A stretch of 64,000 nucleotides of DNA from Bryopsis sp. KO-2023 (Eukaryota > Chlorophyta > Ulvophyceae > Bryopsidales > Bryopsidaceae): positions 8,633,001-8,697,000 of the forward strand of contig BSYQ01000001.1 in the NCBI GenBank assembly GCA_030272585.1, read 5' to 3'. Of the stretch, positions 1 through 64,000 are shown piece by piece; positions within the stretch are counted from its first letter, which is position 1; each line of letters opens with the position of its first letter. A program made the translations under genes and the position numbers. The notes under the pieces were generated by a model. It was not told the origin of the DNA and did no database searches. It saw nothing but the letters and a program-made list of their open reading frames with translations.

Positions 1-594
1 AAATTCTTTGAAAAAAAAACCGGTGGAGATCGTCGTCAAGTCGGTTTGATCCATCTACGCGGAGCCTCAGCCCTCGATCGTGAAGAACGCCGCATAAGAG
101 CCACGAAGGTGGCCGGATCGTCGAAGGAGCACGCGCGAAAAGCCGCAAAGATCGTCGTCGGAGAAGAGCACGCGAAGACAATAGTTTTTACAAGTTTGTG
201 TGTGCGTGTGTGTGTGTTCTTTTCTTTGTTCTAGGCGGGTTGCTCTATGGGCAGCCTCCTCGTGGCGCAACCTGGACGGTCGGGTCCCTTCGCTCGCTTT
301 TGAGCGAAGCGGCCCGACTGACGAATGGCCCATCTAAAGCTTTTATGTTCGAACAGAGTGTCGTTAGTGGGTGAAAAGGGCGAAGAGCCGCTCCAGGAGC
401 ACCTGCAGTTACACCCAGCAAAGCAGGCAAATATAAACCAGGTGATACAAATGCTGAAGTTACTGGTGGTAAGGACTTGTGCTTCTCTTATGTTCACTTT
501 CTCTCCCATCCTCAACCAGGTTTGAGTGGTATGGATGTGCTGTGTACAGATTCTGAAGAAACATGCCAGATGAAAGCATTGGCTGAACAGAGTT
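1..594 (+). CDS. Possible 3' exons of a gene entering from the left edge
   Basis: Two exon-like blocks can be joined. One covers about 390-469 and reads RAAPGAPAVTPSKAGKYKPG and onward, ending in phase 1 at a GGTAAG donor (469/470). The other runs from the acceptor at about 518-522 to a TGA at about 594 and ends in MKALAEQS. They join in one frame, but no upstream acceptor with a good pyrimidine tract could be fixed, because the frame is closed at about 370. Separately, bases 1-49 are open and end in a TGA after a Lys-rich stretch, which could be the stop of another upstream exon. No family was recognised. This may be untranslated RNA rather than coding sequence. Confidence 0.25.
238..318. 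other. Two adjacent strong stem-loops, candidate structured RNA
   Basis: Bases 238-243 (GGTTGC) pair with 267-272 (GCAACC). Bases 279-284 (GTCGGG) pair with 313-318 (CCCGAC), and inside this TTCGCTC (289-295) pairs with GAGCGAA (302-308) around a short T-rich loop. A further ATGGGC/GCCCAT complementarity (247-252 with 326-331) could close both hairpins. The G+C content is well above that of the flanks. I could not match it to SRP, RNase P, U2, U3, U4 or U6 RNA. It may be a small RNA, or structure within an intron or UTR. Confidence 0.35.
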
Positions 595-916
595 GACCCA
601 ATGGAGTTCAGTCCAACCTACTGAACAGCAGAGTGTTTGTGAAGGATGCGAGTATGTTTGATTTTCCTTCTTCGTCTTGCTTTCTGGGGTGCTCTGTTGG
701 TTGCTGGAGATGATCTTACATGGAGGGAGTGTGTCCAAATATTGCATTGTGGTCAGGTTTAAGAATGAACAAGAATCCTCTAATTGAAGCATTCGTAAAG
801 AATTCCAGCGCATTGCGGGACACTATCCAGACGGAACTGACCAAGGGGGGGGGGGGGGGCACGAATAAAAGATTCCAATAAAAGAGAAGATGAAATTCAA
901 GCAACTGGAACCCTCA

Positions 917-3900
917 TCATTTGTCCCCTAATTGAATGACTTGTCCAACGGCATCTGCCAATTTGCCAGCTTCAAGCTTGGCTTTCTCCTGGCGTTTCTT
1001 CACTTTTTTCAATTTCTTTCTGTTTGTCCTTGCTTGCTGTGTGTCCAGCTGACCCTCCGCCCCGTAGAACTCAGTTCCTCTGTGTATGGCAAAAAAAAAC
1101 GGACGAAAGAACTCAAGTTGTTGTATTGTCCATGACTTGCTGCCCCAGAGAAAGGGAAAACTGTTCACTTTACTGCGGGCCACGTCATGGTTAAAAAAAA
1201 TTAGAAAAAATAGAGAAAATGAGCGTAAGATATCAAAGCCATAAGCCAAACCACAACAGCACAGGCGGAGGAGAATGATGCGTTTGATTAAGCTCTTGTT
1301 AAATAGGCAAACAGCAAAGTTCTTGGCATTATGAAAATCTTGAGCAAATTCATCGTCGCCCTCTTGGAACTTTCTGGGTTAAAACATAGCTGCGCCCATA
1401 ATCACAGCAACAAGCTCCAGCTCGACGGATTTATGAGGGAACCGATTGCAATAATGACAAGGGATGACGATACCAACTTACTTTCTCTTCTTTGTGGGTT
1501 TTTTCCGTTTGAGTGGGGCTGAGGTTGGGACTTCGCTCTTTCCATCTGCAGGATTTTCAAAAACACGATTATATATCAGCGATCCTTGAATTAAAAAAAT
1601 ATATATGAAACAGTCAACCACAGCATTCGAATAGGATACAAGTGACAGTGCCAAGCTCTAATAAAGCTGCACAACTTTCTTGGGGGTGGACACCCAACAA
1701 CCATCACAAAAAAATTAAAAAAAAAAAACCTAGGAAAAAAAAATCATCGATAAAATATCCATGCATACCATCAGAATCCTCCTCCTCGTCAATCAAACCC
1801 TTCGGCTTTGGGGCAACTGCAGCATCAACCGCCGGCTTCTCTACTTTCTTTCTTCTTTTCTTCTTTGGTTTTTCAGGTTCCACTACGGCCTCTTCCTCCT
1901 TAGCTTCAACCCCCTCTCCCAAAACGGGTTCGCTCGAAATCCCACCCTCCATTAACAGCCCCTCGATAGCTTTCACAACGTTGCCCACCTCTTTCCGATC
2001 CTTGCTTCGCTTAGCCATTTTCTGAAAGGCAGCTTCCGCTCCTTTGAATTCAAAAGGCAAAGAACCACCAGCGTTATCATCTTCACCAGCCACCTCATCC
2101 CCCGCCGGTTCTTTGTCGCCTGCAAGCGAAAAATTCTCCAGGAGCTCGGCAGCTGCATCCATTTTCTTGTCGGTGGTTTTGACCAGGTCCATTCCTGACA
2201 TCGCATCCACAACAGAAGCTTCCATCTCTTGCATGCTTTTCACACTGGCCAGCAGCTCTTCATCCCCCACCTGTGATTTGAATGTATACCCATTAAAACT
2301 CGTCGCTTCAAAATGAGCAGAAAATTTCCTTCCACTATCTAGTGATCGACATCGTATATTTGCAACAGCAGTTGATGGTTGGGTGGAAAAACGGTAGGTT
2401 ATTATATGCATTGCACTGCCTCCGTCAGATTCCCACCTTGTCAATATTGAATTCCTCCGCCCACTCTTGCACCAGTCTGACGCTCTTTCCATGCACCCTT
2501 TCAGGAGGTGTTGTAAAGTACGGAATCACACCAGAATTCCAATCCTGAGTAAAAACACCGCCTCATTTCAAATCCAACACTCTGATATTTTCGAGCCAGC
2601 TGTGACTGACCCAGCAACGAAAACGCACACCCAATTTTACTGCAACAGGGAGGAGTTGTTTCATGAACTCTAGTAAGAATGGATGGTGTTCCAAGAAATT
2701 CACCTGGAGGACCATTTTAGCCACAGCACCCATGTCTGGCAAACCTCCCCGTCGCAATTTTCCCCTCACAGCAGCCAGGTGTTGCAAGAACTCTTCGGCA
2801 GTCTCAAAACTATCGACTTGATAAATTTTAGCCAAACGCTCAGTAGGAACCCTCGACAGGATGTCGTTGACTATGCCGATGGGGTCATCCACCTGCTCGG
2901 TCTTTATGCCGCCTTGGAGCGGACCTTGCCCCTTGGTAACGATAATTCCGGGGCTGTCCAGCAGCCGAATGTGTTTGTCTAGATGAACCTCCTGTATGGA
3001 AGTGGTCACCCCTGCACAACAGGCCAACACCCCTCACCCCTCACCTTACTAACGTAAAAAACCACCAAATCGTAACTCAAATTGCAGGAAACAAACGCCC
3101 CTTTCTGGTCAGAGAAACAGACGCCATTTCATCCTTGAAAAGTGTTCCTTTGCAGAGCGTTCGTTAGTTCCAGGGTTGCTGCAGATTGTACTGGTGAAAA
3201 TTCTTCCATCTGCCCAACACCCGCCATGAAAAAAAGCTCTATTTTTTTTTCTTCTTTTTTTTTTTGGCATTTATGGGCATCACCCTTGGGATAGTTTACC
3301 AGGTCTGTTCCCCACATGCGCAACCCTGGTCCGCTTTAAGCTGTTTATTACGGAGCTTTTTCCGACGTTCGGCATCCCCACGATTCCCACCGTGATGGCC
3401 GTCTTGATGTTTTTGTTCCTGGCATAGTTCTTCAACAGCTGCAGCAGATTCTCTGCCCCCAAACACATTTGAGTTTTCACGTTTTGGCCCAGCCCCACTT
3501 TCCTCGCTTGCCCGAGATTGTGGTGCTGTTTTTGAGTGGAACTCTTGAATGCGATTGCTGGTATCTCCTCCCTTAGATATTTCAGCCATTTTTCCACGAC
3601 ATTATGAGGTACAAGATCTGAACATCAAAACCAAAAAGATATGAAGAACATTAAAACAAAAAGAAAAAATAAATAAAAATTCAGACGAAGGTGAGGGTGG
3701 ATATAAAATCCAAGGAAGAAACATTCTAATCGCAGGGCTGCACGATTGTTCCACAAAAAGAAAAGAAAGAGGGGGAAGGTGGGGGGGTAAAAGAGGAAAT
3801 GGTCATGGTTTGTTTTGCAGAGGAGTTTTGATGCTCACCAATTTTGTTCAGCAAAATAATGACCCTTTTTTCTGCCCCGGCCGACCTCACGTAATTCTCA

Positions 3901-4907
3901 ACTTCCAAGGATCGACAGGCCATCGGATCACGAGCGTCCAAAACCTCAATGACAACATCCGCCAGCTCCACCACCTTTTTGAATTCTTTATAGAACGCAC
4001 GGTCACCTCCACCTATCCACAACAACCCATGCAAAAATTATTCAAAATGCATCGCTGAGACCATACTTCAACAGGCACTGTTCGTTTATCTCTATTTATT
4101 TTATGGCATGGGGGGCAGCTGTGGATCCGAGGATTGCATGTGGAAGTGTTTTCTCCTGCAAACCCTGGACATAGTTCAGTGTTGATATGTTCATGACGCA
4201 CTTCGACCGCCACTTGATCCACTGGGTTTTTCCTCGGGTTGTTCGGCTTCTTGAAAACCTTCCTGTCGCTGATCAGCGTCCGCCTTGAGAGCCTCCATAG
4301 TATCCAACTCTTCGGGCTCATCAGCAAGCAGCGCCTTTGAAAGAAACACACAGGAGTGTATAGCATTTGACGGGACATCTCAACACAAACAAATTCATAT
4401 CATGGAAATAACTAAGAATGAATTCCTGAATAGAAACGGTGCCACATGTGGCTTTCGGTATCAAATGCAAAAAGGAAAAAAAAAAAACAGACTTTAGGCA
4501 CCTGATTTGATAGCATTCATTTGCATGTATTTTCCCCCAATTTTTCAAAGATTGAAATTTTTTTTTGGCTGAGTTTTCCCTAGATGCAGCCATGCCATGC
4601 AGCATTTGACCATAAATCTCACCTGTTTTCGAGCTTTCTTGACTTCCTTTTTTTTTTTTTCCTTTGCCAAAATTTTGGCTCTTTCGAATGCCACTTCCTT
4701 CAAGAACTCCTGCCGGAAAGGCCAAGCAGCTGGAACACCAGGGTCCTTGCTCTTGGGCCTCCTGCCCCCCTGCTGCGACCTCTGCTTGGCTTCTTTCTTG
4801 GCCTTTCTTTTGTCTTTCACCAGCCTTTGTTTGGCCTTCCTGATGCGGGTATACTGCTCCCCAAGCGTCACGCGCTTGGGTTTCGACTTGGTGCTTTTCT
4901 TAACCAT
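917..4907 (-). CDS. Nucleostemin/GNL3-like circularly permuted GTPase, ribosome biogenesis
   Basis: Nine exons: 4907-4623, 4334-4208, 4012-3839, 3617-3300, 3011-2704, 2544-2437, 2270-1769, 1545-1482, 1079-917. All phases agree and give 682 residues. The first ~95 residues are a Lys/Arg-rich coiled nucleolar-type segment (starts [12 protein letters not shown]). The GTPase motifs come in permuted order: DARDP (G5), NKID (G4, split by an intron), GMPNVGKSS (G1), DSPGI (G3). These are followed by [17 protein letters not shown], the typical GNL3/GNL3L/Nug1 signature. The C-terminus is acidic, then basic. In other eukaryotes the family acts in the nucleolus in 60S subunit assembly and export. The last intron uses GTAAGT directly after a Lys-rich stretch; if retained, it would stop the protein ~53 residues early. 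The gene is head-to-head with TFIIE beta. Confidence 0.93.
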
Positions 4908-5349
4908 CTTGCTCCAACTTCACCAAGTAAAATAGAATAAATAGCCGTCCCCTTATTGCCCCAAACGCACCCGGCGGCTCAGGAAGCACCGCTCAACAGT
5001 CGGAAAGGGGGAAAGTGTGCAGGAGGGTGGTTTCATACCAGCTCCATTACGGTCACGTGCGCAGCCACATTAGTCATGCTTCCGTAATTCTTTGTTGCTT
5101 CGTACAGGCAGTACAATTCGGCTTGGTTGGGGTGAAGTTGCTTGGTAGAGGAAAACCACCAGTGGTGCATTTTTTTGTTGCAAAACTTCTGCGCTGCACG
5201 GTTTCCAGACTTGGGTGGTGACGAACGATCGAGGTGGCCTGCGCTTCGTCTCAAGCAAAAAAAGTTCCGAGTTTTTTCTTTCCCTCTCCCCGCATCCCGT
5301 GCTCTTTTGAGGAGCGAAAGCAGTTTTAGATTCGTCCTGGGGGGTTGGA
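4908..5349. promoter_or_regulatory. Shared divergent promoter region, GNL3-like / TFIIE beta
   Basis: This 442-bp gap separates two start codons that face away from each other. No TATA box stands out. It must contain both 5' UTRs and probably a bidirectional promoter. This is inferred from gene geometry only. Confidence 0.4.
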
Positions 5350-6537
5350 ATGCAGTTCAACCTTCTGTCGGAGTTGAAAAAGCTGAAGAACCGAACCACG
5401 CAGTCCGGCAAGGATCCCTCAGAAAAAGAGACAAAGAAAAAGCCGTCGAAACCGAGGGCCAAGTCCGCCAAGTCGGCCGCTGCGAAGTCGTCGCAAGAGG
5501 CCAAGCCTCAGCCCAAGAAAAAAAGCACTGCCGCGAAAGAATCGGCCAAATCCAATGACTCGTCCCGGCCGAAAAAGCCTCAAACCCCCTTCAAGAAACG
5601 ACTCAAGGATGCTATCACCGCTCTGTTGGACGTCAGGGTGCCTATGAGCATCGACGAGATATGCGCGAAAACGAAATTCGACCCCGACGACAAGGAGCTT
5701 TGGCTGGCGCTCGGGAAAAGCCCTCGAACGGAGCTGTTGCCCGATGGACGCTATCTGTACAAGTCGCAGTTGACGAACGTGAGGGAGAAGGGGGAACTGC
5801 TGACGCACGTGCGGAAGAATCCCAGGGGCACGGTTTGGATGGATATTCGAGACGCTTACCAAGACGTCGAAAGAGATTTGAAGTCGCTCGTGGACCAACG
5901 GCAAGTTTTCGTTCTGCACAACCCAGATATGGAGGACGACGTGGTATATCCGAACAGCCCGACAAGGTGACTATATCGACAGTTGCGTTTGAAACCCCCC
6001 CTCTGGCAGACCGGTTGTCGTCAATATAAGCGTCAAAATCTAATCATGCCCCCGCAAAATTTGCAGAAATCGGCGATATGCCACCAGTCTCTTTGCGAGG
6101 ATCGATTCACACACAGAGATTGTGTGTTTCTAGTGGTGGTTTTTGTTTTTCCCACTGCCTTTTCATTTATTGATTGAGAGCATTTCTTTTCGAAATTAAC
6201 ATTGATATCGAGGTCGAAAGCTGCCTCATGTAGCCTGTTGAGTATATAGTCAAGTGACTTGGGCCATATTTAATTGTGGAGGGAGAAAATCGCTCCAGCC
6301 AGTGGAGAAGTGGTCGATCTCTGGCAAGAAATCCAAGTCCCCCACGAGCCTTCCGAATTGGAGGATGCGTTGCGAAAAGCGAAAATAGAACCGTCCCGAA
6401 AACGGGGCTTGGAGAAGAGAGCCGTCATAATGAAGGCTCCCAAAAAAGCAAAGAAGAAGGATTTCAGATACAGGAAGGTCACCAACACACACATGCCGGA
6501 GCTGTTCAATTCTCAACAGCCAGACCAGATCGATTGA
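5350..6537 (+). CDS. Transcription initiation factor IIE subunit beta
   Basis: Two exons, 5350-5966 and 6282-6537, join in phase 2 to give 290 residues, close to the ~291 of human TFIIE beta. Residues 1-75 are Lys/Ser-rich and low in complexity. Two winged-helix segments follow: ...RLKDAITALLDVRVPMSIDE and ELLPDGRYLYKSQLTNVREK, with ..LLTHVRKNPRGTVWMDIRDAY. The C-terminal exon carries a basic tail (KKAKKKDFRYRKVTNTHM), as in the family. The protein pairs with TFIIE alpha in the Pol II pre-initiation complex, recruits TFIIH and helps open the promoter. ATG 5350 is the first in frame. The identification rests on motif and length match; I judge it strong. Confidence 0.88.
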
Positions 6538-6971
6538 TTCACCTGTTTGAAAGGGTATCAAAATGAATTCCCATGTGGTATGGTGTTTTGGGGGTGTTTT
6601 AAAATTTCCATTCTGTCAGTGGTTGCGCCTGGCGTTTTATTTGTATGATGTGTATGGAGAGATTGGGAAAAAAAGGAGGAAAAGAAATGCGCTGATTTTA
6701 GATAGGTAGCATTCAAATATGCTGGTAAATGATCAGGAAAAAGATATCCGCGATGGAAAATGGAGGGAATAGCTTAGCAAACATGATTGAATTTTGTTGT
6801 GCTGATTGGAGGTATATTCAGAGAAGGGGGGGGGGGGTTGTGTAAGGGGTTGGGCTTTTGCTTTTGCTGCAAACTTGACAGAGGCAATGTGTGGGTGGTA
6901 TGATCAAAAAATTACACCACCAGCAACACTGCAAAACATCCTACATATATTTTCACCACCCTACTAGCTAG
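6538..6971. other. Intergenic, convergent 3' ends
   Basis: This is the 3' flank of TFIIE beta and of the minus-strand gene ending at 6972. It is A/T-rich with a G12 run near 6827-6838. I see no gene. Confidence 0.6.
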
Positions 6972-9663
6972 TCAATCGCTCTCATCTTCACTGAGTCCCA
7001 CAGCCTGACGCCTTGCATGCAAATATCTCCTGAAAGTCGAGCTGCAGGAAGGCTTAGAGGGGGCCCGTCTGGTGCGGGTGGCTCTTTTGCTGACAGGGGT
7101 GACCTTCCTCAATTGATAAGCGCCATTCTTGATCACCATCAAAGCATTGTCATAAGCGTGTCTTCCCCCGCCCCCTCTTTCTCCAAGGGGGGTGGTCAAC
7201 ATTTGTCTCGTTTCCCCAGCGTGCTTGTTAATATTCAAACTCGTGTTTTCCCCAAAAGGCTGGGATGCTCCCAAGGCCGATGACCTTTGCACTCCTTTAA
7301 ACTTCAGCCCCCCTCCAAAGGACCGACCATTTGGAGCATTATCTCCCTTCCCTCCAATCCCAACTTGCGTTTCAGAACACACAGATCGAAGCTTCCCTGC
7401 CCATCGATCATCATCGCATGTGGTCCTTATTTTTGATAAGCCATGTTCCCCACGTGGAGCTTTGTTTTCGTCCTGACTGGATGTCTCCGATCCCATTAAT
7501 TCATCGATTTTTGATGGAATGCTCTTCCTTGTTTTGTTGGTGGATCGAGGGCTCCCAGAGAAATTGCTGCCGAAGGCTGGTTCCCGGTCATCGGAGGAGA
7601 GCTTTCCATGGATCAATTTGTCGAAGCGCTCCAGTCTTGCAGTGAACGAAACTCCAAACTCCCTGGGCAATCGACGATTTTGTGGAGTCGCAGCTTCCGA
7701 GGGAGGGTTGCTTGGTGGCAGCATTTCAGATGGCAGCGGAGTTCTTGGATATCGCCCCACACGGCCAGATATAGCATCTTGGCTCGAAAATGGGTTTTCT
7801 TCAGGATATCTAGTAGCCGGCTTTGGTGATTGCATTCCCTCCAATCCAGATTTCCTGGTGTTCAGATACTCCGAGAGGTTGTGAATTTTGGTGGCGATCC
7901 CTTGGACATCAGGCTCCGGAGTTCTGCCCTCGTCTTTCCCAGTTCTTGTTGCTACAGGTGATCTGTTTTCCATCCATGACTTGAAAGCCCGACTCTTCCC
8001 TTCCAGTAAATTTGCTGTGTCATCAGGTTCATCATCCCGGATGAAGCTCCGTTTAGTCTTTTCATAAGGATGTTTGGGGGGTTCATCCATTGCTCGGTCG
8101 CCTGGGGTGCCCCCACCCAACATGGAGGAAGTGGCAGAAAAAGGACCTTTCAGCGGAGATTTAGTCGAAAATCGATCGGCCAAACCTGTGAGAGAGCAAA
8201 AGACATTTTTCGTGACGTGTCAAAATCATCCAAGAAACAACCAGTAGAAAGTGAGACTGGCACAGGACCATCCAGTTCGTTTTGATGCCTTCTGTTATGG
8301 AGATCCACAATCAACTCTGCACTCACCCAGAGTGTCAGCCGGTTTGGGCCTCTTCTTGGTTTGTGGTGTGGAGTGCAAATCCCTGGTGTCCGTTTCGCAT
8401 CCAAAGCTTTCAGCATTCATGGCGTTAAATCGAAACAGACCCTCATTCTTCGAGAAACCATTCTCCTTTTCATTATCTTTGGACTGGCTGCTCTTTACAT
8501 TCAGTTCCGTCAACATGGCAAGGAAGCTATCTTCATCCAGAGGATCGTTCGGAGTGGTGGCCTCATTTCTGTTGCCATGTGGGGTGTTTGATTCTGACCT
8601 CCGTCCAGCTGGCGTGTTTCCACCGTCATTTTCTCCATCAAAATTCCCACTGAAATCGTCGCTGAGCCTCGGTCTGGCGAAGCCCCCTTCCCCTTGATCG
8701 ATGTCGTGCTTGGGATGAGCGTCGTCCTTGCTCGTTTGCGTTTTCTCTTCGTCCCCTCCACTGTCATTAGCAGCTTGACCCCATCTAATGTCCCAGCCAG
8801 ATTCTCTGCATGGTTCGACGAAGCCTCTGTTGAATCGAAATCCACTCGACTGAGACAGCCGCGCTTTGCCTTCTTCCTTCAAGTTTACATTTCCTGACGA
8901 CCGCGAGTATTGGGAAGGGTTCGTGTTGCAGCGGAAGGGGCTGGGCTGGTTGGATTCCTGACCAGCTTGAGTGGGGGCTCGGGAGAAACCGTGAGTTTCT
9001 TGACCGCCATAGAAAGGCTCCACAGTAATTCGAAACCTGGGAATTTTCCCGCGCGACGCTGATAGGCACTGACGGTGGTAATTGAGCAAGACGTCAGCCA
9101 ACTCTGCGGTGAGCCGCTCGCACATTTTTCCTCGGGAGGCAGTCGTACACTGGCGATGGTAGCTGAGCAAAACGTCGGCCAGTTCTTTAGCCAGTTCCTC
9201 GTATTCCCCCAGAGCGGAGCGCAGTTGGGCCATCTCGATATTGTTGGCTTCCAGGATGTGGTGCAAGCGTAGGACTTCTGACTGTAGCCTTCGGAACACG
9301 AAGAGAGAATCGCGTTAGCAACGTTTCCCCAACGTAAAACGCTTGTCTGGAGAAATAATTTGGGCACCGGTTTTACCTTTCCTCATGACCTGCCTTCGAG
9401 GACAGTCCAGTGACGTGGATCGGGTCGGGATTAGGGCTGAACCCGGACATTTCTGGCCGGTTTCCACAACCAACTCGCGTTGGATAGCTGGTTTTCCACT
9501 TAATTAATCGACGTTTCTTCTGGTTACGCGGCGACGTCGGGGGTCCCTGTCTGAGGAGACTACCTGGATTCCTTCGAGCTTTTTGAGCCCTATGAAGCCG
9601 GCTCGCCGCGACAAGGATCGATTTGGAGCACTGTTTCGAAGGGGGGACGCCTGGGAAAGCCAC
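6972..9663 (-). CDS. Unrecognised protein with N-terminal coiled coil and internal duplication
   Basis: Three exons, about 9663-9377, 9288-8327 and 8185-6972, close in frame (phases 2 and 1). The first in-frame start I see is a GTG at 9663. An ATG at 9734 is in another frame, so the true 5' end is unresolved. A leucine-heptad helix (LQSEVLRLHHILEANNIEMA) is followed by two near-copies of ELADVLLxYHRQCxxASRGK. The remaining ~700 residues are Ser/Pro/Arg-rich and probably disordered. The basic C-terminus ends ARRQAVGLSEDESD. A coiled coil, then disorder, then a basic tail is also the layout of shugoshin and other chromosome proteins, but no diagnostic motif supports that assignment. No function is assigned. 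Confidence 0.72.
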
Positions 9664-10007
9664 GATTCTGGCATCGCCAGGGTGACGCGCGTGCGTGAGT
9701 CATGCGGCAGGTAATTGGAGAGAATGGATTCCATTTTTAGGGAATGTTCACAAGCAGGTGGGCAGTAGGAGAAAGCAGTAGCAAGTTTACAACAAAATCA
9801 TCGCGAGGACATGTTCAGTCCATTAGCCAATCAAAGTCTCAAATGCTTTGATCAAGAAATTGTTCAATCCCCCATCGATGCAGCCTCAGGGAAGTCAAGG
9901 GGTGGCTTCCAGCTGGACAGGCAACAAACCACAGTCAGAGGCAAAATTCAAGCTACGATCAGCTCATTCACCACAAGCTTGTGCTTGGATGAGAAAAATA
10001 CAGATCA

Positions 10008-11673
10008 TCATTGTTTGTTCACCCAATCACCAACCTGCACACCAATATCTTCCAGCACCCCAGCATCCCTTATGGCAACAAAAGCCTCTGCTGCAGTTCC
10101 AGTCAAAACATCCACTCGTGGAGGAAGCTCACTCACATTGCCCTCAGTTTGCCCCCGAGTATCAGGGGTATGGATTCTTTGTGGTGATCCTGTAGCCGTT
10201 GATTTTGGCTGTATGGTGGATTTCGGTGCATCAGTCTCAGAAATAACATTAGGGCTACCAGTAGCGAAACTCTCACCACCCGGAGTGGGAGCAGGATCAC
10301 TTCCTGCCGCACCTGGTTCAGGGGCATCGATCATCAGCTCTGAGTTGGGGTCATCAGGGCGAGCAGGGGGACTGGGCTCATCAATTTCATCCAGGGACTC
10401 CCTCAAATTCGAAGGTGCACTGGACAATGTGCTTGTGGGCTGCACATTTCCAGTTGCTTCATCATTGAAGCCCCCTTGATCCTCTTCGTTCCTCTGATCG
10501 AAACCAGATTCTACTTGTGGCGTGGGCACACCACTCGGAGGGACTGCTTGGGGAAGATATTCTGTCGAAGAAAACGGTTCTGGCTGTCCAGATTCGCTGA
10601 CCAATTGGACTTGGCTCGAGTCACTAGAACCAGCACCATCATCAGTCCTCCCAATGTTCCCTGCGTCATCGTCTCGAGTTGTGCTTGAGTCCACAGATGA
10701 TGTTTGGAAGCTTGCATCTCCTGTCTGTTGCATCCCTCCATTACCGCCAGCTTGGGGGCTAGGACGCACTGGGACAAGCCACTCCGGAGATGTTTCTGTA
10801 TTTGTTCCAGGCCCAGACTCAGCGCTGCCCCTGGCACTTTCGTCCACAGAAATCGCTATTGTTGGGACCGGACCACTTCCGATAGATCGGGGAATCTCTT
10901 CTGGACTTGAGGCATCATCAGCGACACTGTCTGGCTCGCCGCCAGTTTCCAGCTCCAATGGGGGCAGTGGAGTTCCACTGCTGTCAACAGAGCCTGAAGC
11001 TTCTGTTTCGAGATAGGGGGCAGATGGCAAGCCGCCCGTCGAATTCTGCGCAGGCTGGAAATTTGTGTTTATCCCAGATGGATTTTGTGGAGGTGCTTCT
11101 GGTCTTTTCGTAGTGGAATCACTTGTGCCATTTCCGTCAATAGGGGCTGCAGCCGCCGTTGGTGGGAGAGGAATTTGTCTGAAGCTCCTGTCAGGCATGC
11201 TGACGATGACGGTAGCTTGCTCCCTTGCCACTTCATTGGGCACTCCTTTTGGCAGGAGCACGGCTATCGGGAAAGCTGTGCCTCCAGCCACCTGAACTCC
11301 CTTGACATTGTTCAGAGCAACAACTCTGAATCCACTTGCCGCAGTTGTCGGTGGAGGCGCTGTGACGTTAGCAGTTTGCGGCGATCCTGGAAGGAAGGGC
11401 AGTCTTCCTGGTGATGGTGCGAGAGAAAAAAGAGTGCAAGGCGGCAGTGTTCACAGCTGTGATTTGCCCTGCTTGTCTTACCTTGGAGAAGCTCTCTCGT
11501 TTTGCTGAGTTGTAAGTGCTCTGAGCCAAGAATCAAACAAAAGATGAGGATCAGCATGAAATTCTCAAATGAACGCTTGCCCAAACGAAAAGGAAAGGGT
11601 ACTCGCCTGCCGCCACGAGTTTCTGAGCGGTGCACAAAAGACCGACAAGCAACAACACGACTGACGCCTGCAT
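10008..11673 (-). CDS. Secreted Pro/Ser/Thr-rich protein with RxLxQ motif
   Basis: Exons 11673-11607, 11520-11482 and 11386-10008 join in phase 1 to give about 494 residues. The protein starts MQASVVLLLVGLLCTAQ, a clear signal peptide, then RELLQ at residues 31-35. A compact segment follows (residues ~55-100: GFRVVALNNVKGVQVAGGTA ... EVAREQATVIVSMPD), then ~300 residues rich in Pro, Ser, Thr, Gly, Asp and Glu, with low complexity like a hydroxyproline-rich wall protein or O-glycosylated stalk. It ends AAEAFVAIRDAGVLEDIGVQ...NKQ. The first intron appears to use a GC donor (GCGAGT) at 11606. No enzyme family was recognised. A wall or extracellular-matrix role is inference. Confidence 0.7.
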
Positions 11674-12150
11674 TGGACGAAGGGCGTGGGAGATCGGGAG
11701 GGTTCGAGGTTATGGGTTTTGACGGTGTCGGTTTTGGCTGCCTTGATGGGACAGAGTGAACCCACACCAGTTGGCGGCAAATGAATGTTTCATGAATCCT
11801 CTTTTACAGGACCTTCAAAGCTCTATCGACTTGATTAGCATTTTGATGATCGTTTTTCATGGTCACCATAAACAGAACGTCTTTCCTGGAAAAAGAACAG
11901 GTCCCAAGAAATATCATTTACATCGATTCTGAGAAAAACTCTGTGCTGCCCCACAGTGGTCTGAAATCACCTTTTTCTTTATTCCTTCACAACAACGCAC
12001 TGCGCAATGTTGATTTTATCACTTCAAAAGAAAACCCCCCAAATGTTGTTGTGATCATAATTCTAGTTCGGTGGGCTCATACGATGCCAAAAAATCTGTC
12101 CTGTGCTCAGCATCACAAAGTATTGGTCTGGTTTGGATCACATGACACGA
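11674..12150. other. Intergenic between two secreted-protein genes
   Basis: This is the 5' flank of the Pro/Ser/Thr-rich gene and the 3' flank of Cys-rich protein A. I see no gene here. Confidence 0.6.
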
Positions 12151-14759
12151 CTAGGCGCAGTCGGCCTCCGTCTCAACGGAATGGCATTTGCTAAAAACTT
12201 CTGTGGCTTCGGCCTTGAGCTCGTCTTCTCCCTCAAACAAGATGTCCATCAGCGCAAGAGGACCAGGAATACAGAGCTCTGCCGAAATCACACAAAACAA
12301 ATCAAAACAGTCTGTTGACACACAAAAATCCACAGCTATAAGTCCCACCAGTTGGCGAAGGAAATAACAAATACTCAAAAGATTAGAGGATGTCGGTACA
12401 GGTTTTGGCGATCAAACACGTAGACGTGATAAAGCAAAAAAAATTCGACCATCAGGGGTTTTCAATTTTGTTTGGGCTTCTGCGGCTGCTCGTCTGAAAT
12501 CATACCATCAGCAGCATCCCACGAGCATTGCTTGGTTTCGGGGGTAGCACCACACTCATCCTCTTTGCTCTCCAGACAGCCCGACAAAAACATCTGCTGC
12601 ACCAAGTGGCATGTCGCATCACCTTCATATTGAACTGGCTGTGCTGCCATTGTCTTGAAAAGGTATGCTCCACTGATACCGCACCTACACACAAAATATT
12701 GCACAAAAACCTCTCCGAGACGAACAAAATTCGCATAAACCTTCTATTTCTGGTTTCTTTTTCTCTTCCTTCAGAGACGCATTTCTCTGGCATCTGCACA
12801 AAAACATGTCACTTTTCCTCCACTTGTAAGGCACCAAAAAATTCCATGGAGAGTTCCTCGTAGTCTTACATCTTGCCATCCTCATTCCAAACGCAATCTC
12901 CATCACAGCTGTCCTTGTCGCCCTCGATACACTCGAATTCCTTTCGCATCACGGAAGCAGCAACAGGGTTCGCAACAGCTTCCAAGTACACCTACATGAA
13001 CAAACACACAATTAAAAAAAAAAACAAAAAAAACACACATAATAGTTGCTGAGAGCATCATCTGCCAGCATACTTTGAGGCCTCTTCAAAAGAGTAACAA
13101 ACATCAGCAAATTCTTACTTCTCTTTGGATGGCTTTGCCCTCCTTCTGGAGCTTGTCTGAAATCTCGCATGTGACCTCCGCATCTTCTGGAGCGTCTTTC
13201 ATGATCTGGCATTTCTCATCCTCTTCACAGTCACCACCCATGGCTTGTCTGAGTCCACAGTACAGGTCGGTTTTCACCACATCGTCGCTTTGCTCAGCAA
13301 CATGGCACACAATCTGCAATTCCAGACCATCCATCGTCATTCAACCGACAACACACTTTGTTGTTAGGTATCAATGGCATCCGGACAAGACACGCACTTT
13401 CGAATAATCCTCCACTCCATCAAGATTCGAAAAATATGCACCAAAACCGGACAGGCAAGCATGCACCAAGGTATAAAAAATATATTTTAGCATTTTTAAA
13501 ATGTTTTTTTCCCACCTGATCAACTCCGTCCGGGCAAGTGAACGGTGGTGGCGTCCAATCCAAGACTTGCTCAGCATCTGTAAAGTCCCCCTCCTCCTGA
13601 AGCCCTGTCGCCATTTCCTCCCCACGATAAAGCAGCAACTGATGATGCAACAAATCCACACATCACCTCAAAAACACCACATAACTTGCCATCCATTCTC
13701 ACCAAAAAAAAAAAAAAAACATCAACTATTACGGTAAGTGTCTTTGTTGGTTCATTGCTGTTCCATTTCTCTTTGAAAGCAAGTAAACGACCCTATACAT
13801 ATATATAGAGCCGTTGTGTTTCAGGGCACCTCACCGCAGCAAGGCCTCTGGGAAGACGTTCATGTGATGGAACCCCAGTCAGATACTTCAACAGGTCGAA
13901 CGAGCAAGTCTTGGTCTTTTCCTCCCTAGCAACATCCACACATTTCATCAGCACCTGAAAGCCCCTCTCATTTTTTTCACGACTGAGAGGAGCCCCGAAC
14001 CATGGCCCTCACCAGCCACATTCTTTTGAAATGTTGCACGAGTCTTCTGTCTTGAGGGATCCACGGCACTCAGCAATCTTTTCGGTCGTCTCCAGGAAAA
14101 CAGACGCAACGCCAACACACTTCCTGAAGCTGTCCATTTCCGTGACATCCACAGCATAGTCACACAAATTTTGGAGGCCGTCCCTACAAACAGGTTTTCC
14201 AAACACACACATTTTTAAACCTCTACAACACTCCCATCCACAGGAGGAATGGTTGCTCGATCACTCTTGGAGCCCACTCACCATCTGCATTTGCTGTCTT
14301 CCCCACACGTGTCCTTGTTCTTGAAGTGGCATTTCTGCATTGAACATCGGCAGGCATTCAATCCTACTGTTTGGATTTTTGTTCAGGCTAGGTTTCAATG
14401 AGCTTTCCCAGTGTTTTGCCGCCACGTACCACCATGTCGACGATCAGATCCTTCAATTTAGTCTCCGGCGCCTTCTCCAGGAATCCGAGCGCAAGCAGAG
14501 GATTGACAGCGCACTGCGCCCTATCCTCGTCCCAGGCGCATTGCGGATTGCTCGTCTTGGAGCTTGTCTCTTCCTCCTGTCCTTCGGCGGCCGATCCCTG
14601 AAGCAGAGCCCTTCTGCGAGAGTGTGGCACCGGCAGGATATCCAGAACGCCCTTCACGGCTGATTCGACCGCAGCCCCGTGGGGATCTTCCCAACGATGG
14701 GCATGACAGTCAGCGAGCAACACCGCCGCAAGGATGAAGAAAAGGGTGGTGCGTGCCAT
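12151..14759 (-). CDS. Secreted Cys-rich modular protein A (C-x-W modules)
   Basis: Nine exons: 14759-14430, 14334-14282, 14183-14013, 13925-13835, 13638-13516, 13313-13119, 12991-12870, 12684-12506, 12278-12151; all phases close, giving 463 residues. It starts MARTTLFFILAAVLLADCHA (signal peptide), with RALLQ at residues 50-54. The mature part repeats a module D-x-C...C-x-W-x(4-8)-C: QCAWDEDRAQC, KCRW..LC, ECGWEEKTKTC, CVWNEDGKMC, QCSWDAADELC. Two introns split the module Trp codon as TG|G. The C-terminus is ELCIPGPLAL...ETEADCA. It is the paralogue of protein B at 59.0-61.8 kb, with the same exon order and phases, and B has one intron fewer. The family is not known to me. The Cys density suggests a disulphide-bonded extracellular protein. 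Confidence 0.82.
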
Positions 14760-16128
14760 TGATGCGTGGCGACGGAGAAAGCAGGTAGCCCTTAGCGCTT
14801 AGATACACGCGCCCGCGATCCGTCAACAACACCAGGTCGGCTGTGATCCCTGATGGGGTGTAAAAACGAAAACCACAGGGATTCACTTGCTCCTCACTCG
14901 AGCAACCTTGCTTTGATGCCCAATTCCTTTTCTTCGACCTCACAATCCGGGGAGGGTTAGGATCTGTGAGCGCTTGCCCCTTTGGGGGTTGGTTCTTTCA
15001 AGTGGTGCAGTCCCATCACGAAGGATCACGATGGGATCGTTGGAACGCGACACCTCCCAATCGAACACAAGGGACTGCGGCCAATTATTGATGATTGACT
15101 TGGGCAAGCTGTGGGTTTCCAAGAGAACAGAAACTACCATTCCCAAAACCCATTTCATTTCGGATCGGTAACGATTGTGTCATATTCTCTTTCACTTAAC
15201 AATCACAACTGCCAACGCCATGGGGTCTTTCGTTCTGATAACACAGGGAAGGTGTAGAACCCCATCACATGGCAAGCAAGAAAGCAAGAATCAACACTTT
15301 TTCTCAGGAGAAAGGTGGTTTCTTTCAAATAGAATTTGAAAAAACGTGCACAAAAATCAATCATAATCAATTGTTCAATAGATCAGCAATCATGTGACAA
15401 AGCAACCCCAAGTTTTCACCCCTCACTTCTTCTCAAATGCGACATTCATCCTTCTCAACTTCCGTCTCCGTTCCTTCAATTTCCCTAAATATATATAAAA
15501 ATATTCTTTCACTGACCTCCCTATTTGTACCTTCCTTGTCGCAGCATCGCATGAAAAACCCCAAGAGTCCGAAAAATAAAAGAAAAATAAAAATCTGATC
15601 GGGGCACCGTAACAAGACAACTCAGCACCGCAGAAAAAAGAAATGTCCAATCAACCAATCAATCATAATTCTCCCTCGGAGATCAACAAAAATACCCCAC
15701 AATCCAACCGAAGATCATAACAAAATCAATCAAAGAAAAGATATTGACGTGGGGTCCCTTCGTCAGCATCGATTTCAAGAAAATCAACAATAGGACATAT
15801 AGAAAAACACACACACACACAACCTCATCTTCCAATTCAGTGAATAAAGTTCTCGCCCCTCCAAACCCTCCTCTGCAACAACCGTCCCTGCCATCGTCAT
15901 ATGTTTCGCGTTCGCGCTCAGCCAGAGGCCATGTCAAATCAAATGAGTAACTGTTTTTCTAGTGTTTTCATGTGTTGTTTTTTTTGGTTGCCTTGGAAGG
16001 GGAGGAGGGGGAACTGTACATAAGACTCCACAGACCAAACAGTGAACAGTGGTATGCGTTTTTTAGACGGAAACTGCACACATATTAGGATTTTCGTTTT
16101 TTTTTTTTTTTTTTTTTTCCCCTCTCTC
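14760..16128. other. Intergenic, no gene seen
   Basis: About 1.4 kb between the start of Cys-rich protein A and the end of the starch synthase. Short open frames on both strands show no family motif or convincing splice pattern. A T22 tract lies at about 16097-16118. The right part is presumably the starch synthase 3' UTR. Confidence 0.55.
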
Positions 16129-19100
16129 CTAACAATAAGGCTTATCCATCTTGGCCCACTCGAACACTTGTTCGTATTGCTGGGCGGCACCATCCCACGA
16201 GCTCTCCCTCTTCATTCCCCGTTTCTGATTCAAACCCAACACCAAACAAATGAAAACATTGCAACACCACAATGTTGTTCGGCATCATTCTCGTGTATTG
16301 GTGTCATGCGACTGTTGTACAATAAACAACATATATACATATAGATAGATAGCTATTGCATTCATTCGATACTTTTTTGCTTATTTAAAACACCAATTCA
16401 CCAGTTTCAAGATTTCATTTACCCTTTTTGTCCTTGGTTGCCCATCGTCGGCAATAAAGGTTCACCCACCCACACATACACGCCCTTTCAAGATTTTCAC
16501 AAAAAATTACGCATTTTCCCTACCTGCAAATCTTGGAAGGACTCCCGATGGCCCCTGTATGTCTGGAGCGCATTGCCCACGCTCTGAATCAAACCGCTGC
16601 TGTCGCAAGGGAAAAACGTCCACCCCGTGCCAGCATCGTCCCAGGGGTTGAAATTCTGAACGGTGTCCTTGAGCCCACCAGTGTAGTGAGCAATAGGGAC
16701 CGTTCCGTATCGCATAGCGTAGAGTTGATTCAAACCGCAGGGCTCGAATCTGGAGGGCATCAGGAGAATGTCGGCTGCCGCTGTGATTCTGTGACTGAGG
16801 GGGACGTTGAATCCCACCCACCCACAGGCGTTGTTGAAGCTATCCAACCACCGAAGTCCATTCTGCATCATGGAAAAGGAAAACGACAAGCGAATTGCTA
16901 AGTTGGTGTGCTGTTGACCAGAATCCTCAAGGGAAGAAATGGTGATAGAAGTTGCCCGGTTGGCGTTGTGGCTTGATGAATCAAAATTGGGCAGAAAGCA
17001 AATGGAGATGATGCAATGAGTGGTTCGGAAGGTTCAGCAAGGGGTGCAGTGGCTTTCCCACTGATATCAATATTTCCAAAATAGGTAAACCACACAAAAG
17101 CAGAGATGAATTCAGATTTCGACCATTTCGATTTGGTATTAAGTCTGAGAGGTATCCCCCCCCCCCAAACCTCCCCCCCTCCAAAAAAAAAAAGAAACAA
17201 AATATATATTATATATAATAGGGCGACTCTTGGTTGTTTGATTTACTTTCCTATCCAAGCATGTACAAGCACCTCATAGAGAGCTCACCTCCAAATTCGG
17301 ATCCCCAGTTCCAAGGCAGACCAGATGTACGTCTTGTTGAAGAATCCAGGGGGCTGCTTGCAACATGATATCGGCACCCTTCTGGAAATCCAATCGTCCG
17401 ATGAATGCAACCATAGGGATGTTTTCGTTTTGTGGCAAACCCAGCTCCTTCTGCAAAGCGACCTTGTTGGCTGCCTTGCCCTTAACGAAGTCGTCGGTAC
17501 CGTAGTTCTTGACAATATGCTTGTCTTTGATGGGATTCCACACGCTGCACACACACAGAGAATGCAAACAGTCACAGTTTTCAGCTCCGCGATTCTCTTC
17601 ACTTCGATGCTCGGATCGAAGAAGTGTCAAGCCATTTTTTTCACGCATTGCACAGAAATGTGTAAATGAATGAGCTTTTTCATGCAAACATAGGTAGAAG
17701 AATCATAACACCACAAACCGGGGTGGTGCTATTGTCAGCAACCTTTTAACACTAAGGACTGACCTCCCACCCCCCACCCCCTTCTTATCGTCATGTCTTA
17801 TTTTGACTGATGAATGTGAGGCAGAATTTTGCACAGTGACGGTGTGAGCTTATTCTGATTCTGTGCAACAAATCAATCTTCTATTTTCAACTTGCGCCTG
17901 ACCCACCCACCCACCCACCCCTTTCTCCCAGCATGAAAAGGATGCTGAAAACAACTGTATACAGAAACAACTCATTCAAATCAATTAACAGAAACTCACT
18001 CCATGTCAATCCCATTGACGATGCCATTGAGCACGAAAGCTCGTGAGCTGATAATATACTCCATCCCACAGCCGCCCATGGGGCTTTGAATTTCCCCAGC
18101 ATAACCAGGACTCACAGTCAGAATTCGATCAGCCGTGGAAAGCCCAGCCTGTGGAATCGTACACAATACAAGCATGAGTCTAATATCCTGACGACACCAA
18201 AAGGGCTGGTAGATTTACCCATCACCACATGTCGCATCAATATGAATTCTCCAAAATCATTTCTAGCCCCTGCTCATTCTTGCTAGCCAATGGTCAAAAA
18301 AAAATAAAAAAAATAATTGGTTTGCACATGATGCTTTCATATCCATGCAGATTCGCACCTTCAGAGTGTTGACACTTCTTCCTTCCTCCTCGTAGCTCCC
18401 TTGCCTCTCTTCAGGGGGGTATTGCCACTCCAATGCACCGTACCACTCCCCTGGGAGGTGCAGGGTACCGAAGGATGAGGGAGGGAAAACTCCCTGAAGA
18501 AAAAAATCACCAAAAAGGGCCATCCATCATAATTATTCTCTTTCCTTTGTTTTTCGGTGGGGTGGCAAAAAGGGCCATGAATCACAATCATTCTCTTTCC
18601 TTTGTTTTTGTGGCGGGGTGGGGACAGGGGGGAAGGAAGACGAGTATTTGAGTAATAAATTGATGCAGGCAGAGTGACAAAGAGGGACCAGGTTTTTATA
18701 CCAAACCTGATGCTTGATGTTGTGGATGGCCACCACGCTCCGGGCATCCTTGTACACGCCAGCCGGCCTGTATTTTGCAGCCAAATATACTGGGACGAGG
18801 GCAGCATGCCAATCATTTGCTAAGAACACAACATCTTCTCCATATACTGATCCATTGAGCTCCAACTGCAACGGAGCCTCGAGGGCAGCCAAGCACAGTA
18901 GCCAAAACCGGAACTGCCGACAAGAGCAAATGTATTTCAAATCCCATGACACAAGAAAAACAACGAAAGCCTTTCGGCCGAATAACTGGGAATCTTGCTG
19001 GATTTTTGATCAAATTTTTCAAATTTTTGATCAGTTTTTTGGGTTTCCTGAAAGTGATGGTGAATTTCATGATGAGGAAAGGAACAGGGATCCCCCCCAA

Positions 19101-20362
19101 AAAAGTGAAGGTGGGGTTAAAAAGTATTCCAGAAATAGATGCCAAATCATCCAACGTTTTCCGCACACATGAAGAAACCACCAAGAGGTACCTGATTATC
19201 TCCATACACTCCGTATTCATCGCTGTAAATTCCACCTGGACGGGGGAAAGAGGGGTGGTCGAGGAACACCCAGTCGACACCCTCTCTTTGCAGCAGGTGA
19301 TACCCAACCTCGTTGTCAAAAATATCAACAGTCGTCTGCAACACACCTCCTCATGATATCAATTCCGCTTCGCCAAAATTTTTACAAAATTTTGAGACAT
19401 ATCACTGGAACGGGCCGGAGCCCCATCGGCACATCTTTTTCTTCGAACAACTTTTTCCTCGAACACGAGAAGGTTGAGATCTATTCGCCAAAGCAAAAAA
19501 AGTTTACTACCCTTGAATAGATCTAATAAATTATTATAATTGTTCCTTAATGCCACTTTCTGGAGGTGTTTGCGTCGTTACGATTTCTTAATTCGGACCT
19601 ACCCCCGAGAATGTGACACCTTCGTAGTCTTCATATTTTGGAATCACGACCATTACACGATGACCTCTGGCAGCCAGCGCTTGTGGAAGAGATCCACAGA
19701 CATCACCTAAACCTCCAGTTTTCGACCATGGTGCCGCCTGATTCATTGATTTTCAAGACAACTTCATCAACACATGTGGTGCATGCTCTGAAAATCCATG
19801 GAAAACGGAAGCTTGCTGGGTTTTCTTGCTAGGAGTACATGAAAAAAGGATGGATTTGAGAAAAAAATCATCTCGAAGGGCCATGCAGACGTGGACAATG
19901 CTTTGGCAAAATTGATATGTAAGGTGTTCCTCAGAATCAAACTTTGAAAGACAGATTCAGCAACCAAAACGCGAATCTCCACGAAAAAGCATCAGAAAAA
20001 GTTTGGGTTTCTCGCAAGGCCGACTGACCACAGTCCGCAACAGAATTTTTTCCACGACGCACTTCTGAGCTGACGAACACTATGTTCCGTGTTTTCTTCT
20101 CTGTGTCTGTCACGTGCACCGCCAGGTCGTCGTCCGCCACCTCTCGCACCGACGTCGCGGCTTGCACTTGCACTTCTTCTCGACTTGGCGAGCTGACTTC
20201 ACCGGACTCCCTATCTCCCGCTACAGCTTGAAGCTTGTGTCTGAGGGAAGACGCGCGGTGGGAGCAATTTGTCGACGTACGGGGATGCAGGCGAGACGAG
20301 CTGGGGTGGCGAACCCCGGCGGCGCGACCGCCGCCATCTATACTAACTCCGACAGGCAGCAT
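16129..20362 (-). CDS. Starch synthase (GT5), soluble SSI/SSII-like, plastid-targeted
   Basis: Nine exons: 20362-20063, 19737-19603, 19335-19192, 18913-18707, 18493-18359, 18148-18000, 17544-17289, 16862-16524, 16224-16129; the phases close to 586 residues. The first ~80 residues are Ser/Arg-rich and fit a transit peptide. Then come [20 protein letters not shown] (ADP-glucose-binding KTGGL), [82 protein letters not shown] (catalytic Glu) and a second glycine motif, YTGGL. The C-terminal [11 protein letters not shown] resembles SSI. It adds glucose from ADP-glucose to alpha-1,4-glucan. The real start is ATG 20362; an upstream TTG is in frame. The exact SS class needs a tree. Confidence 0.93.
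18511..18621. repeat. Tandem duplication of ~55 bp in starch synthase intron 4
   Basis: Copy 1 (18511-18565) and copy 2 (18566-18621) both begin CAAAAAGGGCCAT, both contain TTCTCTTTCCTTTGTTTTT and both end GGGGTGG, with a handful of differences. They lie wholly inside the intron between the exons ending at 18707 and starting at 18493, so there is no coding effect. Confidence 0.85.
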
Positions 20363-20752
20363 GCTTCCGTCGCAGGTGAGCGGCAAGCGAAAGGATCACA
20401 GTCGCGAAAAGGAAAATTGCGCGTGAGGGGGTGGCCAAAAGCGAATGACGAAGGATGTAGATTGTGACGCTATGCGCGCGTCCTTTGAATGGAATCATGG
20501 AAGGTGCAGATCACACCACATGCACCCAGATGGACATCCAGCTACGACGAGAATAACCAGACCATGCAAATCGTCCACGAAAAAAGTGAGGTTCGTGGCC
20601 ACGATTTTCGCTTGATTGTTGCTCAATCGTTACACAAAATAAAGTGGAGATTTGATACAAGTTTTAGATGAAGGCAGCACACAACACAGAAAACAACCCC
20701 AGCTCCCCCTCCCCCCCCCCCAAAAAAAAAGACAGCATCAGCAGAAGTGGGT

Positions 20753-22697
20753 TCAAGGCTTCCTTCTATATCTAGGTTTCTTTCTGGATTTCCTCTTCCC
20801 CCTGTTGCCCGTCTCGACCACACCGAAAAGGTCCATAATTTTATCATGATGGTCTGCGTCCCTATCCTTAGTGTCATCGGCTCCTTTGTCGACCTCAAGA
20901 TTCATGGCAAAGGTGTCCTCCATGGGGTCGAATTCCCTTTTGGCAATAGCCCTCCACGTTTCCTCCTTCTCCTCCTCTTCCTCTTCACCATTTGGCCCGA
21001 AATTTCGCACGGCAGCCAGATCAACATCCCCTGTGGCAATCAGTTCATCGCCCTCCTGTGCACCAGACCCCTCATTCAATATGGTATCGATGTCAGACTC
21101 TGGGACATCGCTACCATCTTCTTGTCGGGATTCCGCCCCATTTGTATCGTCTTGATCTTCGGAAGCTTTGGTGTTCTTTCCTCGGACTAAATTGGTGGTG
21201 ACCTCGTCTTGAGGTGCATTGTGGCGAACAGGGATGCCTTGAGGTGTCGACCCGGAGTGATCGTCACTGGCCTTGTCGACAGTATCATTTTCTGAAGAGG
21301 TGGTTGGGGTGTAGTGTGGGACTGTGGCGGGCCGTTGAGCAGGGTGTCTGACCTCAACATCGTTGAAAGCTAGTGGTGACAGAAGTCCTTTCCTGGCGAG
21401 ATCGGCATCGGTGAATCCTCGATACAGCAGAACCCGACCGCCTACACAAAATTTGATCAAACCAGAGTTTTTGATATCTGATTATACTATCCACATTGCC
21501 ACATATATGAAAATTAAAAACCGGCAATCTGGGATGAACAAGCACAAAACCAACCACCTCATATATTTTCGCGGGTAACTGACACTTCTTTTTCGTCCAA
21601 GGGATCCTAAAGGAAATGCGTAATATTTTCTCAGAGAGTGTCAGAAAACAAAACAAAACTGAACTGGAAAACCCAAACCCTCCTAACATCGCACCTGCTC
21701 TATCCACGATCACACCGCCCGTCCTTTCTTCTATTCTCTTGGCCATTTCTTTCATGTTGTCTTTCCAAGGGGGTTGAACAGACAATCGAACCACCTCTTT
21801 TCTGCAGAACGCATGTCGGATGCCATTGATGATGCTGTCGCTCAATCCGAAGCGGTCTGTTCAAAACCAAAGTAACAAATCAGCCTCTTCTATGATCTTG
21901 CCTCAACAACACCGAAGACTGTTTTGGGCTATATTGCATTTTGGGGGGTTCCTTCTTTTTTGGCGCGTGGAAAGAACAGAGTCCCACCGATCTGGAATTG
22001 GGCATCCTCCCTCATTGCAGATAGGATCAGTCTTTCCCGGACTCTCTGACGCACAACATAACAGCACATCATCAGCCAACCTAAATAAACATTTTGTTGC
22101 ATCCAGAATCTCCTGAGTCAGTTCATGGCATTGGTCCGCTCATTCTAGCCAATCTCCAGCTCACTCAAAACTAGATGTTAAAAGTGTGACTGGGTTGGCA
22201 GTCTGCTTTTTGGTTATATAAGCAGCCCTTGTCTTCTCACTGATTTCCTAACCAATTCCAATGATTCATAATTTGAGTGGATTCAGCAAGGATTCAATCA
22301 GGAACTTTATGGATTGCATGGAATCCATCCACCTTCGTACCCTAGGGACTTCCTCGTTGGTTACGCGAACTCCAACCAGCTCCCCCCCTTCGTTGTATTT
22401 CCTGTGTTTCAGCTTTCGAATCTTGTTGATTTCGATACGCGTCCGTTTCACGAACGCCTCCGGCTGCACGAACCCCCGCTTGATAGACTTCTCATCGTCC
22501 CGCTCGGGATCCACGTTGAACGCTTTGTGTAAGTCATACGTCGCACCAGGGTCTTCCCTCAAGAATCTTCGAAACAAGAAGATCTTTTCCGCGTTCAGCC
22601 GGTGCAGCCTCACCGAGCTGAGCATCGGTGGTTTAGCAGGGCCCTTATCTGCGGCGGCCCGGCCGAGTGGTGAAACGTTGGGGATCCCTGGAAGCAT
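20753..22697 (-). CDS. CRM-domain (YhbY-like) RNA-binding protein
   Basis: Exons 22697-22341, 22045-21988, 21856-21695 and 21441-20753 close to 421 residues. Residues ~120-205 form a CRM domain: RERLILSAMREDAQF, then the GxxG-type turn FGLSDSIINGIRHAF, CRKEVVRLSVQPPW, MAKRIEERTGGVIVDRAGGRVLLYRGF. In plants and algae, CRM proteins bind group II introns or pre-ribosomes in plastids and mitochondria. The N-terminal ~115 residues are basic and not recognised (LHRLNAEKIFLFRRFLREDP). The C-terminal ~200 residues are acidic and disordered and end in a KRKSRKKPRYRRKP tail. ATG 22697 follows an in-frame stop, so the start is firm. An organelle splicing role is inferred from the family. Confidence 0.8.
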
Positions 22698-22862
22698 TGG
22701 GTCGGCCCAGCCCCACCAAACCGATTTCTGGCGTTCGCATTTTTAGCTCCAACGATAGGGTTGATGATGGACGTCTACTCATGGCAAACGTGGCACATGT
22801 TGATGTATGAAACATGTACGCTCCGGTCCAAGGAACGCAAAAAAAACAAAAACATCAAGAGC
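22698..22862. promoter_or_regulatory. Compact divergent promoter, CRM protein / deacetylase
   Basis: Only 165 bp separate ATG 22697 (-) from the likely deacetylase ATG 22863 (+). Both genes must be driven from here, or their transcripts overlap at the 5' ends. An in-frame upstream ATG at 22761 would shrink it further. No TATA box is obvious. Confidence 0.45.
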
Positions 22863-25534
22863 ATGTTCGAAGCGACCCCCAAACAGTCCTTGTGCTCAAT
22901 GAGACGTATCCTGGGGAGCCCAGCTTTCCGGCGGCGGGATCTCTGCAGCCTGGCGTGAGTTTTTGTTTTCTACACCTTGAAAACGTCGCGTGTGTCAGTC
23001 CGATTTCCATTGAATTCCCTTGGTGTGGGAATTCAACAGCGTACAGAGTATAAGTACATTTTCAGATTGCGTCAAGTGCCCTAAACCGGATGATTCTTGG
23101 AATGAATTCATTAGCCAATGGGAATTGAACAAGATCGACGATTTGAGTTTGGTGGATTTTTGTTTGTTTGTTTTTTCCTGCAGCATCGAGAGCGTCCCTC
23201 CAGTGAGAACTCCAAGGGTATGTGCCCGATTCATTGCTTACAGATTTGGCATTCCGTTTTCAATGTCAAGACGGCAGGAACATGAAAAGCTAGTTCTGCA
23301 AACCATTGGACGATTCCAGCTGCTGTTCACAGTATGAGAATTCGTCAATGCAGGCTGTATCTGATCCCGCCAGCTATCTTCCCTTGGAGGCATTGGAGAC
23401 TGCCGATGTGGTGTTCGCAATGTCGGAAGCGCTTGCCCACAACATGGTGAGCACTGCCATTGACCCCTGACTGATTTCCCTTGTCGAGAAATCAATGGAT
23501 TTTCAGTTCAATGCTTTGCTGTTCAGGCAGGTCATCCAGAGAATTGTGCACGAGTGCCAGCCATCAAGGAGGCAATAGAGAATGCTAATTTATTGGGAGC
23601 CCATCGTCCAAGGGTGCGTTGCTCAGTTACCCTCGTCTTTTCTTTGCACGTGGATGTGAGTTCATGGAGTTTTCAACCTTTGTTTCCGGGTTTATGCAGA
23701 TGTTAGAATTGTTGGAATTTCCTGTGGCTTCACCGGAGGACATCATGCGCGTGCACTCAATGGGATATGTGAAAGGATTGGAAAAAATCTCAGCAGAAGA
23801 GGTTGGTGAGCAGTTGCTGCTTGGTGTTTTGGGGGGCCATACATCAGAGATTTTAGAATCCCGACTCTTTTTGTTGGTGTAATGGAGGGCGACTTGACGC
23901 TGATTGAGCATTCTGGACCAACTTATGCAACGACGATCACCTATGATGCTGCATTAAGGGTACGCCAGCCATGCCTTTGATAGAGAGAGACAAAAAAATT
24001 CATCTCAAGTTTGTTTTTCTTTAATTTTCTTGGTTACCTTGCCATTGATGAATGGTCCTTGAACACAATCCATCCCCTTTTTAACCTCATTTTTTCATTG
24101 TTCGAGCGAGATATCTTCTGGAAGTTTTATTATTTTTTTGAAGGTAGCTTTGTGTTATTGTTTTTTGGGGGGGGGCGTTGCAGGCAGCCGGAGCGGCGAT
24201 GTCATTAGTGGATGTCGCTGTTCTGAAGTCACAAAATGGTGGGAAAGCCCCCGCTGGATTCGGGCTGTGTCGTCCTCCTGGCCATCATGCAGTGCCGACA
24301 GGCCCCATGGGCTTTTGTATTTTTGGGTCAGTGGCAATTGCTGCAAGATACGCTCAGCAAGTCCATAACTTAAATAAGGTACATCCTGATTGAGGAAAAG
24401 AAAATGCACTGGAGCGATGCAGCTGATTTTTCTACCCCCGCCCTTCACCCCCCAAAAAGCAGAAGAGAATCGATGTTGCTGTTTCAATGATCGACTGAAT
24501 TACGCCGTCATGAGCTCGGGATATCTTTATGCTGTATTGATATTGCGGGGTTGCAAGGTTAAAGGAATGAAGAAACGGTGAGGGTATGTTTTTTTTCTAT
24601 TTTCTTGAAAATGCGATTGCTTAGGTGATGATCTTTGACTTTGATGTGCACCATGGGAACGGCACAAGCGACGCTTTTTACAAGGACCCCTCGGTTTTGT
24701 TTGTCAGCACCCATCAAATGGGGACATTTCCAGGTAGTGAAGAGACCACCAGCTATCTATTTTTCCTGTGAAAAATTCGATTCTGAAAAGCGTTGATCAA
24801 AGAAATTTGTGAGTACAGGCACCGGAGCTTTGACAGAAGTGGGCAGCGATTCTGGTGAAGGCGCCACTATCAATATTCCTTTGCCTGCGGACTCTGGAGA
24901 CATGGTTGCCAAGCTTTGTTTTGATGACATCGTGGGGCCGGCAGCGGAACGCTTTCAGCCTGACATTATCATCGTCAGCGCAGGTAGCATCATGCGATTC
25001 GAACTGTAGTCTTAAGAAACCTTCTGAATCTCCTTGTATGCAGCGTTTTAATCGACAGTTCTAGGGCCCCAACCCACCCCTGCACACAAAACAAAACCTA
25101 CCTGACTGTTTTTTGCTTCAATTGGAATGTTTCTGTACATTAAAAAAAAGTCATGGAACGCCTAGCCTTATCCTTCTATTTTTGCTCTGTCTAGCGATAA
25201 TTGTAATGAAATGTGAGTTGGTTGATGGCTAAAATCAGGATATGATGCTCATTGGAGAGACCCTTTGGCTGGACTTCAGTTTCAGACTGTGACATACCAC
25301 CACTTGGTACAATCAGTGTACAGCCTTGCGAAGCAATTGTGTGGTGGTCGATGTGTTTTTATGTTGGAGGGGGGCTACGATGCCAAGGCCCTTGGAGAGT
25401 CGGTGGTGGATTCGATGCTCGGAGCTTTGGGGGAAAAATCGATGGGAAAATGTAACCCCGATCTCTTCAGGGATGAGCCCATCGATTACGTGAAAACTTT
25501 GCTCAAGGACGCCCAAAAGCTCCATAGTTTGTGA
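22863..25534 (+). CDS. Class II-type histone/protein deacetylase, HDA14-like
   Basis: Ten exons: 22863-22954, 23184-23217, 23354-23446, 23527-23613, 23700-23801, 23888-23959, 24184-24378, 24625-24733, 24819-24983, 25239-25534; the phases close to 414 residues. The catalytic core is complete: [26 protein letters not shown]-type region (here [14 protein letters not shown]), RPPGHHAVP (His pair ~194-195), [16 protein letters not shown] (Zn-binding Asp and His), [12 protein letters not shown] (second Zn Asp), [15 protein letters not shown]. It removes acetyl groups from lysine using Zn. The Ser/Arg-rich N-terminus ([19 protein letters not shown]) could be an organelle presequence, and plant HDA14 is reported in plastids; localisation here is inference. 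The gene converges with PrimPol, 271 bp apart. Confidence 0.92.
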
Positions 25535-25805
25535 TTGCGTAGTGGTGAAAAGTGTGGAGGGGGGGGGGGGGGAAGGGCATCGTTCATTTTTATTGTTGAT
25601 TCTGTCAGTTGAATGAGACGACCAGGTTTTTGTTTTCTTCTAGTGATGAGTTTTGAGATGAACAAATGTGTGTAAAATAAGGGAACAGCAAAAAACGTAA
25701 CTGTTATGAAGTGAATGATTATCTACATCGATGCCTACCATTACTTTTTCATCGCCAAAAGAATTCCCTGTTTTCTCAAAAGAAAAAAAGAAAAGAACTC
25801 ACCCC

Positions 25806-28376
25806 CTATTTTTTTTTACTTTGAATTAAAGGTCGCCATTCCGAAGAGAAACCGGCACAGTCGGCATCGAAGCATTTTTGGCAATAATCACGGGAGGTCA
25901 GATTCACCAACAAATGAATGTGATTCTTCGCATGATTTCGGCCGATGTTCTCACAGTAGTGGCTCCCATTTCCAAGAAAGGCATACGACACCAACTCGCA
26001 GCAACTCCCGAGCACCATTATAGAATTCACCTGAAAAGAAATGACCTCCATCTTTCATCCATTTGTTCGATAAAGGGTCAACTCAAGAAGAGGTAAGGCT
26101 CTTTTTTTAGCACATTCACATCTTTTTCGCCTTATTTCGCACACCACCAAAAGTCCAAAACACACAAACTGAGAAGAGCAAACGACAGTGACCCCATGTC
26201 GTACTGAGGAAGAACTTTTTCTTCTTCCAAACTAAGACCGGCCTGGGGGGAAAAAACGATACAAAAAGCAAGATAGGTAACGCACCGATGCATGTTGCCC
26301 AGATCGCCTTTTTGCGATTTTCTCCATGTATGGAATCAGCCCTCGGATAGCTTTCACGAACTTTTCTTCGAGCACCACATCCTTGTCGCATTTCACTGGC
26401 ACCTCGTTCAATGCTCGTGAACCTACAAACTTCTTTGTGTTTCCGATACCACCCCTCCTCTCCTGTAAGGAGACTATTTTATGATCCTTCTTTTCAACAA
26501 ATCCCTGTTGGAAAAACCCAAAAAACTGAGACAACCCTCACAAGACATTATGTTGTGCACAAACAGTCCAATAATTCACAATCCGAAATCATCAGCATTT
26601 TCATTTTTTTTTAATTTGAAAAACATTAAATCCATTTCTCGGCAACATTTCCCGGACCAAAAATATTATAACGATTCTGTAGTTGCTCCGTCGGCTACGA
26701 CCAACAAGAAAAAATGTAAAAAAAGTGATAAGGAAACAAAATGTAGTGATTCTGTGGGAATAACCATTACATTTTTCATTTTAGTGAGGAAAAAAACAGA
26801 GGGGGGGGGGACAGGACAAACCTGATATGTGGACATATCATAGAGTTGGACTCCTTCCTTGACACTGCAGATCAATCCCAAATGAAACAATTTCCTGTAA
26901 GAGGAAGCTGTCAAAGTAGTCACTGTAGCCATGGAGAAGCGTTTTGTTGGTAGCAGCTTAGCGTTGCGACCAGCTTTGGTATTGTACATCATTCGAAAGT
27001 TGCGATTTCTGCAAAAGCAAAAACACAACACACACTTCAAAACATGTAGATGAGTTGTGCAGAAGCAATCAACACAACAGAATCCAGCGATTGATTTTCT
27101 CACCTTGAGTATACCGATCTGTCCACAAAATGAGCGCATGTTTTTCCGTCTTTCGATTTGACCTTCAACTCGTCCCGACCCAGAGTTTCCAGAAAGGTGT
27201 TCACCAGCACTTTGACATGCGAGTTGTCCTTGAATGCATGGTTCGGTAGACGGATCACGAGGTGCCTCGAGAATTTGATGTCTGTCGTCGAGTCAAGCTC
27301 CAGAATAAACGAGTCGGCGAGAGTGAGGCCCAGCCACTTACTTTGCACAATCAAAATACAAATCAGGAATTCAATCAAGGATTTTTATTTTTTTTTCACC
27401 AACATGCATATCTTTATATATTTATCAGAAGGTATTTTACTAGGTTTACTGTATTTTAGATGCAACTGTGGCGGGTTTTTCCAGAATTCACTTTGAGCTG
27501 GATTCTTACTAAGGGTACGGCCAAATCACCTCATTGTGGACGGCCTTCGTTGGGCAAGTTTGCCCAATGTGAATTAAACATTCATTCATTCATATACTTA
27601 AGTATATATATTCACGGCCTTTTGGCCTTGTGCAAAATCCTTTCAATTCAATATATCTCCACATGTTGAGGACAAATCAAACCATCATATCCAAAGATTG
27701 CGTAACTGCATTAGCAAGAGATGATCACCAGCTTCATGTTTGGCGGAGGTGTCGCGGAAATCCTGGTGTCTTTCACCGTAGATCATAAATTTCGATGTAC
27801 AAATTTCCATGTAGGTAGTTAATGCACCCGCTGTTATGTTCGTGTAACGCACCGCAGAAATCCGTCGAGCTTCGCCACCAATTCCTCCACCATGCGGCAA
27901 CCGTCCAGGTCTTCGTTCTGTTCCTTTTCATACTCCAGGTCGAAGTAGAGGTGGCAAGGGTACCCTTCACGAACCATCTCGTAATACGATGGCATCTCTT
28001 GGCGTTTGGATTCCTCCGCCATGCTTTGGTACGTCGCCACGACATACCCGAAAGGCGTCCCTGAGGGCTTCCCGTCAACATCTCGTCCCACCGCCTTTCT
28101 TTTGTTGCCCGCGAACGTGATCTCCTGACTGAACGCAAAGTAGCGTGGCCGTTTCGACCCTCTGGCGCCAGATTCGGTAACGGCGTCACCACTGTTCATT
28201 TTGTCAATTTTCTCGTAGCACGCCTGTTGAGTGGAACACCAGATGAGCGGTTTGTATTCCTCTGGCCCGCTTTTCCCGTCTTCGTTCCAGTCTTCGAACT
28301 GCACCGGAGTGATCCTTATCCTTTGCGGTTTCGGAACTGCCACGTTATCCTTCCCCAATCCGGACGCTTCCCCCAT
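25806..28376 (-). CDS. PRIMPOL: PrimPol, DNA-directed primase/translesion polymerase
   Basis: Exons 28376-27853, 27340-27104, 27008-26822, 26504-26286 and 26030-25806 close to 463 residues. The archaeo-eukaryotic primase core shows motif I CHLYFDLEYE (metal-binding Asp ~146 and Glu ~148), motif II FSRHLVI and motif III HFVDRSVYSRNRNFRMMYN. A C-terminal Zn-knuckle follows: YCENIGRNH with QKCFDADC, i.e. C-x6-H...C-x4-C spaced as in human PrimPol. It reprimes stalled forks and bypasses lesions in nucleus and mitochondria. A GTG at 28394 is in frame upstream; ATG 28376 is preferred. The human protein is ~560 residues; the shorter length here reflects a reduced C-terminus (the RPA-binding region was not seen). 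One inverted-repeat arm beg ins ~130 bp upstream. Confidence 0.93.
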
Positions 28377-28504
28377 ATTGCAACTTCGAGACACTGATTG
28401 AATCCTCGTTTACCCGCCCTCCACTCCACCATCAAGCAACACCCAAAAGTCGAAAGCTGCAGCTAAAGTGCTGTACACCCCCTCCCTTTTCGCGCGTATT
28501 TTGC

Positions 28505-28758
28505 ATGGGTATGGAACCAAATCCACCCAAACGCGTGCAAAAAAGTCAGACTGGCCGACGTCAGCGTCCACATCATCATTCAGCGTGCACGCGAAGAAAT
28601 CCCTCCAAGTGCAACCAAGCACAAGTGCTCCAGACCACAGCCAGCTCCGTCTTAGACACAGGGACGTCGACGCAAGTTGACGCCCGTTCTGGAACCCCAC
28701 GACGCAACGTCGACGATATCTTGACGTCCCATTGTTACCCCTTCTGATTGTTTACGTT
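28505..28758 (+). repeat. Inverted repeat, left arm (upstream of PrimPol)
   Basis: These 254 bp match the reverse complement of 30244-30497 at about 98% (about five differences in the best-aligned 240 bp). The arm is rich in CG and ACGT cores, such as GACGTCAGCGTCC and GTCGAC. Both strands stay open for about 70-80 codons, without an ATG of clear merit. The arm starts 129 bp upstream of the PrimPol ATG. Confidence 0.92.
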
Positions 28759-30243
28759 GAAGAACATCACACTGTGGGGCTATTTTGTCATGGATAGAGG
28801 GTTCCTTGTTGTTCTGGTCTGCAGGCATCCTTTGCTGGGTGTGGTAGAGTCGATGGTTTGTCATTGGGGGGGGGGGAAGTGGGGGAAACGAACTCATGAC
28901 ACAGGGGGGAGGATGTCTCTGTTGTCATTTTTGATGCTGAGGGTGCAACAGGAAGCCCCTGTGGCGTGGAAGAATAAGGTAACTTGAAAAGAAAGCAGGG
29001 TCATGAATGGTAAGGGTTGTATTTTGGATTTGGAAAGATTAAGTATGGCTGCACTGGTGAGGTGTGCCAGGGTTCAGAAAAGGAAGTCCAATCGAAATTT
29101 GGAGAGGACAAGAGGGGGGGAACTTGTATGATTTTCTTGTAACTGTTTTGAAAAAAGAAAAGGAAGAGGGGGGGGGGGGGAAGGGGTTAACTTTTTCTTG
29201 CTAGCTTCAGTTCAACGGTGACCGTCTAATTTAAATGGGGGTTTTTGATGATGGTGATGGAATTCTGGAATAAGGTGAGAGGGGTAAACAAAATGCAATA
29301 AACGTATATGGCAGCTGAGGGGATATGGAAGGAGAGAAACATCACTTGTACACTTTTCAAGTACATTTTTCAAGTCCTCACTTTTGCCAAGGATAAGTCA
29401 TGAAAACAAGGTTGAAAGAGTTCTTCGAATTTGCTTGCTAGATCCTCACTGCAAGGCCCCGCTCCTGGATGACATTTCATTCTGGTGGGATGTAATTGAA
29501 AATGTGTTCTTTGGGGAATTTCGATGCTGGCTTGGTTTTTGAGAACATAGGAGTTGTTGAATGCTCTTGTGAACGAACACGTTAACTAAGGTCATCAAAA
29601 TAGGGTACCATTGGATTTGTTATAATTTGTGGCACAGAACTTGTAAGCCTGCTGTGACTCCCTGTGTGCTTGTCGACCTTAAAGAACATAGGATCAGTAT
29701 TTGTTTTTGTGCTAATTTATTTGATGGTCAGAAACGAAACTTAAATCCCCTGCAATCTGCACAGTCTGAAAAAATTTCAGTGTACTGAGAATATCGCTTG
29801 CTATCAACCAGCAAAAAATTCGTGGGATGTTTTTGGATCAAACTAGAAATTCTCAGCCACTCCCCTGCATCCAGTTTGTGTCGCATGAATACTTTTCGAA
29901 GCCCTCCTGGTTACATATGAGCCTCACATTGTCAAGCTGACAACAAATTACTCTTGAAAAAAACAAGCCTCCTCCTGGGACACTTCACTCCTGTCTACTC
30001 AACAAGAATTGTCATTCCATCAGCCCCAAAAGAAGCAACCCCCCCCCCCCAAAAAAAAAACATGCACTCTACCTACTTGACAAGAACATCATAAGATGCT
30101 CTCCACAGCCCCTGGTTCTCAATAGCTCTTGCACTCCATCCTTCCCCAAGCTTGTGAACTTAAACCCGATGAACTCCTCGTAGGAATGCTCATCCTGGAT
30201 CCTATCATTCGTCGCAAACCTGGGCGGATGGGCTCGTCGAGAG
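28759..30243. other. Loop between inverted-repeat arms, no gene seen
   Basis: About 1.5 kb with no open frame of note, no transposase motif and no snRNA or tRNA that I recognise. It carries G10-G14 runs at ~28866 and ~29168, and a C12A10 tract at 30039-30060. Confidence 0.6.
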
Positions 30244-30497
30244 AACGTAAACAAACAGAAGGGGTAACAATGGGACATCGAGATATCGTCGACGTTGCGT
30301 CGTGGGGTTCCAGAACGGGCGTCAACTTGCGTCGACGTCCCTGTGTCTAAGACGGAGCTGGCTGTGGTCTGGAGCACTTGTGCTTGGTTGCACTTGGAGG
30401 GATTTCTTCGCGTGCACGCCGAATGATGATGTGGACGCTGACGTCGGCCAGTCTGACTTTTTTGCACGCGTTTGGGTGGATTTGGTACCACTCCCAT
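30244..30497 (-). repeat. Inverted repeat, right arm (upstream of small helix protein)
   Basis: Reverse-complement copy of 28505-28758. The arm end that faces PrimPol on the left faces the gene at 30660 on the right, so each arm has the same orientation relative to its neighbouring gene. It ends 162 bp before that ATG. Confidence 0.92.
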
Positions 30498-30659
30498 TTT
30501 GCATGCCTGCCAGCAAAGGAAAGGATGACTGGTGGTGTGTCCAGAATGACGTGTAATCCTCACTCGTTTTTGTCACGGAACGTTGCCTTCCCACACTGCT
30601 CAGAAAATCGAAACAGCAAAAAGAAAAACTATTGATCGTCAGGTGTACACGAAAAGGAA

Positions 30660-30934
30660 TGGACACTTTCAAGAAATTCGCTGATAGTACCAAACAGGGC
30701 GTCCAAAAGGGTGTGGTTTGGGCTAAAACGGACGGCGTCGATCTGGCGAAAGCTGCGGGCCAGAAGAGCAAGGAGGGGGTTTCTAAAGGGGTTGCCTGGG
30801 CGAAAAAGGACGGAAAAGACATGGCCAAGAGGGGTGCTCAGACCACCAAGGTCGGGGTCGTGAGTGCAGCAAACTGGACTTCGGACGCCGGGAAAAGAGG
30901 AATATCGAAGTTGTCGTCGAAAGTCAAGAGATGA
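30660..30934 (+). CDS. Small basic protein with two amphipathic-helix repeats (LEA-like)
   Basis: A single exon of 91 codons starting at ATG 30660. Two tandem ~26-residue units can be aligned: KQGVQKGVVWAKTDGVDLAK and KEGVSKGVAWAKKDGKDMAK, each followed by AAGQKS or RGAQTT. The protein is Lys/Ala/Gly-rich, has no Cys and would form amphipathic helices, like LEA or other stress-type disordered proteins. I recognise no named family. The presence of an inverted-repeat arm just upstream suggests its promoter is shared in sequence with that of PrimPol. A stress role is speculation. Confidence 0.65.
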
Positions 30935-33552
30935 GGGGCTGCTGTCATGGGTTGCTTTTGAGGGGAAAAAAAATTATGACATATTTTTATCGAATCAGGG
31001 GCAGCAAGGAAGGTAGCCACTGCATGTGTGGATTTCGTTGTTGGGACATGAGGGGATGAATTGAAGATTGAGTATTGAACATTGTTTGGGTTGGATTCGA
31101 GGGTGTGGTGTATGGGTAACGAGGGGAAGGGGGGTTGCTCTTCAAAAAACAAAAGCAATTGTGACGACTGTGTGTAGGATGGTGTTTTGTACATTCGATA
31201 TTTCTGATTGTAAAACTTTGCATTGAGCAGTGTCAGAGGGGTGGCTGCTTTGGTTGAATTCAATATTTTTTCAAAGAAAAACAAAAACAGTTCATGGGGA
31301 GGTAGTCCCAGTGAGGGGTGACGTGTTGGAATGCAATCGATGGCAACTGCATCCACGTCAAACCTTTTTTCTTCAGTGCTCTGGGGGGAGGTGGGGTTAT
31401 TTCTAGATTTCCACATTTTGTTTCATGTATGTGTGTAGGTGTACGTTTTTGACACAAGTGGATGTGCAAAAAAAATGCTCCACAAGAATATCAGAATCCC
31501 TTTGCATCTTTGGCCTTTTTTAAAAACCTTGGTATATTCCCCCAACACCTTACTGGCCCTCATGAAGAAACACAATAGTTTTTTTCCGATAACTCTCCAC
31601 AAAAATTATGCTGAGCATTAATTTGAAACTGCTCGATGGCCCATCCTGACTGCCACTTCACATGTTGGGAAGGACGAAAGCAAATCCTGAGAGGGGTCTA
31701 TGATTTTGCTTCTACTTCCCCTCCATTATCAGCCCTTATTTGGCTGCTCCCATATTAAAAAAAAAAAAAGGAAAGCAACTGTGCCTCGGCCCGAAAGAAG
31801 AATTGTGCGGCCAACGAAGCGAGGTACAATCCTTTTGCCGTTTTGACCCGGCTTCCTGTGTTTTTTTTTACTTTTGAGGCAACTGGGGATTAAAGCTGTT
31901 TTTCGAGGTTGGTGTGAAGTTGGGGAGATGAGGTGGGGGAGGGGGGGGGGGACTGAAGCAAATGTTGGCGGCCAGAGCTGGTCCAATATTGTTAACTAAA
32001 TCAAAATCATGGTTCCGTTTGTTGAAAAGGTTCTTGAAGATGGGTGTGTTCCTCATCAATGAGAAAAGGAGTTGGTGAATTTATTGGTCTCAGTCAAACT
32101 ACTGTAATATGTCCAGATGCCAAACAAATGGAAAAAAAAAATTGCAGGGAAGAATTCTCCCATTGTTCTTTGTTAAACATTAAGAAATAGCCTTTGCAAC
32201 CTGATTCTGCCCCCGTTTTCATCAAAAGACTGCTGTTTCGGGGCCTGGGATCACTGTGGATTTTCCCATTGCAATGGGAAAATCCAGAAACAGTATCAGT
32301 ACACCAGAAACAGTCAATGGAGCCAGCCATCCCGAAGAGTAGGCCATTGATTTCTATCTTCTCTGCAATGTATCTATTCTGGACTTCTTATGTCCATAAT
32401 TGAAGAGGTGAATGTCCCCTCACATGAAACAGAGCCGGAGTTGCTGAGCATGTGATGCTGCTTCAGCAGTCTTTCAACCAAATCCACATAGATGAGACTG
32501 CACATTTCTGCTCGTTGATAACATTACTATTGTTTTTGATTCTTGTTAGTGCGTTTTTCCGGCTCTGCCTTGGAAAGGAATGATGAGTTGTATCGCTGCT
32601 GCCGGTGGGGCGGTGTTGTTTTCTTTTGTTGAATTCAACAATCCTTTTTTCTTTTTTTTGCTTTTGCCTCAACTTTCTGGGATTGTGTGGGAAGGGCTGG
32701 GGCTGGACAAGGGGAGCAGGGTCGGATACCTTCTTTGATTACAGGGGGGCCTGACGACAGGGTTTTAAAAGGCTTTTACCCTAGGGTATGAAAGAAGCGA
32801 ATGAACGCTGTGTTGGTGTATATACCAAAAACAAGGGAAACACTTTTGTAAGAAGTTCTTTCAACAGTGTTAAGATGTTGCTTCTGCTTCCCACAGGTTC
32901 CATTGATTTTTCCTTCAAAAACTGCCCCCCCCCCTCCTCTTTTCTCGTTACTGAGCAGTTACAACTGAAATAAAAAAGAAAAAAAAGAAAAAGGGAACTG
33001 GTGGTGGTGAAAACGTTTTTGAAAACTGTGAGTAGCTTTTTGGGAAGTGTACATAGGAGAGTGGAGGGGTTATGCGTTCAATTTCTTCACGGGTGGATGA
33101 ATACCTGGTAGAAGAAGGGGTGACGCACTCAGTTCAAGGGGAGCATTTGGTGGGGGGGGGGATGCAGAGAAGGAAACCAACAGGGGAGGGAGCTCAGCAG
33201 TGGCAAAGGCTTCGCTTGTTCTATTTGTTTTTTCTTTGCTTTCTTTGTATTTGTTTTTTGTTCCTTTGTCTCTTGGAGATAATTGTCTTGTTGAACAGAA
33301 TTAACAGGAACGAAGAAAAAAGTGGATGTGGAGTTTATTGCTAACCGCAACACAAGATGGATGCATCTTTTCTGCTTTGCTCTAAAATCATTACCATTTT
33401 TTTTTGTTGGAAATATTATTTGATCCACTATATTTTTTATCACGTCAATCACAATAAAAAGAAACACAAGCAAAGAAACAAAATCCAAGCACTTTCACAA
33501 ACCAGGCACAGCACAAACAGAAAAAAATTGAAAGAAATGAACATTAGAGTTT
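30935..33552. other. Intergenic, no gene seen
   Basis: About 2.6 kb of A/T-rich sequence with short frames only. It includes a 30-bp perfect palindrome (32257-32286). I see no RNA gene or mobile-element protein. Confidence 0.55.
32257..32286. repeat. Perfect 30-bp palindrome
   Basis: The half-site TGGATTTTCCCATTG is followed immediately by its exact reverse complement with no spacer. It could be a cruciform, a dimeric protein-binding site or a foldback remnant. Confidence 0.9.
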
Positions 33553-33671
33553 GGGTGCATAACACCTTTTTAAAAATAATGATTTAGAGCGATTGCATTC
33601 GCAAATGGCCCTCGGTATCCTTTAGTAAAAGGCGAAAGGGTAGCACGACAGCAGAACCATCTGCACCGCTT
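33553..33671 (-). ncRNA. U5 spliceosomal snRNA
   Basis: Read on the minus strand, the conserved loop I is intact: a CCTTT stem, then CGCCTTTTACT, then AAAGG. An outer stem pairs ATGGTTCT with AGGGCCAT in full, allowing G-U. Downstream lie an Sm-type site (ATTTTTA) and a terminal hairpin GGTGTTATGCACC. The total of ~119 nt suits U5. Loop I holds exon ends during both splicing steps. Both ends are approximate. TATA-like GATATAAG precedes the 5' end. It lies ~120 bp downstream of U1 on the same strand. Confidence 0.85.
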
Positions 33672-33791
33672 ATATCCAATCACTGAAAGTATGAAATAAT
33701 GAAGCAAATATAATCAATTCCTGCTGATGTTTCAGGAAGTAATGGATTAAAAAAAAGGAAAGCCATCCAAGTGGCGGCTGTTTTTTTGTTT

Positions 33792-33952
33792 GGTGCCGAG
33801 GAGCGCAAGCGCTTTCTCAGCCTACCAAAAATAGTACCGTGGGAGCACCCCATAAGGGGTCCCTGCCTCAACCGATCCATTGGTGCCAAAAGATCAGAAG
33901 AGACAGACCGTTCCCCTGCGTGAGCAGGAACAAGCCCCGGTCAGGTAAGTAT
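33792..33952 (-). ncRNA. U1 spliceosomal snRNA, divergent
   Basis: On the minus strand it begins ATACTTACCTG, the exact U1 5' end that pairs with 5' splice sites. A hairpin with a CTGCTCACGCAG core follows, then a GGGACCCC...GGGGTGCTCCC stem, an Sm-like site (ATTTTTGGTAGG) and a last stem-loop, GCTGAG/CTCGGC with inner GCGCTTGCGC, like stem-loop 4 of known U1. The ~161 nt matches U1 size. The usual U1-70K loop and U1A-binding loop are not recognisable as such, so the proteins may bind a changed RNA, or the loops have drifted. Identification rests on the 5' end, the Sm site and stem-loop 4. Confidence 0.8.
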
Positions 33953-35013
33953 GATTTTGCATTGGAGGGCGTCCTTTGTTGAAGGAACTGGGGCTTCTTG
34001 TGCTTCTGTAGTTTTCACGTCTCCGATCCGAGCTCGAGTCCCCTCGATTGACAGTTTTTAAAATTAGATGTTGCACACGAACAATCAAATAAGGATTGCG
34101 AAAATGACAAACCAAGGTCAGAACGCGCTTTGGTGAGGCTTGACGGAGGAGGGTGGATGGTGGTAGGACGAAAAAGGGAGGAACTCAATCAATCAGGCCA
34201 CCCCTCCCCCATGGCCAGAAAGAGCAACATATCCAGACCAAAAACACTTCTGGCCACTCATGGATCTGGGTTCTACCACCTGCAGCAGATTCTGCTGTGG
34301 GATCACTTGGGAATCAGCCCTTTCTTCCATGATCCGAGTTTTGTCAAACCGAAATGTTTCTCCGTTCGCTGTAGTCTGATGTTTGTTTGTTCGCTGCTGT
34401 TCAGCCCAGGCAAGATCGGCCCGTGGGCCATGCAGAAATCAATCAGTCACTTTGCGCCGCGAAATAACTCAGGCGCAAAGGTCGATCTAGAAACCGCCGA
34501 ACAACGGACAAGACCCGAACTTTTCATTTGTAACATCCAATAACACGTCCCGAGGAGTTCCTCGTTTGATCCCTTCCTGTCTGCTTTATCTGGGTTCAAG
34601 GATGCGCGATATCATTCCCTGAAGCCACGGACAGGAGCTGGCCTCGTCACCAAATGAGGACGTAACTCCACGGCCTTCGCGAAGCCCCACTCGCAAGCAA
34701 GCAAGAAAACAAACAAACAAACAAACAAACAGTTTTTCACCAGTGTGGACGCGATGCAAACCTTCCTTTTGGTGGTCATAGCATTTTGCTATGACCAGCG
34801 GCCGTGTCACGTGATCAGTGTTTCACTGCTACGCTTATCTATTAATAGCGATACGTTTTATACTCTTTTTTCAGATAAAAGTATCGAGATACGTTTGATA
34901 CGTTCTTCAGTATTGGCGCTTTTTCCTTTATTTCCTTGTTTGAGGAGAAGTGAGAACGTGAAACTGATTCATTTCGACATTTGGGCGTGAATGTCGTACA
35001 AGTTCTATGAGAT
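33953..35013. other. Intergenic; (AAAC)n at 34706-34730
   Basis: This region holds the upstream (promoter) side of the U1 gene and then unassigned sequence. A plus-strand frame of 137 codons at 34130-34543 shows no recognised motif and is not supported. A short AAAC microsatellite lies at 34706-34730. Confidence 0.5.
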
Positions 35014-35252
35014 GTGGGGCCGGGGGGGGCCAGGCCCCCCTAGAAATTTTCTGCCCCCCCCCCCCCCCCAAAAAAAAAAAAATGTCAAGGAGCAAGGGAA
35101 AAAAAACAACAAAATTCCCCTGGAAATCTACATCACCATGCGGCATGGTCCGTGCCGCAATCAACTGTTTCTGACCCCCTCAAAAAAACTTGAGCCCCAC
35201 CCCAAAAACTTGTGGCCCCCCTTCTCTGAAATCCTGGTTGCGCCTATGGTTT
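35014..35252. mobile_element. Candidate MITE-like G/C-tract element
   Basis: A G-rich start (GGGGCCGGGGGGGGCC) is followed by C16A13, and the segment ends TCCTGGTTGCGCCTATGGTTT. The end resembles the right end of a shorter element at 61084-61142 (TCCTGGCTATGCCTATGG). Short non-coding elements with such GGCGTAGCC/GGGGG ends are common in eukaryote genomes. There is no protein and no target-site duplication that I can fix. Confidence 0.4.
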
Positions 35253-35548
35253 TAACACATGAAACGGGGCTGAAGTGCTGCTGCTTTTTCCCCATCACTT
35301 TGTTTTGTCCTCTGCATCTACTTTGAGACCCAGGGTTTGAGTGCTTAAACTGGCGCTGGTGGTTGGGAGCGTATCCGGTTTCCTGTTCCAAAGAGCCTGT
35401 GCAAGAATACTTTTCCATTAGCACCTATTAAAACTGGCCTAACCAGTGGTCAGTGACCACCACCCAGTTCTGCTTGCTTATGCTCCAAAAAAAATATTCT
35501 ATTCATTAAAATATTGAGTCTCAAAGTAGATACAAAACTGGGTGGCCA

Positions 35549-35796
35549 AACTGCATTTGGGACACTGAAGATGGTGCGATGTCTGCCTGGAGGTCCATTG
35601 TCTTTGGTGGCTTTGCTGTGAATTTGTTGTCAGACATTTCACAGAGCAAGCACTGACCCTAAACAATCTTTGCCAACTTCTGACAGATTCGTTGGGACCA
35701 TTCTCTTCTTCATTCTGATTTATGTTGGTGCCCGTTTTCATTAATCAGAGGCATGCTTGGAGATACGCAAGGCCATGAAGGTCTGATGCTCAAGGC
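35549..35796 (+). pseudogene. Truncated copy of Cys-rich protein B 3' end
   Basis: The segment aligns with 61458-61776: the end of exon 7 (GGCCAAACTGCATTTGGGAC), the following intron (CCTGGAGGTCC...GCTGTGAAT) and the start of exon 8 (TTTGCATTAATCAGAGGCATGCTT-like). Similarity is roughly 80% by eye, with deletions in the intron part. The reading frame and splice sites are not preserved, and I see no other exons around it. Because the intron is present, it arose by DNA duplication and not by reverse transcription. Confidence 0.85.
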
Positions 35797-36227
35797 TGTG
35801 TTGTCCCAGTGTTGATTTTTTGGATCTGCATGATGACCGATATTTGCAGCAATTATCCTTTGTTGGGGGAATATCCCGTTCACACGCATCAGGTTTCACA
35901 ATGGGGTGGTTATTGTTCAATAATCAAGTTCAACAAGCAAATTTTCATTTCCCAAAATAAAAACCTGCTAAAAATGTTCCAATCACAGACTTCTTCCCCC
36001 CCCAAAGTCACACTGCCTGCAACAACATCAACACCACCACCAAAACTCACCTAATAAAAAGCGCAAATACTAAGGACTTTTCGACGAAAGAAATGACGGC
36101 AGGAGCGGTGTTTTTTTGTTTGTTTTCTTTTCTGGTGTTTTTCAATTATGCTAATGCACACTCCTCGACAGCACTGAAAGCTGTCATCATCCCTAGTCAT
36201 CCTACCCAGTTTATGAAATTAATGCAG

Positions 36228-38025
36228 TCAGTCCATAATTTCATCGAGATCGAGATCGGGCTCGGCCTCGGGGGCTTCAGCTTCGGGAGTGGGAAGGGTG
36301 GCAGGAGCGGGATCGGGAGAATCTTGTGCTTTCACCTATATCGCATTTCAAGATAAAATTAACCACATGGGCTTACATATTAGCCACAGAAATCATATTC
36401 TATCGACAGAAAAATTAAACACAAGAAATATGTTGTTACGATTTTGTGTGGAGACAGTGGACGTTAAAAAGAAAAACGTTTTTTTGGGGGGTTTCCTTGA
36501 TCTCAGCATCGTCTTCACGCACCAAGGGCTCTTCTGCAACCTCTTTTTCTGCATAGTCATCCTCTTTATTTTTTTCAGCTTCGTCTTTCTTCGTCTCGGC
36601 CGGAGGCACGGGCACCGTTTCAGATACGGGCTCTCCCAACGCAGTGGGCTCGGCCTCCGCCAGATTGTCCAACAGAAACTCTGACGGAGTTTGGCCAGCC
36701 GGTGCCTCATCACCTGACCCCAAAATCCACCCATCCCTTAAAACATCGAAGATTCCATCCAACATGTCAAACCACATACACGCACCCTATTGCCTGAAGC
36801 ACTGGCATTGGAGCAGAAAAAACCTCTCCGAACAAAAACTGGCCACACTCACCGATCTTCACAAGACCGCACTCAAAGAACACTTTGTCGCCCTTTTCGG
36901 GGGGGACCAGATAAGTTTTTCCGAAAAGGAAATTCGGCCTGATCTCGCGGAACTCATCCAGAATAAAGTCATAGGCGGTGTCTTTGCCATACAACGCGAT
37001 CCACGAATCCTTGTCATCAGAATAGCCCTTCTCCAAGGTCAGCGTCCCCTTCAGATCCTTCTTTTCAAAACCACTCTCGTCTCGCAGAATGTTGGCAAGG
37101 TTGCCTTTCCCGTCGAAAGTCTGCAGCATTCATGCAAATGGTTTTTTACTGGGGGCTCACTGGGGAAACCTCCAAACAGCAAGCCACATTTTGAAATTTT
37201 GATCGAGGTCTTGGAAGTTTTGAAAGCGAAACATGTTCGTAATGGAAAATCCCACGGTTTTGGTGAGGTCTGTTATCAGAATTGCGCTCCTCCAACCTTT
37301 CCAAGCCAGCGATCAAAGATGAAAGTCATGATGGCTTTTTTTGTTATGGAGATATCGAAATCCTCGAAGTTGGGACGATCAGAAAGCATAAATCCTGCAG
37401 AAACGCACCATTCCAACCAGAATCAACCCCACCACTCAAATCCAAAGGGAAACACTCCACCAAAGATAATGTGTCAAAGCACCAGACCTTGCCTTCCTTG
37501 TTTTCTCGTGTTCTATGAAAAAAAAGGTAGAATTGGGTTAAACGAAACCCCCAGTCTTTGGCCTTACCCGTGTACAGGCCACTTGGCATTGGACCAGCGT
37601 CCGAAGCAATAAAAACCTCATCCCTCTCGCCTTGCGTCAAAGTTAGCAGCCATTCACGGAACTCCTCCATATCCGCCAGCTCAGGAACCTCGATCCCCTC
37701 GCCTACATAAATCCCCACATCCCATTCAGTCGCCGATCATTCTACCATTCGCGCGCGGGATCAACTCCAACACAAACGCCTTCGTTCCATGCCATATCGT
37801 TTCGCGTTATTCTTTCACGAATCGAAATCCCCCGCTGGGAGGCCTTCACGCGGAGGTTTCACGAGTATCGTCAGGATCACCTTCTTTCTCGAGTTTTGGC
37901 ATGGTGGCGGAATCATCCTTCGCCGCCGTTTTCGCAACAGGCTCCTCCGCCGCGACGGGGGCCTCCTGCGCTCCGACGAGAGTGCATATCGCCACCAAAC
38001 AAAACAATGCCATGCAGCGCTTCAT
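36228..38025 (-). CDS. Secreted acidic protein, unknown family
   Basis: Exons 38025-37881, 37702-37568, 37394-37297, 37120-36853, 36713-~36480 and 36335-36228 are phase-consistent; the end of the fifth exon is uncertain, with its donor near 36481 or 36466. It starts MKRCMALFCLVAICTLVGA, a signal peptide, then an Ala/Glu/Lys-rich linker. A folded-looking domain follows: EFREWLLTLTQGERDEVFIA, NFEDFDISITKKAIMTFIFDRWLGKTF, GTLTLEKGYSDDKDSWIALYG, FGKTYLVPPEKGDKVFFECG. The last ~100 residues are strongly acidic and Pro-rich (...PEAEPDLDLDEIMD). No RxLxQ motif lies near the start, unlike the other secreted proteins here. I recognise no family. Confidence 0.7.
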
Positions 38026-40543
38026 GATGCCCGTCCTTCGAGTTTTCCGAAAATCCCTCAGTTCTCTGTGCGTTTTGTGCGTCCTGCAAGTTTCCCAGAT
38101 ATATTTTTGACGGGGGCAAGCGGACGCAGCGTTTGATGTGTGGATGAGCGGGCGACAGGTTTGCTGTCTGATGTGAGGTGATGAGACTTCTGGGACGCCC
38201 TTCAGAACACCTGCGAATTGAGCAAACAGAACGACTCTTGCAAACGAAGACGTGAGTAACTTGAATACCCCCCCACAGCGCTAGCGCCCCCCCCAAAACG
38301 GACCTCCAGAGAAAACCAGAGAAATGGTCGCCGGGTTGATGGGCTCAAGTTGCTGCTACTTGTGGTTTTGGGTCTATTTGTTTATTTCGTTTTGCCAAGA
38401 CGTTTTGCTGATAGGGAGCGATTAGTTCGTTCTCTGTCTCTGTCACTTTCATTCGAAATCTTGTGGTTTCCAAAGCTTTGGAAAAACGGGCTGCTACTAG
38501 GGAGTTCACTAGGTTGCGCGTGTTTTCCAACCGGTTCTGGGGCGGCAGTGGTGCGAAAGATCTATTCACAATGTTTCGATTCAATGTCGCTTTTGCGGGT
38601 GGTCAAAGAACGACGAAGAACGTTTTTCTCTTAAGAGAAAAACAAGCTTGTTTGAGAAGCAACATTTCTCTCAATTTACCTTCTTTCACATCCCAGCTTG
38701 ATTTGTTGCCTCTGTGTTGAGTGTCAGTGTGGTCCCATCTCCATGTATTGTCTGCCGGAAATATTTGGCGGTCTCTGGTTTCCCCACATGGTCATCCCCA
38801 AACGGTGCAAAACGAGAAGGGTGAAAAAGTAACTGGCACAAGGAAAAAACTATCAGGACAAATCAAACAGCTCCAGTTTTTTGCGTCAGTATTGTAGTGA
38901 ATGTAATAAGCAAGGTCATTTGGCTCAGTTTATATATATATATTTTGAATTCAAAATTCGATCCAAATCAGTGGTGAAACCGGAATCACTGCAGTGATAT
39001 TTCTAATTTTTTGACATTTCTTCGGTAAGAAAGAAACTTAAATGTGGTGTTGTCCACATCATCAGTCATACGATTCCATTTGTTTGGATTTTGTTTTTTT
39101 TGAAAGCAATTGTGGTGGATTTCGGAATGAAATCAGGGTATAAGTGTTGCTTCCCTTTCAATATGCGTTCGCAAATGCGGTTCTGATAACGTAACAAGAC
39201 AATTCGATATCCATTGAATAGACTCCATTCGTTGCTGCCCTATTGGTCATCAATTTGGCGACTTGGTTTTTGAGCCTCTTGTTTTCCTCCTCGTGCGTTT
39301 TGGAGAGTAAAGCAATCATTATGTTTACTGGTTGCTGCATCATCACCACTTTTTCAATGGATTTATGGCCGAATATGCTTCGTAGGTTTCTGTTTTCAAC
39401 CAATATCCCCCACCAACATCAAAATCCACATCTTCATTGAGGCTCCATCATGAGAACACAGTTTTCAAGTCAAGGCAACGAGTTACAACATATGTCTGTT
39501 TTCAAACCATTTCAATAAATTCTGCACTCAAGTTTGAAACGTTTAAAGAGTTTTGTCTTGAGGAGTCCATCTGTGCGTTCAACCACACGCTCTTGGAGAT
39601 CCAAGTTCTTGTCGAGCAGATCCTTTGAAGACCACTAATCTGTTCCACAGCTTTCCTCAATAAACAACAGGTGCAAGTTAGTTCAGTGTGAGATGGTGCT
39701 TCTTGCAGTGCAAGACTTGCACAACACCAAGGGTATCTCTCAAAGCCAGCTCCGCTTTTGGCAACCCCTCGAGTTTCGTCTTAACTTTGAGTTGTTTGCT
39801 GGCGTCGTTGTTGTAGATGCTGACAATACTTCAGCCCCTACTTGAAAAAACAAGGCGTTTACTTGCGATCAGTTGATGGCACTGTGTGTGGAGCACTTTG
39901 GACAACCAGTGATATGAATACGACACATGATTCAGGGTTTCCTGACAACATTCCACTTTGCTGCCTCTCTATTTTTGTTGGTTCTTTCAGAAAAAAAAAA
40001 AATCAATGGCTTTTGGTTGATTGACTGATATTATCTGTACTGTTTTTTTTTGTTTTTTTTGTTTTTCTGGGGATTGTCGACTCTGCAGATGGTGGAGGCC
40101 TTTTCAGAAGAAACGGAGAGCAAAGCTCCTGGCACTTTTCGATTAGACACGTTTTGGGAGGAAGTCATGACCACCCACCAGTGAACGCAAGAATTTATTG
40201 CATCCCAACAATTTCCCAAAAACCGAACCTTCGGGCTAATTCAGGTTCATTTCATTCAATTCCCTACAAAAATTGGGGACTGAAAACTGCTGTGGCTTCC
40301 CCCTAACCTTTCGTTTTCCGTTGGTCAAAACATTTGGTGTCGTATACTCTGTCCCCCCCCCCTTTTCCTATCAAACTTGAAACCTCAAGCCAGAAGCCCT
40401 TGTTTCGCCCAAACCCGACCCACCCCCATAAATTTCAAAACGATGTTCCAGGACTCGATTTCCGTTGATCAAAGCATTCATGCATTTCCCTCGTCTAAAT
40501 ACCCCCTCCCAAGAAAAAGAAAACTCTCTACGGATTCCCATGG
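38026..40543. other. Intergenic; possible degenerate minus-strand exon at ~39690-39830
   Basis: About 2.5 kb without a firm gene. On the minus strand, 39690-39830 has a protein-like frame (KTKLEGLPKAELALRDTLGV ... ending LTLN, stop) after a CAG acceptor-like site. A further coiled-coil-like frame lies at 39158-39403 (EENKRLKNQVAKLM). They could be exons of an unrecognised small gene or remnants; I could not chain them. Confidence 0.35.
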
Positions 40544-43500
40544 CTAAGATGCTGCACCCAGATAAGCTGCCAGTCTCAACAAATCGCTGAAAATTCCTCC
40601 GGCAGTGACTTCGGCTCCTGCACCAGGCCCCCTCACGATCAATGGCTGTTTGAAATACCTCTCCGTGGTGAACGAAATGATGTTGTCCGATCCGGTCAAC
40701 TGAGTGAATGGGTGTCCCTTGGGAAATCGTCTCAATTCGACACGGCCCTCCCCGTTTTCGCAGTCCACCACTCCAACGAAACGCAAGCACTCGCCAGCAG
40801 CGGAGGCTTCCTCCATTTGCTTGGACATGTCGGAATCGAACTCAGGGAGGCGCTGCATGAATTCATCCACGGAGGCCGTATCTTTGATTGGCTCCGGGAC
40901 GAGAGACTGTATTGGGACATCCTCAAGTTCCATCATCAACCCAGCCTCTCGGGCAAGAATCACCACCTACATGTCAAAACACCAAAACACTCCCCCCTTT
41001 GTTGAAAATAATCAAAGCAAAAAAATAGAAGGCAACTCATTCTCCAAACGCTCCAGCAAGTAGCTTCCCCCCACTGGGCAAAAAAGACGTCAAAATCCAA
41101 AATGAAACCCTGAAAAACAGGCAACGATACCTTTCTGGCCACATCCATTCCGGCAAGATCATCCCTTGGATCCGGCTCGGTGAACCCATTTTCTTTGGCC
41201 TTCTTCACGATGTCCGAAAACTTCTGACCCTCACTGAACTCATTGAAGATATAGGACAGGGTCCCCGAAAAAATGCCCTCTACTTTCTTGATTTTATCTC
41301 CGGTTTCCGTCAGATGCTTCAGAGTTGCGATCACAGGAAGGCCAGCACCAACAGTAGCCTGCCGAAATGAACAAGAAAATTGAAACTCCACAGTTCTCAT
41401 GTTGTTTCATTTCATTTCCGCGGATCGCTCCAAAAACAAGCCCTCACTCCCTCCTCCCCCCCCCCCCAAAAAAAAAAAAAACAAGAACAAAAAAAAAGGT
41501 GGCACCATTGATCCACATGTGTTTTCGACGATTCTCTAAGACTGACCTCATAAAACCAATGAATGAAACTCTCTCTCTGAGTATGCCTGACGTCATTGTA
41601 TCGCTGCAAGGAGCCGGAGCCCAGCTTTTTGTTGGGGGTGATAATGTGGATGCCTTTCTTAATCCAGCTGAGGTAATAGGACGGAGGAACATCCGAGGCG
41701 GTGGCATCCACAATCACACTGTTGGCAGCGTAGCTTGCAGATAGTCCATCGCTGAACTTGTCCAGATCAGCATCTTCTCCCTAAATTAAACGAAATTCTG
41801 TGAAATTATTTCCTTACTTTTCTGTTTCAGGTTGGATCCAGAAAATAGCCACGCACCAATGCATTCATGTAGAGGTATATTTTGTTGTTAGAAAAACAAG
41901 ATGAGTGGGGAATATGTATATACGTATATAAATGTTGATTTTTCGATGTTACCTTCTCTAGGTCTTCCTGCCAGTTGCTGTCGAGGTCAATCCCTTCAGA
42001 ATTGAAAATCATTTTCTTGGATGAGCAAATTCCATGCACTTGAAGTTCGATATTGAGGTCTTCTCGCAGTTGTTTCATCTGTCAATCAAGCACCACCATT
42101 GATTCAAAATCATGCAGAACAGAATCGGCAATGCCCTATGGCAGCTCAGCTGAATTAAATTTCATCTTCTATGTCTTTTTTGTGGATTTTTTTGTACTTT
42201 AACTCTTTTAGACATACTTTTTTCTCCCCTATGAAATCCAAAACCATCGTAACCATTTGTTCAACAACATTCATGAGCCTGTCGCCTGTCAACACCCCAG
42301 CAACCCAAACCCACAAAATCTCTGCATTTGAAAGCGTACCTGATCCTTGATTTGCTGCAAAAAGGTGCCTCCCACCAAACCAGGGCCGACCAACCCTACT
42401 GCAATCACCACTTGGGAAAGATAGAATCTGGAATGCACAGATCTCAGCGCCTTGGCGCTGTCTTTTTGATCGATCACCACCGTGATGTTGTACTCCGAGG
42501 ACCCTTGGGCAATGGCTTTGATGTTTACATTGGATTTGGCCAGAGCGGACATCATGGTGGCGGCCATGCCCTTTCTGTTGGCCATTCGCTGACCGACCAC
42601 CGCGAGGACGCAGCAATCATCCATTTTGGAAACCTTTGAAACAGTCCCATCTTGGATCTGGTCTGAGAATCTAACACACCAAAGTCAAATGAACAATCAC
42701 GGTTGATGGTGCCCATCAAACTTCTCTGTCGAGTTGTTTCATAGAGGGAGAAGCCGAGGAGCATCGATTAATTCCACCTTTTGTTGGTGATGCAAATAGA
42801 CCCCTTGAATGCTCATTTTCAAAAATAATGAGAGAGTTTTAACAGAGATTATTCAAAATTCAAAATTAGGAAAGCGAAACGGAAGGAGTGCAAAAGATCT
42901 TTTCCACAACATGTCATATCTTCCACAGGGATTTGCCATACCTCGATCGAAGGACTCGCACTGCAAATTCACCATCATCCCCCTTCACAGCAAAGCAGAT
43001 GGACTGCTCCGAACTCGCTTGCGAAATCATGATGACATTGATGCCTGAATCTCGCATCGCTGAAAAGACCCTGCTTGCAATACCTGGAACACCAGCCATT
43101 CCAGTGCCCTGCAATCAAACCCAACACAGCACAGTGGACTTCACTAACAGCAGACGCTTCGAGTTCATCCATGGAGCTGACAATGATTATTTAATTTTGA
43201 ACCTCTCATTCTTACAGCATCTGTTTCTGGTGATTTTTCAAGCACACACACACATGCATTGCTTTGTAGTCAGCACCATCTCACAGAGATTCGATTAGGC
43301 ATGATGTTTTGTTCATTTATTTTATGGTTTCTTCAATGATTCAGTTTTTTTCCTGTTAATTTTTCTCGTCTGGTGCAAAGCCATTGCATCACTACTGACC
43401 TCAAGACTGACGATGCTGACGTCGTCAATAGTGGCAAAACCCTTCACAGAGCTTTTCCCATCGCTGTCCTCTTTCTCCTCTCGAATAACAGTGCCTGCAT

Positions 43501-45017
43501 CAGGGCCCATGAAAACTATCCGTAAGCCTATGTGCAACACAGTGGATGGTGGAGGGGTGACAAACCCCCATTGCTCAACCGATCCCAAAAACCATATATT
43601 TGGTTGACCCCCCACGAGGAAACGTAAGGAAGGTGGAGTTCAGGGGTTGGGGTTCGTTTCTTTAGAAAAGGATCTGCACCTGGTGCCTCTTGATTGAAGA
43701 AGTTTCTGATGGTGATTGGGACGTTGTCTTTCATTGCTGGAATGGTCGTCCTGGGGTGCAGCACGCTTGCCCCGAAATACGACAGCTCCCATGCCTCATG
43801 GTAAGACAGATCGTCCAAACAAAACGCCTCCGAAACCTTCCTGGGATCCGCACTGAACACCCCATCCACATCCGTCCAAATCGTGATTTTCGAAGAGTTG
43901 AACAGGGCGCCAAAAATGGTGGCCGAGTAATCAGATCCATTTCTCCGCAAAGTCGTGGCCTGCCCAGCTGGGTTTCTTGCAATGAATCCGGTTGCTACGA
44001 TGATGTCTGGAGATCCGTTGTTTGACCACCACTTGTCGAGGTTTTTGTTGCTGGTGAGGTAGTTTACATCCACGGAGGTTCCATCGGCGGTCGGGGTGAC
44101 CACCAGGACATCTCTGGCATCCAAGAACACAGCATTGGCCCCCAGTTTTCGACAGGCAGCAGCTGTCAATTGGGCGGACCAGAGCTCCCCATGACCGACC
44201 ACGAACTCAGAGAAAGCATCCGTCACCACTCCGGCTGCACAGGAAAGAAAGTATGGAGGAATCAGAAAATTATTCTTCAACCCCAGTTGAATGTCTGGAT
44301 TGGATGATCTTTTTGTTTTAGTCCAATCTTTTTTTTTGTGTAGCTTTGTTGAGGTTCAATGATTTCATTCTAAAAAGATGGTTTCTTTTCTCCCCTGGTT
44401 AGCGCCTAGAACAGCACCGCACCTATGGAAATGGCCTGCAACATTGCTTTGAGGTTGGACATATCGTCGAGAAGCGTCCCCAGGAACTGATTGAGGTCTG
44501 GACCATCCCCCAACAAACCCTTCGCGGCCGTGACGTGCTTCTCTTGCAACGCAGCGAGGTCCAGCATGAACCCCACGTCTTGTTTGGAAGCCTTCTCGAT
44601 CATGCGCAGGATCAAGTCGGTCACTTTCACGGGAGACGTCGCGTGACTGCCCATAGCGCTGACCACCATAACTTTCTTTTCCGCGCTGTCGTCGTACACT
44701 AATTTCGCAGCTTCGGTGATCAGCTCGGGTGTCGCCATGCAGGTTCCTCCGAACTTGTGCACTTGCCACTGCGGCCCACGCGGGCACTCCGTCGACGTTT
44801 CCACAGGCGCATCCGCCGCCACTGCTGCGTTCGTTTGGATCTCTTGTCGCTGCGCAGCTCTCGTCCTGCAGTCGAAGGCCGGTCGTCGAGCGCGCGTGTC
44901 GATCGCGAGCAAGCGGAAATGACGGGAGCTGTGGAGGACGGGTGCCGCGTGCAAAGGGCTGGGCGTCCACTGCGACGACAACGGCGCCCCTGTCCACGCG
45001 GTCGTCGGGAGCGACAT
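40544..45017 (-). CDS. Bifunctional aspartokinase-homoserine dehydrogenase, plastid-targeted
   Basis: Nine exons: 45017-44423, 44234-43680, 43494-43400, 43108-42942, 42670-42340, 42078-41953, 41780-41547, 41358-41131, 40966-40544; all phases close, giving 917 residues, the usual size of plant AK-HSDH. An N-terminal ~80-residue Ser/Arg/Pro-rich transit-like segment precedes KFGGT (residues 88-92), the kinase phosphate-binding motif. Later kinase motifs include TTLRRNGSDYSATIF and IWTDVDGVFSADPRKV. Two ACT-type regulatory stretches follow (SIVSLEG..., CCVLAVVGQRMA...). The dehydrogenase half begins at the Rossmann motif VGLVGPGLVGG (~562-572) and has ITPNKK, VEGIFSGTLSYIFNEF and EPDPRDDLAGMDVARK. 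It catalyses the first and third steps from aspartate to Thr, Met and Ile. ACT domains suggest threonine feedback. Confidence 0.96.
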
Positions 45018-45952
45018 GGTGAAGCGTTGTCCAAAGATCGAGTAACGAAGAGCAGGCCAGGCTCAGAAGGGTGGGAATGCTTGGTGGTGTTTGTAATTAT
45101 CTTTGTCCGGCGGGTAGAATTTGATTCAACACTCTTTCCAACCATTTTAGCCTTGATCAAACACAAGCACTCCCACAGCCCAATTTTTGCAGGCAAACCT
45201 GAAGATTCTTTTCCTGCTTAAAACATGCATGTCTGGGGTGTGTTGATGACTGCAGATTTTACACCACTGCATTTCTGATCAACACCCTTTTGGAGAGGAT
45301 TCAATATCAATCTGTCTCGTGCAAAACATCCACACCCCTGCTCCGACTCGAATCCATATGATCGCCATGCAAAAACGATTTGGCTTCCAGCTGGGCAAAA
45401 TCGTACTCGCCAGTGCAGAAGAGCTGGCGACACAGTTCACGAAAGCTAAATCGTCGCCATTTTCGCGCGTTCGTGGCAGCTTCACCCCTTCCGAAATCGC
45501 TTCCCAGACATCTGCGTCGGCAGCAGTTCGTTGCTCGCTGCAGGCCCCTCTCGTTCCTTTGCCAACTCGACATCAAGCCGAAATTCGAACTCTACTGAAT
45601 AGGTGTAGAACTGATGGCCATGCATGCTTCCAAAGATATGAATTCAGCCCACTGTCTGTTCTTGGTGTTGAGGAGTGGTCTCCTCGAAATGGCCAAACCC
45701 AGTGCACCCCTGCCCAATGATTGCCAAAGTTTGGAAAGCTCCAAAGAGAAGACTCGACGGTTGGACTGATGTTTGAATTTCTCATTGTCCAGATCATCCT
45801 TGCATCTTATGGCTGGGGTTCGAAAAATCCATGCACAAGCCTCAGGCAAGATTTTGCTTCACCCGCTTTCATGAAAATGGAGCACCGACAAAAAGAAACT
45901 GAACAGCAAAATATTATTATTTTTATTTTTATTATTATTTATGTTTGAAATT
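45018..45952. other. Divergent 5' region; unresolved coding-like frames
   Basis: Region between the AK-HSDH and DUF1295 starts. The minus strand has overlapping open frames (for example LSKLWQSLGRGALGLAISRR at ~45720-45850, and FSFRELCRQLFCTGEYDFAQ at ~45395-45455), and the plus strand has a 133-codon frame at 45319-45720. None has a recognised motif, and frames change without clear splice sites. Real gene, remnant or chance cannot be told apart here. Confidence 0.3.
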
Positions 45953-47792
45953 ATGGGATTGTTTGCTGATGCAGGGAGTGGGGGCAAGGCTGTCGATGAA
46001 ATTGGACCTGCACTGAGACGTTCTGCCAAAGTTATATTGGGACTCAATCTTGTTGGGTTTCTGATCACGGCAGCTACATCCACGCACAAAATCACCGACC
46101 TCGTTGTGAGTGTTTTCTTAGTTCAATTCTTGCTTCTTCTTTTTTTAATTAACTCAACCATGCCGAAAGAAATGGTTTGATCCCCCAAAAAAATTGCTGG
46201 ATGGGTGCGATTTCAGCGATAGAATTTCCTCCATCTGTGATGCTTACAAGACACGCCACTTCATCCATTATTTTTTTTCAAGTTAATTAATCAAAGAATT
46301 CATATATTGAATTTTGAATGTTAAATCCACAGTGTTTGCTTCACTCGTTTTTGTTTTTTTTTTTGACAAGCCTGATTCTCTGTCTGTCAGTGTAGGGAAC
46401 TGGAGCATTCGTGGTTGCAACATGGACTGGCCATCTGGCACATTGCCGATTGAATCGCACTCCAGTCTTCGGGTGGTCCCGTAGCTTGCTGTTGACTTGC
46501 TGCGTCAGTTTGTGGGGAATCCGGCTGGCTGGATTTCTGTTCTACAGAGTTCTTCAAATGGGACATGACAGGTGAAAAGCAAAACCGCACAATGTGGTGC
46601 ATCCACCCCTTGCTTCTCCGATTTTTTGAACCATTTTGTGAAGTTAGAGCAAGGAGTTTCACTGACCTTTGATTTTTATTTTTTTCCTGTCAACCTTGCA
46701 GTCGGTTGGGCGCTTTCTTTGCAAAGGAGAATGAACCTTGGCTCGTAGGCGACAGCATGTAAGTCGAATGCAGTGCTGATTTTTTTTTCCTTTTTTTTGC
46801 TTCGGCCCACTTCATGTTCCATCAGCATGAAGCTGGCTCGTCTTGCTCAATGAACTCCTGGTTCGATGCTCTGTCAAATTTCATGCAGAAAAAGTCCCGA
46901 AGAAAGCGACCCAATCCAATACAGCAACACACATATCATTTTTTGATTCACTGGAAACAAATCTGCCACAGATGTTCAGTTGCTTTGAGTTGTGTTGCAA
47001 TCAGGTATCCCTTGAAGCTCATGTTTTTCTGGTCGTTGCAAAGTCTCTGGGCGTGGGTGGTTTTGTTGCCGGTCACTGTCGGTCAGACTCAAACTCTGAA
47101 AAAATCTCCACTTGGTTTAACTGCAAAAATCGGCCTCGTCACTTTCTTGATTGGGTTTCTCTGGGAGAGCGTGGCGGATGCTCAAAAGTATGCATTCAAA
47201 GAACTGCCAGGGAACAAGGAAAAGTGGATTGACACCGGTAGGAGCGTTTTCTTCTTCTCAGTTTGAGCAACGTTCCGAAAAGATGCTTTTTTTGGCTAAT
47301 TTGTTTAAGGAGGGGCTGTTGTGACTGTGCTGTGCTGTAACAGGTCTGTTCAAGTACAGCCGCCATCCCAATTATTTCGGGGAGGTCTTGGTTTGGGCAT
47401 CCATGTTTTTTGTGGCATCCACCCCCCATATCCGGCAAAAGGCTTGGTGGGTGGCTGTGAGCCCAGCTTTCGTTTATCTGCTGCTGGTGTATGTTTCAGG
47501 TAAATTCCATCTCCCTATTTTGTCAAACCAAGCTTTCAATGTTCAATCAAGACTGCCTGCTGAGCTGCTTGCTACCAATGTAATAATCCTTTTTGTTTAG
47601 GAGGGAAATGAGTGATGTTTTCTTTGGACTGAATGCGAACTTTTGCGGGTTTTATTCACTCAACTGCTCTGCACCCCAGGAGTTCCTCTGCTGGAGGCTT
47701 CCCACGAAAAACGATACGGCCACATCCCTGAATATGCAGCTTACAAGGAGAGCACCAACATGTTAATCCCATGGTTTCCCTCTTCGGGGTGA
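45953..47792 (+). CDS. DUF1295 / steroid-reductase-like membrane protein
   Basis: Exons 45953-46105, 46396-46571, 46702-46758, 47005-47237, 47344-47499 and 47680-47792 close to 295 residues. Several hydrophobic helices occur (ILGLNLVGFLITAA; GAFVVATWTGHL; LLLTCCVSLWGIRLAGFLFY; LMFFWSLQSLWAWVVLLPV; IGLVTFLIGFLWESVAD). The family signature is KYSRHPNYFGE, with a C-terminal HEKRYGHIPEYAAYKESTNM. DUF1295 proteins share the C-terminal fold of steroid 5-alpha reductases and isoprenylcysteine methyltransferases. The substrate is not known. An in-frame ATG at 45941 would add four residues. Confidence 0.88.
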
Positions 47793-49147
47793 ACCAGAAA
47801 ACGAAATGCTTTTTTTTCGTCTGGATGGTTATTGTTCTTATCTTGAATTATTTCAGACCCAAACATTGTATTTCTTGTGGTTGTGGGGATTCTTTTTTGG
47901 ATGGCAAGGTTTGAGAGTAGTTTTCGACTGCGGTTGTAGTCAGAAGGAATGCTGAACAACATGTTCGGCTGGAAACCAGGTCTTGAATGATAAAGGCAGC
48001 GTTGTGCTGAGTACTTTGGATCGACTGTTGACTGATTTTGTCGGCATAGCACACCAAGCAAAGGCGCCCCCTCCTCCAAACGATGTAGAGTGTCATTTCC
48101 AAACCGGCCCTTTATCCATACAGAGAAAACGAGGATTTCGGGTATTTTAAGGGCGTCTTGACGGTGTCTTGTTTCCCTACCCTGACAGCAATTGAATATG
48201 TGAAAGAAATCACTTGTGATTTTGCCTTTGAATTGGCGATGATGGGGTGGAGGCTGTGAGCAACAGTTGGAGCCACTCCACATCGCACTCCGGCACATTC
48301 CCTCAGTTTAAGGGTCATATCTTGGAGCTTGTTTTGAGTCTTTGCCTCAGGGTGTTACATTTAACATCACGATGCTGGTTAATGACGGGGGGTTCTTGAG
48401 CCTTGAGCCTTGGGCCTTCCGTACCTCAAGCAGGGCCGCCGGTCCCCAATGATTTCCATCAAAATGAGGTGTCCGTCGTGAGAGTGACAGCGGCAGTCAT
48501 GCAAGACCATGAGGAGCAAAGGCAACCCATAATGCATATCGTGGAGAAAACCAATGAGGAAATGCTTTTTTACCCCTTTTTTTTTTCTTTTCTTGCTTTG
48601 ATGATCCTACGAGCGAGCAATGGCCACAATCTTTTGCTTGAGAGTTGGTCTGAGGGATAACCGTGTGCAACCAGAACACATACCAACGAAAAGAATATTG
48701 ACCAAAAGAAGATATGAGAAAGGATGTTTGGGAGCATTCATGGAGGAATGCCTTTTGCCCTTGAGGGTTAAAAAACTTCCGAAAAAAATGACAGAAAACA
48801 GGCTAAGGAAAAAGAGATGCAAAAAGAAATACAGAAAACAGGCTTTGTTTGGGAGTATCTTCCCGATTGAAACACAAGGAACACGAAATTTGTTGGTTGC
48901 TCTGCAGAGTTTCATCAAATTTCCTCAACAAAAACTTGGAACAGTGGCCAGGAGAAATGTACCTCCTTCGCCGGTTGGATTAGATGTCAGCAATTCCAAA
49001 CAAATCACCCTTCGACTTTTACAAACGCATCCCCGCACTGTCTTGACAGCGAATCAGAAGCAAACCACAAAAAAAAAACAACAAAAGAACGAAGCCCTTC
49101 ATTGCTAATTCTTTGCTCTGTGCAAAATTTTTTCCCGTCCTGAGATA
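47793..49147. other. Intergenic
   Basis: About 1.35 kb. A plus-strand frame of 162 codons (48620-49108) is Lys/Arg-rich but shows no motif and is not called. Composition is otherwise ordinary. Confidence 0.5.
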
Positions 49148-50493
49148 ATGTCGGACAATGGATTCTCTTTTCCGACACCCCCAGCCCGAAACAAGGTGAG
49201 GTCGAACACCCTTTTTTTTGGGGGGGGGGGGCACGTGTGACGCCACTGAGATTTCCGTTTGTGTGGTGATGGATTGGGTGCGTGATTCCTGTTTAGATAT
49301 TGATATGTTTTCCCAGGTGCCCTTGACAGCAAATTCGACCGTCACAGATCGATCCACACAAGGGAAAGGACAAGCAAAGCCCCTACCCAAGGCATGCATG
49401 CCATTCTCTCAGAAATTATCATTCCAGCACATTTCAGATTGCAGCAGGAGCCACTCATTTTTGCAATAATGGGTGTCTGTTGTATGGATTTGATTTTCAT
49501 GTCGGCCTTGGAAGCCGTCTCATTGTTTTTGGGTTAAATCCATGGACATGATTTTTTGTCCCCAGGTCTCCACAGAGGCACATGAAGAACGTCAAGAAAT
49601 TCGTCCCGGCAAAGTATGGTTTCCAATTTCTTTTCAGTATGTTTGAGAATATGTTTTCGGTTTGCAAAGGCCATATTTGGCAGGGAGAAAAACATTGTTT
49701 TTCAATCATGTTGCGCCGTGTCTGTGTGCATGTCTGTCAGGTGGTTTGCAAAACCTCTGATGTAAACCTGTGTTCTGGTTTGTTTAGTTTTGCATGTATC
49801 TGTTTTTTGATGGATTTCCCACATAGATGTATAAGGATCCTTTGATTTTTGGTGCCAGGTGCCATACCAAATTGGTTACAGTCAAATGGACTGGATGTCT
49901 CTACTCCGGAAGAAACCAGACATGACTGGACAAGGCGGAACAGGATTTCGACGAGACATCACTCTAGGAGAGGTGGGCCGCCATAACAAAGAGGAGGATG
50001 CTTGGATCGTGATCAATAAAAAGGTGAGGATATTCCACACAGAGCAAGAAATCTGTGCATTTATGTTTGCTGTGGAGTCTTGGGGATGGGGTGGAATTGA
50101 TTTTGGGGGGGGGTTGGCCCAGAGGTGTTGTGTTTAGGATTAGTCATGCGGTTGCATGCTGTGTTGGGATGTTTGATGCACACAGTATGCTGCTGGGGCA
50201 AACGTTGGGCCTCGTAATTTGCATTTTTGAGTTGATCGCACATGATTATGAAAACAGGTGGTCTCCGTGGGGGTCCCCTTTTCGTTCAATAATCTAAGTC
50301 TCCTTCTTTCTGACAGGTTTACAATTTGACGCCCTACATGAAATTCCATCCCGGGGGGGTGGACATCATGAGGAAAGTATTTGGGAAAGATGGGACCAAA
50401 TACTTCAACAAATACCATCCGTGGGTGAACGTCGATGCACTGATGCAGAATTGTTGGATAGGAATTCTCGACCCCAACGCTGAGACAAAATAG
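49148..50493 (+). CDS. Cytochrome b5-like haem protein (plant Cb5LP / NCB5OR N-domain type)
   Basis: Exons 49148-49195, 49317-49391, 49566-49613, 49859-50023 and 50317-50493 close to 170 residues. The N-terminal ~55 residues are Pro/Ser/Lys-rich. Then [20 protein letters not shown], typical of plant Cb5-like proteins and of human CYB5R4, precedes the b5 fold. Haem ligands are in [13 protein letters not shown] (first His) and [11 protein letters not shown] (second His). It ends after the b5 domain, with no membrane tail and no reductase domain, so it is probably soluble. Exon 2 ends at a GC donor (GCATGC); exon 2 can be skipped without losing frame. The partner reductase is unknown. Confidence 0.9.
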
Positions 50494-50884
50494 GTCAATT
50501 TGTGTTTGTCAATAATATGTCTAATCTGATTCGCTAGCTCATCAAGTGGTATTCTTGTCAAGCAGGATTGTGTGTAAACTTGCCGATGGGGGATTCACGG
50601 GGTGATTGCCCCTGTGAACCTTTGTATTCGATTTCGGTTGGTTTTGATCATTTGGGGAGCTGCGGGGGATTGTACCAGAAAATGGCTGCCAAAAACAGTA
50701 ACGATATCCTCAACAAAAAACCATTCATCCCGGAACAGCACCCCTGCAGCAAACCTCATTTCATTTCCCAACATCTCGATTTATCCCGGCCTGAATCTAA
50801 ACCTACTAATCGTTCCCATCCTGCAATCCACCAAACCATTATGCCTCGTGTCTTTAAAATTAACGAAAAAGCTCATTCTTAATT
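50494..50884. other. Intergenic, convergent 3' ends
   Basis: About 390 bp between the cytochrome b5 stop and the exonuclease stop. I see only 3' flank. Confidence 0.6.
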
Positions 50885-52132
50885 TTATTGTGGCTGAGGC
50901 GGGCCTTTGTCGAGGGGTGAAACTTTAACACTCTTCTGTGAAACAGGAGCCGCTCTCAGCTCCATTTCTTTCAATTTTTCGTAAACGGCCAAGGGCCCGT
51001 AGGCATCCAAAGCAGCATACTCCATTTGTTGCCTTTGCAACGGCCGCTTATCCCATCTGCTTCTCTGCCATGTCAAATCCTTTTTCAATTTTTTGCCTAA
51101 TAACTTGGCGACGAGCTGTTTGATTCCCAGCGTCTTGTTGGGGCTGGCAAAGCCTCTCAAAATTTTGTTTTTGCTGAATGATAAGTCGTAGGCCCCCTTC
51201 AGTTCCACACCAAAATGGAACTGGAGCTTCGCTTTGTCCTGCTTCAAATTGGCCCCCACCTTGACAATGCTTTCGTCCTGGAGAGAGTACAGCAGATAAT
51301 GGGATGGAGCAACAAGAAAAACAGCTTGCACTCAAAACATACAAAACATGTCCTGAGAATTTGCATCGCTGTGATATCCACCTACCGTCAAGATGTCTTG
51401 CAATTCCGCAGGGATGCCTGTGAATGCCGTGTGAACCAAAAGAACCTCTGGTTGGCCTTGCTTTCTGTAGCTCATTTGCAACAGTGCAATCGGGTTGTTT
51501 TCCCCCCTCCTCCTCTCTGGCTTCCATTCAGAATCCAACCCGATCACAGAAAACCCATGACTCTGAATGTGGCCACACCAGCTTTTCGCCCCTTCAGGGG
51601 TGTCTGCATAGTGGATGCGTCCGGTGAACAGAAACGGAGTGAGGGACGATTCCGTGTCGCCAGTAAAAAGTCTAATTCAATCCAATTCAACCCATTCAGA
51701 GATACAAACTCAAACCCCAGTTTCGATCAATGGTCAAGACCCCATCTAATCGGTTAAACCCAGTGTATGCTCACATCTGGATGGAGTCATTTCAATCATG
51801 GGGCAGCACAGCTGATGCTTGCTCAACATGATGGGATTTTGATTTGATTCAAGGGCTTGAGCAGGAGCCATTGTGGAATCTTCTCTTGTGCATGATTCTC
51901 ACCTTGTGTCCCCCACCGCCAACTCAGGGAAAAAGGATCGTGACCTGCGGAGATGGGAAAACAGCGCAGCCCTCATCGGAACTAGCACGGTGTGAATCGC
52001 TGCGTCGCAATTTTACACCTCCCAACAAATGAACGAAATGGAAATCAATTCTGTCAAGGCAGGACACCCAAGCAAACCGAACGGCTGCACAGGAAATCTC
52101 CAGCCGTTGCCGCCACCGACAATGGCCATCAT
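50885..52132 (-). CDS. WRN-type 3'-5' exonuclease (DEDDy)
   Basis: Exons 51603-51386 and 51277-50885 are firm. The best 5' exon is 52132-52117 (MMAIV), joined in phase 1, giving 208 residues, but this start is tentative. Exo I motif: VIGLDSEWKPERR (Asp and Glu). Exo II lies in DESIVKVGANLKQDKAKL and AYDLSF. Exo III is MEYAALDAYGPLAVYEKL (Tyr/Asp). The size fits plant WEX-type stand-alone WRN exonucleases without helicase. These degrade DNA or RNA 3' ends in repair or silencing. A longer GTG-started frame upstream (52452-~52130) is not clearly part of it. The gene is head-to-head with MSH2. Confidence 0.85.
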
Positions 52133-53067
52133 CGCGATTGGGTTGCCACTGGCAACTTGCCAGAGAGAAGACCCCTAAACCAGTCTGGAGTGTAGAACGG
52201 TTGATTCATCCATGGATGGATGACAATCCCTGCCAGTTTCTCTGCGTTCGCCAGTTTCTGTCCCAACCCAGATATTTGTCGACCCCACTGTTTTTCTTCG
52301 CTTGACTGGAAACTCGAACTGAAGACTCGATGGACTCGCGGTGAGCTAATTACCAAGGCTGCGAGCTCATCGCTGGAGTATGTGTCGATATTTACGTTTA
52401 GAAAACGCCGTTGTGGGGCAGTTTGGCGTGGAAAGTTTCGGAAGCACGCCACAGCGATGTTTTTGCTTGTTATTGTTGCCGATGCTCGTGAAAAGCGATG
52501 CAGAACACTTTGCTCCTTACTTCTGTTCTATGCGCGTTGTCATGGGCCCGCCACCACAAGATAACGCAACTATTCGCAACTCTTCGCAACTATTTCGGTT
52601 CGAGATTGAAAAGTGCTAGAGCAGACTCTGCAATTCTACTTTTTAATTTGTCAAGTCGGCGCGGCACCTCGCACGGTTCTTTCGACGCTTTCGATGAAAC
52701 AGCATCCGCAAGCATCCGCCCGACCGCGTCGACTACCCACTGGCAAAGCTGTAAACCGCAAGCTCGAACTTGTATTGTCGCGAGCAATGTTTTTGCGCTT
52801 GCCACTCCATAATATCCTGACTCCGTCAGATCAAGGACCTTCCCCCCCCCCCAAAAAAAAAAAACAAAAAAGGGGAAAATCAGAAACAAAATCCTAGAAT
52901 TCGCGTTGTAGCACAGCAGAAACGCCCACAGAAAACCCACACGCAGAAATCGGCCTTTCCCCCATGAGGTGTGACTCATTGTGAAAGCATGCCACCCCCA
53001 AAAAACCTCTCATACATGCATCCTGTGGTTAAAAGGGGGTGAACTTTTTCCTATCCTTTTTTTTCAG
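52133..53067. promoter_or_regulatory. Divergent region exonuclease / MSH2; MSH2 first exon not found
   Basis: About 930 bp that should hold the 5' exon(s) of MSH2 and both promoters. All three plus frames were read for the MSH2 N-terminal domain I (FDRxDYY-like). None matches, although several frames are open for 70-100 codons. A C11A12 tract lies at 52842-52864. Confidence 0.45.
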
Positions 53068-56000
53068 GCCTGCATCTCCAAACCGCCCCAGCGATATCGA
53101 AGATGAACTTTTTCGAGGGTCAGATGTCATGGAAATTCCAACCATCATGGCAGCGACTATAAATTTTGTGGATGGGGAGAGGACTGTGGGTGCTGCCTAT
53201 GTAGATCTGTCCACTCGGCGAATGGGGGCCTGTCAATTTCATGACGATATGGACTTTTGCTGTTTGGAAACATTGATCGTGCAACTTGGCCCGAGGGAGT
53301 GCGTTTTGCCGAAGGCAAGGTTTTGCTGATGGGGGAAAACTACCAAGAAACAGTATTCAGATGATCGCTCCAGATGCTGTTGCATCAATTACCATTCTGA
53401 ATACGTACATACAGATAACAAAAGACTTGTAGATTGATAAATATAACTGTGGGAAATTGATGCTGGTCGTTATCAGCACTTCAAGAACCATTGATTCGAT
53501 TCTTGAAATTTCTGAGTCTTGCATGAAAAGGACAATTGCTGTGCAAATCGTGCTTCCAATCCTTCCCGATTCTTTCACACTTTTTTTTTCTTTCGAGTAC
53601 TTGGGCTTGTTGCTTGTACTAAAAAGGAACCTTTTTTTTGGTCTGACATACAGGAAAGCGAGTCAAGTTTACAATTCAAGGAGCTTCCAAAAGTAAACGA
53701 GGTTTTGTCAAGATGTGGAGCTGTGGCTACAGACAGGCCAACAAATATTTTTTCGACAAAAAATCTGGAGGGCGATCTCAAGTGGCTTATCAAGGTGGGG
53801 TATTTTTTGCACTCCTCATTTTGCAATTGCTGGAGCGATGTCGAATGGTATAGCTTATTAGTTTTTTCTTTTGATCTTTTAATTTAGTCTGCTTGATTTT
53901 GGGAAAAGTGGGGGGTTGGCAGAGGGGGTGCCTCCATAAATCCGTAACGAAAAAGAGTTGATTGGAAGGGTCAAAAAAAGGAATGCACTGTCGAATGGTC
54001 TTTTCTGGTTGTTTCAGAGTGGAAGTGTGGAGCACCACAGAGATATACTGGAAAGACCACTTGCTTCACAGGCACTTGCAGGTAGGGCTGAACAAAAATC
54101 CAATTCTTCCCCCATTTTATTCAAAAAAGTTGCAACTCGGCCTTGAGAGAGATTCTTCTGGTGAATTTCCCTGTGGCTTTCGAAAAGAAATGCACACAGA
54201 AGCGATTAATAAATTTTCATTTTTTTTATTTTTCGTAGCAGCACCACACTGCAACTCATTCGCGTTAATGTACATCTGTCTGCTCAAATTGCTTTCCTGT
54301 CTGTATTATTCGCAGCTGTCATTGCTTTTTCGGAGCTGGCTGCTAGCACCTATCGAGGCAGGCTTGAGCTGTCATTGCATGACATCGGCAGCTCCATGCG
54401 ATTGGACTCCGCTGCCCAAAGAGCGCTGAACTTGTTTCCGCAAAAAAATGACGACAACAAAGTGCTGTCAGTCTATGGATTGCTGAATCGAGCCAGGACG
54501 GCGATGGGGAAGAGAAAACTCAAGGTGTGGACTGAGGAATGATTCTCTGTGAGTTGATGACAAATAAAATGACCTGATACACAGAGAAACTTCAAGAAAT
54601 GTGATTTTTAGTTTGTGTCGATTTTATTTTTATAAATCAACCTGTACTGTTGATGAGTTTGTAAATCAGCGGGCTAAAAAGAACAAATAGCTTTTTTGCA
54701 GCCATACATTACAGGAGCCAATAGAAGCAATGTGAGCCATGTTAGATGTAGTTTGAACAGTTTATCGTTGGGTTATCAACAATGATGCACTTCTTTTCTC
54801 CTATTTTTTTTTCTTCTTTTTTTTGTCATAGGTGTGGATGAAGCAGCCCTTGGTGAAGGAAGATGATGTTAAGATGCGCCTGGATATTGTTGAAACATTT
54901 GTTGAAAACACCGAACTGAGGGAACAAATCAGGGATTGTTTGCGAGGTATGGGTTTCCCCCCGTCCATATTACATGAAAGGCAATTTTATTTTTGTTTTG
55001 TTTATATTTTTTTGTTTTATTTGCCCAGCTTAGCCTTGCATTTTCAAGCTGTCCAATAGCTGCTGTGTGAATATTGTTTTTCGTCAGCCGATCATCTTTC
55101 CCCCTTTTTTTTTCCTTGAGGTTGTTCCAAGTGACATATTAGAAAAAAAAAAAACTAACTAAAAATCCCCTTGTTTGTGCAGGATATCCGGATGTGGAGC
55201 GGCTGACCAGGAAACTCAGTCGGAAAAAATGCTCTCTGGCTGACTTGTGCCAGCTCTACAGGGCTTCATCGAAGCTTCCACTGTTGGAACACCATATCAA
55301 GCATGCTGGCGTGGAGCTGCTGAATTCAAAGTGCGTGTTACCCTCTTTCTTCCTGGAACCAACCAGCCGATGGATTCAGTCTGACAGGAAATCTTATGCA
55401 AACTGATGAAAGAATGGCTTATGTCGCTGGTGAATTCCAGGTATGCATCGCAGCTCGCAGACGTTCATGATTTGGAGCATTTGGGGAAGTTTGAGCAACT
55501 GGTGGAGGCTGCTGTCGATTTGGACAAGGTTCCCGATGAATACCTCATTTCACCAGATTACAGCAAAGATCTGGAGGTAAATTTTTATTTCTCTCAAGCA
55601 ATTTTCGGTGAGAGATTTTCTGTCTCAACGATTTTTACCAAATGTTGGGGAAGTTCCGGGCAAAAATCGATTGTGCATTCTGAAATCCTGAAGGCATAAT
55701 AACTTACGTTTTGGGGGGAGAGGGGGGTGGGGGTCTATGTACACGTCATAAATGACAGTAGATTGTTAATTTCGGGGCAGTTGTTTCCTCCCTTCTGGCT
55801 ATGATCTGTTACATGCATTGAAGTTGGTGATTTCCAGTAATGTATTCTCTTTCTTGCAGGGATTGTCTGTCAAAAAAAGGGAGATCGAGGCAAGCATCGA
55901 CGACCTTTTCCATGAAGCTGCAGCTGACCTTGGCCTTATCGTCGGCAAAACCATCAAACTCGAGTGGCATAGATTCAACAACAACACCGTTCGATGCCTA

Positions 56001-58338
56001 AGAATCACACAGAAAGAAGAGCGAAGTCTGCGGCAAAAATTGCAACAAAGGTTAGGTCATTCGTGTCATGAAGATTTCCATGTGGGCACCTGATGTTGTG
56101 TGAAATCCGGGGGTGTGCCTAGCTTGTTTGATGAAAAAATGTTTTGTGTTTTTTTGTATCAAGTCTTTCTGAATTCTGTTGCTGTGACAGGTACTTGACT
56201 CTTGAAACGAAGAAAGATGGCACGAAATTCGTTTCTCACAAGATGCAGAGGGCAGCCACGGAACTCCAGTCAATTTCCCACAAATATCAGAGCATGCAAA
56301 CAGAGCTTGTTTCGATGGTAACAACGAGAAGACAAAAAAACAAATCCATTGATTTGAATTTCCAGGGGGGGGGGGGGGGGAAGCTCTTGGAGGGGGAAAT
56401 CATTTAACATAAGGAGGGGATGTGGAAAAGAGTCACAGATCGGTGAGAATGTAACGGGGTTTTGTAAATTCCTGCAGGTCATCGACATTGCCCACACATT
56501 CGTAAGAGTTTTTGAGGAAGCAGCCGTCATCATTTCAGAATTGGACGTCTTGGCTGGATTGGCTGACATTGCCATCAGTGCACCCGTTCCTTATGTCAGA
56601 CCGCAAATATTGGCACCGGAGTCTGGTGAACTCATGTTGAGGGGCTGCAGACACCCTCTGGTGGAAGCCCAAGACGGTGTGGATTTCATCAAGAACGATT
56701 GTGAAATGGTCCGAGGAGAGAGCTGGTTTCAAGTCATCACTGGCCCCAACATGGGTGGAAAATCGACCTTCATTCGACAGGTGAAACCCGAAACTTGTTC
56801 AAGCGCTTCCCTCAGCCCATTTCTGTTTTCTCATTGTGCATTTCGAACCCATCTGTGAATTTATGTCAATAGGGAGTGATTTCAACAAACCTTTCACGGT
56901 TTGCAAGTGAAATTGCTGTTAGTCGAGGAGGTTTGTTTGGATATGGTTGGATGGCAACAGAGATTGATTGTTTTTATTCTGCCCCTTGAATTCTGCAGGT
57001 AGGGATTTCTGTTCTTCTAGCACAGATCGGTTCATTTGTGCCGTGCGATGAAGCTAGAATCGCATTGAGGGATGCTATTTTTGCCCGAGTCGGAGCTGGA
57101 GATTGTCAATTGAGAGGCGTGTCCACATTCATGGCAGAAATGCTCGAAACGGCAGCAATCCTGAAGGTATGATATCAACCCGTGCGGCTTATTTTGGTTT
57201 CATCAAGACCATCAGGTTTTGAGAGCTAGCAAATTGAGTAGTTTTGATTAATTTATTTTTCTGTGTTTTCAGGGTGCAACGGAGCGCTCCCTTGTCATTG
57301 TCGATGAACTTGGGAGGGGGACATCGACTTACGATGGGTTTGGCCTTGCATGGGCAATATCGCACCACATCATGCAGGTACAGCCATCATTGCAAACAGC
57401 ATGTCGGCTTCTAACACATCAACCGTTTTGGATAACACGGGGGTGGGGGAGTGATGGGAGTGCGTATTGATGTGTTCTTTTTGCCGTCTTCAGAAAATCG
57501 GTTGCCCCACGTTATTTGCAACTCATTTCCATGAGCTGACAGCATTGACAGGTCCTGGTGGGGTGAAGAATTTGCATGCCGAAACATGCATCGACAGCGA
57601 CACGGGCCGGCTTACCATGCTTTACAAGGTACCCAAACACACGCATCGATATCACGTGTTCATTTGCATTTTCTGGATAGGATCAGAAGAATGTGTTTGT
57701 ACTCAGTTTCTTTTTCTCGTTCTTTGGCTGATAAGGCCGTGTTGCCTTGTTGTTTTTGTTGGATTTTTGGAAAAAGGTGAGTGAGGGCGCATGCGATCAG
57801 TCGTTCGGTATCCATGTGGCTGAATGTGCCATGTTTCCTGAGAGCGTGGTTGCGGTTGCTAAAGAAAGGCTCAGGGAGTTCGATGAACGAGAAAAACAGG
57901 TGGCCAACAGTTCATGTTTTAACAAACCGATCATTTGGTGTCTTTTGAGTGATGTCTCGGCACATGATTGCGCTTGCTTACACTTTTACCGAAATGAGGT
58001 TTGAATAAGATCACAGTCAGGTCCAAGTCGCTCGGTTGCACTCATTGCATGTCGCTTGGGAAGATATTGATGGGCAGCACACAGACCTTATCGCTTTTTG
58101 TTTTAATTCGCGTGTTTCGATTCTGTTCCAGTTGACGCAGTATGTGTGGGAAAAATCCGACAAAGAGAAGGCAGCACACAGAATCATGGATGAATTCATG
58201 AACGAGGTGGCCTCCATTGAAACAGAAAACACGCCAAGGGATGACTTAGCCGACCGTGTGAAATCTATCTTGGCTAAAATGGATGCGGCATCGGAAAAGA
58301 ACGAGGCACTGAAAGAATTGCTTAGTAGCAGAGCCTAG
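53068..58338 (+). CDS. MSH2: DNA mismatch repair protein MSH2 (5' end unresolved)
   Basis: Fifteen exons: 53068-53314, 53654-53794, 54018-54081, 54316-54524, 54832-54946, 55183-55330, 55441-55576, 55860-56050, 56191-56317, 56478-56780, 56999-57166, 57273-57377, 57494-57628, 57778-57900, 58132-58338; all phases close, giving ~805 residues. The first visible exon begins in phase 2 at [14 protein letters not shown], aligning near residue ~120 of human MSH2. Walker [15 protein letters not shown]. Walker B and signature: [13 protein letters not shown] and [21 protein letters not shown]. Then THFHELTAL and [14 protein letters not shown]2 pairs with MSH6 or MSH3 to bind mismatches and uses ATP. The first intron has a GC donor. 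Domain I was not found upstream. Confidence 0.93.
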
Positions 58339-59009
58339 GTTGACTTTTTCTGCAGGTTTCAATAGGTAGTGTTAAATTAAAAAGGAATTTCGCTTGGATG
58401 TACCCGCTTCACAAAAAAGTAAATCAAGTGCTGAAGGCACAAGGTCTCCTTTTGTCAGAATGCATCTAGGAAAATGCTGAGTAAAACCACCTAGTATTTG
58501 TCAAAACTCTTCATCAGTAAGAAGTGTCTTGTTTTTTGGGGTTTTTTTTTTTTTGTACACAAAACAACTGCTTTTTCCTGTCACCAACATCATGTTCTGG
58601 CAATTCTGTGCATCAAGCTTTAAATCATTTAATTCGATGAACGAATTGGGTGTGAAAAGTAAACAAACAAACAAACAAACAAACAAACAAACAAACAAAA
58701 TTACATGCGAAGATACCTCCCGGCATCTATGTGAAATGTAAAGCTTGCCATGGTCTTCTCTTCGACGGGACGAACCATGCAAGCACCCTATTCCTCACAC
58801 ACAGACAATGGCATATTTTGATTTTTGCAACAAGAAAGGCCCCCAGTCCATGTGCAAACAAATACGAGAGGGGGGCATCAACTGACCTCAGGAGCAGCGC
58901 CGTCACATCTTTCACGTCGGACCCACAACACATCCCAAAAGCACCGTCTTGTGGTGGAGTTTCTCGTCCAGAACGAGACGGGTTGCGATTTCGCAGCGGG
59001 AGTTCGACG
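58339..59009. other. Intergenic with (AAAC)n microsatellite at 58661-58700
   Basis: MSH2 3' flank and 5' flank of Cys-rich protein B. A pure AAAC repeat of about ten units lies at 58661-58700. The plus frame upstream of 59010 is open, but the signal peptide fixes the start. Confidence 0.7.
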
Positions 59010-61813
59010 ATGATGCTGCCGATCAAGGTTTTCTTTATTTCTTGTGCATGCGTTGCACTGGCGGCGCCGACTCGAACGAAACCTCTTTTGCGTGGCGGGG
59101 AAGGCCTCGGATTGTCGATCGGCAATGGCGGTAGGAAGCTTTCGCAAAAACCCTCTGATCTGCCTGAGACGAAGTGCTTCTGGGACGAGGTCAAGGGAGC
59201 CTGCCTTATCAGCCAAGAAACTACTACTGGAATTCTCGACCAGATCGCGGATTCCGACATGAAGACAATGGCGTCGAACGTCGCGGTGTGTCCCAACTCT
59301 TGAACTGCTTTGTCGTTGATCGACATTACGCCGCCTTTTGGGGGCAAACTATGGGCTGGTTGGTTTTGCATGCTTCACAATATATTTTTTGTGTTCAACC
59401 CCAATTGATCAGATGGCCCTTTGGATTATCGGTGTTGTCTCTGTTGTGTTAGGAATGCAATTACACCCCAACCGCCGATGAGTGTGCGGAAAAAGAGATG
59501 TGCGATTGGTAAGGAATTCTTGGAAAGTTGAGGGACTACTTTTTAGGGTTGCTGTCTGATTAACCTGGAAGCGAGACAAGGAAGGGGGGATTGGGGGTAA
59601 AAATTCTCTGTGATTTTGTCCTGGATAATTTTTCTGTGGATTGCTGACTGCGTATATGGTTGGGTTGGTCTGGACAGGGGGAACTCTACCCTTGTGTGTG
59701 AGTACAAGTTCGACCACACGGATGAGGAAAACTTCAACAACTGCATTGGAGAAAACGTCGTTTTTATCGAAATGTCCCCAGCATTCAAAATCTGCAAAAC
59801 TGAAACACCCAACAGGGATGGATGCAATCTTTCACCAACATGCACATGGTGAGTGAATCTCTGGAAAAAAAAACAAAAACACACCATCATCTCAAAAAGC
59901 AATTATCAGTGGAATTCATGGTGGAATGGTGGTGAATTTTGGATCAGGTGGTTGGTCAGGTAGTCAGGGAATGCACAAGAATTGAGTCTTGAGGTTTTTT
60001 GTACTGGTGCGTAGGGATGAGACTCTTGCCACCTGTGAATTCGATGTGTGGAAGTTTATGACTGGAGTCCCAGCACAAAGTTTGACGGAGCCATTTCCAA
60101 AGGGCGTCCAAGAGGTACGATCTGCACACAGCATATTTTGACTTCTCACGTTTTTCTCCCCTTCATTTTTTTTTGTAGGAGGGGTGCGGGGGTGGGGAAA
60201 CCTGTTTTATGTTTTTGTAATTCCTTGCTGAAGTGTTAATTTTCTGAACAACGAAGATGAGTTCCATTCTTTTTTGGGGGGAGTGTAACCGTGCTTTTGA
60301 TGGGGTTCACAGTTGGTGGAATCCCGAGCAGAAGAAATCTCTTCTCAATTGAAGGCTGAAGCCCTGACTGACGGCGATGAAATATTGGCATTTCAACCGA
60401 CACCATTCGTCTGTCCCGTTGGAGTCGACATGGTAACAGTAGTGCACATTTTAAAAATTTGAAGGAAAAAAAAACAATTGAGGATTTCGTTTCTGCGATG
60501 TCATTCCATTTTCATGAAAATGTACCGCGCTCCAGCAAATCTCTGCAAATGATGTACCAGCAGTGGTGAGAATTTGTGTGCGTGTGTGTGTGTTGTGCTT
60601 TTTTTCTTGTTCAGGTACTCTGCACCATAGCAGAGATTGCAGATCACTTGACGATAATGCAGGAATATTGTGACTCGAAGAGGTCGGGCGATGGCACGTG
60701 CGACTCCGACGAATTCGTGTTTTGTTCTCCACAATGCCTGCCTTCTGAGGAGACTTTGAAAGCTGTGCGAGAAGAGCAGACTTCTGTAAGTTTGCTTTGC
60801 AAGGACGGCAGCATGTTCTGTGCTGAATTAATTTCCACCCCCACCATAGTGAGACATGGTGCACTTCTTTATATGTGGGCTGATATGTTGGCAACAAATA
60901 TTATTATGTTTGATATCATTATTACTATTGAATGGGCCACCTACATGAAGACGTGCACTGATATGTGCCGATTTATGTTTTCAGTGTGTTGAATAATAAT
61001 TGAGGTGGGTGCCAGATCAGCATAAAATCCAACACAAAAACGTGATTGTCGACGACTCTCTATCAATGTCTTTGTTGTGAGCACAGGCGTAGGGGGGGCG
61101 CTTGGGGGGCCCCCGAGTTTATCATCCTGGCTATGCCTATGGTTGTGAGGTTGCTTCTTAAGCTCTGTTCGTCATGTGTGCATCTTTCAGGCATTCTTGG
61201 CGCTGATCAAAGACCCGACATCGAAGAAAATCCTGGAGCAGCAGAGCAAGTGCTTGTTGCAGGGTGAAATAGATTGCAACAAAGACGAATCCTGCTTTTT
61301 CGACACCGATCAGGAAGTCTGCGACGTGAAACCCTCCCTGGTGCTGAGGCATCTGTCGAAGCACCCCGTCAACAGGCAGAATCCACATTGCGAGATCGTC
61401 CAGCCTGTTTTCAACTCGGGGTGCATGGAACACAAAGAATCCAAGTGTGCGGAGCGACCAAACTGCATTTGGGACATTGAAGACGGTACGATGTTTTCCT
61501 GGAGGTCCCCTTCATTGTTTTGCTGTGAATGTGTTATCGAACATTTCGAAAAGCAAGCATTGATCCCATACAATCTTCAGCATTTTTTGGTGGCTTTTTT
61601 ACAGATTTGATGGGGTCTAAATTCTCCTTTTCATCTTGATTTTCGATTTATGTTGGGTTGGGTTTTTTTCTTGTAGAGTTGTGCATACCAGGCCCGTTTG
61701 CATTAATCAGAGGCATGCTTGAAGATATGCCAGGCCATGAAGATCTGAAGCTCAAGGCTGCTGAGGCTGATGAGTATTGCTACGAAATCAAGAATAAAGG
61801 GGACTGTGTTTAA
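59010..61813 (+). CDS. Secreted Cys-rich modular protein B (paralogue of protein A)
   Basis: Eight exons: 59010-59285, 59453-59508, 59678-59848, 60015-60114, 60313-60432, 60615-60785, 61191-61485, 61677-61813; the phases close to 441 residues. It starts MMLPIKVFFISCACVALAA (signal peptide), with RKLSQ at residues 42-46. C-x-W modules: KCFWDEVKGAC, MCDWGNSTLVC, TCTWDETLATC, SCFFDTDQEVC (Trp replaced by Phe) and NCIWDIEDELC. Shared blocks with protein A include FDxxKxxTGVP, PFxCPxGVD and ELCIPGPxAL. Introns 2 and 3 split the Trp codon as TG|G, as in A. Exon 7 here equals exons 7+8 of A. Its function is unknown; probably a disulphide-rich extracellular protein. Confidence 0.85.
61084..61142. mobile_element. 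Short MITE-like insert in intron 6 of protein B
   Basis: About 59 bp: it begins CAGGCGTAGGGGGGG and ends CCTGGCTATGCCTATGG, imperfect inverted ends around a G/C-run core. The end matches that of the element at 35014-35252. It lies in the intron between 60785 and 61191. Confidence 0.4.
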
Positions 61814-62958
61814 ATGGACATGGACACCCAACGTGCTGGACTTAGTTTTGAAGAGGGACAATCAAACACTCACAATTTCTGGACGGAACGCGTTTCTCAA
61901 GAGGGGACAGGGATTGATGGGCAGGAAATGTATTTAGGTCACGTGTTACATTTATTTGGATGTGTTTTCCGGCTGCCAATTCATCAATCTTGATCAGTCA
62001 GAAGACAAAATCCCTCCACCAAGAACAAGGGTTAGAATGGCCCAATGCATTTCCTATTCCCCATGTGCAACCACATTCTTTTCAATTTAGTTGATGGCCA
62101 TGAGTGAATCTGATCTAATTATCATTTCCGTCCCACACGATTCAACTCAGGCTTTTTTGGGGTGCCTAGCAAGACAATTGAAAATGACCCAAATGGAAAG
62201 CTGCTCAATTCATGTCCTTGTTCCATACCTACAGCAATAGGCCGAACTGTGGTAAAGGTCATGAAGCTGCTATTTGGAAAGGATATCGGTGGTGCAATCC
62301 AACCGATTTATCTACTAGTCATTCCATCAAGTTAATGGGTAACAACTGTCGGTATTTTTATTGGTATTGCATTCTGGATGTTAAAGACTGCCCTACCAAC
62401 ACAATCTCAGACTGCAGCATTCATAATGTGATCCAGGGTGAACTCAGGGGAAAATCCATCCGGTCACATTAATGTATACGTATCTCCAATATTATGATTC
62501 TGGTTTCTAAGTTCGAATTCATAAGCTGGTGTCTTTTCCTGTTTTAATGCACAACCCAAGGCATAACACTGAGAAAGTGACAAATGTGTTTTTGACGAGA
62601 GAATCATTTCTGCAGTTCAGTAGCTAAAGACTGCAGGAGTTGAGATATACATATACATGTGTGTGTGTGTGGGATGTCGTTGTACGTTTCTTACCAGTAC
62701 AAAAAAGAACGTATAGCTCTGAAGCTTTTTCAATCACGGAAAACAAAAATGCCTTGTACATTTACAAACAGTTCACCAGTGGCGGTTGAAAGTTATGCAC
62801 GTCGGACAGGAAAAGTTGCAACTGGCTTGCTGCGCACAGCATAAAAACCGGCTCTTCGCCGAGGATCGCAAAGCAACGACTGGTGTGTTCTCTCTGTGCT
62901 CTGTGCGTGCGTTTTTTCTACTCTCAACCGACTTCTTTGTCTCGACTCTTTCCTCAAC
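61814..62958. other. Intergenic, no gene seen
   Basis: About 1.1 kb between two plus-strand secreted-protein genes. An 86-codon frame at 62212-62472 shows no motif. The part just before 62959 is the downstream gene's 5' flank. Confidence 0.55.
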
Positions 62959-64000
62959 ATGATGATGAAAGCTGCAATCGTGTTGGCCTTCCTTGCACTC
63001 GTGGCGCCGCCACAAGCTTTGGCAGGTTTGCAGCACACGCGAGCGCAGGCTCTCGTTTTCCTGCTCCGGTTGGGATGCGCCACCTTAGATGTGTATGCTT
63101 TTATTCAGGTCGGCGCCTCTATCAGACCTCGACCACTTCTTGCCAAGTGTTCGGTTCGGTGAGCCTCGTGGTGAAGTCGGGGTCGTGCAAGGGCTGGGCC
63201 GGGGCAAGTTGCAATGTAAGATCTCTTGTCCTCGCTGTCGGCATCGTCTCTTGTGAGCTTTTCATGCTGTTCCCAACTTGTTCAGAAAACGTCTCGTGTG
63301 TGGTGGATCGGCAGTCTCTCGCTTTCGCGGAATCAACACTGGAGAGCGAAGTCAAGGAGATCTTGACAAATGATCTGTGTAGCCCCGTGTCGGCGCAAGC
63401 TGCAGCAACGGCCGCCGCGACTGCCGTGGCGTCTGTTTATTTCGAGGCGCTGGCAAAGGTCGGTGCAGCCTGGCTGAAGTTGACTGTCAGTTTTTTGTGT
63501 ATCCCTTTTCGTGCACTGACCCCCTGCTTTGCTCGTGCAGGTCTCCTGTGATGGTCAGGGCTTTGGATGCGGTTTCAGCGTAGCCCGTGGAGATTCCTTT
63601 GCAACCGCCTATGCAGAAGTATTTGCTCGAGCCGTAGCAGTCGCAGCCAGCGGCGAATCCGGCGCAGTGTGTATGGGAGACCTGACCGCGATAGCGGTGG
63701 GATTCGCGAAAGCCGCCGCGGAAGGCAGCACCAGGGCGTGCGTCGAAGGCAGCGGAACAGCAGAGGCTTTTCGCTCCGAGTTTGTGCTCTCGGCAACAAC
63801 AGCCATAGCTGACGCCTTGGCGATTGCCACTTCAGAAGTCTGCACAGGTTCGGCCGTTTCTTGTTCATCTCGTTTCTTGTGTGGCCATGGACGACAAGCA
63901 ACGTGCGAATGTGTTGAGAGCAGGTGAATTGGGTACCAGCTCCGAATGCGGAGTCGATGTGGAGGGAAGCTCCACCGCCACCAACATCAACCTTAATGAG
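62959..64000 (+). CDS. Secreted Ala-rich Cys-containing protein, 3' end outside window
   Basis: Exon 1 is 62959-63025 (MMMKAAIVLAFLALVAPPQALA, signal peptide). Exon 2 starts at 63109 and encodes GRRLYQ (RxLxQ at residues 24-28), then SCQVFGSVSLVVKSGSCKGW. The frame stays open to the next donor at about 63460; a phase-0 intron 63216 to ~63312 is possible but not required. Later exons run 63541-63846 and from 63925 on, past the edge. The protein has Ala-rich helical repeats broken by Cys (AAATAAATAVASVYFEALAK; AYAEVFARAVAVAASGESGA; STRACVEGSGTAEAFRSEF). Ala-rich secreted proteins of this style occur in green algae. No function is known. Confidence 0.72.

Follow-up and report, generated by a model that had tools for sequence, protein, structure and literature searches.

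RxLxQ behind the signal peptide of secreted proteins in Bryopsis sp. KO-2023: a possible S1P-type pro-peptide cleavage site

Secreted proteins of the window

The window, i.e., the whole stretch of 64,000 nucleotides analyzed here, holds five genes for secreted proteins (A to E). Four of the five proteins carry the motif RxLxQ, as the original prediction held, and translation of the DNA gives RELLQ in A, RALLQ in B, RKLSQ in C and RRLYQ in D; the visible reading of the fifth, E, has no RxLxQ. A signal peptide is predicted upstream of the motif in A, B, C and D, scored with a von Heijne matrix and not with SignalP. The motif occurs once per sequence, counted over the full 501 aa of A, exon 1 of B, exon 1 of C and the first 58 aa of D. 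Pfam gave no match for A, exon 1 of B, C or D.

Gene A (10008..11673, minus strand) is single-copy and encodes a secreted protein of 501 aa in a spliced open reading frame. It consists of exon 1 (11673-11607), mini-exon 2 (11520-11482) and exon 3 (11407-10008), and RELLQ (residues 31-35; 11483..11497, minus) lies inside the 39-nt mini-exon, beginning 15 residues past the predicted signal-peptide cut. This model requires a GC-AG intron between exons 1 and 2, and an alternative, unspliced start at 11557 likewise gives a hydrophobic N-terminus ahead of the motif. A search with the first 154 aa found no paralogue of A.

Gene D (62959..64000, plus strand, running past the window end) encodes an Ala-rich secreted protein with exon 1 at 62959-63025 and exon 2 from 63109. 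Its motif RRLYQ (residues 24-28; 63111..63125, plus) was read from the DNA translation and gene model and lies 1-2 residues past the predicted signal-peptide cut; as in A, it is reached across an intron. The exon 2/3 junction is uncertain; the frame stays open with a donor placed after 63207. The family of D is large, with at least 186 matching stretches in the genome when 150 of 265 candidates had been scored. In several diverged relatives the alignment starts at residue 21 or 22 and would thus span the motif. No relatives of D were confirmed in viral contigs.

Genes B and C are members of a family with repeated Cys-x-Trp segments. Gene C (59010..61814, plus strand) encodes about 401 aa in several exons, with RKLSQ at residues 42-46 (59133..59147, plus; DNA translation, gene model). 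Gene B (12157..14759, minus strand) is also multi-exon, its low end being approximate as the last stretch was placed by a match to protein C, and it carries RALLQ at residues 50-54 (14598..14612, minus) in the context SRRRALLQGS. The model of B is based on the signal peptide and exon 1 together with its paralogy to C, to which it shows 27-43% identity across several exons. Exon 1 of B had no match in the PDB. The original prediction had granted shared ancestry to A and B at most, which picked the wrong pair, as the kin are B and C and no paralogue of A was found. Since B and C are paralogues, the window holds three independent occurrences of the motif and not four.

Gene E (37849..38025, minus strand), read from its start at 38025 to the first in-frame stop, encodes a signal-peptide protein, and its true exon end may differ from this reading. 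Its predicted mature N-terminus is Gln (A|QEAPV).

Conservation and frequency of the motif

The genome searched comprises 91.1 Mb in 28 contigs. A query with protein C matched gene B and family members on contigs C8, C13, C9 and C6, and a query with the C13 member added a seventh Cys-x-Trp locus on C5 (C5:87025). The N-terminal region was read for six of the seven loci (B, C, C13, C9, C6 and C8). For C9 the exon 1/2 junction is uncertain, and for C6, which has a signal-peptide-like frame lacking an in-frame ATG, the motif exon alone was used. Ahead of the first Cys these proteins carry RALLQ (B), RKLSQ (C), RRLLQ (C13), RALLQ (C9), RTLLQ (C6) and RHLLI (C8), i.e., RxLxQ in five of six and RxL[L/S] in all six. 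B and C entered this count through having the motif. The four members from elsewhere in the genome were picked regardless of the motif and show RxLxQ in 3/4 and RxLL in 4/4. As these members share ancestry, their agreement represents conservation and not independent origin.

Most of the segment that separates the signal peptide from the first Cys cannot be aligned across the family. The stretch from signal peptide to motif varies in length and letters except in the close pair C8/C13, RALK is common to the pro-segments of C8, C13 and C9, and the distance from the motif to the Cys-rich domain is variable in the family alignment. A processing site would look like this, as a short motif retained where a fast-changing pro-segment ends.

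With the composition taken from 8,059 coding-like residues, the probability of RxLxQ in a stretch of 50 residues is about 0.014, and the composition chance is 2e-7 for the motif in four of five proteins and 1e-5 for three of four families. These figures are post hoc, as the motif was chosen in the original prediction after being seen, and tests based on the family pattern and on shuffling are fairer. Of all patterns made of three residues and gaps of 0-3, only RxLL and RxLxQ occurred in at least five of the six family linkers, and in 0 of 2,000 trials with shuffled linkers was any pattern common to five of six. RxLxQ alone of these two is present in both of the unrelated proteins A and D. When these two were shuffled 20,000 times, one and the same family pattern turned up in both with a frequency of 0.00105, or 0.00015 when D was limited to exons 1-2. 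The four members outside the window, taken alone, share 16 patterns in at least three of four, RxLxQ among them, with RxLL as the sole pattern in all four.

RxLxQ was found in none of nine other hand-picked signal-peptide genes (E, L024, L017, L046, L053, L033, L038, L048 and L011) within 60 residues in the frame that can be read on from the start codon. They were picked by eye from 173 candidates ranked by codon scoring, 75 of which were listed; some have a poor codon score, and their visible readings run for 29-194 codons to the first stop, so that motifs located in later exons would escape this count. L023, L021, L015 and L048 minus 6140 were excluded as doubtful or duplicate. The DNA read amounts to 320 kb, overlaps included, in 15 spaced 10-kb stretches, four short stretches and the search loci. 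In the same material, the nuclear rbcS genes at the two loci read have a transit-peptide-like N-terminus with no signal peptide ahead, in agreement with a green alga that has a primary plastid.

When up to 1,300 bases past ten starts (the nine genes and L023) were read, RxLxQ occurred in some frame at E, L017, L038 and L023. The instance in L017 is a RALLQ in exon 2, about 100 residues downstream and within a subtilase prodomain, and that in L038 lies beside the catalytic domain; the probable second exon of L046 contains RKLSS. An unspliced set of 246 six-frame candidates, duplicates included, gave eight RxLxQ, compared with 2-5 for five permutations, seven for RxLxG and seven for RxxLQ. Four of the eight lie in the window, namely in B, in C, behind the unspliced start of A and in a stray frame within A; another two come from a single stretch counted twice. 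This set is too noisy to use and speaks mildly against a strong general signal.

With the motif in 0/9 other genes, RxLxQ appears not to be general and probably marks a subset of secreted proteins. The processing code proposed in the original prediction thus stands in part: the motif is real, unlikely to be due to chance and conserved in one family, but these counts do not support a general code of the secretome.

These counts also bear on the possibility that inheritance and coincidence together account for it. The motif would then be a conserved, perhaps structural, element of the Cys-x-Trp family, and its presence in A and D would be a matter of chance, noticed afterwards. Only two non-family proteins carry RxLxQ, and at 0.014 per protein its presence in at least two of eleven hand-picked signal-peptide genes outside the family has P about 0.01, which is low but not negligible after a search for any motif. 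However, a pattern set by the family alone recurs in A and D with P 0.001, and in both it is the sole RxLxQ, placed 15 (A) and 2 (D) residues after the predicted cut. We regard inheritance with coincidence as the most serious competitor, though an unlikely one.

A pro-peptide cleavage site of the S1P type

RxLxQ may be a pro-peptide cleavage site, used by an S1P/SBT6.1-type or similar subtilase in a subset of algal secreted proteins, and we give this reading about an even chance. In plants, S1P/SBT6.1 and SBT3.5 have RxLx/RxxL as their published site, with SBT6.1 cuts in RALF23 (RRIL|A) and CLEL6 (RRLR|S and ERRRA|L|GG) and an SBT3.5 cut in PROSCOOP12 (TGRRLM|GS) (PMC13082318). CLEL9 also belongs to the plant precursors with pro-region sites of this kind. 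The PROSCOOP12 site resembles GRRLYQTS of gene D. As in the plant sites, the algal motif has Arg at -4 and Leu at -2 of the presumed cut, and in both groups the site lies in a variable pro-segment past the signal peptide. Across the eight instances (A, B, C, D, C13, C9, C6 and C8), RxL[L/S/Y] is present in all, of which A-D were preselected and the other four not, and the RxLL form in six. The residue preceding Gln is Leu in five of the seven RxLxQ instances, and the fifth residue is Gln in seven and Ile in one (C8), never Glu or Asp. The algal group differs from the plant sites in having Gln after the site in 7/8 and in that its window proteins are without a Pfam match.

The same RxLL form is found in pectin methylesterases (PMEs) of Nicotiana benthamiana, where the eight processed PMEs have RRLL (four), RKLL (two), RVLL and RTLL (PMC11494411). 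The same study describes one PME with RALL as unprocessed, and as RALL is the form found in B and C9, this counts against the cleavage reading. The CLEL6 site ERRRALGG is most like SRRRALLQ of B and is cut after RRRA and RRRAL (PMC13082318). By this precedent, RRRAL of B might be cut 1-2 residues before the proposed bond. The RHLLI of C8, which lacks Gln, also counts against a cut before Gln.

The genome contains an S1P-like gene (C6:2806019-2807155, minus strand), known here as exon pieces. An exon stretch of 90-91 aa matches human S1P (8uw8) with an E value of 1.1e-39, the next PDB subtilase being at 1e-5, and the exons contain DTG, GHGSFVAG, IGNDGP and GTSVASP, which correspond to the Asp, His, Asn and Ser segments. 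Its putative orthology to S1P is based on the match to the human protein.

In the proposed pathway, signal peptidase would first remove the signal peptide, after which a Golgi subtilase of the S1P/SBT6.1 type, or a similar one, would cut R-x-L-x|Q, with Arg at P4 and Leu at P2. The short, fast-evolving pro-segment would be lost, the mature protein would begin with Gln, and this Gln could be cyclised to pyroglutamate by glutaminyl cyclase. On CLEL precursors, SBT6.1 acts once the signal peptide has been removed, in an early compartment of the Golgi (PMC7162652). We infer the cleavage itself and, with it, the enzyme, the scissile bond, the cyclisation and the role of Gln. Collectively, the motif is real and conserved, and probably cleaved, in a subset of secreted proteins, and the best reading is S1P-type processing of a pro-region in a green-algal form, with Gln preferred after the cut. 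Among the matches listed in a literature search, with most subscription journals outside its scope, none dealt with RRLLQ, RxLLQ or RxLxQ in secreted proteins of green algae.

The motif could instead act uncleaved, by directing sorting or binding a receptor within the secretory pathway, which we consider improbable. We know of no RxLxQ receptor of the sorting kind. The variable distance to the Cys-rich domain would suit a linear docking motif, and CLEL6 precursors with mutated SBT6.1 sites are secreted less well (PMC7162652), so that sites of this type can influence trafficking. However, the letters of the motif match a known protease site.

Least probable of all is a PEXEL-like system, in which an aspartyl protease of the ER would cut after RxL, leave xQ as the mature N-terminus and thereby sort the protein. 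PEXEL is RxLxE/Q/D, cleaved after RxL by plasmepsin V (PMC9478907). In Plasmodium, plasmepsin V is an ER aspartyl protease with a nepenthesin insert, and the cut proteins are exported past the membrane of the parasite. The algal motif shares with PEXEL/HT the letters RxLxE/Q/D and the comparable location shortly past the signal peptide, RxLx[E/Q/D] being present there in seven of eight instances and always with Gln, and candidate pepsin-family genes (PF00026) are predicted in the genome from four exon matches at two places. Unlike in PEXEL, position 5 is Gln, once Ile and never Glu or Asp, and no host for export is apparent. The Leu at the fourth residue in six of eight fits S1P-type RxLL better than an unconstrained x, and plant RxLx already has a known protease. 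The original prediction was thus right about the match in form to PEXEL, but as a guide to mechanism the comparison is not supported, as RxLx is the plant S1P/SBT3.5 consensus and an S1P-like gene is present. In the green lineage S1P is the simpler account, and the likeness to PEXEL is one of form; the motif resembles the site-1-protease sites of plants and animals more than an export code of the malaria type.

N-terminal glutamine and meaning of the motif

In eukaryotic secreted proteins, N-terminal pyroglutamate is made by glutaminyl cyclase. The glutaminyl-cyclase family PF05096 has four exon matches at one place in the genome (C14:1502608-1504009), the N-terminus lying outside the matches, and we take the gene to be of the plant type. 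With S1P-like and glutaminyl-cyclase-family genes both present, a cut in front of Gln could yield an N-terminus that is blocked. As in known pyroglutamate proteins, Gln would be the mature N-terminus, but here a second protease and not signal peptidase is proposed to expose it. Additionally, the predicted signal-peptidase cut exposes Gln in three of the nine motif-lacking genes (E, L046 and L038). This is a hint that Gln may be preferred as the first mature residue, although the scoring matrix is itself biased towards Gln at that position.

The S1P-type reading can be extended to a two-step maturation code, dedicated to the N-terminus, in which many secreted proteins of unrelated families, the large D family among them, undergo an S1P-type cut at R-x-L-x|Q and then pyroglutamate formation. 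Part of the extracellular proteome would then have a uniform blocked N-terminus. We put this extension forward as a speculation that is rather unlikely.

If S1P-type cleavage at the motif is true, a type of processing described for peptide hormones and pectin methylesterases of land plants would extend to green-algal extracellular proteins, and the retention of Gln would be explained by a constraint on which residue follows the cut. The motif would also provide a simple predictor of mature N-termini for algal secreted proteins, and it calls for caution against reading PEXEL into RxLxQ outside apicomplexans.

Putative processing sites and exon structure

The RxLxQ motif of gene A appears to sit in a 39-nt mini-exon, preceded in the window by a putative GC-AG intron at 11606-11521. 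The Cys-x-Trp members on C13, C8 and C9 have in common a second R-x-L-x site, found earlier in the pro-segment and read as TRALKS, ARALKS and TRALKA in the first exons of L055, L054 and L056, respectively. As a candidate site, the RALK of these pro-segments would also fit S1P. Separately, Gln is the first mature residue after the predicted signal-peptidase cut at three starts, all on the minus strand (38025 in the window, L046 7180 and L038 2555), although the matrix used itself favours Gln after the cut.

Further Cys-x-Trp and S1P sequences

In the Cys-x-Trp member on C6, a signal-peptide-like stretch at 2078-2220 of L057 (C6:2352001-2355200, minus strand) lies in a frame that lacks an in-frame ATG; the gene may start elsewhere, or may be damaged. 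Outside genes B and C, 23 residues encoded at 35732-35800 of the window match residues 363-385 of protein C at 70%. One S1P catalytic exon (DTGVRKDHP...GHGSFVAG) occurs a second time, at C2:6383334-6383546, minus strand (L036). This copy is nearly identical to that of the S1P-like gene on C6, and is possibly a partial duplicate.

Amplification of the gene D family

Gene D (window 62959-64000) belongs to an Ala-rich secreted family that is hugely amplified, with at least 186 matching stretches across the genome. The last exon is 90-98% identical among many copies, and some copies form inverted pairs spaced about 2-7 kb apart, e.g., C5:3064029 (minus) with C5:3065946 (plus) and C8:2792358 (minus) with C8:2799133 (plus). 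Collectively, this suggests that the family was amplified recently, perhaps with the involvement of a mobile element.
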